This document shows positions 1 to 49,694 of a stretch of 49,694 nt of DNA, piece by piece (the stretch's first letter is position 1; each line of letters begins with the position of its first letter). A program made the position numbers and the translations under genes. Origin of the DNA: an uncultured Clostridia bacterium (GTDB lineage Bacteria > Bacillota > Clostridia > TANB77 > CAG-508); contig CANQDO010000076.1 in NCBI GenBank assembly GCA_947593355.1, positions 1 to 49,694 of the forward strand. Reading direction: 5' to 3'. The notes under the pieces are model-generated. The model was not told where the DNA came from. It made no database searches and worked only from the letters and a program-made list of their open reading frames with translations.

Positions 1-129
1 GATACAAAGATATTACCACCATTTGGTGCACAACCTACATACTACGTATTATGGACTGTAGTAGCTGTAGTACTAGCATTAGGAATAGCATTTATTACAT
101 TCAAAGTAATAAAAAAAAGAACAAGATAA
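1..129 (+). CDS. C-terminal membrane tail of a surface protein (5' end outside window)
   Basis: The first 43 codons are open in frame 1 and end at TAA. The peptide has a short KILPPFGAQ segment, one hydrophobic helix of about 22 residues (roughly YYVLWTVVAVVLALGIAFI) and a basic end, KKRTR. This is the shape of a membrane anchor or cell-wall sorting tail. LPPFG sits where an LPXTG sorting motif would sit but does not match the canonical motif, so sortase use is only a possibility. The position just upstream of the giant adhesin genes suggests one more surface protein of the same locus. Everything upstream is outside the window, so no function can be assigned. Confidence 0.7.
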   Translation, partial: DTKILPPFGAQPTYYVLWTVVAVVLALGIAFITFKVIKKRTR

Positions 130-192
130 ATATATCAACTAAGTAAATAAAAAGAGCAAGATAAATATATCAACTAAGTAAATAAAAAGAGC
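123..192 (+). repeat. 35-bp perfect tandem duplication over a stop codon
   Basis: Bases 123-157 and 158-192 are identical 35-bp copies starting AAGATAAATATATC. The first copy contains the last sense codon and the TAA of the upstream gene, so the second copy duplicates the gene end and the start of its 3' UTR. It looks like a recent slippage or duplication event. Confidence 0.9.
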
Positions 193-204
193 TAGGATAA
201 AAAT

Positions 205-260
205 TGAAGTGAGCCCAAATTATTAGACAAAAAGTTTAATAATTTGGGTTCTTTTTTATT
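205..260 (+). terminator. Rho-independent terminator of the upstream gene, built on an IS-end-like hairpin
   Basis: An 18-bp stem (211-228 with 234-251, two G-T wobbles) with an AAAAA loop is followed by a run of six T. The sequence TGAAGTGA...TTAGAC...GTTTAA is shared with hairpins at 34202-34241 and, inverted, at 45315-45369. The terminator therefore appears to derive from a small dispersed element. Confidence 0.85.
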
Positions 261-672
261 GAAAAAACCTAATTATATATTATGAAATATAAAATATTGG
301 TTTAAATTTTGTAATAATTATTTTTCCTTTGCGGAATAAAGGGTTTGGAGGAATTTTTGCAAAAATAAATATAAAATATACCCATTTTTCTATAAAAATT
401 ATAAGAAAAATGGGCTATTTTTTTATCAATCAGCCCAAAATGGTTTAAAATAAATAAATTTATGTACACCTAAGTAAAATAATTGTAACAAATGTAAAAA
501 AACTCATCAAATATTACAAATAAGTATTGAAAATGTAAAAGTAAACAATGTATCTATTTCCGTAAGAAATATGTCGAAAGGCGTTGAAAAGTGGAGAAAA
601 ATACCATTTACAAGCAAAAGTAAATGTGGAAAAATATATATTAATATACAAGGTTTTGTGTGGAGGTAACAA
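261..672 (+). other. Intergenic leader region before the giant gene
   Basis: No convincing gene is present. 381-424 holds a second terminator-like hairpin: an 11-bp stem, CCCATTTTTCT with AGAAAAATGGG, followed by seven T. From about 540 onward the sequence resembles the leader of the third adhesin gene (34372-34426). Both carry TCCGTAA (559-565 here) followed 48 bases later by TTTACAAG (607-614 here). A TTTCCGTA box lies at 557-564. A weak promoter-like pair, TTGAAA (527-532) and TATCTA (551-556), is possible but not convincing. The ribosome-binding site GGAGGT at 662-667 is 5 bases before the ATG at 673. Confidence 0.55.
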
Positions 673-3600
673 ATGAAAGAGGAAACAGGTAATCTAAGTA
701 AGGGAAAAGGAACGCATGAAGAGGCATGTGAAACGCAAGTAAAAGAAAAAGCATGTGAAGTGCAAGTAGGAGAAAAAGCATGTGAAACGCAAGTAAAAAC
801 ATGTGAAGTACAAGCAAAAGAAAAAGCATGTGAAAGCAAAGAAAGGAAGAAAACGAGTATGAATATCAGGGCTATATTTGAAAATTGCAAAAAGAAATTG
901 AAAGGTGCATTCAAAAAATGCAAAGAAACAATAAAAGAAACGTATAGAAATAGAAAGAAAGCTTATATAAGCGGATTCGCAAGTATACTTACAGTAGTAT
1001 TATTGGTAAGTATATTTAGCATGCAATTTCAAATAAACAAAACCGATATCCTAAGCACAACCTCAGCACAACAATTAGCCTCAAGTTCAAAATATGTTAT
1101 TTATAATGTAAATGATGAAGAATTACCTGTAGTAGATAGTGAAGGAAATGAAATAGGAACAAGAGAATTAATAGATGGAAAACAATATTACATAGTAGAA
1201 ACAGATGAAAGTGGAGATATAAATAAAGAATTATCTGAAGGTATATATAAGGTAGTAAAAGTAAATCAAGCAGATGAAACATATCAATTAGAAGATGAAA
1301 CATCATTCATACAAGTTTCAGAAAATAATGAAGTATCAGAAATAGAAGTACAAGAATTTAATATTACTAATACATATGTAGGACCAGAAATTAGTTCAAA
1401 AAAATCTTATACAACAGAATATAATAACAAATTTGTTGTAGAAGGTGAAAAAATTACATATACAATAACAGTAGAAAATAGTGGACATATGCCAAAACAA
1501 GTTGTTGTAAAAGATACTATTCCAGATGGAACTACATTAGAGCAAGGAACTATAAAAGTAGACCCTAAACAAGATAATGCTGGAGAAGAAGAGAAAGTTT
1601 ATACAGAAGATAATTTGAGAGAAGGAATTGTAGTAACAGTACCAGCAATTAAGCCAAAAGACGAAATACAAAGCGAATCTGCATCAAATAAAAATTCAGA
1701 TAGCGGATTAGAAGTAGCAGAATTAGATGCAGATGAACCAAAAGAAGTAACAGAAGTAAACGAACAAGAAGGAAATACAACAACAGGAGAAGAAGCAGAT
1801 GGATCAGTTGAAGATGAATCAGAAGGAATAAAGGGAAAAGTAACAATAACATTTGTTGTAAAAGTAAATAACTTAGATAAAGGAAAATATTCAAAAAAGA
1901 TAGAAAATACAGCAATGGTAGATGACGAGCCAACAGCAACAATAGAAGTAATGGTTAACAAAGAAGTACCAGTACAATTAGACGAAATAGAAGTAACAAA
2001 TACATACATTGGGCCAATAATAGATGAAGACAAAACATTTACGACACAAGAGGGTGAAGCATATGTTAAAGAGAACGAAAAAATAACATATAAAATAACA
2101 GTAGAAAATAGTGGATTAGTTGCAAAAAATGTAAAAATAAAAGATGTAATACCAGTAGGAACAACATTCGAATCAGAATCTATATTAATAGATGATGCAA
2201 AAACATATAAAGTAGATAAAAAGGTAACTGATGAAAAAGGAACACATATTGAACAAGAAGATAGAAATACAAAAGATTTAACACAAACAGACTTAACAAC
2301 AAATGGAATAGAAGTTACTGTACCAAAGGGAACACAAGCAGATGATGGAACAATAACAAATGGAAAAGTAACACTATCATTTGTTGTAACAGTAGATGAA
2401 TTTGGTGAAGAAGCAAATGGAAAACCAGATTATTCAAAAACAATAGTAAACATGGCAGAAGTAGATAATGTACCAACAAGAAAAGTAGTAGTTGTTGCTA
2501 CTAAAAATGAAGACGGAACTACAAAACAAGTTACTATTACAAAGAAAGATAGTAAAGATAAAAAAGGATTAGCAGGGGCACAATTTACATTAGAACCTAA
2601 GAAAACAGATATAACAAAACAAATGCAAACAGTGCAAGTAAAACCTGCATTACAAGTAACAAAGAAAATAACAAGTACACCAAAAAATAATGAAACATAC
2701 ACAGCAGGAGAAAGAATAAAATGTGAAGTAACTGTAAAAAATACAGGAAATGTAGCTTTAAAAGATGTAAATATAAAGGATAAAATATTAGAAAATATAG
2801 ATAATACAACAAGTACATTAATTGCAAAATATGAAGATGAAAATCAGTTTACACTATCAGAAGATTTGCTAGCAGGAGAAAGCAAAAAAATTACATATGA
2901 GTATGTTGTTACAGAAGAAGATATTACAAATGAAACATTAACAAATAAAACAAATGAAAATGTAGAAAGTATAACTGTAACTGCAAAAGCTATAACACCA
3001 GGAAATGACGAAGTTACAGCAAATAATACTACACCATCAGTAGCACAAAGTGTAGATACATATACATTTGAATTAGCAGAAGAAAAATATGTATCTAAAA
3101 ATAATGTAGAAAATTCAAAAGCTATAGCATATATTCCAATAGACTTAACAACACAAGATTCATATACAGGAAAAAATACATTAATAGTAAATGCTCAAAT
3201 AAATGGTGGAATAAGTGACTATGGTTATGCAATGGTAATAGAACAAAACTCTATACCAGAAGATTATGAATATAATGATTTAGATAAAGCATTTATAGCT
3301 ATTAATGGTGAAAAAGGTGCACAAGACTATAAAGTAACATTAGAAGGAACTAAAAAATATACATTAATATTAATATATGCTAAAGATGAAATAGCAAATG
3401 AAGGCTCATCAGATGCATTTACAATAAACAGTGTAAAAGTAGTACAAAATGAAGGTGGAAAAGAAGAAACAATAACTTTAGGAGAAACAGGAGAAGAAGG
3501 TACAACAAGTACAACAATACCATATGGTATTTATACATTAACAGAAACAAAAGCGCCAGAACACTATAAACAATTAGAAGGTTCTGTTACAATAGAAATA

Positions 3601-6600
3601 GGAGAACAAAATAAAATAGTACAAGATGCTAATGATGAAAAAGTTAAAGTAACATTAGAAGCGGACAATTTTGTAGTAGAAAATAAAACATCAAGAGTAA
3701 TAGTACACCATTATTTAAGAGGTACAGAAGATACTGAAAAACCTGTATCTGTATCACCTGATGAAGAATTAAAAGGTGTAGCAGGAAAAGATACATATGA
3801 AACTAAAGGAAAAGATGAGTTAGAAAAATATGAAAGAGAAACAGACAAAAATGGCGAACCAAAGAAACCAGAAGATAAAAATAAACAACAAGTAGAAGAA
3901 AGTGGAACATTTGAAGAAGAAGACAAAGAAGTATTCTACTATTATGTATGGAAAAAGGCAAACATACAAAGTGAATTAACAAAAACAAGTGATATAGAAA
4001 AAATAACACAAAAAGATCAACCAATAACATACAAAATACAATATAAAACAACCATAGAACAATATGAAGGAAATGCTACTATTACAATAGTAGATCATTT
4101 ACCATACCAGTTAGACCTAGATAATATGCAAGAAAAAGAAGATTTAGCAGATGGAAAATATGATGCAAATGCAAAAACAATAACATGGGAAATAACAGAA
4201 AAAGACATAAATACATATAGTGGTGGTAAAGATAGTCCTAAAAAGGTAATAACAATAACTAAAAATATAAGAGTAATATTTAAAGATATAGATGCAAATG
4301 CAACAAAAGTAGAAAATACAGTAGATGCAACATTACATTTAGAAACAACAGATCAAACAGAGAAAACGGACCCAGCTAAAAAAGAAATTCCAGCTGAGTT
4401 TAATAAAGATGTCACTGTAACTAAAACATGGGAATATGGAAATGAAAAGAATATTTATGCAAAACCATCAGGAGTAAAATTACAATTATATGATGAAAAA
4501 CACATGGAAACTCCAATAAATGAACCAGTAGAATTAAGAGCCGGAGAAGATGGAACATGGACATATACATTTAAAAACTTAAAGAGATTTAATCAAGACA
4601 ATGAAGAAATAATATATACAGTTAAAGAATTACCATTAGATAATGAAAGTTTAGATTATTATGCTCCAGAGATACAATCTACGGCAAATACAATAACTAT
4701 TGTAAACAGATATAAGGGACCAGAAATTAGTAAAGAAAAATCTGTAGAAATATATAATAAGGGTCAAAAAGTAGAAGAATCAACAAGAAAATATGCATTA
4801 GTAGAAGATACACTAAAATACACAATAACTGTAACAAATGCAGGTGGAGTAGAAAAAGAAGTAATAATAAAAGATTCAGCACCAGAAGGTTCAACATTTG
4901 TAGATGGCTCTATGAAAATAAATGAAAATGGAAAATATCAAGTAGAAGGTGCAGATGTAAGCACAAAAACAGAAGATGACTTAAAAGAGGGAATAAAAGT
5001 TACAGTACCAGCAAAAGAAGAAGAGAATGGAAAAATAACTTTAAGTTTTGAAGTAAACATAATAGATGACTTAACAAAAGACACTGGATTTACAAAGCAT
5101 ATAAAAAATAAAGCAACAGTAATTGATGAAGGTGCAGAAAATAAGCCAGAAGGTTATACGGAAGAAACAGAAGAAACAGATACTATTGTAAATAAATCAA
5201 ACATAGAATTTTCAAAAACTTCAACTCAAGAACAAGATAGTAAAATTGCAGCAAATGAAGAAATAGAGTATATTATAGAAGTAAAAAATACAGGAACAGC
5301 GCCAGAAGAAGTAAAAATACAAGATAGAGAACCTAAAGACACAACATATGTAGACAAAAGCTTCAGTATAGAGGAAGGTGATGTGGCAACAATAGCACTA
5401 CCTCCATATACAATGGATAATTTAAAAAGTGGAATAACTTTAACTTTAGAACCAAATAAAAAAGTAACAATAAAATTCAAAGTAAAAGTAAATGCAGTAA
5501 ATACGTATCATAATGCAGATAAAATTACAAATAAAGCAACAGTAAATAATCAAGAAACAGAAGAAGTAACACATAAATATGTAGAACCAATAATAAAACA
5601 AAGTAAAACAGCTACAGTACAAAGAAGCGAAGGATATGTATTAGAAAAAGAATTAATTACATACACAATAACTGTAACAAATGAAGGAGAAAAAGAAAAA
5701 GAAGTAGCTATAAAAGATCAAATTCCAAAGGAAGTTACACCTAAAGAAGAAACATTAACAATTACAGCTGGGGATAATAATATATTAGAATCTCATAAGA
5801 TACAAGAATTACAATCAGAAGAAGGATTAAAAGTTACAGTACCAGCAGCAGAAGATAAAGATACAAGTGGAGCAATAGATGAAACAGAATATGGAAAAGT
5901 AGTATTAACTTTCCAAGCAGGGGTAAATGCATTACCAGAAGGTATATTTGAAGAAACAATAAGAAATACAGCAAAAGTAGATGAAAAAGATACAGAAGAG
6001 ACAGAAACTCCAGTAAAGAAATCAAATGTAACAATAAGTAAAGTTGTAGTACAATCAGAAGAAAAAACAGAAGTAAAAGCAGAAGATACAATTACATATA
6101 AAATTATATTAGATAATGAATTAGGAACAGTAGAAGATACAGTAAAAGTACAAGATATATTACCTACAGGAGTATCTACAGATGGACAAGATTTAACAAT
6201 TAGAGAGGTAGGTAGTGAAACTCCAGTAGAAGGAACTTATTTATTAAGTAACTTAACAGGAAGCGGTATTGATATAAAAGTACCAGCAGGAAAACAAATA
6301 GCAATAACATATACAGTAAAAGTAACAGGAAGCGAATTAAGCAATGATCAAGAAATAACAAATACAGCCAAAATAGTAGATACAGATAAACAAAGCGAGG
6401 TAAAACATACTTACGTTGAACCTCTTATTAGTAGTGCAAAAGATGCAGAAATAATAAGTACAAACCCAGATCACGATGATGGCTATGCATTAGAAGGAGA
6501 TACTATTAAATATACAATAACATTAACAAATAAAGGTGGAGCAGAAGGAAAAGTAAAAGTAAAAGATATAATGCCAAGTCAAGTACAGTATACAGGAAAT

Positions 6601-9600
6601 ACACAAATAGAAGTTAAAGAAAATGGACAAAAAGCAGAAGGAAAAGAGTATACAATAGAACAATTAGTATCAGATGATGGAATAGAAGTTACAGTACCAG
6701 CAGCTACAAAATCAGAAAGTGGAAGAACAGCTAGTACAGTAACATTAACATTCGAAGTAAAAGTAAGTGAAAATATAGCATTAGGTGAAAATGGATATAA
6801 AATAACAGTAAAGAATACAGCAAATGTAGATGAAAATGAACCAAGTGAAGCAGAAACAGAAGTAAGAAAAGAACATATAACAGTACAAAAAACAGCTAGT
6901 CCACAAACCGGAACAAATGTAAAAAAGGATGATGTAATAAAATATACAATAACTATAACAAATGATGGTACAGCAGCAAAAACAGTAACAGTAAAAGATA
7001 AAATTCCAACTGGAACAAAATACAAAGAGAATTCTGTAGAGGTAGACGGTGATACTAAATATGTAAAAAATGGAGAATATAAAACAGACGGAGATGAAGG
7101 ACCAAGAATAGAAACAAAAGTTACAGTACCAGCAGCTACAGGAGAAGGGCCAGAAGATAAAAAACCTGGACAAGTAACAGTAAGTTTTGAAGTAACAGTA
7201 GAAAACTTAGATAACGAACAAGAAATAACAAATAAAGCAACAGTAGATGAACAAGAAACTACAACTGTAAAACATACATATATAGAACCTGTTATCAAAA
7301 GCAAAAAGAAAGCAGAAATAATAGGAAAAAATGGATTACCAATAGAAGATAGAAATTATGCATTAGAAGGAGAAAAAATAAGATATACAATAACAGTTAC
7401 AAATACAGGAGATTTAAAAGGAAATGTAACAATAAAAGATACTATTCCAAATGAAACAACATTTGTAGACCATAGTATAAAAGTAGATGGACAAACAACA
7501 TATCATGTAGATGAAAGACAGGAAACAACTACAGAAAAAACAAGTTCAAACTTAGAAAGTGGAATAGAAGTTACAGTACCAGCAAGAACTTCAGGAGAAG
7601 ATGGAGTAAAAAAAGAAGGACAAGTAGAATTAAGCTTTGAAGTAACAATAAATAAAACAACAGGAGCACCATATACAAGAAAAATAGAAAATACGGCTAC
7701 AGTAAAACATGATAAAGTTGATGGAGAAGACGAAACTCCAAAATCAGATGATGTTACAGTAAATAAACCACATGTAACTATAGAAAAGAAATCAGACACA
7801 GCAAATAGTGAAGTAGCAGTAGGTAATGAAATAACTTATGTAATAACAGCAACAAACGATGGATTTGCACCACAAGAAGTTCTTATAAAAGATATTATTC
7901 CAGCAGGAACTACATTTAAAGAAGATAGTGGCGTAACAGTTGAAGGAGCTAGCAATTATGTAAGTGGTAGCGAGTATAAAACTGAGGGAGAAGAAGGAAA
8001 AAGAATAGAGGTAAGAGCAATAGTACCAGCTGCCAAAGTAGAAGAAGAAGATTCTCTAATTAAAGGTGTAGTAACAGTACAATTTACAGTAACAGTAACA
8101 GGAAAGAAACAAGCAGAATCAGAAGAAGTAGAGCTTGAAAATGGAGAAAAAATTCAAAATATAGCAACAATAGTAAAAAATCCAGACGGAGAATCACAAG
8201 AAACAGAAACAACTCAACCAGCAGTAGAGCATACTTTTGTAAAGCCTATAATATCAGCAGAAAAGCAAGCAAAATTAAATAGTGAGCAAGAATATGCAAT
8301 AGAAGGAGACACAATAGAATATACAATAACATTGAAAAATGATGGAGACTATGAGGGAGAAGTAACAGTAAAAGATACAATACCAGAAGGAACAGAATTA
8401 GTAGGAAACATAACTATAGAGCCAAAACAAGATGAGGAACATGAAAGTGGTTATACTAAAGAAGAATTACAAGGTGGAATAAAAGTAAAAGTAGCAGCAA
8501 GAGAAAGTGAAGAAGATGTTGGAAAAACAGAAATAAAATTCACAGTACAAGTAAAACCTTTAAGCAAAGAAGATTCACATACAAAAACAATAGTTAACAC
8601 AGCATATGTTGGTGATGATGATGAAGGAACACCATCAGAAACAATTACAGTTAATGAATCTGAAATAGGATTGTCAAAAACAGCAAAAATAACAGATGAA
8701 GAATTAGAAAGTACTGATATAGATGCGCAAAAAGTAAAAATAGGCAGTAAAATAACATATACAATAACTGTAAACAACACAGGAACTGCTGTAGAAAAAG
8801 TAAAAGTAACAGACCAAATTCCAGAAGGAACTACATTTGATAATGAAAGTATAAAAGTTAACCAACAAGAAGAAAAGGCAAAAACACAAGAAGATTTAAC
8901 TAAAAATGGAATAGAAGTAACAGTAGAGCCAAGTGGAAGTGCGACAATAGAATTTACAGTAACAGTAACAGGAGAAAAAGCAGGAGAAGAATTAGACAGT
9001 AAAGTAAAATTAAATGATGGAGATAAAATTGTTAATAAAGCAAAGGGAACATATGGAAGTGATAAGAGCACAGATTCAAATAAAGTAGAAAGTACTTATA
9101 TTGAACCTATTATTAGTAGTGCGAAAAAAGCAAGTATAAAAAATACTGAATTAGGCTATGTAAAAGAAGGCGAAGAAATAACATATGAAATAACAGTACA
9201 AAATAAAGGTAGCTATAAAGGTGAAGTAATAGTAGAAGATACAATTCCACAAGGTACAGAATTTGTACAAGGCAGTGTAGAAGTTACAGGAGATGAAAAT
9301 TATTCAAAAGGAAATGAATATATTGAAGATGAACAAAAAGTTCAAGTTACAGTAACTGTACCAGCAGCTTCATCAAAGGAAGCACCAGGAGAAGTAAAAG
9401 TAAAATTTAGAGTTAAAGTACAAGATATAGAAGAAGAAGCTTTAACAAGAACGATAAATAATACTGCAAAAGTAACTCATAAAGGAAAACCAGAAAATGT
9501 AAAATCTGATCCAGTAATACAAAATAAAGCAAAATTATCAATAGAAAAGAAAATAAAAACAGCAAGTGAAGAGAAAAAAGATGGAGGAAAAGTTGCATTA

Positions 9601-12600
9601 AATGGTGAAATTACATATGTGATATATGTAAAAAATAGTGGACCAGCTAAAGAAGAAGTAAAAATAAAAGACTTTATACCAAAAGGAACTAAATTAGTAG
9701 CTGGAAGTATAAAAATAGATGACCAAGACACGTATAAAGAGCAAACATTAAGTAATAAGGATGAAAATGACTTAGGAAGAGGTCTTGAAGTTACAGTTCC
9801 AGCAAAACATGATGAAATAGATGGACAAGTAAAAGTAGAATTCAAAGTAAGAGTAGATGGAAACAAAACATCAGAAGGAAAATTACAAGATAGAGAAATA
9901 ATACAGAACCAAGCATCTGTAGAAAATGAAAAAGAAGAAACTCAAGTTTCAAATACAGTACAAAATACTTATGTTGAACCTATTATTAGTGGTGCTAAAA
10001 AAGCAGAACTAGTAAGTGCAACGGAAGAACCAATAAAAGGTAGAGAGTATGCATTAGAAGGAGACAGAATAAAATATACAATTACTGTTATGAACAAAGG
10101 TGGAATTGAAAAAGTAGTAAAAATAGAAGATACTATACCAAGTGGAACAAAATTAGTAGAGGGTAGTTTAAAGGTAGAAGGAGATAGTAACTTCTCAGGT
10201 GGTAAAGATTATAATGAGCAAACACCAAAAATAGATGTAAGTGTAACTGTACCAGCAGCAACTACTGACAAAGCTTTTGGAGAGGATGTAACAGATGATG
10301 AAGCAGGAAAAGTAACATTAACTTTTGAAGTAACAGTAAAAGAATTAGTAGATGTATATGAAGAAAAAATAACAAACCAAGCAATAGTTGATGGACAAGA
10401 AACACAAACAACAACTACAGAAGTAAAGAAACCAAATATATCAGTAAACAAAACTTCAAATACAAAAGAAAAGGTAACAATAGGAGATGAAATTGTATAT
10501 ACAATAACAGTAGTAAATGAAGGAACAGCACCAGAAGAAGTATTAGTAAAAGATGCTATTCCAGCAGGTACAAAACTTGTTAGTGTAAAAATAGGTGAAG
10601 ATCCACAAGATGGAGTAACAGCAGAAAGTTTAGCTAAAGGATTAAAAGTAACTGTACCAGCAGCTACAACTCAAGATGAAAAAGTAAATGGACAAGTATT
10701 AGTAGAAGTTACAGTACAAGTAACAGGAACTAAAGATTTAGAAGGTACAAAAATAAAAGATAGAGAAAAAATAGAAAATATAGCAAAAGTAAATGAAAAC
10801 CCAGCAGAACCTGATGAAACAGAGAATGAAAAATCATCAGAAAAAGTAGAACGTACATATGTTGAACCAATTATTGAAAGCACTAAAACATTAAAAGTAT
10901 ATGACAAAGACGGTGTAGAAGAAATAACAACGGAAGAAAGAGGAGAGACATTATATGCATTAGAAGGAGAAATAATAGAATATACTATTACAGTTACAAA
11001 TAAAGGTGGACTTGCAAAAGATGTAACAATAAAGGATAGTCTTCCAGCACATACACACTTTGTAGATAATAGTGTAAAAGTAAATGGAAACGGAGAAACT
11101 CAAGTAAAAGTAGGACAACAAAGTATGCAGGCACAAAATGTAAAGCAAAATCAATTAGGCAATGGTGTAATTGTAAATGTACCATCAGCAATTACAGACA
11201 AACCTTCTGACCAAGATGTAACAGAAGATGAAGCAGGAAAAGTAACATTAAGCTTTAGAGTAAAAATAGACAGCATGGAAGAAGGAACATATAAACAAAC
11301 TATAACAAATACAGCAAATGTAGATACAAAAGAAACAACACAAGCAGATGTAGAAGTAAGAAAACCACATGTAACAATAGAGAAAACATCAAATACAGTA
11401 AAACAAAAAGTAGCAAAAGATGATGAAATAGAATATACAATAACATTAACAAATGATGGTTATGCACCAGCAGAAGTACTTGTTAAAGATGTAATTCCAG
11501 AAGGAACAGAGTATAAAGCAAATACATTAAAAGTAAATAAAGAAGACAAAAATGATCAAATAAGTAGCTTACAAGGAGAAGGATTAACAGTAACAGTTCC
11601 AGCAGCAGAAGATACTAACCAAGATAGCCAAATTAATGAAGATGAAAAGAAGAAAGTAACAATAGAATTTACAGTAACAGTAACAGGCCAAAAGCAAGCA
11701 GATGGAGAACTTGAAAATAATACACCAATAAGAAATACAGCAACATTATATAAAGATCCACAAGATAAAGATACTCCAGAAAAGCAAGAAACAACAAAGC
11801 CAGTTGAACATACATATGTAAAACCAATAATTACATCTAAAAAAGTAGCAAAAATATTAGATGCAGACGAACAACCAGTACAAGATAGAACATATGCATT
11901 AGCTGGAGATAAAATAGAATATACAATAACAATAACAAACTCTGGAGATTATAAGGGAACAGTTAATGTAAAAGATGATATGCCTGAAGGGGTAGAATAT
12001 ACAGGTCAAGATTCAGTAACAGTTACAACAAAAGGACAAGTTGAGGTTAAACAATATAATATAGATAACTTAAAACAAGGATTTGAAGTAGAAGTACCAG
12101 CAAAAACAGACAGTGAAAATGGACAAGTAACAGTAACGTTTAAAGTAACAGTAAAAGAATTAACAGACCATTCAACACATAAAACAACAATAAACAATGT
12201 TGCAACAGTAGGCGAAAAAACACCATCTAGTGAAACTATAGTAAATGAGGCAGCTTTAGCAATATCAAAAACATCTAAAGTAACAGATGATGGATTAGAA
12301 GACGCAGACAAAGAAGCAAAAAATGTAAAAGTAGGAAGCATAATAACATATACTATAACTGTTACTAATGATGGAACAGCGCCAGAAACAGTAAAAATAG
12401 AAGATACAATTCCAGAAGGAACAGAATTTGTAGCAAATTCAATAAAAATAAACAATGACGGAGATTATAAAGTAGATAATGGAGAAGTATCTGTAAGCAC
12501 AAAAACAGAAGATGAGTTAAAATCAGGAATAAGTGTAGAAGTACCAGCTAAAGTTGATGCAAACAAAGGAAAACTAGTACTTACATTTGAAGTAAAAGTA

Positions 12601-15600
12601 ACAGGAAAGAAAAAAGACGGTAGCAGATTAGCAAATGGAGATAAAATTGAAAATACAGGTTATATAGAGCATACAGGTGGAACTAGAGATGATTCAACAA
12701 CAGAAAATACCTATATAGAACCTATTATTAGTAGTGCGAAAAAAGCAGAAATTTTTGTAGAAGAAGAACAACCAGCACAAAGAGACTATGCATTAAGAGG
12801 AGATACAATTAAATATACAATAACAGTAAAGAATACAGGAGCATATAAAGGAAAAGTAACAATAAAAGATAGTATTCCAGAAGGAACAACATTTGTAGCA
12901 GATAGCATTAAAGTTACTGGAGCACCAGATGCCTTAGAAAGTTATGGAGAAACAGATTTAACAGAAAACGGAATAACAGTTACAGTTCCTGCAGCTAATG
13001 ATAAAAATCATAATACAGAAATTGATGATACTGAAGCAGGAATAGTAGTATTAACATTTAAAGTAACAGTAGATAAAATGCAAGGAGAAGAAACTACAAA
13101 GAAGATAAACAATATAGCAACAGTAACACATAAAAAGGTTCAAGATGATCCAGAAGAACCAGAAATAAAACAAGAACCAAATGCAGAAGTAACAGTAAAG
13201 AGACCAGAAATTAAAGTAGAAAAATTTGCAACAGCATCAACTGAAACTAATAATGTTACTGTAGGAGATTCAATAACATATAGAATAGTATTTACAAACT
13301 CAGGAGATGCAGAAGGTAAAGTAAAAGTAAAAGATGTAATACCTGACCATACTGAGTTAGAAGCACAGACTATAAAAATAAATGATAGTGGTACATATCT
13401 TGGAAAAGACTTAAATATAAATGGAGAGCAAACATTAAATGATGGAATAGAAATTACAGTACCTGCTAAAACAGAAAGAGGAAATGGAGAAGTAACATTA
13501 GAATTTGTAGTAGATGTACAAGATACAGATGACCAAACTACGATAGAAAACTTTGCAACTGTAAATAAAGATACAACAGATCCAGAATCACAAGATAAAC
13601 AAACCAATAAAGTAACAAACAAATATGTTGAGCCAGTTATTGAAAGAGAAAAAACAGCAACAATAGAAAATGTAAAAGATAGAACATATGCAATGGAAGG
13701 AGACAGAATCAAGTACACAATTACAGTTACAAATAAAGGTGGACTTGAAAAACTAGTAACAATTAAAGATGATGCTCCAAAAGGAACAAAATTTGTACAA
13801 GATAGTATAGAAGTTGAAGGAGCAACTGACATAAGAGATGATTATACATTAGAAGAGTTAAAAGGTGAAGGAATAAATGTTACAGTACCAGCAGCAGAGG
13901 ATATTGATGAAGATGGACAAATAGGAGAAGAAGAAGAAAAGAAAGTAACTCTAAGCTTTATAGTAGAAGTAGAAAAATTACAAGATGGAAAATATACAAC
14001 AATAATAGAAAATACAGCAACTGTAGATGGAACGCAGACACCAAAAGTAGAAACAACAGTAAATAAGGCAAACATTGAAGTAGAAAAAACTTCAGAAACA
14101 GCAAAAAAGGTAAAAGTAGACGATAAAATAACATATAAAATAACAGTAACAAACAAAGGAGAAGCAGTAGGTGAAGTAACTTTAAAAGATAAAGCACCAG
14201 AAGGAACAGAATATGAAAGCCTAACAGTAGAGCCAAATACACCAGATTATACATATGAAAAATTATCTTCAGAAGGTGGATTAAAAGTTACAATACCAGC
14301 AGCACAAGATACAAATGGAAATAAAACTATAGAAGAAAACGAATATACAAAAGTAACATTAACATTAGTAGTAAAAGTAACAGGAAAGGGTACAGGAGAA
14401 ATAGAATTAAATGATGGTTATACTATCAAAAATGTTGCGAAATATACAGTAGATGGAAAAGAAACAGATACTGATGAAGTAACACATGAATATGTAAAAC
14501 CTGTTATTAGTAGTGCAAAAGTATCAAATGTTGCAGAAGACGATAAAGTAGAATCTGGAGATGAAATAACATATACAATTACCGTAACAAATAAAGGTGG
14601 ATTAGAAACAACTGTAAAAGTAGCAGATAAAGCACCAGATGGAACGAAATTTAAACCAAATAGTATAAAAGTAAATGGACAATTAACAGAAGACGGAGAA
14701 GAACAATTAACAGCAGGAATAAACGTTCCAGTAAAAGCACAAGTTGAAGATACACCAGGAACAGGAACATTAGAGTTTACAGTAACAGTAAATTCAATGA
14801 ATGAACTTGAAAATGGAGCTACAATAAGCAACGTCGCTACAGTAGATGGAGATGAAACAGAAGAAGTACAAGATACTTATGCAAAACCAATCATTACAAG
14901 TGAAAAAATTGCTCAAGTAGTTGTAGGTGAAGATATACAAGAAAGAAGAGACTATGTAGCAGAAGGTGAAACAATAAGATATACAATAACAATAAAGAAT
15001 AGTGGAGATGCAGAAGGAACAGTTAAAGTAAAAGATAGAATGCCACAAGAAGTACAATATTCTGCAGATGTAAAAATAAAAGTAAACGGAGAAGAAGATT
15101 CTAATTATACAGTACAACAATTAGTATCAGATGAAGGAATTCAAGTTAAAGTTCCAGCAAAAACAGATGATGGAGATGGAAAAGTAACTTTATCATTTGA
15201 TGTAACAGTAGGAACAGGATTTGCAAATGAAGCAAATGGCTATACAACAACCATTACAAACAATGCAACAATAACACATAACGGAGAAGAGCAAACAGCA
15301 AAAGCAGAAACAACATTAAAGAAAGAGCACATAACATCAACAAAGAAAGGAACAATACAGAATGCAGACGATAGAAACTATGCATTAGAAGGAGATGTAA
15401 TTGAATATACTATAACAATAGAAAATGACGGAACATTAGAAAAAGATGTAAAAGTTATAGATAAAGATGTAAAAGGTGCACAAATTATAGACAAAATAAA
15501 AGTAGAACCAGATCAAAATGGTGTAAGTGAATTTAATCCTCAAGACCTAACAACAGGAATAACAGTTACAGTTCCAGCAAAAACAGAATCAAATGGAAAA

Positions 15601-18600
15601 GTAACAATAACATTTAAAGCAAAAGTAGATAATTTAACTGAACAAACATATACAGGAACAGTATCAAATACTGCTCAAGTAGATGATACCCCTGTACCAT
15701 CAACAGGAGTAACAGTAAATAAACCAAATATTACAGCTACAAAGACTTCTACAGTAGAAAATGGAATAAATACATTAAAAGCAAATGAAGTAACAAACGG
15801 AACAAAATTAAAATATACAATAACAGTAAATAACATAAACGGAACAGCACCAAAGACAGTAAAAGTAAAAGATACTATTCCACATGAAGTACAATTTGTA
15901 AGTGGAAGTATTGTAGTAGATAATCAACGAGAAGAATCTAAGGAAGAGCAAGATTTAATAAACGGTATAGACCTAACATTAAATCCAGGAGAAACAAAGA
16001 CAATAGAATTTGAAGTAACAGTACAAGACTGTGAAGACGATACAAATATAGTAAACAAAGCAACAGTAGATGAAGCAGAAGTACAAGCAGAAAATAAATA
16101 TGTTGAACCAAAAATTAGCGCTACAAAAGTAGGAAAAGTACAAGGAGCAGAAGATAGAGGTTACGCATTAGAAAAAGACATAATTGAGTACACTATAACA
16201 ATAAAAAATGAAGGATTACTAGCAAAAGATGTAAAAGTAACTGATAGTAATATAGCAGGAGCTCTAGCAGAAGGAAAAGTAACAGTAGCTCCATTACCAC
16301 CAGAGGGACCACAAGAAGGTTATGACGTAACAGATTTAACATCAGAAGGAATAACAGTAAGAGTACCAGCTGCAACAAAATCAGAAGAAGGAGTTGTTAC
16401 ACCAGCAGAAGTAACATTAACATTTAATGCAAGAGTAAATGCAATACCAGAAGGTTATGAAGCACAAGTAACAAATACAGCAAATGTAGATGAAAAAGAC
16501 GTAACATCAACACCAGTGGATGTAAAGAAACCACATATAGTAGCTTCTAAATCATCAGATAAGCAAGAAAAAACAGTAAAAGCAGGAGACACAATTACAT
16601 ATACAATAACATTAGATAACCAAGGAACAGCCCCTGGAACAGCATTAGTAAAAGATGAAAAAATAACTCAAACACAAGGAATTTCATATACAAGAGAAGC
16701 AACAGTTACAGTTACAGGAGTAGAAGGATTAGACAATAAGACAATAGGTGACTTAATAGGCGAAGGAATTAGTGTAGAAGTACCAGCAGGAAAACAAGTA
16801 ACACTTTCATTTACAGTATCAGTTACAGGAGACTCATTAAATAATAAAGCAGAAATAACAAACGTAGCTAGTGTAAATGGACAAAATACACCAGAAGTAA
16901 CCGACACATTTGTAAAACCAATAATAGAAGTTACAAAGAAAGCAGAAATAAGAGATAAAGTACAAGATAGAGACTATGCAGTAGAGGGAGACACAATTAT
17001 CTATACTATAGTAATAGCAAATAAAGGTGGAGCAGAAGGAACAGTTAAAATTAAAGAAGAAATGCCAGCAGAAGTAAGTTATGAAGAAAGCGGAAAAGTA
17101 ACAGTAAAGGACGTAACAGACGGAGAAACAGGAGAAGAAAAAGAACAATATACAATACAAAACTTATTAGAAGGACAAAATGTAACAGTAGAAGCAGGTA
17201 AAACATTAGAATTAAGCTTTGAAGTAACAGTAGAACCATTTGGAGATACAGAACAAGGTACAACAAAGAAAGTAGTAAACAAAGTTGTTGTAAATGATAA
17301 AGAAGATGAACCAAAACAAGCAGAAATAACAGTAAATACTGCAGATATAGCAGGAAGTAAGAAAGCAGAAATAATGGATGGAGCAGAAGGATTAGAAGAA
17401 AATCAAGTAACAAAAGGAACAAAGATAAAATACACAATAACTGTAACAAATAATGGAGATGCAGACGGAAAAGCAGTTGTAAAAGATATTGTACCAGAAG
17501 GAACAAAACTTGTACCAGATAGCGTACAAGTTGATGGAGATCCAAGTCACTCAATAAGTCAAGAATACAGCGAAGAAACAAAACAAATAGAAGAAACAGT
17601 AACAGTAAAAGTAGGCGGAAATGTAAAAGTAAGCTTTGAAGTAATAGTAGAAGACTTAGAAGATGGTAAAACAATTCAAAACTCTGCTTCAGTAAATGAT
17701 GGATCAACAACTAGTGTACAACATACATATGTAGAGCCAGTAATTACTGCTACAAAATCAGCAAGTCCAGAAACTGGATCAAAAGTAGTAGCAAATCAAG
17801 AAATTAAATACACAATTACAGTAACAAATACTGGTAGAGCAAAAGCAACAGCAACAGTAAAAGATGAAATACCAGACGGAACAATATTTAAGGAAAGAAG
17901 CATAAAAGTAAAAGGAGCAGAAGAATCAGAAAAAGATGCTTCAAGCTTAAGAGAAGGTATTCAAGTAGAGGTACCAGCAGCAACAGATCTAGATGGAAAT
18001 GGAATAATAGATGATGGAGAAGAAGGAAAAGCTACAGTAGAATTTACTGTAAAAGTTAAACCAGAAAATGAAATGGATGATTTAGCAACAATAGAAAACG
18101 AAGCTACAGTAACAGAGCCAAAAACAGATGCAAATATAACAACACCAACTGTAACACATACTTATACAGAGCCAAATATCACAGCTTCAAAGACAGCACA
18201 AGTTACAGAAAGAAAAGATCCAAAAAATGCAAGCGGATTATCAAATACTCAAGTTACAGTAGGAGATAAAATTAAATATACAATTACAGTAACAAACAGT
18301 GGACATGCAGATGGAACAGCTGTAGTAAAAGATGTTCTTCCAAAGGGTGTACAATATAGTGATGAATTTACAGTAGTAGGAGACAAATCAGGAGCATTAC
18401 ATGACATTAATCAATTAACATCAGAAGAAGGAATGACTGTAACAGTACCAGCAAAAACTGGTGAAGAAAATGGAAAAGTAACAATAAGCTTTACAGTAAC
18501 AGTAGTAGATGGTCAAGATGATAATGCAATGAGCAACGGTGATAAAATAGTTAACAAAGCTACAGTAAATGGAAATATAACAACTGAAGAAGTAACACAT

Positions 18601-21600
18601 ACTTATGTAGAGCCAGATATGACAGCTAAGAAAGAGGCTGAAATAGTAGGATTAGATGATGTAAAATTAGAAAGAAACTATGCATTAGAGGGAGATACAA
18701 TTAAATACACAATTACAGTAACAAATAAAGGTGAAGCAAATGGACAAGTAACAATTAAAGATACAATTCCACAAGGAACTTCATTTGTACCAGAAAGCAT
18801 AAAAGTTGATGGAGCATTAGATACTAAGGAAAGCTATGATTTAAGTGATTTAACATCAAACGGAATAATAGTTACAGTACCAAAAGCAAATAACGCAGAT
18901 GAAGATCCAGAAATATCAGAAGCAGAAGAAACAAAAGTAACAGTAACATTCAAAGTAACAGTAAACCCAATGGGTGAAGATGAGTTAACAGAGAAAATAA
19001 AAAATACAGCTGATGTAAACGGTAAAGAAGTACCATCAGAAGATGTAGAAGTAGATAAACCACAAATTTCTATAACAAAATCTTCTGACCCAGAAAATAA
19101 AGCTAAAGTAAAAGCAGGACAAGATATAACATATTCTATAAAGGTTGCAAATAAAGGAACAGCACCAGAACAAGTATTAATTAAAGATACAATACCAGCA
19201 GGAACAGAATATGTAGTAGAAGATGGCATAACAGTAGAGTCAAGTGACGGCTCTGTAGAAGACTTACACGAAACATACACATTAGAACAATTAACAGAAA
19301 ACGGAATTGAAGTAAAAGTACCAGCAGGAAAAGATAGTAATAATGATGGAAATATAAGAGATGATGAAGCTGGAACAGTAACAGTAAGCTTTAAAGTAAA
19401 AGTAACAGGAAAAGGAAAGACAAACGGACAATTTATTGAAAACACAGCTGAAGTAGACGAAGAACCAGAAAACGGTGAAAATATACCAAGAAGATCAAAT
19501 AAAGTACAACATGAATATATAGAAGCAATAATTTCAAGTATAAAGACTGCACATACACAATATGAAAAAGCATATGTAGTAGCAGGAGAAGAAATAACAT
19601 ATACAATTACATTAACAAATGATGGAGACTTAGAGAAAGAAGTACTTGTAAAAGATACAATTCCACAAGGAACAGACTTCGTTGAAGAATCACTTGAAGT
19701 TAAGAGTGGAGAAGATACTATATCACATGAAATAAGTGAATTAACTGGAGAAGGAATTAGAGTTAAAGTACCAGCAGCTACAGAAGAAACACCATTAGTT
19801 TCAAGAACAAGCGGAATAGCTACAATAACATTCAAAGTTAAAGTAAAAGAAACTAAAGACTTAACAGATGTAACAGACATTATAAACGTAGCAGAAGTAA
19901 ACAAAGATCCAGATAATACACCAGAACCAGGATCAGAAAATCCAAATGTACAACGTCCAGAAGTAACAACACCATTAGTAAGTTATGAAAAGACTGCAGA
20001 AATAACAAGAGCAGAAGAACCTCAAGAAGACCTAGAAAGTACATTACAAGAAAATCAAGTAACTGTAGGAGACACAATAACATATACAATTACTGTAAAG
20101 AATAAAGGTACTAAGGAAGTAACAGGAATTACAATAGAAGATAAAGTACCAGATGGAACAGAGCTTATAAGAATAGATAAAGAAGAAACTTTACCAACAG
20201 ATAAGGGAAGCTATGAAGATACTACAAATACAATTACATGGACAGTAAACGAAATAGCACCAGGAACAACAAAACAAGTAAGTTTTACAGTAAAAGTAAA
20301 ATATACAGAAGATGAAGAAGTAACAATAACTAACGTAGCTAAAGTAGACGATAAAGAAACAAATACAACAGAACATGAATATGTAAAACCAGAGCCAGAA
20401 TTAATAGAAAAGAATGTAACAAAGACATCTTCAACACCAGAGATAGTAACAAAAGAAGGAAGAGTATCTTATGAAGTAACATTCAAAGCAAAAGTAGATA
20501 AATTTGTAGGAAAAGCAAAGATAACAATGATAGATACTTTACCATACCCATTAGATTTAGAAGAAATGCAACAAATTGCAGAGGAAAACGGAATAGATAC
20601 TTCAGAAGAAAATTGGCTAGAACAACTATTCAAGGGCGGAAAATATGCACAAACAGATAATGATGACGGAAGCAAGAAATATACAATTACATGGGAAGAA
20701 TATGCAGAAGATATAGATACATTCAAAGATGGCAATGTTCAAGAAATAACAAGAACAAAGACATTAGAATTAAAATATGCATACGGCAAATTAGACGGAA
20801 CAGTTAGCGAGTTAGTAAATAAAGTAGAAGCTAAGATAGACTTAATAGAACCATCAGATGATGGAGATGAAATTGTAAAACCAGACGAAGATCCAGCAGA
20901 AGCAGAAGTAAAAATACCAATGAAAATAGAGTCAACAGTTACAACACATCACTACATCTACGATCCAGAATTACCAGAAGGAGAACAATACACAACTGAA
21001 CAATTAGCAGATGATGAACAACAAACAGGAAAAATAGGTGAACATTATACAACAGAACCATCAAATCAAGTACCTGCAAACTATGAGTGTAAGAATTCAA
21101 CACCTGAAGGAAAAGACGGATTATTTGAAGATGAAGATAAAGAAGTAACTTACTACTATCAATTAAAAACACCACAAGTTTCAAGTCAAATAGATAAAAC
21201 AATTGTAGTAAAAGAAGGCGGAGCAGTAAAAGAAGAAAAAGCAGAGGAAGAACCAGATGTAGTAACTACAAAAGTATTAACAAAAGAAGGCGGACTTGTA
21301 GAATATGACATAACATACACAGCACATGTAAAAGATTACATTGGTAAAGTAAAAGTAGAAATAGTAGATACATTACCAGCACCAATAGATAAATCTAAGT
21401 CAGATTTACAAGATGGAGAATATAGTGAAGAAGACAATACAATAACATGGACAGAAACTATAAATGATGTAGATACTTTTGCAGGCAACGGTGAAGAATA
21501 TGCAGACGGAACATTTACAAAGACATTTACAAAACACATATCAGTAGTATATGTAGTTGAAGATAAAGTAGCAGAGTTAGAAAACACTGTAACAGGATCA

Positions 21601-24075
21601 ACAAAAGTTTACTATCCAGATATACACACAACAACACCAGGAGAGGAACAAGATGTAGGTAGCGAAGATCCAGAAGACACAGAAACATTAGAACAAGATT
21701 ACAAGATGAAATTCACACTTGAGAAAGTTTGGGAAGATGAAGATAATCATCCAGACGCTGTAGATATAACAATAGATGCTAAAGATGCTCGCAAACTTGA
21801 AGATGGAACAAGAGAAGATTATACTAGCGAAACACAAAGATTAGATTCAACTAACAACTGGACATTTACAGAGGACGAAACACTACAAAAATATGATGAA
21901 GATGGAAACAGAATAGAATATGTAGTAACAGAGTATGAAGTAAATGATGGCGACTTAGAGGATTATGCAAAACCAAAAGTAGAGATGATAGCATCAAGTG
22001 ATGAGTTAAGCGATATGAACAACTACATAATAAGAGTAACAAACTCATACATAGCATACGATATGGACTTAGATACAGAAATGATAAAAGAAGTAACTAA
22101 GATAAACAACAAAGAAATAGGTTCAAAAGACGGAGACGAAACAATAACAGGTATGTCATCAGCAACAGACAAAGTATCATATAGGTTAGAATTTAGTGCT
22201 TACTTAGAAGAATATGAAGGTGAAAAAGCTAAATGGACTATAGTAGATACATTACCATATGCAATAGATGAACGTGCTTCAAACTTAGCAGGAGGAAAAT
22301 ACGAAGAAGTTGAAGACCCAGAAACAGGAGAAATGGAATACAGAATAACATGGTCAAAAGATGTAGAAAGCATAGCTACGGATGATGATGGTAGATTTAC
22401 TATAACAAAAGACATTTCACTAGTATTTAAAGATGTAGATCCAACACAAGCTACCTTAAAGAATACAGCAGAAGGAACAATACTATTAAAGTCAGAAAAG
22501 AACGGAGATACAGCAAAAGCAACAACGACATTAGACATGAATATTGAAGGAAAAGTAATAGTTAGATACGTATATATTGATCCAGAAGATCCAGATCATA
22601 AAGAGAAAGATATAGCACCACAAGAGGAAATTCAAGGTAGAATAGGAAGCTCATACAATACAGACGTAGATACAAACGAAGCAGGAGAGCCATTAAGAAA
22701 AGAACACATACCAGGTTATGTATTAGAAAGTGATAATGGAAAGACAAAAGGAACATTTGATGAAGAAGAACGAATAGTAATCTACTACTATACAAGAGCA
22801 GAAGGAAAAGTAACAGCAAAATATGTAGATGAAAATGGAAACGACATAATACCACCACAAGTTCAAACAGGAAAAGTCGGAGACCCATTTGAAACAGAAC
22901 AAAAGACCTTCGACGGCTATAGACTAAAAGAAGTACAAGGAGACAAAGAAGGAACATATACAGAAGAAGAACAAACAGTAAAATATGTATACGAAAGAAT
23001 ACCTGCAGAAGTAATAGTAAGATACTTAGAGAAAGGTACAAATAGAGAATTAGCACCACAATATACTATGGAAGGCCACGTAGGAGACCCATATCAAGCA
23101 TCAAGAAAATCAATAGACAACTACAGAGCAGTAGAGCCAGAGCCAACAAATAGTACAGGAAACATGACAGAAGCTACAATAACAGTAACATACTATTACG
23201 AAAGAATACCAAGTGGAACAGTAAGAGTAAAATATCTAGATGTAGACACTAAAGAGGAATTAACATACATGGAAGAACATCCAGATGGAACAATGGAAGA
23301 AAAGACATACGGCTATGACATAACAGGAAATGCAGGAGACAAATACACAACAGAAGAAAAAGAAATACCATATTACAACTTATTCAAGAAACCAGAAAAT
23401 GCAGCAGGAGAATTAACAGAAGACGGCGATACAGTAATCTACTATTATCAAAAGAAACCATTTAACTTCAGTATAGAAAAAGTATTCAAGAGTGTAATAC
23501 TAAATGGTGAAGTAAAGAATATAACAAACAACAAGTCAACAAAAGTAGAAATAGTAGCTGCAACAATACCATATGCAAAACTACAAGTAACATATAAGAT
23601 TATTGTAAGAAACACAGGCGAAATAAACGGTAAAGCAAAAGTAATTGAAATGTTACCACAAGGCTACAGATTGGTAAATCCAGCAAACTATTGGGCACAA
23701 ATGCCAGACGGAACACTAGAATCAATAGTAGAACTAAAAGCCGGAGAAACAAAAGAACTAGAAGTAACGCTTGAATGGATAAACTCAAACGACAACTTCG
23801 GAATCTTCGACAACACAGCAAAAATGGTAGACATAGAAAACGAAGCAAACTTCAAAGAAACATCAAAAGACGATAACACATCAACAGCAGAATTGATTAC
23901 AAGTATCAAGACAGGTATGGAAGAAAACGTTATATTAATATCAACAGGAATAGGCTTAATAATAACACTATGCATACTAGTATATCTATACGAAAAATAC
24001 AACAAAGAAAGAGGCATACCAATGAGAAAAATTAAGATAGAGAACAAGAAGATAGTAATCAAGAAAGAGAAGTAA
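673..24075 (+). CDS. Giant DUF11/D2-repeat surface protein, 7800 aa
   Basis: Predicted cell-surface stalk or adhesin. In order: cytoplasmic Cys-containing 9-residue repeats (about 18-60); Lys-rich stretch; membrane segment (about 97-117); SpaA-like fragment (139-228); two DUF11 domains; a SpaA domain split by a DUF11-like domain and a 110-residue domain (about 616-993); MucBP (about 1006-1093); Cna-B (about 1243-1343); about 36 DUF11/D2 repeats (about 1346-6573); further MucBP, Cna-B and DUF11-like modules, with four consecutive MucBP near 7293-7595; a last DUF11-like domain; a transmembrane helix (about 7750-7771) and a Lys-rich tail. There is no LPXTG, so the anchor is probably the helix itself. 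GGAGGT five bases upstream supports the ATG at 673; the ATG at 859 would drop the Cys repeats. Eight repeats carry EF-hand-like loops. Adhesion is inferred from domain type only; the ligand is unknown. Confidence 0.9.
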   Translation: MKEETGNLSKGKGTHEEACETQVKEKACEVQVGEKACETQVKTCEVQAKEKACESKERKKTSMNIRAIFENCKKKLKGAFKKCKETIKETYRNRKKAYISGFASILTVVLLVSIFSMQFQINKTDILSTTSAQQLASSSKYVIYNVNDEELPVVDSEGNEIGTRELIDGKQYYIVETDESGDINKELSEGIYKVVKVNQADETYQLEDETSFIQVSENNEVSEIEVQEFNITNTYVGPEISSKKSYTTEYNNKFVVEGEKITYTITVENSGHMPKQVVVKDTIPDGTTLEQGTIKVDPKQDNAGEEEKVYTEDNLREGIVVTVPAIKPKDEIQSESASNKNSDSGLEVAELDADEPKEVTEVNEQEGNTTTGEEADGSVEDESEGIKGKVTITFVVKVNNLDKGKYSKKIENTAMVDDEPTATIEVMVNKEVPVQLDEIEVTNTYIGPIIDEDKTFTTQEGEAYVKENEKITYKITVENSGLVAKNVKIKDVIPVGTTFESESILIDDAKTYKVDKKVTDEKGTHIEQEDRNTKDLTQTDLTTNGIEVTVPKGTQADDGTITNGKVTLSFVVTVDEFGEEANGKPDYSKTIVNMAEVDNVPTRKVVVVATKNEDGTTKQVTITKKDSKDKKGLAGAQFTLEPKKTDITKQMQTVQVKPALQVTKKITSTPKNNETYTAGERIKCEVTVKNTGNVALKDVNIKDKILENIDNTTSTLIAKYEDENQFTLSEDLLAGESKKITYEYVVTEEDITNETLTNKTNENVESITVTAKAITPGNDEVTANNTTPSVAQSVDTYTFELAEEKYVSKNNVENSKAIAYIPIDLTTQDSYTGKNTLIVNAQINGGISDYGYAMVIEQNSIPEDYEYNDLDKAFIAINGEKGAQDYKVTLEGTKKYTLILIYAKDEIANEGSSDAFTINSVKVVQNEGGKEETITLGETGEEGTTSTTIPYGIYTLTETKAPEHYKQLEGSVTIEIGEQNKIVQDANDEKVKVTLEADNFVVENKTSRVIVHHYLRGTEDTEKPVSVSPDEELKGVAGKDTYETKGKDELEKYERETDKNGEPKKPEDKNKQQVEESGTFEEEDKEVFYYYVWKKANIQSELTKTSDIEKITQKDQPITYKIQYKTTIEQYEGNATITIVDHLPYQLDLDNMQEKEDLADGKYDANAKTITWEITEKDINTYSGGKDSPKKVITITKNIRVIFKDIDANATKVENTVDATLHLETTDQTEKTDPAKKEIPAEFNKDVTVTKTWEYGNEKNIYAKPSGVKLQLYDEKHMETPINEPVELRAGEDGTWTYTFKNLKRFNQDNEEIIYTVKELPLDNESLDYYAPEIQSTANTITIVNRYKGPEISKEKSVEIYNKGQKVEESTRKYALVEDTLKYTITVTNAGGVEKEVIIKDSAPEGSTFVDGSMKINENGKYQVEGADVSTKTEDDLKEGIKVTVPAKEEENGKITLSFEVNIIDDLTKDTGFTKHIKNKATVIDEGAENKPEGYTEETEETDTIVNKSNIEFSKTSTQEQDSKIAANEEIEYIIEVKNTGTAPEEVKIQDREPKDTTYVDKSFSIEEGDVATIALPPYTMDNLKSGITLTLEPNKKVTIKFKVKVNAVNTYHNADKITNKATVNNQETEEVTHKYVEPIIKQSKTATVQRSEGYVLEKELITYTITVTNEGEKEKEVAIKDQIPKEVTPKEETLTITAGDNNILESHKIQELQSEEGLKVTVPAAEDKDTSGAIDETEYGKVVLTFQAGVNALPEGIFEETIRNTAKVDEKDTEETETPVKKSNVTISKVVVQSEEKTEVKAEDTITYKIILDNELGTVEDTVKVQDILPTGVSTDGQDLTIREVGSETPVEGTYLLSNLTGSGIDIKVPAGKQIAITYTVKVTGSELSNDQEITNTAKIVDTDKQSEVKHTYVEPLISSAKDAEIISTNPDHDDGYALEGDTIKYTITLTNKGGAEGKVKVKDIMPSQVQYTGNTQIEVKENGQKAEGKEYTIEQLVSDDGIEVTVPAATKSESGRTASTVTLTFEVKVSENIALGENGYKITVKNTANVDENEPSEAETEVRKEHITVQKTASPQTGTNVKKDDVIKYTITITNDGTAAKTVTVKDKIPTGTKYKENSVEVDGDTKYVKNGEYKTDGDEGPRIETKVTVPAATGEGPEDKKPGQVTVSFEVTVENLDNEQEITNKATVDEQETTTVKHTYIEPVIKSKKKAEIIGKNGLPIEDRNYALEGEKIRYTITVTNTGDLKGNVTIKDTIPNETTFVDHSIKVDGQTTYHVDERQETTTEKTSSNLESGIEVTVPARTSGEDGVKKEGQVELSFEVTINKTTGAPYTRKIENTATVKHDKVDGEDETPKSDDVTVNKPHVTIEKKSDTANSEVAVGNEITYVITATNDGFAPQEVLIKDIIPAGTTFKEDSGVTVEGASNYVSGSEYKTEGEEGKRIEVRAIVPAAKVEEEDSLIKGVVTVQFTVTVTGKKQAESEEVELENGEKIQNIATIVKNPDGESQETETTQPAVEHTFVKPIISAEKQAKLNSEQEYAIEGDTIEYTITLKNDGDYEGEVTVKDTIPEGTELVGNITIEPKQDEEHESGYTKEELQGGIKVKVAARESEEDVGKTEIKFTVQVKPLSKEDSHTKTIVNTAYVGDDDEGTPSETITVNESEIGLSKTAKITDEELESTDIDAQKVKIGSKITYTITVNNTGTAVEKVKVTDQIPEGTTFDNESIKVNQQEEKAKTQEDLTKNGIEVTVEPSGSATIEFTVTVTGEKAGEELDSKVKLNDGDKIVNKAKGTYGSDKSTDSNKVESTYIEPIISSAKKASIKNTELGYVKEGEEITYEITVQNKGSYKGEVIVEDTIPQGTEFVQGSVEVTGDENYSKGNEYIEDEQKVQVTVTVPAASSKEAPGEVKVKFRVKVQDIEEEALTRTINNTAKVTHKGKPENVKSDPVIQNKAKLSIEKKIKTASEEKKDGGKVALNGEITYVIYVKNSGPAKEEVKIKDFIPKGTKLVAGSIKIDDQDTYKEQTLSNKDENDLGRGLEVTVPAKHDEIDGQVKVEFKVRVDGNKTSEGKLQDREIIQNQASVENEKEETQVSNTVQNTYVEPIISGAKKAELVSATEEPIKGREYALEGDRIKYTITVMNKGGIEKVVKIEDTIPSGTKLVEGSLKVEGDSNFSGGKDYNEQTPKIDVSVTVPAATTDKAFGEDVTDDEAGKVTLTFEVTVKELVDVYEEKITNQAIVDGQETQTTTTEVKKPNISVNKTSNTKEKVTIGDEIVYTITVVNEGTAPEEVLVKDAIPAGTKLVSVKIGEDPQDGVTAESLAKGLKVTVPAATTQDEKVNGQVLVEVTVQVTGTKDLEGTKIKDREKIENIAKVNENPAEPDETENEKSSEKVERTYVEPIIESTKTLKVYDKDGVEEITTEERGETLYALEGEIIEYTITVTNKGGLAKDVTIKDSLPAHTHFVDNSVKVNGNGETQVKVGQQSMQAQNVKQNQLGNGVIVNVPSAITDKPSDQDVTEDEAGKVTLSFRVKIDSMEEGTYKQTITNTANVDTKETTQADVEVRKPHVTIEKTSNTVKQKVAKDDEIEYTITLTNDGYAPAEVLVKDVIPEGTEYKANTLKVNKEDKNDQISSLQGEGLTVTVPAAEDTNQDSQINEDEKKKVTIEFTVTVTGQKQADGELENNTPIRNTATLYKDPQDKDTPEKQETTKPVEHTYVKPIITSKKVAKILDADEQPVQDRTYALAGDKIEYTITITNSGDYKGTVNVKDDMPEGVEYTGQDSVTVTTKGQVEVKQYNIDNLKQGFEVEVPAKTDSENGQVTVTFKVTVKELTDHSTHKTTINNVATVGEKTPSSETIVNEAALAISKTSKVTDDGLEDADKEAKNVKVGSIITYTITVTNDGTAPETVKIEDTIPEGTEFVANSIKINNDGDYKVDNGEVSVSTKTEDELKSGISVEVPAKVDANKGKLVLTFEVKVTGKKKDGSRLANGDKIENTGYIEHTGGTRDDSTTENTYIEPIISSAKKAEIFVEEEQPAQRDYALRGDTIKYTITVKNTGAYKGKVTIKDSIPEGTTFVADSIKVTGAPDALESYGETDLTENGITVTVPAANDKNHNTEIDDTEAGIVVLTFKVTVDKMQGEETTKKINNIATVTHKKVQDDPEEPEIKQEPNAEVTVKRPEIKVEKFATASTETNNVTVGDSITYRIVFTNSGDAEGKVKVKDVIPDHTELEAQTIKINDSGTYLGKDLNINGEQTLNDGIEITVPAKTERGNGEVTLEFVVDVQDTDDQTTIENFATVNKDTTDPESQDKQTNKVTNKYVEPVIEREKTATIENVKDRTYAMEGDRIKYTITVTNKGGLEKLVTIKDDAPKGTKFVQDSIEVEGATDIRDDYTLEELKGEGINVTVPAAEDIDEDGQIGEEEEKKVTLSFIVEVEKLQDGKYTTIIENTATVDGTQTPKVETTVNKANIEVEKTSETAKKVKVDDKITYKITVTNKGEAVGEVTLKDKAPEGTEYESLTVEPNTPDYTYEKLSSEGGLKVTIPAAQDTNGNKTIEENEYTKVTLTLVVKVTGKGTGEIELNDGYTIKNVAKYTVDGKETDTDEVTHEYVKPVISSAKVSNVAEDDKVESGDEITYTITVTNKGGLETTVKVADKAPDGTKFKPNSIKVNGQLTEDGEEQLTAGINVPVKAQVEDTPGTGTLEFTVTVNSMNELENGATISNVATVDGDETEEVQDTYAKPIITSEKIAQVVVGEDIQERRDYVAEGETIRYTITIKNSGDAEGTVKVKDRMPQEVQYSADVKIKVNGEEDSNYTVQQLVSDEGIQVKVPAKTDDGDGKVTLSFDVTVGTGFANEANGYTTTITNNATITHNGEEQTAKAETTLKKEHITSTKKGTIQNADDRNYALEGDVIEYTITIENDGTLEKDVKVIDKDVKGAQIIDKIKVEPDQNGVSEFNPQDLTTGITVTVPAKTESNGKVTITFKAKVDNLTEQTYTGTVSNTAQVDDTPVPSTGVTVNKPNITATKTSTVENGINTLKANEVTNGTKLKYTITVNNINGTAPKTVKVKDTIPHEVQFVSGSIVVDNQREESKEEQDLINGIDLTLNPGETKTIEFEVTVQDCEDDTNIVNKATVDEAEVQAENKYVEPKISATKVGKVQGAEDRGYALEKDIIEYTITIKNEGLLAKDVKVTDSNIAGALAEGKVTVAPLPPEGPQEGYDVTDLTSEGITVRVPAATKSEEGVVTPAEVTLTFNARVNAIPEGYEAQVTNTANVDEKDVTSTPVDVKKPHIVASKSSDKQEKTVKAGDTITYTITLDNQGTAPGTALVKDEKITQTQGISYTREATVTVTGVEGLDNKTIGDLIGEGISVEVPAGKQVTLSFTVSVTGDSLNNKAEITNVASVNGQNTPEVTDTFVKPIIEVTKKAEIRDKVQDRDYAVEGDTIIYTIVIANKGGAEGTVKIKEEMPAEVSYEESGKVTVKDVTDGETGEEKEQYTIQNLLEGQNVTVEAGKTLELSFEVTVEPFGDTEQGTTKKVVNKVVVNDKEDEPKQAEITVNTADIAGSKKAEIMDGAEGLEENQVTKGTKIKYTITVTNNGDADGKAVVKDIVPEGTKLVPDSVQVDGDPSHSISQEYSEETKQIEETVTVKVGGNVKVSFEVIVEDLEDGKTIQNSASVNDGSTTSVQHTYVEPVITATKSASPETGSKVVANQEIKYTITVTNTGRAKATATVKDEIPDGTIFKERSIKVKGAEESEKDASSLREGIQVEVPAATDLDGNGIIDDGEEGKATVEFTVKVKPENEMDDLATIENEATVTEPKTDANITTPTVTHTYTEPNITASKTAQVTERKDPKNASGLSNTQVTVGDKIKYTITVTNSGHADGTAVVKDVLPKGVQYSDEFTVVGDKSGALHDINQLTSEEGMTVTVPAKTGEENGKVTISFTVTVVDGQDDNAMSNGDKIVNKATVNGNITTEEVTHTYVEPDMTAKKEAEIVGLDDVKLERNYALEGDTIKYTITVTNKGEANGQVTIKDTIPQGTSFVPESIKVDGALDTKESYDLSDLTSNGIIVTVPKANNADEDPEISEAEETKVTVTFKVTVNPMGEDELTEKIKNTADVNGKEVPSEDVEVDKPQISITKSSDPENKAKVKAGQDITYSIKVANKGTAPEQVLIKDTIPAGTEYVVEDGITVESSDGSVEDLHETYTLEQLTENGIEVKVPAGKDSNNDGNIRDDEAGTVTVSFKVKVTGKGKTNGQFIENTAEVDEEPENGENIPRRSNKVQHEYIEAIISSIKTAHTQYEKAYVVAGEEITYTITLTNDGDLEKEVLVKDTIPQGTDFVEESLEVKSGEDTISHEISELTGEGIRVKVPAATEETPLVSRTSGIATITFKVKVKETKDLTDVTDIINVAEVNKDPDNTPEPGSENPNVQRPEVTTPLVSYEKTAEITRAEEPQEDLESTLQENQVTVGDTITYTITVKNKGTKEVTGITIEDKVPDGTELIRIDKEETLPTDKGSYEDTTNTITWTVNEIAPGTTKQVSFTVKVKYTEDEEVTITNVAKVDDKETNTTEHEYVKPEPELIEKNVTKTSSTPEIVTKEGRVSYEVTFKAKVDKFVGKAKITMIDTLPYPLDLEEMQQIAEENGIDTSEENWLEQLFKGGKYAQTDNDDGSKKYTITWEEYAEDIDTFKDGNVQEITRTKTLELKYAYGKLDGTVSELVNKVEAKIDLIEPSDDGDEIVKPDEDPAEAEVKIPMKIESTVTTHHYIYDPELPEGEQYTTEQLADDEQQTGKIGEHYTTEPSNQVPANYECKNSTPEGKDGLFEDEDKEVTYYYQLKTPQVSSQIDKTIVVKEGGAVKEEKAEEEPDVVTTKVLTKEGGLVEYDITYTAHVKDYIGKVKVEIVDTLPAPIDKSKSDLQDGEYSEEDNTITWTETINDVDTFAGNGEEYADGTFTKTFTKHISVVYVVEDKVAELENTVTGSTKVYYPDIHTTTPGEEQDVGSEDPEDTETLEQDYKMKFTLEKVWEDEDNHPDAVDITIDAKDARKLEDGTREDYTSETQRLDSTNNWTFTEDETLQKYDEDGNRIEYVVTEYEVNDGDLEDYAKPKVEMIASSDELSDMNNYIIRVTNSYIAYDMDLDTEMIKEVTKINNKEIGSKDGDETITGMSSATDKVSYRLEFSAYLEEYEGEKAKWTIVDTLPYAIDERASNLAGGKYEEVEDPETGEMEYRITWSKDVESIATDDDGRFTITKDISLVFKDVDPTQATLKNTAEGTILLKSEKNGDTAKATTTLDMNIEGKVIVRYVYIDPEDPDHKEKDIAPQEEIQGRIGSSYNTDVDTNEAGEPLRKEHIPGYVLESDNGKTKGTFDEEERIVIYYYTRAEGKVTAKYVDENGNDIIPPQVQTGKVGDPFETEQKTFDGYRLKEVQGDKEGTYTEEEQTVKYVYERIPAEVIVRYLEKGTNRELAPQYTMEGHVGDPYQASRKSIDNYRAVEPEPTNSTGNMTEATITVTYYYERIPSGTVRVKYLDVDTKEELTYMEEHPDGTMEEKTYGYDITGNAGDKYTTEEKEIPYYNLFKKPENAAGELTEDGDTVIYYYQKKPFNFSIEKVFKSVILNGEVKNITNNKSTKVEIVAATIPYAKLQVTYKIIVRNTGEINGKAKVIEMLPQGYRLVNPANYWAQMPDGTLESIVELKAGETKELEVTLEWINSNDNFGIFDNTAKMVDIENEANFKETSKDDNTSTAELITSIKTGMEENVILISTGIGLIITLCILVYLYEKYNKERGIPMRKIKIENKKIVIKKEK
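724..852 (+). repeat. 27-bp repeats encoding ACETQVKEK-type units at the N terminus
   Basis: Five tandem units lie at 724-750, 751-777, 778-798 (a short 7-codon unit), 799-825 and 826-852. Each encodes (A/T)CE followed by a Lys/Glu-rich stretch, and each has one Cys. They lie before the first membrane segment, so they should face the cytoplasm unless the later ATG at 859 is the true start. Confidence 0.85.
4710..20390 (+). repeat. About 36 DUF11/D2-type domains in tandem (protein-level repeat array)
   Basis: I counted 36 successive copies of the core xITYTITVxNxG...VxIKDxIPxGT, each about 145 residues. Each domain begins with a strand holding a conserved Lys (for example SSAKKAEI) and ends with a strand of the form NxATV. 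Two linker classes alternate: (T/H)YVEPIIS followed by YALEGD, and VxKPxVxIxKTS followed by VGDEI. The repeat unit is therefore a pair of domains, about 0.85-0.95 kb of DNA. Alternation is regular from about 4.7 to 14.5 kb and is broken near 14.5-15.8 kb and 17.7-18.6 kb. The Lys/Asn pattern fits isopeptide-forming D2-type domains; the bonds are inferred, not seen. Confidence 0.85.
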
Positions 24076-24082
24076 ACTATTA

Positions 24083-24113
24083 GGGACGGGGTTAAATAGT
24101 TTAACCCCATCCC
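24083..24113 (+). terminator. Hairpin after the giant gene
   Basis: A 14-bp stem (24083-24096 with 24100-24113, one mismatch) has a 3-base TAG loop and begins GGGACGGGGTTAAA. It is followed only by the AT-rich AATTATTTAT, not a clean T run. It may terminate weakly or allow read-through into the paralogue 90 bases downstream. Confidence 0.55.
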
Positions 24114-24202
24114 AATTATTTATAATATTATTATGCATAATGATTTAGTATCATACAATGAGTATTTATAACATTATTAATAAAAATATGGAGGATGAGT
24201 AA

Positions 24203-27200
24203 TTGAAACTTAAGAAGCGAGAAGAAAAAATATTAACAAAAGGTATAAAACAGAGTAATAATCCTTTAAGTAAAATTAAAGATATGACTACTATAATAAC
24301 AGTAATTTTGCTAATAAGCATAATTACTGCATTTATAATGTCTGCAATTTTTGTAAATACAGAAAGTATAAGTCATTTTTTTAGTCCAATTAAAGAATAT
24401 AGTGATGGAAATACTAAATCATTATCAAATAATATAAATACAATAGCTAGAGAGCAAACAAATAATCAACTAGAAAAAATTGAAAATTTAATAGGAAAAT
24501 ATCAATTTAATATAACAGGGGGAAGTGCATTCTTAACAAAAAATGGAGAGTATTCGCATATTCCTAATATGGCACAATATGAATTAGATCATTCATCTAC
24601 CTTACTTAGCAATTCTTCAGGGGGATATTTAAGTGAAGAATACAACAAAGGAGGTAGTATTTATAAAGCATATTTAATAATAGAATCATCTTCAGATGGT
24701 TGTTATAATGCTTCTAATAAAACTTATAATAATAACACAGGTCTTAACCATTGGCCAGTTACTATTGTTGGAAGTAATTCAACATTAACTAAACCAGTAG
24801 ATGTTTATTGCTATTCAGGAAATAATATAAGAAGAATGGGTTATATAGATATTACAGAATTTGTAAAGGAAAATGGATATGGTTGGTATTACGTATGTAA
24901 TGTACCATATGATCAAACAAATCAAATGTCTGGAAATGATACTTTTGCTGGATGGAAAATGGTTGTAATAGAAGAAAATGAAAAATTACCATCTAGAGTG
25001 TTAGAATTAGCATTAGGATGTGTAGCTACAAACGGAGTACATTCAGGTGCTTCTTTAACAATAAATTTGGAAGGATTAAAAACATATCAAACAGGAACTG
25101 TAACAGGACAATTATTATATAGTTTGGCAGGTGCAGATCCAAATGCTAGTACACAAAACAATACGATAAAGTATGGGTATAGTACAACTGATTCTATCGA
25201 ATCAAGCTCATTAAAAACTATTACAACAAGTAATAAAGTAAGAACACCGCTTAACCCATTAACATTTATGTATTCAAGAAATGGTATTCCATTAAGTTCA
25301 ATTGGATATAGTAAATCAACTTATAAAACACCAAATTACTTCATACCAAGTACAACAACGTATACAAGTTCTAAACCATCATCAGGTACATATTATGAAA
25401 CAGATAGCTCAGACATAGAGCTACTAGACATAGATGGAGTAACAAAAAAACATGATGTTAAATATGGAAACAGTATGAAAACAATAGGTCTATATTTTGA
25501 AACAGTAACAGGTGTAGCACTTATAAGTGATATTTTAGGTATTGTAGTAGATATAGATACGCCAACATTTTCATCAGAACAGACAACGACATTAAATTCA
25601 GAAACAGAACTTACAACAAGTGCTACAGTAACAGGAAAAGTAACAAATACAACTGCAGCCTCAGATATAGGATTAAAAGAAGAAACTTTTATAATAACTA
25701 TAGATAAAGGACTAACGATAGATAATTATACAGTAATAACACATGCTAATAGTGCAGACACAACAGGAAAAGCTATTACAGGAGTAATAGATAGAATCAA
25801 TAATACAATTACTTTTAAAGATGCCAATTTAAACGTAAAAGGATCTTATATAGATTACACCGTTAATTGTACGAAAAACGATACAGTAAGAACGAAATTT
25901 ACAAATGAAGCAAGACTATCAGGATATTATTTTAATGTAGTAGAAACAGATAAATATATTACAGGTGCAACATACGCAACCTCTTCAGCAATACCAATTT
26001 ATAGTCTTACAATAGACCCAAATACAGGAAAATGGGATGATAAAGAAACTAGTTCAGTATTTGGATTAAGAAGTGGAGAAAAGAAAAATATAGATGTACC
26101 TACAAAGTTAGGCTATACATTTAATGGTTGGACTTTAACAGGAACGGGTTCATCAATGGTAGATTTAAAAGCAAAATCTGACTTTACAATGGGTTCACAA
26201 AGTGCAACATTACAAGCACAATGGGTACCAAATAAGAATACTAAGTATACAGTAAAGCATTGGCTACAAAAAGAGGGAAAAGGTACAGAAGAAAATGCAA
26301 CTAACTATGACATGCACGAAGCAGTAACAGCAGAGGGAGAAACAGATTCGACAGTAACTGCACAGGTTAATACTTATGATGGTTTTATATCACCAGATGC
26401 TAAGCAAGTAAAAATAACAGCAGATGGCTTAGCAGAAGTAGACTATTATTATATAAGAAAAGAAACAGATACAACAAGTGCTATAACAAAAGGTGGAACA
26501 GAAGAAATAACTGAAAAAAATCAAGAAGTTAATTATAACATTAAATATACAGCAAGTATAGACAATTATACTGGTAATGCAACAATAACTATAATAGATA
26601 CACTACCTTATGAAATAGATGAAGATGCATCACAATTAGGTGATGGTGCAATATATAGTAAAGAAAATAAAACTATTACATGGGAAGAACATGAAAATAA
26701 CATAGACATACTAACAGAAGGAAAAGCGCATACTATAACAATAGAGAAAAATATAAAAATAGTATATAGTAATTTAAATACAAATGATACAAGTTTTGTA
26801 AACAAAGTATCAGGACAAGTGTATTTAGAAGCAACAGGGCAAACAATATATACAGATCAAGCACAAAAAGAAACTAAAACAAATTTCTATAAAGATATAA
26901 CAGTTACAAAAAAATGGGAACATGGAAATAATATATATGGAAATCCAGAAAAAGTAACATTACAAATAAAAAATGGAAATGATATAGTAAATTCACATGA
27001 TGTAACAATAGCAAATAAAGTAGGTGAAGACCAAAACACATGGAACTATAAATTTGAGCATTTACCAAAATATAATGAAAGTGGAGAAGTAATAAACTAT
27101 ACCATAGATGAAGTAGAATTAGAATATTATAGAAAAAATATAGATGAAGCAAACAAAACAATTACAAATACATATATAGGTCCAGAAATTAGTGGTAGCA

Positions 27201-30200
27201 AAACTGCAACAGTAATTTTAGGACCAGAAGAGCCAGAAGCAAGGGACTATGCAGTAGAGGGAGACACAATAAGATATGTAATAACAGTAGAAAATGCAGG
27301 TCAAGTAGAAAAAGAAGTAACAATACAAGACAAAATTCCAACAGGAACAACTTTTAAAACAGGCAGTTTAGAAGTAAAAAAAGGAAATGCAGTTGTAGCA
27401 GACTATAGAATACAAAACTTAACAGGAACTGGAATAAAAATAGTAGTTCCACCAAAAACAGGTGCGGAAAATGGAAAAGTTACAGTCAAATTTGATGTAA
27501 CTGTAAATGACCTAGAAGATCATATATTTGAAGAAAAAGTAGAAAATACAGCAATAGTAGATGGAAAAAGTACAGACACAATAGTTACAAATGTAAAGAA
27601 ACCAAATGTATCAATAAGAAAAACAGCAGTACCAGAAGCGGGTTCAAAAGTAACAGTAGGAAACCAAATAGTATATTCAATAAATGTAAGAAATACAGGA
27701 ACAGCTCCAGAAGAAGCAATAATAAAAGATACAGTGCCAGTAGGAACTACATTTGTGGCTGAAAGTATAAAAGTAGATAACGTAGGAATGGTAGAATTAA
27801 CAGAAAAAGATTTAGCTGAAGGAATAAAAGTAGAAGTAGAGCCACAAACCACTGAAATAATCGAATTTGCAGTAACAGTAAACGACTTAAATGATGGAGA
27901 AGAAATAATAAATGTTGCGAAAGTAGATGAGCATCCTCTACATCATGGAAATATAGAAAGAGAAACAAGAGAAGTAATACATAAATATGTAGAGCCTCAA
28001 ATAACAGTAAACAAATCATTATCAACACAAAATTCAAAATCATATGTAATACCTGGAGAAAGAATAACATATACAATAGAAGCAGAAAACGCAGGAGGAC
28101 TAGAAAAAGAAATACTTGTAAAGGATAGTATTCCAGCTGGAACATCATACAGCAAAGGAAGCCTTAAAGTTACAGGGCAAGCTGTAGAACAAGAGTATGA
28201 CATAAATCAATTAACTACAAGCGGAATTAATATTACAGTACCTGCAGCAACAACTAATGAAGAAAGTGAAGAAAAAACAAATGGAAAGGTAGCAATAACA
28301 TTTGATGTAACAGTAAATGCAGAAGCTACGGGAATAATATCAAACATAGCTAAAATAAGCAAAGTGCCAGAAATAGAGGAAACTAACGAAGTAAAAGTAT
28401 TTGTATTAACATACTCAAAAGAGATAGAAGTAGTAGAAAGAGGAAATGCAGAAATAACATTAGGACAAAACGAAGTAGCAGTAGGAGACACAGTAAAATA
28501 TACAATAAAAGTAAATAACACAGGAAATCAAAAAATGCAAAATCTATTAATAGAAGATGCAGTGCCAGAAGGGCTAGAAGTAATAAGCGCAAACGGAGGA
28601 ACAAAACAAGAAAACACAATTAGATGGAAGGTAGACATTGAACCAAACAGTTCTGAGAGTGTAAGTTTCACAGCAGAAGTAAAGCACTCTGTAAGAGAAT
28701 ACACTATAGAAAATACAGCAATAGTAGATGGTAACAGAACTAACACAGTACAAACACCATACAAAGAACCAGGAATTATATTAAATAGTGAGATAACAAA
28801 AACAGCAGATGTAGACAAGATAATATCAGAGGAAACTCCTATATATTATCAAATAGAATACAAAGCAACAGTGCAATACTTTGAAGGAAAAGCAAAAGTA
28901 AAAATAGTAGATACATTGCCATACCCAATAGATGAAGGCGCATCACAAATAGAAGATGGAGTATATGAAGAAAACTTAGAAGAAAAGAAATATACAATAA
29001 CATGGGAAAAAGAAATAGATGGCATAAATACATTTGTAACATGGGATCCAAAAGAAATAAAAATAACTAAAGCAGTTCAATTAAAATACAAATACGAAGA
29101 CATAAACAATACAGATGGAACAATGTTAAACAAAGTAACATCAAATATAGAATTGCAAATACCAAAGCAGTTAAGTTCAGAATATGAAACAGTAAAGCAA
29201 GAGCAAAAAGTAGCACAAGCAGAAATAGCAGTAGAAATACCAGCAGAGGTAATTTTACATCATTATATATATGATGCTACAAAAGGTGGAAACACAGATA
29301 CAAAATTAATAGAAGATACAAAAATAACAGGAGTAATAGGAGAAGAATACACAGCAGTACCACCAAAAACAATACCAAAAAATTATGTATGTAGAGATAT
29401 ACATCCAGACAAATACACAGGAAAATATGAAGAACAGCCAATAGAAGTAAACTTCTACTATGAACTACAAGAACCAGACATAACAAATGAAATGACTAAA
29501 ACAGCAAAAGTAAAAACATTAACAAAGCAAGAAGAACCAGCTAAATACACAATAGACTATACTGTAAACATATCAAAATATATAGGAAAAGCAAAAATAG
29601 AAATAGTAGATAAGCTACCAGCCAAAATAGATATAGCAAAATCAAAAATAGGAGAAAATGCAGTATACAGTGAAGAAAATCAAACAATAACATGGACAGA
29701 AGAAGTAGAAGGAATAGACACATATAACCAAAGTGGAGAATATGAAGGCGGAAATTACACAGCAGGAACATATACAAAACACTTTATAAAAGAAATAGAA
29801 GTAGTATATAAAGAACAAAATGTAGAGGCAGACTTAGAAAACACAGTAACAGGAACAGCCAAAATCTACTATCCAGAAAAACATACAAGCACACCAGGAG
29901 AAGTACAAAAGGAAGTAACGCAAAATGCAACAGAAACAATAAGCCAAGACTATAAAGTAAATATAAAAGTAGAAAAACAATGGGATGACAACAACAATAA
30001 AAGAGAACATAGGCCAGATGCAGTAAAAATAAAAATAGCAGGAAATGGAACATCAATAGAGCAAACTTTAAACGAAGCAAACAACTGGACATACGAAGCA
30101 GAAAACTTAGAAGTATATGATGCAAAAGGAGAAAAAATAGAGTATGTTGTTACAGAAAGTGAAGCAAAGCCTGGGGATTTAAAATATTACAATAAAGCGG

Positions 30201-32155
30201 AAATAACCAAAACAGAATCAGAAGATAAAGGAGAATACATATATAACATAAAGAATGCATATAAAGTATTAACAGCAGACTTCAACTCAGAAATAACCAA
30301 AACTGCGACAAATAGTATAAAAGATAGAAATGAAAAAATAGACTACACAATAAAATATCATACAGAAATACCAGAATATTTAGGAGATGGAGTAATAACA
30401 ATAGTAGATACATTGCCATATAAAATAGATGAAAAAAATTCTAAATTAAATGGTGGAAAATATAATGATGAAAGACAAACAATAACATGGACGGAAGAAA
30501 TAAAAAATATAGACACAATAGCAAATGGACCATTTACATATAGTACAACAAAGAATATATCTTTATTATATAAGGGAATAGATGCTTTAAAAGTAAATAT
30601 GATTAATACAGTAAAAGGAAGAATAGAATTAGAAGAAACAAATCAATCAGATGAAGTAACAGCAATAGCAAATACAAGAATAGATATAAAAGGAAAAGTA
30701 ATAGTAAAATACTTAGATATAGAAACCAAAGAAGAAGTAGCACCTCAAAAGGTAATAACAGGAAAAGTAGGAGATACATATTCAACAACAAAAGCAATGC
30801 CATCAGAGTTACTACCAAATTATGAATATATAGAAGAGTTAGAGCCTGAAAATATGGCTGGAACAATAAAAGAAGAAGATACATATGTAACATATTATTA
30901 TAGAATACCAAGAGGAAAAGTAATAGTAAGGCATTTAGATGTAGACACAAATGAAAAAGTGGTAGACGATATAATAATAACAGAAAAAATAGGAACAGTA
31001 CTTACAACAAAAGAGTTAAGCAAAGAAGAGCTAAATGATAGATATGAATATCTACCAGAAGGAGGACCAGCAAATAAACAAGTAACAGTAACAAAAGAAG
31101 ATACATATGTAACATATTACTATAAAAGAGTAAAAGGAGAAGTAATAGTAAAATACTTAGAAAAAGGTACAAACACGAAACTATATGAAGATGAAAAAAT
31201 AACTGGCTATGTAGGAGAAAACTACAGTACAGCAAGAAAAGCAATAAGTAAATATAAATCAGCACAGCCAGAACCAACAAACAAAACAGGAAAAATAACA
31301 AGGGCGACAATAGAAGTAATATACTATTACGAAAAAATTCCAAGTGGAGTATTAACTGTAAAATACATAGACGAAGATACAGGTGTAGAAATAAGGTATA
31401 TAGAAACAAAACAAGATGGAACACAAGAAGAAAAAACATATAGATATGAAATAAGAGGAAATGTAGGCGATAAATATAAAACAGAAAACAAGCAAATACC
31501 TTATTATAGATTTATAAAAACATTAGGAGTAACAGAAGGAGAACTAACAGAAAATGGAGAAACAGTAATATATTATCACAAGAAATTAGACTTTAACTTC
31601 TCAATAAAACAAGAATTAAAACAGGTAATACTAAATGGAGTAGCAAAAAACATAACAAATAAAGAAGCAATGAAATTAGAAATAGTAGCAGACGAAATAG
31701 GAACAACAAAACTACAAGTAACATATTTAATAACAGTAAAAAATACTGGAGAAATAGATGGAAAAGCACAAGTAGTAGAAGAAATACCAGAAGGATTTAA
31801 ACTATCAGAAACACAAAGTTATTGGACACAAAGACAAGATGGAAACTTAGAAACATCAGTAGAATTAAAAGCAGGAGAAGAAAAACAATTAGAAGTAACT
31901 TTAGAGTGGGCAAACGGAGATAGTAACTTTGGAGTATTTGAAAATGTAACTCAAATAGTACAAACAGAAAATGAGCCAAAATTTGAAGAAACAAACTTAG
32001 CAGACAATAAAGCAGAGGTAGAAATAATAACAAGTATAAAAACAGGAGTGGAAGCAAATATTGTAATATTAGTTGTATTATTAGTGTTAACAAGTTTAGG
32101 AATTTTGGGTACAATTCTAAAAATTCAAAATTTAAAGACAAAAAACAATAAATAG
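24203..32155 (+). CDS. Short-array DUF11/MucBP surface protein, 2650 aa, TTG start
   Basis: Paralogue of the upstream giant protein. Start is TTG at 24203 with GGAGG at 24190-24194; the ATG inside that region reads into TGA after three codons, so TTG is preferred. In order: membrane segment (about 31-50); a head of about 550 residues containing Y(I)DITEFVKENGYGWYYV and AGWKMVVIEE, a pattern I associate with heads placed before DUF11 arrays; an InlB-type B-repeat (about 600-690, GYTFNGWTL...LQAQW); a MucBP-like segment; Cna-B (about 900-990, VTKKWEHG); four DUF11 domains (about 991-1520); MucBP; Cna-B (about 1920-2018, VEKQWDD); four MucBP (about 2163-2463); a last DUF11-like domain; a transmembrane helix (about 2616-2636) and a short basic tail. 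From Cna-B onward the order matches the giant protein except for repeat number. It probably acts as a membrane-anchored adhesin. Confidence 0.9.
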   Translation: MKLKKREEKILTKGIKQSNNPLSKIKDMTTIITVILLISIITAFIMSAIFVNTESISHFFSPIKEYSDGNTKSLSNNINTIAREQTNNQLEKIENLIGKYQFNITGGSAFLTKNGEYSHIPNMAQYELDHSSTLLSNSSGGYLSEEYNKGGSIYKAYLIIESSSDGCYNASNKTYNNNTGLNHWPVTIVGSNSTLTKPVDVYCYSGNNIRRMGYIDITEFVKENGYGWYYVCNVPYDQTNQMSGNDTFAGWKMVVIEENEKLPSRVLELALGCVATNGVHSGASLTINLEGLKTYQTGTVTGQLLYSLAGADPNASTQNNTIKYGYSTTDSIESSSLKTITTSNKVRTPLNPLTFMYSRNGIPLSSIGYSKSTYKTPNYFIPSTTTYTSSKPSSGTYYETDSSDIELLDIDGVTKKHDVKYGNSMKTIGLYFETVTGVALISDILGIVVDIDTPTFSSEQTTTLNSETELTTSATVTGKVTNTTAASDIGLKEETFIITIDKGLTIDNYTVITHANSADTTGKAITGVIDRINNTITFKDANLNVKGSYIDYTVNCTKNDTVRTKFTNEARLSGYYFNVVETDKYITGATYATSSAIPIYSLTIDPNTGKWDDKETSSVFGLRSGEKKNIDVPTKLGYTFNGWTLTGTGSSMVDLKAKSDFTMGSQSATLQAQWVPNKNTKYTVKHWLQKEGKGTEENATNYDMHEAVTAEGETDSTVTAQVNTYDGFISPDAKQVKITADGLAEVDYYYIRKETDTTSAITKGGTEEITEKNQEVNYNIKYTASIDNYTGNATITIIDTLPYEIDEDASQLGDGAIYSKENKTITWEEHENNIDILTEGKAHTITIEKNIKIVYSNLNTNDTSFVNKVSGQVYLEATGQTIYTDQAQKETKTNFYKDITVTKKWEHGNNIYGNPEKVTLQIKNGNDIVNSHDVTIANKVGEDQNTWNYKFEHLPKYNESGEVINYTIDEVELEYYRKNIDEANKTITNTYIGPEISGSKTATVILGPEEPEARDYAVEGDTIRYVITVENAGQVEKEVTIQDKIPTGTTFKTGSLEVKKGNAVVADYRIQNLTGTGIKIVVPPKTGAENGKVTVKFDVTVNDLEDHIFEEKVENTAIVDGKSTDTIVTNVKKPNVSIRKTAVPEAGSKVTVGNQIVYSINVRNTGTAPEEAIIKDTVPVGTTFVAESIKVDNVGMVELTEKDLAEGIKVEVEPQTTEIIEFAVTVNDLNDGEEIINVAKVDEHPLHHGNIERETREVIHKYVEPQITVNKSLSTQNSKSYVIPGERITYTIEAENAGGLEKEILVKDSIPAGTSYSKGSLKVTGQAVEQEYDINQLTTSGINITVPAATTNEESEEKTNGKVAITFDVTVNAEATGIISNIAKISKVPEIEETNEVKVFVLTYSKEIEVVERGNAEITLGQNEVAVGDTVKYTIKVNNTGNQKMQNLLIEDAVPEGLEVISANGGTKQENTIRWKVDIEPNSSESVSFTAEVKHSVREYTIENTAIVDGNRTNTVQTPYKEPGIILNSEITKTADVDKIISEETPIYYQIEYKATVQYFEGKAKVKIVDTLPYPIDEGASQIEDGVYEENLEEKKYTITWEKEIDGINTFVTWDPKEIKITKAVQLKYKYEDINNTDGTMLNKVTSNIELQIPKQLSSEYETVKQEQKVAQAEIAVEIPAEVILHHYIYDATKGGNTDTKLIEDTKITGVIGEEYTAVPPKTIPKNYVCRDIHPDKYTGKYEEQPIEVNFYYELQEPDITNEMTKTAKVKTLTKQEEPAKYTIDYTVNISKYIGKAKIEIVDKLPAKIDIAKSKIGENAVYSEENQTITWTEEVEGIDTYNQSGEYEGGNYTAGTYTKHFIKEIEVVYKEQNVEADLENTVTGTAKIYYPEKHTSTPGEVQKEVTQNATETISQDYKVNIKVEKQWDDNNNKREHRPDAVKIKIAGNGTSIEQTLNEANNWTYEAENLEVYDAKGEKIEYVVTESEAKPGDLKYYNKAEITKTESEDKGEYIYNIKNAYKVLTADFNSEITKTATNSIKDRNEKIDYTIKYHTEIPEYLGDGVITIVDTLPYKIDEKNSKLNGGKYNDERQTITWTEEIKNIDTIANGPFTYSTTKNISLLYKGIDALKVNMINTVKGRIELEETNQSDEVTAIANTRIDIKGKVIVKYLDIETKEEVAPQKVITGKVGDTYSTTKAMPSELLPNYEYIEELEPENMAGTIKEEDTYVTYYYRIPRGKVIVRHLDVDTNEKVVDDIIITEKIGTVLTTKELSKEELNDRYEYLPEGGPANKQVTVTKEDTYVTYYYKRVKGEVIVKYLEKGTNTKLYEDEKITGYVGENYSTARKAISKYKSAQPEPTNKTGKITRATIEVIYYYEKIPSGVLTVKYIDEDTGVEIRYIETKQDGTQEEKTYRYEIRGNVGDKYKTENKQIPYYRFIKTLGVTEGELTENGETVIYYHKKLDFNFSIKQELKQVILNGVAKNITNKEAMKLEIVADEIGTTKLQVTYLITVKNTGEIDGKAQVVEEIPEGFKLSETQSYWTQRQDGNLETSVELKAGEEKQLEVTLEWANGDSNFGVFENVTQIVQTENEPKFEETNLADNKAEVEIITSIKTGVEANIVILVVLLVLTSLGILGTILKIQNLKTKNNK

Positions 32156-32166
32156 TAATTAAAAAA

Positions 32167-32202
32167 TTCCCCTTATGGATGATTAATCATTCATAAGGGG
32201 AA
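32167..32202. terminator. Bidirectional terminator between the 2650-aa gene and lemA
   Basis: A nearly perfect inverted repeat (32167-32184 with 32185-32202, one G-T wobble) is followed on the plus strand by AAATTTTT and on the minus strand by TTTTTT. It sits between two convergent genes and can serve both. Confidence 0.9.
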
Positions 32203-32217
32203 ATTTTTATAAGAAGA

Positions 32218-32790
32218 TTATTTATTAAAATCAACTTTAACATTTTTTCTAGCTTCATCACTATCAACACTAAATAATTTCTCTTCTTTAAAACCAAACA
32301 TTGAAGCAACTATATTAGAAGGGAATGTTTCTAATTTAGTATCATACATAGTAACAGAATCATTATAAAATTGTCTAGAATAAGAAATTTTATTTTCAGT
32401 ATCTGTTAATTCAGATTGTAATTGAGTAAAGTTTTGATTTGCCTTCAACTCTGGGTAATTTTCTGAAACAGCCATAATTGTTTTTAAAGCAGCAGATAAA
32501 CCATTAGAAGCTTCTACTTTTTCTGAAATGCTAGAAGCATTTGCCCAAGAAGTACGAAGTTCGGCTACTTTTTTAAATAAATCTGATTCATGAGACATAT
32601 AGCCTTTTACAGTTTCAACTAAATTAGGAATTAAATCAAACCTTCTTTGAAGTTGAACTTCTATTTGACTCCAAGAATTTCTTACTTTTTGTCTTGCATG
32701 AACTAGCCCGTTATATATAGAAATTACTGCAATAATTAATATAACAACGATAGCTATAACAGCAATAATTATTATTGTAGCTAATGACAT
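32218..32790 (-). CDS. lemA: LemA family membrane protein
   Basis: The 190-residue product has an N-terminal transmembrane helix (about residues 4-26), then YNGLVHARQKVRNSWSQIEV and QLQRRFDLIPNLVETVKGY, which are signature LemA segments, and an all-helical remainder including AENYPEL-like (SENYPELKANQNF) and RQFYNDSV motifs. Length is normal for the family. The ribosome-binding site AAAGGAGG lies just before the ATG on the minus strand. LemA proteins are single-span proteins with a helical domain; their biochemical role is poorly defined. It is transcribed opposite to the surface genes, and its usual TPM-domain partner is not adjacent. Confidence 0.95.
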   Translation of the reverse strand: MSLATIIIIAVIAIVVILIIAVISIYNGLVHARQKVRNSWSQIEVQLQRRFDLIPNLVETVKGYMSHESDLFKKVAELRTSWANASSISEKVEASNGLSAALKTIMAVSENYPELKANQNFTQLQSELTDTENKISYSRQFYNDSVTMYDTKLETFPSNIVASMFGFKEEKLFSVDSDEARKNVKVDFNK

Positions 32791-33114
32791 AATTAAGCCT
32801 CCTTTAAAAAATATTATACAATATTATAATAGCATAATGTACAGATTTATACAATATGAAATTACAAATTTTAAAATGAAGTAAATAAAAAAATTTTTAT
32901 TTCTACAAAAAAAATTTAAAGCTTGTCATATTTTTGGTACAAGCTAAATATAATATAATAATGGAAATATTTAGTAAATTAACATAAAAAACAGAACGCA
33001 CACAAAACCATTGACACATACGGAAATACGAAAAAAGGCAACAAAATTTGACAAGAATTTCAAAAAATGGTATAATAAGGATGTTGCAAGAATAAAGAGG
33101 AGGTAAATATTTTT
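32791..33114. other. Divergent intergenic region between lemA and the wall hydrolase
   Basis: No gene is seen in these 324 bases. It holds the lemA ribosome-binding site, a 7-bp inverted repeat (AGCTTGT at 32920-32926 with ACAAGCT at 32939-32945), a TACGGAAA box at 33019-33026 and a consensus promoter for the plus-strand hydrolase at 33048-33076. No clear lemA promoter was recognised. Confidence 0.6.
33048..33076 (+). promoter_or_regulatory. Consensus SigA-type promoter of the wall hydrolase
   Basis: TTGACA at 33048-33053 and TATAAT at 33071-33076 are separated by 17 bases, a perfect match to the vegetative consensus. The expected start lies near 33083, giving a leader of about 30 bases with GAGGAGG at 33097-33103. 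The TACGGAAA box at 33019-33026 lies about 20 bases upstream of the -35. Confidence 0.9.
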
Positions 33115-34125
33115 ATGAAAAAAGATGATAAAGCATCTATATCGTTAATAAAAATATTAGCAATTTGCATATTAATTATATTAATAATATCAATAACAAG
33201 TATAAGTGTTATGGCTGGTAACAGCAAATTAACAAATGTAAAAGTAATACTTTCAAATAGTTACGAAATGGTACTATTAACAGGGAAAACTAAAGTTTCA
33301 GAAATATTAAAAGATAATAATATAGTAGTAGAAGAGGATGAAATAGTTACACCAGGGTTAGAAGAAGAATTATCAGATAATAAAACAATAGTTATAGAAA
33401 AAGAAACTGAAAAAGAGCAACCTATGGTTTTAGCAGAAACAGCCGAAACTATTTCAACAGAAGAATTAATTAAGTCATATAGTCCTATTGTAGAAAAAAT
33501 AGTAGTAGTGCAAGAAGAAATACCATTTGAAACCATTACAAAAGAAGCAACTGGAACAGGTACAACTAGAAATCAGGTTGTTCAAGAAGGTGTAAATGGT
33601 TTAAAGGAAGTAACATATAAAATAAAATATCAAAATGATATAGAAATAGAAAGAACAGAAATAGCATCTAAAATTATAAAAGAGCCTGTAAACAAAATAG
33701 TTGAAGTAAGAACAATACAAGTAACATCAAGAGGTTCAGGAAGAGTAACATATGTAGGCAATGGAAAATGGAGTTATTCAGCAGAAGATTTAGATTTATT
33801 ATGTGCAATAACTGCACAAGAATGTAATTCAAGTTACGAAGGAGCATTAGCAGTTATTACAACAGCTTGCAACAGAACACAAAGCAGTAGCTGGAAAAGT
33901 AGAGGTTCAGATCCATTAAGCCAATATAAAGCAAAAGGTCAATTTTGTTATTCAATAGACAGCTATTGGGTAAAAAGATTAAACGGAAATTACCCAAGCT
34001 ATGTAAAACAAGCTGTATTAGATGCATTAAATGGAAAAAGAAACCACAATTATTTATCATTTAGAGCTGCAGGTTACCATTCTGGTGAAATAATTGGAGG
34101 AAATGTTTATTTTAATCCAATGTAA
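33115..34125 (+). CDS. DUF348-G5-SleB-type (Hydrolase_2) cell-wall hydrolase
   Basis: The 336-residue exported protein starts with a hydrophobic segment (about residues 11-34, ending ISVMAG). Next come a DUF348-like (YabE/Rpf ubiquitin-like) segment (about 38-98, KLTNVKVILSNSYEMVL), a G5 domain (about 128-205, IPFETITKEA...GLKEVTYKI) and a C-terminal SleB/CwlJ-like Hydrolase_2 domain (about 220-336). The last contains LLCAITAQECNSSYEGALAV, whose Glu in AQE is the likely catalytic acid, then ACNR and a C-terminal GYHSGEIIGGNVYF. The family cleaves peptidoglycan at or outside the membrane; G5 and DUF348 domains are common partners. GAGGAGG and a consensus promoter lie upstream. A role in making room in the wall for the giant surface proteins is possible but is inferred only from position. 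Confidence 0.88.
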   Translation: MKKDDKASISLIKILAICILIILIISITSISVMAGNSKLTNVKVILSNSYEMVLLTGKTKVSEILKDNNIVVEEDEIVTPGLEEELSDNKTIVIEKETEKEQPMVLAETAETISTEELIKSYSPIVEKIVVVQEEIPFETITKEATGTGTTRNQVVQEGVNGLKEVTYKIKYQNDIEIERTEIASKIIKEPVNKIVEVRTIQVTSRGSGRVTYVGNGKWSYSAEDLDLLCAITAQECNSSYEGALAVITTACNRTQSSSWKSRGSDPLSQYKAKGQFCYSIDSYWVKRLNGNYPSYVKQAVLDALNGKRNHNYLSFRAAGYHSGEIIGGNVYFNPM

Positions 34126-34126
34126 A

Positions 34127-34159
34127 GGGGACGGTTCTAAAATTCCGGAATTTAGGGAC
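34127..34159 (+). repeat. 33-bp intergenic hairpin block, copy 1
   Basis: This block starts GGGGACGGTTCT, has the palindrome AATTCCGGAATT at its centre and ends GGGAC. It begins one base after the hydrolase stop codon. The same 33 bases occur without change at 45151-45183 and 48017-48049. Confidence 0.95.
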
Positions 34160-34197
34160 AGACGTTAATGTTAAAAAATAACATTAACGTCTGTTTT
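34158..34197 (+). terminator. Terminator joined to hairpin block copy 1
   Basis: A perfect 16-bp stem (34158-34173 with 34179-34194), loop AAAAA, is followed by a TTTT run. It terminates the hydrolase gene. The two other copies of the 33-bp block are followed by the same kind of stem with a different sequence. Confidence 0.9.
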
Positions 34198-34201
34198 CAT
34201 A

Positions 34202-34241
34202 TGAAGTGAACTAAATAGTTAGACAAAAAAGTTTAACAAGG
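34202..34241 (+). repeat. IS-end-like relic
   Basis: TGAAGTGAACTAAATAG, then TTAGAC, six A and GTTTAAC, matches the layout of the hairpins at 205-251 and 45315-45369. It runs straight into AAGGAGG, as the left end of an IS3-family element would run into its first gene. The IS family assignment is from memory of such ends and is unproven; no transposase remains here. Confidence 0.5.
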
Positions 34242-34254
34242 AGGAATCATTTTT

Positions 34255-34314
34255 ATGTTAGAATATTACATCCGTAAGGTTATTTTTATTTTTGCAAATT
34301 TTTATAACAGGTAA
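34255..34314 (+). CDS. Possible 19-residue ORF behind a strong ribosome-binding site
   Basis: ATG at 34255 follows AAGGAGG (34238-34244) by 10 bases and encodes MLEYYIRKVIFIFANFYNR before TAA. It resembles no family I know. It may be the decayed start of a transposase gene or a leader peptide of the downstream adhesin gene. Its only support is the ribosome-binding site. Confidence 0.25.
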   Translation: MLEYYIRKVIFIFANFYNR

Positions 34315-34371
34315 TATTACAAAATCAAAGCAAAAAAGATAAGCAAATGTAAAAAACAAATAGAAACGAGT

Positions 34372-34507
34372 ATCCGTAAACGAATAGCGAAAATGGTCGA
34401 AAAATAGCAAAAACCGCTATTTACAAGTAATATAAAAATATGCCAAAATATATATAAATAATATCTTTTAATTTACAAAGAAAAGCAAATATATGGAGGT
34501 AGAATTA
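34372..34507 (+). promoter_or_regulatory. Leader of the third adhesin gene, similar to that of the first
   Basis: TCCGTAA (34372-34378) and TTTACAAG (34419-34426) are 47 bases apart, as in the leader of the giant gene (48 bases). A 7-bp inverted repeat, AATAGCG (34382-34388) with CGCTATT (34414-34420), can close a stem-loop between them. GGAGGT at 34495-34500 sets the start at 34508. No clear promoter hexamers were found. Confidence 0.4.
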
Positions 34508-37500
34508 ATGGGAAAAGAACAAAAGCAAAATCAGAACAATTTAAAAGAGAATACGAGCAAAGAATCAAACTTACGAAAGAATACTCACAAGGGGCATGGA
34601 TTAGTAACTAAATTAGTGCTACCAATAGTAATAATTGCAATATTAGCAGTTACATTATATGGAGCAATATTTAGTAAACCACAAATTGTAGGCACAAACC
34701 CAATAGATCCAGAACTTGCAAGAGCAATGGAATACAATAGGGTAAAGCCTGGAGAAGAAAAAATAGTGGTAGATAAAGAAACAAATCCAGATGCTAATTT
34801 CCCAGATGACATATACCCATATGTAACATTTGATGCGTTTTTCTTTAGAGATTTAGACAAAGATGGAATAGCAGATGGAGTAAGAGGAACATGTAATGAA
34901 ATAGGAGAAGAAGATACATTATGGATGGAATTAAAGTTACTTACCAATGGTTATCTAGAAGATGGAGCCACAATAACCTTAAATGGAGATAGGAACTTTT
35001 ATTTTGATACAACTATAGTAAAAGATGGAGAGATAAAAAACAATTATGTAGGAGAAGATACAAGCGAGATAATTTTAAACCAAATAGGTAATGAAGGAAA
35101 TGGAGTACAAAAAACCATAACAGGAATAGTAAAAAGTGGAGACTACAAATATGATTCAAATAAAACAGATGCAATAGGAAATAATATAAACAATTATAGT
35201 AAAGATGATAATACAATAACATTTGAAGGTGTACATGTAAAAATAAATGATGATGGAACACAAACAAAAACAAAAATAAAAAAGACGGTAAAATTTCAAG
35301 TAGACTGGTATGGAGAAGTAGAATGTGTAATACCATATACAAGGCAAATTTCTAAAATAGAAGAAGCAATAGATGAACAAAACAGCAAGTTAAACTTAGA
35401 ATTTAGTATATACATGAACGACACAAAAAAGCAATTGAATTTAAGTAAATCATGGATACAAGCAGAAATCCCATTATTAAATACATATCCAGCAGAAAAT
35501 GTAATAGTAACAACACCAGGTGTAACATATAAATATGAGAAAGGTACAAGAATATTAACAGCAGAAAATAACGCAAAAATAACAGAGCAAGGAATAGTAG
35601 AACAATATCCAACAAATGAATATAGAGTAAAAGTAACATATCCAATGGAAGCCTATGAGTCAATGAAAGCAGACACAGTAGAAATAATGGTACCTATACA
35701 AGCACAATATGAAGGAAGAAATAATAAAAATACACAATTTAGTGATCCATATATATCAAATATAGCAAAAGATGTAATAATAGCAACATATGAAAAAGAT
35801 GAGGGATATATAGCAGACTTTGAAGTAACAGTAGGTCAATACATAAGTGAACCAGAAATGAGATATGTAGTATCAAAACAAAAGCCATTAAGAATATACA
35901 ATGAAGTATCAGAAACAGAAAATGAAGACTATTATACAGTGAAATGGTTAGCACGTTTAGGAAGTGAAGGACAATCATCAGGAATAAAGATGAAAGAAAC
36001 AGAAGACGAAGCATCACAATATAAGTCAGATGAATTTATAAATGTAGATGCAGGAACTGAAAGCATGGAAGAAATAACAAGTTTCACAGGAATAGCATTT
36101 TCAAACCCAGCATATATGTTAGGGGAAAAAGGAGAAATAAAAGTATATGATGATGAAACAGGAATATTGCTAGTAACATTTAATAAAGACAATTGGAACC
36201 AATACAGTGAGGCAAGACCATATACATATGAAATACCAGTAAAACATATAAGAATAGAAACAAGTGCTACAAAAGCAAATAGCAGTTTAACAGTATATCA
36301 CAGAAAAGAATTAGATGATGGAATAATAGTAGATAAATATGAAAGAGAAAATTTTGATAATTTAAAATACATACAAAGTACATTAGTAGGCTATGTAGGA
36401 GAAATAGGAAAAGTAGAAACAGATGTAGAGAAAGCAGCTTATGAAGCACCATTATCAGTAATACAACCAACAGTTAGTACAGATGTATTATCAACACAAG
36501 AAACAGAGAAAAATTATGAAATAAAAATAAAAACAGAGACAAATAAAGAATATAATGAAGTAAAATGGACAAATGGTGCATTTTTATTAAAGTTGCCAAA
36601 AGATATAATAGATGTAGAAATAAATAATGTAGATATAGATAATAGACAAGTAACAATAACAAGTTATGAAAAATACGAAGAAGAAGTAACAAATGAAAAT
36701 CAAGAAAAAGAAAAATATAGATTTATAAAAATAAATACAGAAAATGACGAAGAGGCAAGTTATACAATAACAATAAATTGCAATATAACTCCAGACCCAA
36801 GAATACCAACAACACCAGAGAACATAGAAATATATGCATATAATGAATCAAATCCAAATTATTACTATGAAGGAACAGATATATATGATGTAAACGATAA
36901 TTTAAATGAAACAGAAAAGGTAAGTAAAAATGAAATAACACTAAGCTTAATATCACCAAATTCTTTATTAACCAGTCAATTTGCAACAGACTTTGATGAA
37001 AAAGGAAGTGTAGCAGTAGCTCCACAAGTGGCAGAAATATCTAAGAACCAAGAAAAGGCAACAATAAAAATAAACGTAACAAACAACTATTCAAATACAA
37101 TAAGTGATGTAAAAATAATAGGAAAGATACCAACAACAGGTAATACTTATGTAATAAATGGAAGTAGTATGGGTTCAAACTTTGATGCAACAATGTTAGA
37201 ACCAGGGCTAGTATTACCAGAAGGAATAAATAAAGTAGCAAAAATATATTATTCAGAAAAAGAAAATGTAAATAATGACATAACTGATATTAAAAATGAA
37301 TGGAAAGATGCAAGTGAACAAGAGATAAACTTTGAAAATGTAAAAAGCTTTTTAATAAGTTTAGAAGGAAAATCATTAGAACATGAAGATAAAGTAGAAA
37401 TAAGTTATGAAATAAAGTTACCAAGTAATTTAGAATATAATCAAGTAAGTTATAGTCATCATGCAGTATATTTTAGCTTAGACACAGGAAAAGGAAAATA

Positions 37501-39484
37501 TAAAACTTATACAGAGCCAAACAAATTAGGAATAAGGGTAAGTAAAAAATATGATTTAGAATTAACAAAATATCAAAAAGAAGCTCAAAAAACAGTAGGA
37601 GAAGCAACATACTATATATGGCAAGAAGGAGAAAAAGAAGGAAGAACAAGAGTAACAGGAAACAATGGAAAATTTGTATTGCAAGGCTTATATTTAGGAG
37701 AAACATATAATGTAAAAGAAATAAAAAGCCCAGAAGAATATGAATTAAATACAAATGTAATTAAATTTAAAACAAGAGAGGACGGAGAAAATTTAGTTGC
37801 AGAATTTGTAGATGGAATGGAAGCAAAAGATATTCAAACATCAAAAGAAGGAGATAAATACAAAGTAGCACTAGCAGTAGAAGACGAAGTAAAAGCAAAT
37901 TTAGTAATAACAAAAGTAGAAAAAGCACAAGAAACGCAAAATCAATTAAAAAATGTAAGATTTAAAATAACAGGAGAAGAACTAGGAACAGGAAAAATAA
38001 TAGTAACAAATAATGAAGGAAAGGCACAAATAAAAGGATTAAATATAGGTAAAGAATATACCATAGAAGAAGTAAAAGCAGATGGTTATTATTTAATAAG
38101 CCAAAAAATAAAATTTACAATATCACACGAAGGAAAAGATTACACAATAAATGTAATAGAGCCAGAACAAGGACTAGATGAAATAGTAAAAAATAAAGAA
38201 GTAACAATGGAAAATGAAGTACCAACAGCGAACTTCACAATACAAAATGAGAAAATACCAACATATAATTTAACAATAAAGAAAGTAGAAAAGGGAAATT
38301 TAGATAAAGTATTATCAGGGGCAAAATTTAAATTAATAAAAGATGGAAAAGAAATAGGAAGATACGAAACAGGAAAAATAGGTCAAACAAATCAAACAGG
38401 AGTAGAAGGACAAGTAACAATAGAAAATTTATATGCATGCGAAGAAGGAAAAGGAACAGAGCAAATATATAAATTAAAGGAAGTATATGCACCACAAGGG
38501 TATACAACTATGAAAGATATACAATTTAAAGTAACTAAAGCAAATGGAAGCTTTAGTCTTGAAGTGACGGAAGGAACAGTAGCAAAAACAGAAGTAACAG
38601 AAAACAACATAACAATAACAATAGAAGACAGTCCAACATTTAAAATAACAAAGCAAGAAGCAGAAGGAGAAACTAATGGAGGAAAGCTATTACCAGACAC
38701 AAAATTTGTAATATACAATGTAGATGAAGGAACAGTGCCAGCAAGAAATAGCAAGGGAGAATTAATAGGAAGCAAAGAAACAATAAATGGAATAGAATAT
38801 AATGTAGTAACAACAGATAGCAAAGGAGAAGTAATAGCAGATTTACCACAAGGATTATATAAAGCAGTAGAAGTACAAGCATCAGATAAAAAATATGAAC
38901 TAGCAGGAGAAACATATTTTGGAATTGGGGAATCTAGAGGATGGAATGAGGCTATGAATGTTGAGTGGACAATAGAAACTGCTGCTGATGATTTGAGAAT
39001 AAATACAATAGAAAAATTTGATGATGAAAGCTTTTTAATAGGAGGTTATATATCAGGAGAAAAAGTGACTTTTGGAGAAGTTACAATAACAAATGAAAAT
39101 TATGATCCAGAAAATGATTCTGAAGGAATTATAATGAAAATTAGCAATATGGGAGAAATAGAAGAAGTAAAACAAATAAAAGGACCAGAAAGAGAAGAAA
39201 TAACGGAAATAGAAGCGACAAATGATGGAGGTTATATTGTAGTTGGAAATTTTGACGGAGAATATGTAGAATTAGATGATACAAATACACTAAATAACGA
39301 GAATGAGTCATATAAAAATGGTAAGTATGCTGAGCAAGTATTTATAGCAGAATATGACAATAATGGAAAGATAATATGGACAACATTAATACAAAATTTA
39401 TTTATTAATGATATAGAAAAAATGCAAGATGGAGGTTTTGTAATATCAGGAATTGACCATTTAAATGATAATCGGTGTTTATAA
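34508..39484 (+). CDS. Third giant surface protein, N-terminal part (frameshifted)
   Basis: The open frame extends up to 34493, but that ATG overlaps the ribosome-binding site GGAGGT (34495-34500), so the true start is the ATG at 34508 (MGKEQKQ, 1658 residues). In order: a basic cytoplasmic tail; a membrane segment (about 31-54); a large beta-rich head (about 55-1000) with a calcium-loop-like DLDKDGIADG at about 115-124; four SpaA-type domains (about 1011-1088, 1130-1205, 1250-1345 and 1375-1475), the third ending KEVYAPQGYT; then the first blades of a beta-propeller with DGGYIVVG and DGGFVISG motifs. The frame ends in DHLNDNRCL within a blade, and the next frame continues the same propeller from 39465. 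The product is therefore a truncated fragment of a protein of about 3550 residues, unless the shift is bypassed. Confidence 0.8.
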   Translation: MGKEQKQNQNNLKENTSKESNLRKNTHKGHGLVTKLVLPIVIIAILAVTLYGAIFSKPQIVGTNPIDPELARAMEYNRVKPGEEKIVVDKETNPDANFPDDIYPYVTFDAFFFRDLDKDGIADGVRGTCNEIGEEDTLWMELKLLTNGYLEDGATITLNGDRNFYFDTTIVKDGEIKNNYVGEDTSEIILNQIGNEGNGVQKTITGIVKSGDYKYDSNKTDAIGNNINNYSKDDNTITFEGVHVKINDDGTQTKTKIKKTVKFQVDWYGEVECVIPYTRQISKIEEAIDEQNSKLNLEFSIYMNDTKKQLNLSKSWIQAEIPLLNTYPAENVIVTTPGVTYKYEKGTRILTAENNAKITEQGIVEQYPTNEYRVKVTYPMEAYESMKADTVEIMVPIQAQYEGRNNKNTQFSDPYISNIAKDVIIATYEKDEGYIADFEVTVGQYISEPEMRYVVSKQKPLRIYNEVSETENEDYYTVKWLARLGSEGQSSGIKMKETEDEASQYKSDEFINVDAGTESMEEITSFTGIAFSNPAYMLGEKGEIKVYDDETGILLVTFNKDNWNQYSEARPYTYEIPVKHIRIETSATKANSSLTVYHRKELDDGIIVDKYERENFDNLKYIQSTLVGYVGEIGKVETDVEKAAYEAPLSVIQPTVSTDVLSTQETEKNYEIKIKTETNKEYNEVKWTNGAFLLKLPKDIIDVEINNVDIDNRQVTITSYEKYEEEVTNENQEKEKYRFIKINTENDEEASYTITINCNITPDPRIPTTPENIEIYAYNESNPNYYYEGTDIYDVNDNLNETEKVSKNEITLSLISPNSLLTSQFATDFDEKGSVAVAPQVAEISKNQEKATIKINVTNNYSNTISDVKIIGKIPTTGNTYVINGSSMGSNFDATMLEPGLVLPEGINKVAKIYYSEKENVNNDITDIKNEWKDASEQEINFENVKSFLISLEGKSLEHEDKVEISYEIKLPSNLEYNQVSYSHHAVYFSLDTGKGKYKTYTEPNKLGIRVSKKYDLELTKYQKEAQKTVGEATYYIWQEGEKEGRTRVTGNNGKFVLQGLYLGETYNVKEIKSPEEYELNTNVIKFKTREDGENLVAEFVDGMEAKDIQTSKEGDKYKVALAVEDEVKANLVITKVEKAQETQNQLKNVRFKITGEELGTGKIIVTNNEGKAQIKGLNIGKEYTIEEVKADGYYLISQKIKFTISHEGKDYTINVIEPEQGLDEIVKNKEVTMENEVPTANFTIQNEKIPTYNLTIKKVEKGNLDKVLSGAKFKLIKDGKEIGRYETGKIGQTNQTGVEGQVTIENLYACEEGKGTEQIYKLKEVYAPQGYTTMKDIQFKVTKANGSFSLEVTEGTVAKTEVTENNITITIEDSPTFKITKQEAEGETNGGKLLPDTKFVIYNVDEGTVPARNSKGELIGSKETINGIEYNVVTTDSKGEVIADLPQGLYKAVEVQASDKKYELAGETYFGIGESRGWNEAMNVEWTIETAADDLRINTIEKFDDESFLIGGYISGEKVTFGEVTITNENYDPENDSEGIIMKISNMGEIEEVKQIKGPEREEITEIEATNDGGYIVVGNFDGEYVELDDTNTLNNENESYKNGKYAEQVFIAEYDNNGKIIWTTLIQNLFINDIEKMQDGGFVISGIDHLNDNRCL
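39465..39484 (+). other. Frameshift junction between the two halves of the third adhesin
   Basis: The upstream frame stops at 39484 and the downstream frame (plus one base) is open across it. The blade at the junction is about 10-15 residues shorter than its neighbours between the GG(Y/F)I motif and the next IIKY motif. This points to a small deletion that is not a multiple of three rather than a homopolymer read error. There is no slippery run of A or T here and no ribosome-binding site for the downstream frame. Confidence 0.7.
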
Positions 39485-42400
39485 TGGAATGATAATAAAA
39501 TATAAAAAGGTACAAGAAGGTTATGAAATAGAATGGTCTACTTCAATTGAAGGAGTTTCTAGTTTTGGTGGTGATATTTTAGAAACAAGTGATGGAGGAT
39601 TTATAGTAGCAGGAAGTTTCTATATAAAAAGCTTAGTATTAGATGAACAACATATATTAACACACGAAGGGCGTGAGGGAAACGGAAATCAAGATGCGAT
39701 ATTAATAAAATACAAAGAAACAAAACAAGAAGATAATACTAATAAAAAGTATGATATAGAATGGGCTAATTCCATAGAAAGGGGAAGTGGAGAAAATGTT
39801 AGAGATATAATAGAAACAGAAGATAAAGGATTTATAGTAGGTATAGTATCTAATAATGGCATGAGTGACGAAGTAAAAAACTATATTATTAAATATAATA
39901 AAAGTGGAACAATCGAAAAAGAAAGTAATGAGTATGGGGTTGGAATATGGTTAAGTTCGATTGTTAAGATAAACGATGAAAAGTATTTAAAGATTTGCGA
40001 TAACTGCATAGAAGAATTAAATGAAAAAGAAGAAGTGGTGGATTCATATTATGGCAGTTATTATAATGATGCTATAATTATGAATGAAAAGGAATATATT
40101 ATTTGGGGTGGAGTAAATAATAACAAAATATTAAAAATACAAAAAACAGATTCACCAAATGCAACAATAAAAAGTCGCGTAGAATATGATAATTTGTATA
40201 TATCATCAATATTTTCAACAAAAGATAACGGCTATATAATGACAGGATTTTTTAATACAGATGAAATAAAATTAGATGAGGAACATATATGCAAAAATAT
40301 AGGAGAAGAAGGATCTGCAATAATAGCGAAATATAATGAAAATAAAGAAATTGAATGGGTAAGGGTAATAGGAAATGCAGATGATGATGGTAAGCCAGTA
40401 GTACAAGAGATTGCTGATGGAGGCTATATAATAGGTGTTAAACATATATATTCAGATATAGTTTTAGATAATGGACAGGTATTAGATGAAGAATTAAGCT
40501 TTATAAAGTATGATGATAATGGAGAAATAGAATGGACTACATCAATTAATATATCATCAATGTCATCACTCAGTGCAACAAGTGATGGAGGTTTCATAAT
40601 AAGTGGAAAATTTTATGAAGAAGCAATTATAGATAAAGATCATATAGTTAAGTCAAATGGCAGTACTGATGCTATATTAATAAAATATGGAAAGTCAGAA
40701 ATAGAAGGTGAATATAAAGTAGATTGGGCAAAAGCAGTGGGTGGTTCTGAAGATGAAATCTTAGGCTCTATAACCCAAATAAATGATGGTGGCTATGTGG
40801 CAATAGGAATATCTAGGAGTAATCAAATAAAATTAAGTGAAGAATATATAATAAGTCCGAATTATGTGAGTGAAGACTATGTGAATATTACGCTACTGAT
40901 AATAAAATATAACAATGAAGGTAAAGTTCAATGGGCAACTGCAGAAAGAGGTAAGAATGCTGATGTATACGATTTTACATCATGCACAAAAGCAACTGAT
41001 GATGGAGGCTATATAATAGCAATAGATGATTATATAGCAAAATATAGTTCACAGAATGTAGAAGAATGGAAAAAAGATTGTGCTCGTGTCCAAAATATAA
41101 TAAAAACTGAAGATAATGGATATATAATAGTAGCAATAAATGGATTATATAAATATAGCAATAAAGGTGAATTTGAATGGATTTATAAAAATGTAGATGA
41201 AATTATAGAAATGAAAGATAATACTTATTTAACAAGTAGTGTTAATGTAAAAGATTACGCCTATACAAGTATGTTAACAGAATTAAAGTTTGAATTAGGA
41301 GTAGGAGAACAAAAAAGTATATTAGTACAAAATAAGGTAAAGAACTTTAATATAACAACAGAGGTTCAAAAAATAAATAATGTCGCTGGTGGAAGCATAA
41401 CAGGGGAAGAAGCAAATCCATATGAAACAGTAAAATACGGAGAATCAAATGAAAAAGATGGAAAATACATTATAATGAGACCAGAGCCAGGTTATGAGTT
41501 AGTAAAAGTAACAATAAATGGAGAAAGAACAGATGAATTTGATAAACAAGAAGATGGAAGTTACAAGTTAAGGAAGCTAACTAATATTCAAGAGAACAAA
41601 CACATAGTAGTAACATATATGCAAGCAAATAGTAAGTTTGTATTAAACAAGAAAGATGAAAACGGAGAACCTTTAGCAGGTGCAAAATTTAGAATAGAGC
41701 AAAAAGAAGATAGGGAAATAACAACAAATGTGATGGAAGATATAGTACAAAACGAAGAAGAATATTCAGTAATTAATAAAGATAAAAATATAACTAATCA
41801 AGTAGTAGGAACAATAACGAGTAACGGGCCAATGTATGTAAAAGAAAAGTTAAATAATGTAGAATACGTATTTAGCGAAGAACATGGAGAATCAGAGTAC
41901 TATTTTGTCAAAAATTCAGAAGGTGCATATGAACCAACAAATAGTCAAAATTATACAGGTAATACTGATAAAGACTTAAGCTATACAACAGCCCATTCAT
42001 ATTTTAAAGTAGATTTAACTGATGAACAATACAAAGGTAAGAAGTATGCAATAGAAATAAATGCAAGAGCATCAGGTGACTATGACAATGAAGGCTATGC
42101 AACAATAACAGATAATACAGAAAAGCCATATGTTAATGATGAAAAAGGACGTTTTATGTACATATATGGAGATACAAGTAATAAAGATTATACATCAATG
42201 GTATTAGAAGGTGGAAATATATATTATTTACACTTAGGGCATTATAAAGCTTATTCAGGTAATACAGGAGAAGATAGAGTATTAATAAATAGTATAAATT
42301 TATACGAAGTAAATTCAATATCATATAGTTTTGAAAAACAGCCAGTAGTTGGAAGTGAAGAAACAGAATATAAATATGTTTCAACAAATGCAAGAAAGCC

Positions 42401-45149
42401 AAGTACAATAGCAAGTTCATATATACCATTAAATTTGGAAGACTATGAAGGTCAAACAGTAGCAATAACTATAAATGCAGAAATATCAAGTGAAAATGAG
42501 TTTTTGAGTGATTATGGTTTTGCAGTAATAACAGATTCACCAAATATGCCAGAGTCATATTATGATGGTACAGAGCTTATAGATTATCTGTATGGAGATG
42601 AAAAAGCTAAAGACTACACAGTTAAAATAGATGGGGGAACCACAAAATACTTACACTTTGTGTACGAAAAAAATGAAAGTATAGATCAAGGAACAGATAC
42701 ATTTACTATAAACAGTGTAAAAGCGTATGAGACGAAAAAAGTACAAAGTAACTTTAATGTAGAAACAGTAGAAAGTGAGCAAGGCACAACTAAAAAATAT
42801 ATATCTAATAATAAGGGTTATGAAGATACGTCAGCAAAAGCATATATAAAAATTAATTTAGCAGAATATACTGGTAAATATGATGTAATAGTAAATGCGG
42901 AAATTTCAAGTGAAAAAAATGGCGATTATGGATACGCAATAATATCAGAGTCAGCAGAAGAAGCAAGTACATGGAACAGTTTTATGAAAATATCAGGAGA
43001 AGAAAAAGCAAGAAATTATGTAACAACACTAGAAGGAGAGTCAGAATATTATTTGCATTTTGTGTATGAGAAAAATAATACCATAGATGGAGGAGAAGAC
43101 ATATTTACAATAAATGATGTAAAAGTAGTACCGAATGGAGATCATTTATATAAAACAGAAGTAACGACTGATAAATTGGGACAAATAGTGTTATCATTAC
43201 CAACTGAGCCATCACGAGAATATAAAATAACAGAAATAGAAGCACCAGAGGGTTATGAATTAATACAAGGAATAGATGACTATACAATGAAAGAAGAAGG
43301 AGCAAATGAAATAACAATACAGAATACCCAAAGGCCAAAATTAACAGTACATCATTACAAAGATGGAACAAGAGAGCCAGTAGCAGATGATGAAGAATAT
43401 TTTGGAACAATAGGAGAAAAATATGAAGCAAAGCCAAAAACAAATTTAGCAGAATATGAATTAGCAAGATATGAAGATGGAGAACATGTAGGAGAATACA
43501 AAATAGATGGAAATCCAATTGGAACATATACAGAAGATGAAAGGGAAATAGAAGTAACGTATTATTATACAAATAGAAAAGTTCCACTAATAGTACATCA
43601 TTACATAGAGGGAACAACCAATAGAGTACCACTAAAAGAAGGTGGACTAGCTCCAGATGAAAAAACGGAGGGAGTTGCAGGAACCAATTATCAAACACAA
43701 CCACTAGGAGAAAGATTAAGTGAAAAATATGAATTAGTAAAATCACCAGAAGAACCAAATGGAATATATCAGTATCCAAAAGTGGAATTAACATATGAAT
43801 ACAGATTAAAAACATATGAAGTAACAACAAAAGTACAACTACACGAAGAAACAGATGCTCTAGAAGTAACAAGGCAAGTAGCAGGAGGAAATATATTAGG
43901 AGAAGGAGATATGCCATATGAAACAGTAGAACATGGTGAAAGTAATACAAGAGATATAATAGCAACACCTGAGGCAAACTATCAAGTAAAAGAAGTAGAA
44001 GTAAATGGAAAGAAACTAAAATGCATAACAATAAATGGAGTGCAAGTAGAAGAAAATCAATATACAGTAGATGAAGAAACAGGCGCAGTAACATTAAATA
44101 AAATAAATAATATAACAGAAAATCAGGAGATAGTAGTAGAATTCGAAAAAATACAAGGTGAAGTAATAGTAAATCATTATATTTATGATGAAAGTTTACC
44201 AGAGCCATATACAACAAATAGAGTACATTCAAAAGATGGACAAGAAATACCAGAGCAAATAATAAAAGGAGCGGTAGGAGATATATATGTAACTAAAGTT
44301 CCAGATAATTTAAAAAGCAACTATAAGTTATATAAGGAAGCACCAAATAGTAGTGGAACAATAACAAAAACACCAATATATGTAAATTACTATTATATAA
44401 AATATGGAGCCGCAATAGAGAATAACATAACAAAAGATGGAACACAAATAATAACATCAAAAGACGAAGAAATAAATTACAAGATAAAATATACAGCTAA
44501 CATAGAAGGTTACACGGGAAATGCTATAGTTACAATAACAGATACATTGCCATATAAGCTAGATGAAAACAAAATGAAGCAAAAGTATATTGAAGAAAAT
44601 CCTGAGGAAAGTCAAAACGAAAATTGGTTACAAGAAGTTTTAAATGGAGGACAATATAATAAAGATGCACAAACAATAACATGGACGCAAGAAATAAATG
44701 TAGCAGAAGAAGAAAGCCAATTAAAAGAGCTAACAATAGAAAAGGCTATAACAGTAATATTTGAAGGTGTAAATGTAAAAGAAAACACAATTATAAATAC
44801 AGTAAAAGGAAGCATATATTTAGAGTCAACAGGACAAGAGCAAGAAACTCCAGACGTAACACATACTACCGAAACTAAATATGTAAAAGCCGTAAAGGTA
44901 ACCAAAACATGGGAACACGGAGCAAATATATATGAAAGACCAACGCAAATAAAGGTAAAACTAAAAAATGCAGAAAAACCAGAAGAAGCATTAGATGGAT
45001 ATGAAGCAATATTAAGTCAAGACAACAACTGGACTCATACATTTACAGACTTACCAAAATATAATGAAGATGGAAATGAAATACGATATATTGTAGAGGA
45101 AGAAGCAGTAAACGGAGAAAGTTTAGATTACTACAAAAGAGAACTATAG
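39465..45149 (+). CDS. Third giant surface protein, C-terminal part (no own start, 3' truncated)
   Basis: It continues the frame broken at about 39470. The ATG at 39465 (another at 39489) has no ribosome-binding site, so independent translation is doubtful. In order: about ten more beta-propeller blades (to about 41290; TSDGGFIVAG, TKDNGYIMTG, TSDGGFIISG); a divergent InlB-type repeat (41344-41630); a SpaA domain opened by NKKDENGEPLAGAKF, interrupted by three copies of a domain of about 110 residues (41995-42310, 42415-42735, 42835-43130) and closed by YKITEIEAPEGYEL; two MucBP; a second InlB-type repeat; MucBP; a domain with DTLPYKLDE; and Cna-B (VTKTWEHG). It stops at SLDYYKREL, where both paralogues enter their DUF11 arrays. 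The array, MucBP stalk and membrane anchor are missing. Likely a broken gene; product display is uncertain. Confidence 0.75.
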   Translation: MIIGVYNGMIIKYKKVQEGYEIEWSTSIEGVSSFGGDILETSDGGFIVAGSFYIKSLVLDEQHILTHEGREGNGNQDAILIKYKETKQEDNTNKKYDIEWANSIERGSGENVRDIIETEDKGFIVGIVSNNGMSDEVKNYIIKYNKSGTIEKESNEYGVGIWLSSIVKINDEKYLKICDNCIEELNEKEEVVDSYYGSYYNDAIIMNEKEYIIWGGVNNNKILKIQKTDSPNATIKSRVEYDNLYISSIFSTKDNGYIMTGFFNTDEIKLDEEHICKNIGEEGSAIIAKYNENKEIEWVRVIGNADDDGKPVVQEIADGGYIIGVKHIYSDIVLDNGQVLDEELSFIKYDDNGEIEWTTSINISSMSSLSATSDGGFIISGKFYEEAIIDKDHIVKSNGSTDAILIKYGKSEIEGEYKVDWAKAVGGSEDEILGSITQINDGGYVAIGISRSNQIKLSEEYIISPNYVSEDYVNITLLIIKYNNEGKVQWATAERGKNADVYDFTSCTKATDDGGYIIAIDDYIAKYSSQNVEEWKKDCARVQNIIKTEDNGYIIVAINGLYKYSNKGEFEWIYKNVDEIIEMKDNTYLTSSVNVKDYAYTSMLTELKFELGVGEQKSILVQNKVKNFNITTEVQKINNVAGGSITGEEANPYETVKYGESNEKDGKYIIMRPEPGYELVKVTINGERTDEFDKQEDGSYKLRKLTNIQENKHIVVTYMQANSKFVLNKKDENGEPLAGAKFRIEQKEDREITTNVMEDIVQNEEEYSVINKDKNITNQVVGTITSNGPMYVKEKLNNVEYVFSEEHGESEYYFVKNSEGAYEPTNSQNYTGNTDKDLSYTTAHSYFKVDLTDEQYKGKKYAIEINARASGDYDNEGYATITDNTEKPYVNDEKGRFMYIYGDTSNKDYTSMVLEGGNIYYLHLGHYKAYSGNTGEDRVLINSINLYEVNSISYSFEKQPVVGSEETEYKYVSTNARKPSTIASSYIPLNLEDYEGQTVAITINAEISSENEFLSDYGFAVITDSPNMPESYYDGTELIDYLYGDEKAKDYTVKIDGGTTKYLHFVYEKNESIDQGTDTFTINSVKAYETKKVQSNFNVETVESEQGTTKKYISNNKGYEDTSAKAYIKINLAEYTGKYDVIVNAEISSEKNGDYGYAIISESAEEASTWNSFMKISGEEKARNYVTTLEGESEYYLHFVYEKNNTIDGGEDIFTINDVKVVPNGDHLYKTEVTTDKLGQIVLSLPTEPSREYKITEIEAPEGYELIQGIDDYTMKEEGANEITIQNTQRPKLTVHHYKDGTREPVADDEEYFGTIGEKYEAKPKTNLAEYELARYEDGEHVGEYKIDGNPIGTYTEDEREIEVTYYYTNRKVPLIVHHYIEGTTNRVPLKEGGLAPDEKTEGVAGTNYQTQPLGERLSEKYELVKSPEEPNGIYQYPKVELTYEYRLKTYEVTTKVQLHEETDALEVTRQVAGGNILGEGDMPYETVEHGESNTRDIIATPEANYQVKEVEVNGKKLKCITINGVQVEENQYTVDEETGAVTLNKINNITENQEIVVEFEKIQGEVIVNHYIYDESLPEPYTTNRVHSKDGQEIPEQIIKGAVGDIYVTKVPDNLKSNYKLYKEAPNSSGTITKTPIYVNYYYIKYGAAIENNITKDGTQIITSKDEEINYKIKYTANIEGYTGNAIVTITDTLPYKLDENKMKQKYIEENPEESQNENWLQEVLNGGQYNKDAQTITWTQEINVAEEESQLKELTIEKAITVIFEGVNVKENTIINTVKGSIYLESTGQEQETPDVTHTTETKYVKAVKVTKTWEHGANIYERPTQIKVKLKNAEKPEEALDGYEAILSQDNNWTHTFTDLPKYNEDGNEIRYIVEEEAVNGESLDYYKREL

Positions 45150-45150
45150 G

Positions 45151-45183
45151 GGGGACGGTTCTAAAATTCCGGAATTTAGGGAC
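45151..45183 (+). repeat. 33-bp intergenic hairpin block, copy 2, at the truncation point
   Basis: Identical to 34127-34159. It starts two bases after the TAG of the truncated adhesin gene. This is the exact point at which homology to the paralogues ends. Confidence 0.95.
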
Positions 45184-45225
45184 GGACGTTGATACTTAAA
45201 AACAAGTACCAATGTCCGTTCTTTT
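45183..45225 (+). terminator. Terminator joined to hairpin block copy 2
   Basis: A 15-bp stem (45183-45197 with 45204-45218; one G-T wobble and one A-C mismatch) is followed by TTCTTTT. It has the same position and shape as the stem after copy 1, but a different sequence. Confidence 0.8.
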
Positions 45226-45235
45226 ATGTAGTGTC

Positions 45236-45323
45236 GAAAAACGAAGAGAAAAGCAAGGAACCATAAAAATAGCTAAGGAAATGTTAAAAGAAAAAATGTG
45301 AGCAGAGAAAATAATGAAGTAAA
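45236..45323 (+). pseudogene. Relic of the C-terminal end of an Rpn-family gene
   Basis: From about 45236 the plus strand reads EKRREKQGTIKIAKEMLKEKM, stop, AEKIMK. This aligns with EKRGEERGIKVG...VAKELLKEEM and IEKIMK of the intact Rpn protein (48367-49392). An in-frame TGA interrupts it, and only the C-terminal tail region is present. It shows that another rpn copy, or a recombinant end of one, lay directly behind the truncated adhesin. Confidence 0.65.
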
Positions 45324-45369
45324 TCATCATTGTTAAACTTTTTTGGTCTAACAATTTGGATTCACTTCA
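45315..45369. repeat. 55-bp imperfect inverted repeat, IS-end-like
   Basis: TGAAGT at 45315 pairs with ACTTCA at 45364. Arms of about 26 bases (45313-45338 with 45346-45371) match at 21 positions around a 7-base loop. Read on the minus strand it is TGAAGTGAATCCAAATTG, then TTAGAC and GTTTAAC, the same family as 205-251 and 34202-34241. It lies between the rpn relic and the convergent PBP gene and may act as a terminator for either strand. Confidence 0.7.
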
Positions 45370-45420
45370 TTTTGCTATTTTTTGTATATTTAGTTCATAT
45401 GTTAGTTTTATAAATAAAAT

Positions 45421-47910
45421 CTAATGTGTGTCTTGAATTACATCTTGCAAAGTAACGTTTATTACAGTACCTTCTTCTACGAGAGAGCCTGCCATAGGAT
45501 CTTGTGATAAAATTATACCTGAGCCAGAAACATGAAGATTTAAATTACGTGCTGCAAGCATATTTCTAGCTTGATAAATACTTTTTCCCTTTAAGTTAGG
45601 AACTTCCTGCGAAATTCTAGCGTCGCTATCATCAGAATATAAATTAACGCAAGCACCATCTAAAAGTGAAGTTCCTGGCTTTGGAACTTGATCAGATACA
45701 AGTTTAGTCATATCTGAAGTTGATATATTACATTTAAATCCAAGTGCCTCTAAATCATTTTTTGCTTGTGCAATAGTTTTATTTCTAACATCAATCAAAG
45801 ATTTTGTTGAAAGTGTAGTATTATTAGAAGTTTCAACATAATCTGAAGGGATGTTTAAATATGGAAGTACTTCTGTTAAAATTTGAGAAACCACAGGTGC
45901 TGCAATTTCTCCACCTTGATGAGGCCCTGACCTTGGTGGTTTATATAATGCTAATAGAACTACAACTTCAGGGTCTTGAGATGGTGCAATTCCAACAAAT
46001 GATGCAACATAACCTGAGTTTGGGTTAGTTTCATCTGGTTCAGATGTACCAGTTTTACCAGCAACTGAATAACCTACAACTTGTCCATAGCGACCAGTAC
46101 CATTTTCAACAACAGACTCCATCATATTTATAACTTTGTTTGCAGTATCTTTGGAAATAACTTGCCTTACAGCTACAGGTTCAATAGTTGTTATTGCATT
46201 CGTATCTGAATTTTCAATTTGCTTTACAATTCTAGGTTTCATAAGTACACCATCATTTGCAATAGCAGAAACAGCAGTAATTAGCTGAATAGGTGTTACG
46301 GTAAATCTTTGACCAAATGACATTGTAGCAACTTCTACTGGTCCAACAGTTTCTAAATCCCAAAAATTACTTGGAACAGAAGATTCTCCAGAAGTTTGAA
46401 TTCCTGTGCTACTAAATAAGCCGAAAGCCTCAAAATATTTATATAATAAATCTTTACCAATCCTTTTACCTAATTGCATTAAGGCAGGGTTACAAGAGTT
46501 TTCAAGTGCATTTCTCAAAGATTGGTAACCATGAGTACTTACATCTTTCCAACAATTTATTCTAACTCCATTAATAATTTCGTAGCCGGAACATAAAAAG
46601 TCGTTTGGGGTATCGGTGTCAACTAAGCCCTCTTCAAGACCAATAGAAGCAGTTATTACTTTAAAACATGAACCAGGTTCATAACCATTAGAAACATTTT
46701 TGTTTCCCCACATTCTATTTAAAGCATTAGTCTTTTCAGAAGAAGATAAACTTTCCCATGTGGCTTTCATAGATTCATTTGGTTCAAAAGGAGTATTTAA
46801 GTTATAATCGGGGTAAGATGCCATGGCTAAAATATCTCCGTTCTTAGGGTTCATTATAATTACACTTCCGCCATCTGCACAATTATTTTCAATTACAGCT
46901 TGTTTTAAATATTTTTCTGCAATTGTTTGAATATTTATATCTAAAGTTAAAGTTAAGTTGCTACCATTTTCAGCTGGTACATATGTACCGTCCTTATCTG
47001 GAACCAAATCTGAATCTACATCTTTAGCAGAAACTATTTTTCCAGGAGTACCTGCAAGTTCGTCATCCCAGTATAACTCTAATCCCCATAAGCCTTGATT
47101 ATCTGTACCACAAAAGCCTATTAAATTTGAGGCTAAACTATCATAAGGATAATATCTTTTGGCATCTTCATCAATATTTATTCCAGAATAAATATCATTT
47201 TCATCCATCCAAGCAGTTAACTGATCAATTTTATCTTGTTCAACTTTTTTAATTATAGTTTCTAAACTACTTGTACTATTTACTTTTTCTAAAGTTTCAT
47301 CATAATTTAAAGCAAATATATCAGAAAAAGCTTTAGCAACCTTTTCTTTATATTCACTTGCTATTCTAGTAGGGTTTATTGTAACAGTATCTACTTGAGC
47401 ACTTCTAGCAATTACTTTACCTGTGGAATCATATATATTTCCTCTTTTGGGACTTATAATACGGTTTGTAGTTTGCTGCCTATTAGCACTTTCTTTTAAT
47501 TCAGCACCTTGAACAAACTGAATAAAACCAATTCTAACTAGTAAACAAACAAAGACGGTTATACAACACACAAGTCCAATAAAAAGATTTTTAGACTTTA
47601 TTAAATTTTTATTGCTATCTTCGTTAGTGCCTTTAAAAGAATTGTTTCTTTTAGTATTAAATTTTAGATTATTGTTTCGCTTATCATTAATCTTTTTTTG
47701 ATCGACTTTTTTGTTAGTATTTTTTGCTTTTGGGCTTTGTTCATTATTGTTGTTTTTGCTAGTATTTTTCAAATTTCTATTTCGCTCATTATTGCCATTT
47801 TTAAAAGAATTTTTACTATTTTGAACAGTTTTTTTACTGTTAAAATTAACTTTTTTCACATTATTTTTTGAAGATTTTGAATTGTCATTTGTATTTTTTT
47901 TATTACTCAT
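45421..47910 (-). CDS. Class B penicillin-binding protein with two PASTA domains (SpoVD/FtsI type)
   Basis: The 829-residue protein is a peptidoglycan transpeptidase anchored by one membrane segment (about 108-130). The active-site motifs are all present: SCFK with catalytic Ser414 and Lys417, SCN at 472-474 and KTG at 619-621. Ahead of them is the PBP dimerisation region, beginning RIISPKRGNIYD. Two PASTA domains close the protein (about 692-758 and 762-822). The cytoplasmic N-terminal tail of about 105 residues is unusually long and almost entirely Asn, Lys and Ser. A weak GGTGA site precedes the ATG. PASTA class B proteins serve septal or spore-cortex synthesis. SpoVD and FtsI cannot be told apart here because the usual ftsL/mur neighbours are absent. 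Confidence 0.92.
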   Translation of the reverse strand: MSNKKNTNDNSKSSKNNVKKVNFNSKKTVQNSKNSFKNGNNERNRNLKNTSKNNNNEQSPKAKNTNKKVDQKKINDKRNNNLKFNTKRNNSFKGTNEDSNKNLIKSKNLFIGLVCCITVFVCLLVRIGFIQFVQGAELKESANRQQTTNRIISPKRGNIYDSTGKVIARSAQVDTVTINPTRIASEYKEKVAKAFSDIFALNYDETLEKVNSTSSLETIIKKVEQDKIDQLTAWMDENDIYSGINIDEDAKRYYPYDSLASNLIGFCGTDNQGLWGLELYWDDELAGTPGKIVSAKDVDSDLVPDKDGTYVPAENGSNLTLTLDINIQTIAEKYLKQAVIENNCADGGSVIIMNPKNGDILAMASYPDYNLNTPFEPNESMKATWESLSSSEKTNALNRMWGNKNVSNGYEPGSCFKVITASIGLEEGLVDTDTPNDFLCSGYEIINGVRINCWKDVSTHGYQSLRNALENSCNPALMQLGKRIGKDLLYKYFEAFGLFSSTGIQTSGESSVPSNFWDLETVGPVEVATMSFGQRFTVTPIQLITAVSAIANDGVLMKPRIVKQIENSDTNAITTIEPVAVRQVISKDTANKVINMMESVVENGTGRYGQVVGYSVAGKTGTSEPDETNPNSGYVASFVGIAPSQDPEVVVLLALYKPPRSGPHQGGEIAAPVVSQILTEVLPYLNIPSDYVETSNNTTLSTKSLIDVRNKTIAQAKNDLEALGFKCNISTSDMTKLVSDQVPKPGTSLLDGACVNLYSDDSDARISQEVPNLKGKSIYQARNMLAARNLNLHVSGSGIILSQDPMAGSLVEEGTVINVTLQDVIQDTH

Positions 47911-47967
47911 TTATTTCACCAACTTTTCTAAATGGTATATTAAAATCTTAAGTATATGTATATACAC

Positions 47968-47996
47968 ATTTTATATTAACATTGTATAGAAATCAA
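47968..47996 (-). promoter_or_regulatory. Probable promoter of the PBP gene
   Basis: On the minus strand TTGATT (47996-47991) and TAAAAT (47973-47968) are 17 bases apart, about 60 bases before the ATG at 47910. The match is good but not perfect. Hairpin block copy 3 starts 21 bases upstream of the -35. Confidence 0.5.
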
Positions 47997-48016
47997 TACA
48001 AAACTGGAAATTATTT

Positions 48017-48049
48017 GGGGACGGTTCTAAAATTCCGGAATTTAGGGAC
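48017..48049 (+). repeat. 33-bp intergenic hairpin block, copy 3
   Basis: Identical to the blocks at 34127 and 45151. No plus-strand gene ends here, because the upstream gene runs on the minus strand. This copy is therefore not explained by terminating a known gene. Confidence 0.95.
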
Positions 48050-48095
48050 AGATGTTGATACTCGAAAGATGAGTACTAATGTCTGTTCTTTTTGT
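48049..48095 (+). terminator. Terminator-like stem joined to hairpin block copy 3
   Basis: A 15-bp stem (48049-48063 with 48071-48085) with three wobble pairs and one mismatch is followed by TTCTTTTTG. The next bases, GTAGTGTCGAAAAA, are also found after copy 2, so the repeated unit extends beyond the stem. Confidence 0.7.
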
Positions 48096-48133
48096 AGTGT
48101 CGAAAAATAGAGAAATTTGACGGAAAGTTTTTG

Positions 48134-48162
48134 TTGACATAAGTATAAAAACATTGTATAAC
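48134..48162 (+). promoter_or_regulatory. Strong promoter-like pair upstream of rpn
   Basis: TTGACA (48134-48139) and TATAAC (48157-48162) have a 17-base spacer. A start near 48169 would give rpn a leader of about 200 bases. No gene lies between, and I see no riboswitch fold in the leader. Confidence 0.6.
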
Positions 48163-48319
48163 TTTTGAAAAGATAGTTTTGAAACAAGTTAAGAATTAAA
48201 TAGCTTAAAATCAAAACGTCAAGAAATTTGTAAATCTAAAAAAAATCCCCAAATAAAGAAAAACATAGGAAAAGAAGGTAGAATAGTTTTTTTATAGCAT
48301 ATATACTCATAAATAAAGT

Positions 48320-48348
48320 TTGACTTAAAAGTTGGAAAATATTATAAT
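48320..48348 (+). promoter_or_regulatory. Second promoter-like pair directly before rpn
   Basis: TTGACT (48320-48325) and TATAAT (48343-48348) are 17 bases apart. The implied start, about 48355, falls inside the ribosome-binding site AAGGAGG (48351-48357), so transcripts from it would lack part of that site. It may be weak or unused. Confidence 0.4.
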
Positions 48349-48366
48349 AAAAGGAGGAATAAAAAA

Positions 48367-49392
48367 ATGAAACTATTAACGTATGAAGAGTGTTTACAAT
48401 ATATAAACATAGAAAGCGAAATGCAGTTAAATGAAGATAATGCAGAATATCATTATGATGAAAAATTAGATAACACACACGATAAAATATTTAGAGATTT
48501 ACTATCAGATAAAGAAGAAGCAACAAAATTCATAAACAAGTTTTTTAAAGGCAAAAAACAATTAAAAAAAGATGATTTAGAGAAATATAGCAGTAGTTAT
48601 ATAACAAAAGAATATAAAAATAGAGAATCAGATATAGTGTATAAAATAAAAAATACAAATACATTTATATTAATAGAGCATCAATCATATGTAGATACAT
48701 TAATGCCATATAGAATGTTAGAATATTCAGTAGAAATAATGAGAAGTGCAATGAACCAAGAAAAAGTAAAAAGTAATAGATATAAATGCCCAGAAGTAGT
48801 ATTAATAGTATTATATACAGGAAATGAAAAATGGAACATAGAAGCAGAATATAAAAAAATAACAGATAATGGGTTTAATTATGAAACGAATGGAACAAAT
48901 AGTATTTATAATTTAATAGATATACACAACTATGCAAAAGAAAAGTTAATAAATGGAGAAAGCATAATAGAAAAAGCAATGGCGATAGAAAAGTGTAAAA
49001 CAGAAGAGGAACTAGTAGAAACGCTAGAGAAAGTGATAAATGCGACTAAAGAAGAAAAGAATAAAGAAAAATTAAGAAGAATAATACAGTACATATTAAG
49101 TCCAATAATAGGGCAAGAAGAAGTAGAAATATTATTAAATAAATTAAAGAAGGAGGAGAAGAATATGGCAGGAATGTTAATAACAAATTTAATGCAAGAA
49201 AGAAGAAAATTAATTGAGGAGAGCGAGAAACGAGGAGAAAAACGAGGTGAAGAGCGTGGAATCAAAGTTGGAGTCATAAATGTAGCAAAAGAATTATTAA
49301 AAGAAGAAATGCCAATAGAGAAAATAATGAAGGCGACAAAGCTAAAAAAAGAAGAAATAGAAAAACTAAAAGAAGAGCTTGCTAGTGCATGA
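48367..49392 (+). CDS. Rpn-family recombination-promoting nuclease / PD-(D/E)XK putative transposase
   Basis: The 341-residue protein opens its conserved domain with THDKIFRDLLSDKEEATKFI. It carries the PD-(D/E)XK nuclease core: Asp89 in ESDIVYKI, then ILIEHQS with Glu104 and Gln106, followed by MPYRMLEYSVEIM and VVLIVLYTG. This is the Rpn (YhgA-like) signature; characterised Rpn proteins are DNA endonucleases that raise recombination rates. The C terminus is a charged helical tail with EKRGEKRGEERG and LKKEEIEKLKEE. AAGGAGG lies 9 bases before the ATG. A decayed copy of the tail lies at 45236-45323. The gene appears complete. It could also act in a mobile or defence context, which the sequence does not settle. 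Confidence 0.9.
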   Translation: MKLLTYEECLQYINIESEMQLNEDNAEYHYDEKLDNTHDKIFRDLLSDKEEATKFINKFFKGKKQLKKDDLEKYSSSYITKEYKNRESDIVYKIKNTNTFILIEHQSYVDTLMPYRMLEYSVEIMRSAMNQEKVKSNRYKCPEVVLIVLYTGNEKWNIEAEYKKITDNGFNYETNGTNSIYNLIDIHNYAKEKLINGESIIEKAMAIEKCKTEEELVETLEKVINATKEEKNKEKLRRIIQYILSPIIGQEEVEILLNKLKKEEKNMAGMLITNLMQERRKLIEESEKRGEKRGEERGIKVGVINVAKELLKEEMPIEKIMKATKLKKEEIEKLKEELASA

Positions 49393-49435
49393 CAATTTAT
49401 ATAGAGAAAAATAATAAAAAAATGAACATGGAAGA

Positions 49436-49476
49436 CGAACCTTGTCGTTCGAAAAACGAATATCAAGGTTCGTTTT
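49436..49476 (+). terminator. Terminator of rpn
   Basis: The stem 49436-49451 with 49457-49472 (CGAACCTTG arm, two mismatches near the loop, AAAAA loop) is followed by TTTT. It lies 44 bases after the rpn stop. Confidence 0.8.
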
Positions 49477-49512
49477 GTATGTTCAACAATTCTTATAAAA
49501 TAAAAAAATTCT

Positions 49513-49551
49513 TACGGAAACATTGACTTTTTGAGATTTTCCGTATATTAT
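49513..49551 (+). promoter_or_regulatory. Promoter flanked by an 8-bp dyad (possible operator)
   Basis: TTGACT (49523-49528) and TATTAT (49546-49551) are 17 bases apart. TACGGAAA (49513-49520) and its exact complement TTTCCGTA (49538-49545) lie immediately around the -35 and against the -10. This placement suits a repressor operator. The same 8-mer occurs at 557 and 33019. Confidence 0.6.
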
Positions 49552-49694
49552 ATATGTATTAAAAATATGCATTTTTATGAAAGAAAATAGATGAAAGACG
49601 CTCTAATATTCAATAAGGAGGAAAAAGGTTGAAAAATAATATAGGAAAAAGTCCATAAAAAATAAAAGTCCTAAAAATAGCACTTTTTGGACAT
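49552..49694 (+). other. Start of a transcription unit cut by the window edge
   Basis: After the promoter at 49523-49551 two very short ORFs are visible: ATG at 49591 (13 codons) and TTG at 49629 (9 codons, MKNNIGKSP), the latter with GGAGG at 49617-49621. A hairpin, GTCCTAAAAA with TTTTTGGAC, ends near 49692. Whether these are a leader peptide with an attenuator-like stem or the start of a broken gene cannot be decided, because the window ends here. Confidence 0.3.

Follow-up and report, generated by a model that had tools for sequence, protein, structure and literature searches.

A 7800-Residue Predicted Surface Protein with 36 Consecutive D2/DUF11 Domains in an Uncultured Clostridia Bacterium

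The window analysed here, a stretch of 49,694 nucleotides from an uncultured Clostridia bacterium, carries a giant gene (673..24075) whose product of 7800 amino acids (about 858 kDa) is probably a cell-wall-anchored fibrillar adhesin, with a stalk that would act as an isopeptide-locked, nearly inextensible tether. Most of the protein is an array of 36 D2/DUF11 (CLIPPER) domains (4675..20355, residues 1335–6561), recognized with sequence profiles and carrying a K-D/E-N triad in each domain. Given the CLIPPER identity, the complete set of triads, and the predicted β-sandwiches, the array belongs to an already known kind of fibrillar-adhesin-like stalk. What is new is that no array domain lacks the triad, that the domain order is fixed relative to a homologue that has diverged, and that there are a class of giants and an unnamed domain. 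The giant gene, its ribosome-binding site, all of its mapped domains, the hairpin behind it, and the adjacent 2650-residue gene lie on the + strand.

The Giant Gene and Its Domain Array

The preliminary description had proposed a single open frame of 23.4 kb encoding 7800 residues, and this was borne out. The frame, taken from the ORF list with its ATG start, runs without an internal stop across 7800 codons, and a GGAGG ribosome-binding site (662..666) lies 6 nt 5′ of the ATG. Calculated from the base composition of the frame itself, 7800 codons in a row would be free of stops with a probability of about 10^-294, and the other five reading frames of the gene contain between 153 and 1126 stops. 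The GC content of the window is about 30%, and Rfam and tRNA scans of it were empty.

Domains were counted with a profile made from the giant's own repeats at a cut-off of E<1e-3. This profile recovers 40 domains, of which three precede the array, 36 are contiguous, and one is located at the C-terminus; a further match at residues 6558–6700 is marginal (E 0.0023). The earlier estimate of about 36 consecutive repeats is now exactly 36, and the at least four DUF11-like domains expected outside the array correspond to the four found there. The three public models suggested as a check all match the array, with fewer than 36 domains passing singly: PF01345 does so across residues 1335–4727 (E 5.9e-126), while TIGR01451 and TIGR04226 match two pieces of the array in 23 + 11 and 17 + 7 stretches, respectively (E 1.5e-137 and 5.2e-72 for the latter). 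In array domains 1–23, the piece that was searched against Pfam, DUF7927 and DUF7507 match beside PF01345.

The repeats are considerably diverged from one another, and the best internal match of an array domain has a median identity of 45.8% and a maximum of 53.8%. Mean identity is higher at lag 2 (0.37) than at lag 1 (0.32), and together with the linker motifs this suggests an alternation of A and B domains that is broken in places. Clustering did not separate A from B domains cleanly into two groups.

The Isopeptide Triad and the Predicted Fold

DUF11 has been renamed CLIPPER and is a known isopeptide-bond domain, with a triad of K715, D748, and N806 in a DUF11 crystal structure (PMC12617251). 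In the alignment of the giant, a Lys-Asp/Glu-Asn triad is found in 36/36 array domains. Lys22, Asn139, Asn50, Gly52, Tyr44, and Ile46 (profile numbering) are invariant over the array; at position 62, 35 domains have Asp and one has Glu. The spans from Lys to Asn measure 104–141 residues and add up to 4,198 of the 5,198 residues between the first Lys and the last Asn, with linkers of 24–37 residues from each Asn to the following Lys. Outside the array, three of the four D2 domains keep the triad; in the last one (residues 7602–7748), the Asp position is Glu and the Asn is unaligned.

Among the homologues described below, 794 of 831 domain rows carry the triad. This count started from 983 rows, including those of the 2650-residue neighbour and leaving out the giant and P0001, and 152 partial or gapped rows were dropped. 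Most of the rows lacking the triad (32/37) come from P0039, P0040, and P0041. From such rows, the D2 fold seems to tolerate loss of the triad, unless the Lys of these three proteins is misaligned by the profile. DUF11 domains without the triad are also mentioned in the CLIPPER survey (PMC12617251).

The β-sandwich repeats of the preliminary description agree with AlphaFold2, which predicts confident β-sandwiches (pLDDT 88.7). The predicted fold is of the CnaA-like β-sandwich type and resembles BcpA, RrgB, and antigen I/II. At the sequence level, a PDB search with two array domains as query returned a chance match alone (E 0.7), and the array profile found only GhpA of Aureispira among the sequences of solved structures (E 1.3e-10, best single stretch 0.005). 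Scores with the SpaH/EbpB major pilin model NF033902 were 47.3 and 20.1 bits, below its cut-off of 95.

Flanking Domains and Surface Anchoring

The chain begins with a tail of about 98 residues (673..966), presumably on the cytosolic side, which contains a KACEVQV-type mini-repeat. It holds seven of the 11 Cys of the protein, mostly within the mini-repeat, KACE(V/T)QV, and the remainder of the chain is nearly Cys-free. In P0002, the corresponding tail has about 200 residues and different mini-repeats. A hydrophobic segment follows (967..1023, residues 99–117), which by its hydropathy is a signal peptide or signal anchor. The own-repeat profile then locates two D2 domains (1339..2472, residues 223–419 and 435–600) and, in agreement with Pfam, a DUF11/DUF7507 domain (2599..2982, residues 643–770), which, read by eye, seems to be placed within a split SpaA/CnaB-like domain. 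Pfam also gives a SpaA match N-terminal to the array.

The next domain (3031..3444, residues 787–930) is unnamed, and a Pfam search with it gave zero matches at E<=1. Among 117 genomes of the family, 20 have a match to it. A structural model, weak at a pLDDT of 66, shows a jelly-roll-like shape; the domain is probably a jelly-roll and is a candidate adhesive module. Cna_B domains (PF05738) lie 5′ (4411..4641) and 3′ (21715..21945) of the array. On its presumed wall side are MucBP domains (PF06458) at 22540..23457, with outer bounds that are approximate and set by eye; PF06458 gives five stretches in 20356–24072, the best being 22807–22995. The last DUF11-type domain (23476..23916), found with the own-repeat profile and Pfam, is followed by a SIKTG motif, a transmembrane segment, and a basic tail, together a putative sorting signal (23902..24072).

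A surface location, as claimed in the preliminary description, is supported by the hydrophobic segment and the C-terminal KTG-transmembrane-basic tail, as well as by sortase matches, of which the genome has seven: six are full-length, and the seventh sits in a frame of some 100 residues. Four sites in the genome, all at the ends of DUF11 proteins, fit the DNA pattern for IKTG-x-x-E, compared with one site for the reversed-pattern control. Near the C-terminus, S/N-I/V-KTG is present in 30/43 homologues and KTG in 33/43; the ten without KTG include P0001, P0002, and P0016, which apparently end before an anchor. In one homologue the motif reads FPKTGDEG, which comes near the classical LPXTG. Since none of the known anchor models matched the giant in Pfam and TIGR-type profile searches, we infer the use of a sortase from the tail itself.

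Fibrillar adhesins have been delimited by a large length, a rod-like repeat region, a surface anchor, and an adhesive region (PMC9210967). The giant has the length and the repeat region, which would be rod-shaped, and candidates for the adhesive region are the wall-side MucBP domains and, N-terminal to the array, the unnamed jelly-roll-like domain.

Homologues and Distribution

A homologue search gave 43 proteins of 4346–7903 amino acids, including P0001, the same gene from another assembly. Together with the giant and its 2650-residue neighbour, they form a set of 45 sequences, in which the giant is second by length, after P0006 (7,903 residues), and fourth by uninterrupted domain run (46, 40, 40, 36). 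This rank is no census, since only 652 candidates were scored, all of them 0.55 times as long as the giant or longer. The earlier view of the protein as among the largest bacterial ones needs to be toned down: its length is unexceptional in its homologue class, and a giant adhesin of Mobiluncus mulieris with 7651 amino acids and 51 Ig-like domains, as well as a Marinomonas adhesin of 1.5 MDa, have been published (PMC10619420). A survey of huge proteins names DUF11 among their domains (PMC11573180). Literature searches on giant DUF11 stalks listed the CLIPPER and huge-protein surveys as well as the Mobiluncus adhesin, and nothing among the entries listed described the giant's family.

Of 56 genomes, 37 have a match to the C-terminal 243 residues, namely 27/27 of the genus (own included), 9/9 others of the family, and 1/20 from other families of the order; weak matches there may reflect nothing more specific than likeness among DUF11 domains. 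For the N-terminal 1,334 residues, matches were obtained in nine of the 27 genus genomes, own included, and elsewhere only piecewise, with at most 54% identity among the matches listed. TIGR04226 domains occur in 78/117 family genomes, above the cut-off in 37. A genome from another genus of the family (G137) has a frame of 7,428 residues with 17 D2 domains and no N. "Open frames" of 24160 and 25428 amino acids in two genomes of the genus proved to be almost wholly N and were dropped.

Conservation of Domain Order

Tandem-repeat stalks are described as varying in length by gain and loss of repeats (PMC9704523). The one diverged homologue compared is P0002, a protein of 4,700 residues that is 60% identical to the giant and ends inside the array. 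All of its 26 comparable domains, which include array domains 1–23, best match the same-numbered domain of the giant (51–75% identity). P0002 and a PBP 77% identical to that of the window are both found on contigs of 47,738 bases; from this PBP on a like-sized contig, we infer a syntenic locus in a different but related species. An unchanged order of array domains 1–23 in a 60% homologue is unusual for such repeats. In all, P0001 and P0002 are co-linear with the giant over 37 and 26 domains, respectively, in two comparisons that both end inside the array. The long frames of G008 and G023 are not co-linear with the giant's array.

A different picture is given by P0003 and P0005, which are 94–100% identical in their first 34 domains, yet have 46 and 40 domains. 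The best internal match of a domain is 79.2% in P0003 and 78.0% in P0005, as against the median of 45.8% in the giant. With one comparison of each kind, this may be read as a divergent array that no longer recombines and whose domain number is frozen: with repeats so far diverged, recombination could hardly alter their number, and the length would be fixed. A more far-reaching proposal, which we put forward only tentatively, is that of a fixed-length ruler, a locked tether of 36 links whose number and order are constant across species, with a new jelly-roll tip common to the giants of the family.

The contrast between P0002 and the pair P0003/P0005 makes it testable whether stalk length is selected or is frozen once the repeats are too diverged to recombine. 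The preliminary description had taken the absence of a stop as implying strong selection, an argument that is weak by itself; the domain order in P0002, the 36/36 triads, and dN/dS are stronger. The latter was obtained outside the array, in 241 C-terminal codons of the giant and its C70 paralogue (dN 0.09, dS 0.71). This paralogue has 2184 amino acids, and its C-terminal region (G000:C70 17417–18139) shares 84% identity with that of the giant, a likeness that suggests exchange or duplication of anchor modules.

Neighbouring Genes and Paralogues

A SpoVD-type PBP and LemA adjoin the locus. Directly 3′ of the giant's stop codon is a hairpin (24083..24113; fold energy −21.6 kcal/mol for 24060–24130, z −4.58). 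Exact stretches of 31–33 bases from 24073–24113 are common to contigs C67, C68, and C6, on both strands, and may be a palindromic element dispersed in the genome or else a terminator in common use. The second surface protein follows (24203..32155, 2650 aa, TTG start), with a run of four D2 domains, CnaB, MucBP, and the same SIKTG tail. Beside these surface-protein genes, a 336-aa protein (33115–34125) has a G5 domain, and its C-terminal part resembles, on inspection by eye, a SleB-type wall hydrolase.

Two more surface-protein frames, 34493–39484 (SpaA) and 39465–45149 (CnaB, MucBP), lie in different frames and share 20 bases; the overlap falls in a run of repeats that look propeller-like by eye, with no homopolymer at this site. 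Together the two have the look of a single frameshifted gene. The frame 39465–45149 ends just past its CnaB match, without an anchor, and G018:C2 has a similar break at another site, near 39798–39808.

The region upstream of the giant (window 1–672) closely resembles the corresponding region (G000:C68, 1780–2530, − strand) of a truncated paralogue, whose 644-aa frame is ended by the contig end and whose three D2 domains match the first three of the giant (47–54%). With the like upstream region and these matching domains, the genome may hold a second giant.

Alternative Explanations

An assembly artefact, in which the array would be fused from several genes or wrong in its repeat number, is very unlikely. 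It is true that the draft genome (1.52 Mb, 96% complete) consists of 76 contigs, of which the window is apparently one in full (C76), that P0001 and P0002 both end inside the array, apparently at contig ends, and that residues 6180–6561 are covered by the window's assembly alone. Nevertheless, P0001 (6,179 residues, on a 37.5-kb contig) equals residues 1–6179 of the giant with zero indels and four substitutions, of which three fall within the final 12 residues of P0001. These substitutions mark it as a separate assembly of the same gene, albeit one that may come from the same reads as the window. It breaks off within array domain 34, and no exact repeat of at least 21 bases (searched in 1–32200) lies near that point. 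As this second assembly is indel-free and the longest exact DNA repeat within the array is 30 bases, misassembly within residues 1–6179 is unlikely, and the identical order of 26 domains in P0002 also speaks against it.

For a sound array, the question is how it is held and what it reaches. Were the N-terminal signal anchor uncleaved and the C-terminal transmembrane segment retained, both ends would be membrane-held, and the array would form a long loop or coat and not a free tether. The 98-residue tail before the hydrophobic segment, the start codon backed by GGAGG, the similar segment in P0002 and the C68 paralogue, and the lack of an obvious cleavage site by eye fit such a topology. We consider it improbable, as a clear hydrophobic segment is found in the first 260 residues of 31/43 homologues and the tails before it have at most 30 residues in 28 of these 31, the longer-tailed exceptions being only P0001, P0002, and P0028. 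Cleaved signal peptides can, moreover, have long n-regions. A less remote, still doubtful option leaves the tether free and changes its target: the stalk would serve as a matrix or cell–cell linker whose partners are other bacteria or its own kind, and the host would not be addressed. The "grappling hook" protein GhpA as the only solved-structure sequence match, and the biofilm roles proposed for giant adhesins (PMC10619420), would favour this, but the likeness to GhpA is confined to the DUF11-like repeats, no partner is known, and the MucBP domains rather suggest mucus.

Proposed Function and Comparison with Known Systems

In the preferred reading as a wall-anchored fibrillar adhesin, the triads in all 36 domains would likely make the array a very long, unstretchable tether holding the cell to a surface. 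The start-proximal Lys of each array domain is predicted to bond to the end-proximal Asn, so that the 104–141 residues between them could not be extracted under force. The N-terminal modules (two D2 domains, the SpaA/CnaB-like domain, and the jelly-roll-like domain) would sit at the far tip and might bind glycan, mucin, or another cell, with the MucBP domains on the wall side. At about 4 nm per domain, the 36 array domains would hold the tip 100 nm or more off the wall. The diverged repeats would hardly recombine, which would keep the stalk length fixed. Should all 36 bonds form, the giant would rank among the longer single-chain tethers with covalent locks.

The same predicted fold is known from the C-terminal domains of antigen I/II, PrgB, BcpA, and RrgB. 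Several of these contain isopeptide bonds, among them, reportedly, SspB. They have few domains per chain, and pilins polymerise, whereas the giant is one long chain. GhpA of Aureispira, a Gram-negative predator, is likewise a giant chain with DUF11-like repeats (9flp, 5898 aa), although the similarity is low.

The closest relatives are the stalks made of CLIPPER/DUF11 (PF01345) and RrgB_K2N_iso_D2 (TIGR04226) domains, which share the family, the K-D-N triad, and the tandem arrangement in fibrillar adhesins; the CLIPPER survey also reports two related families that alternate (PMC12617251). Compared with the domains of that survey, the giant has 36 in one run and the triad in all of them (PMC12617251). 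The adhesin of Mobiluncus mulieris is like it in size class, single gene, and cross-linked stalk, while the giant has one predicted bond type and no LPXTG (PMC10619420). The M. curtisii relative of that adhesin differs by 21 domains, in contrast to the 26/26 kept between the giant and P0002 (PMC10619420). Periscope proteins, too, are wall-attached and rod-like with tandem repeats, but they have repeats of high identity and variable number, whereas those of the giant are divergent (median 45.8%, maximum 53.8%) and constant in number where compared (PMC9704523). A stalk of fixed length would be the opposite of a Periscope protein.
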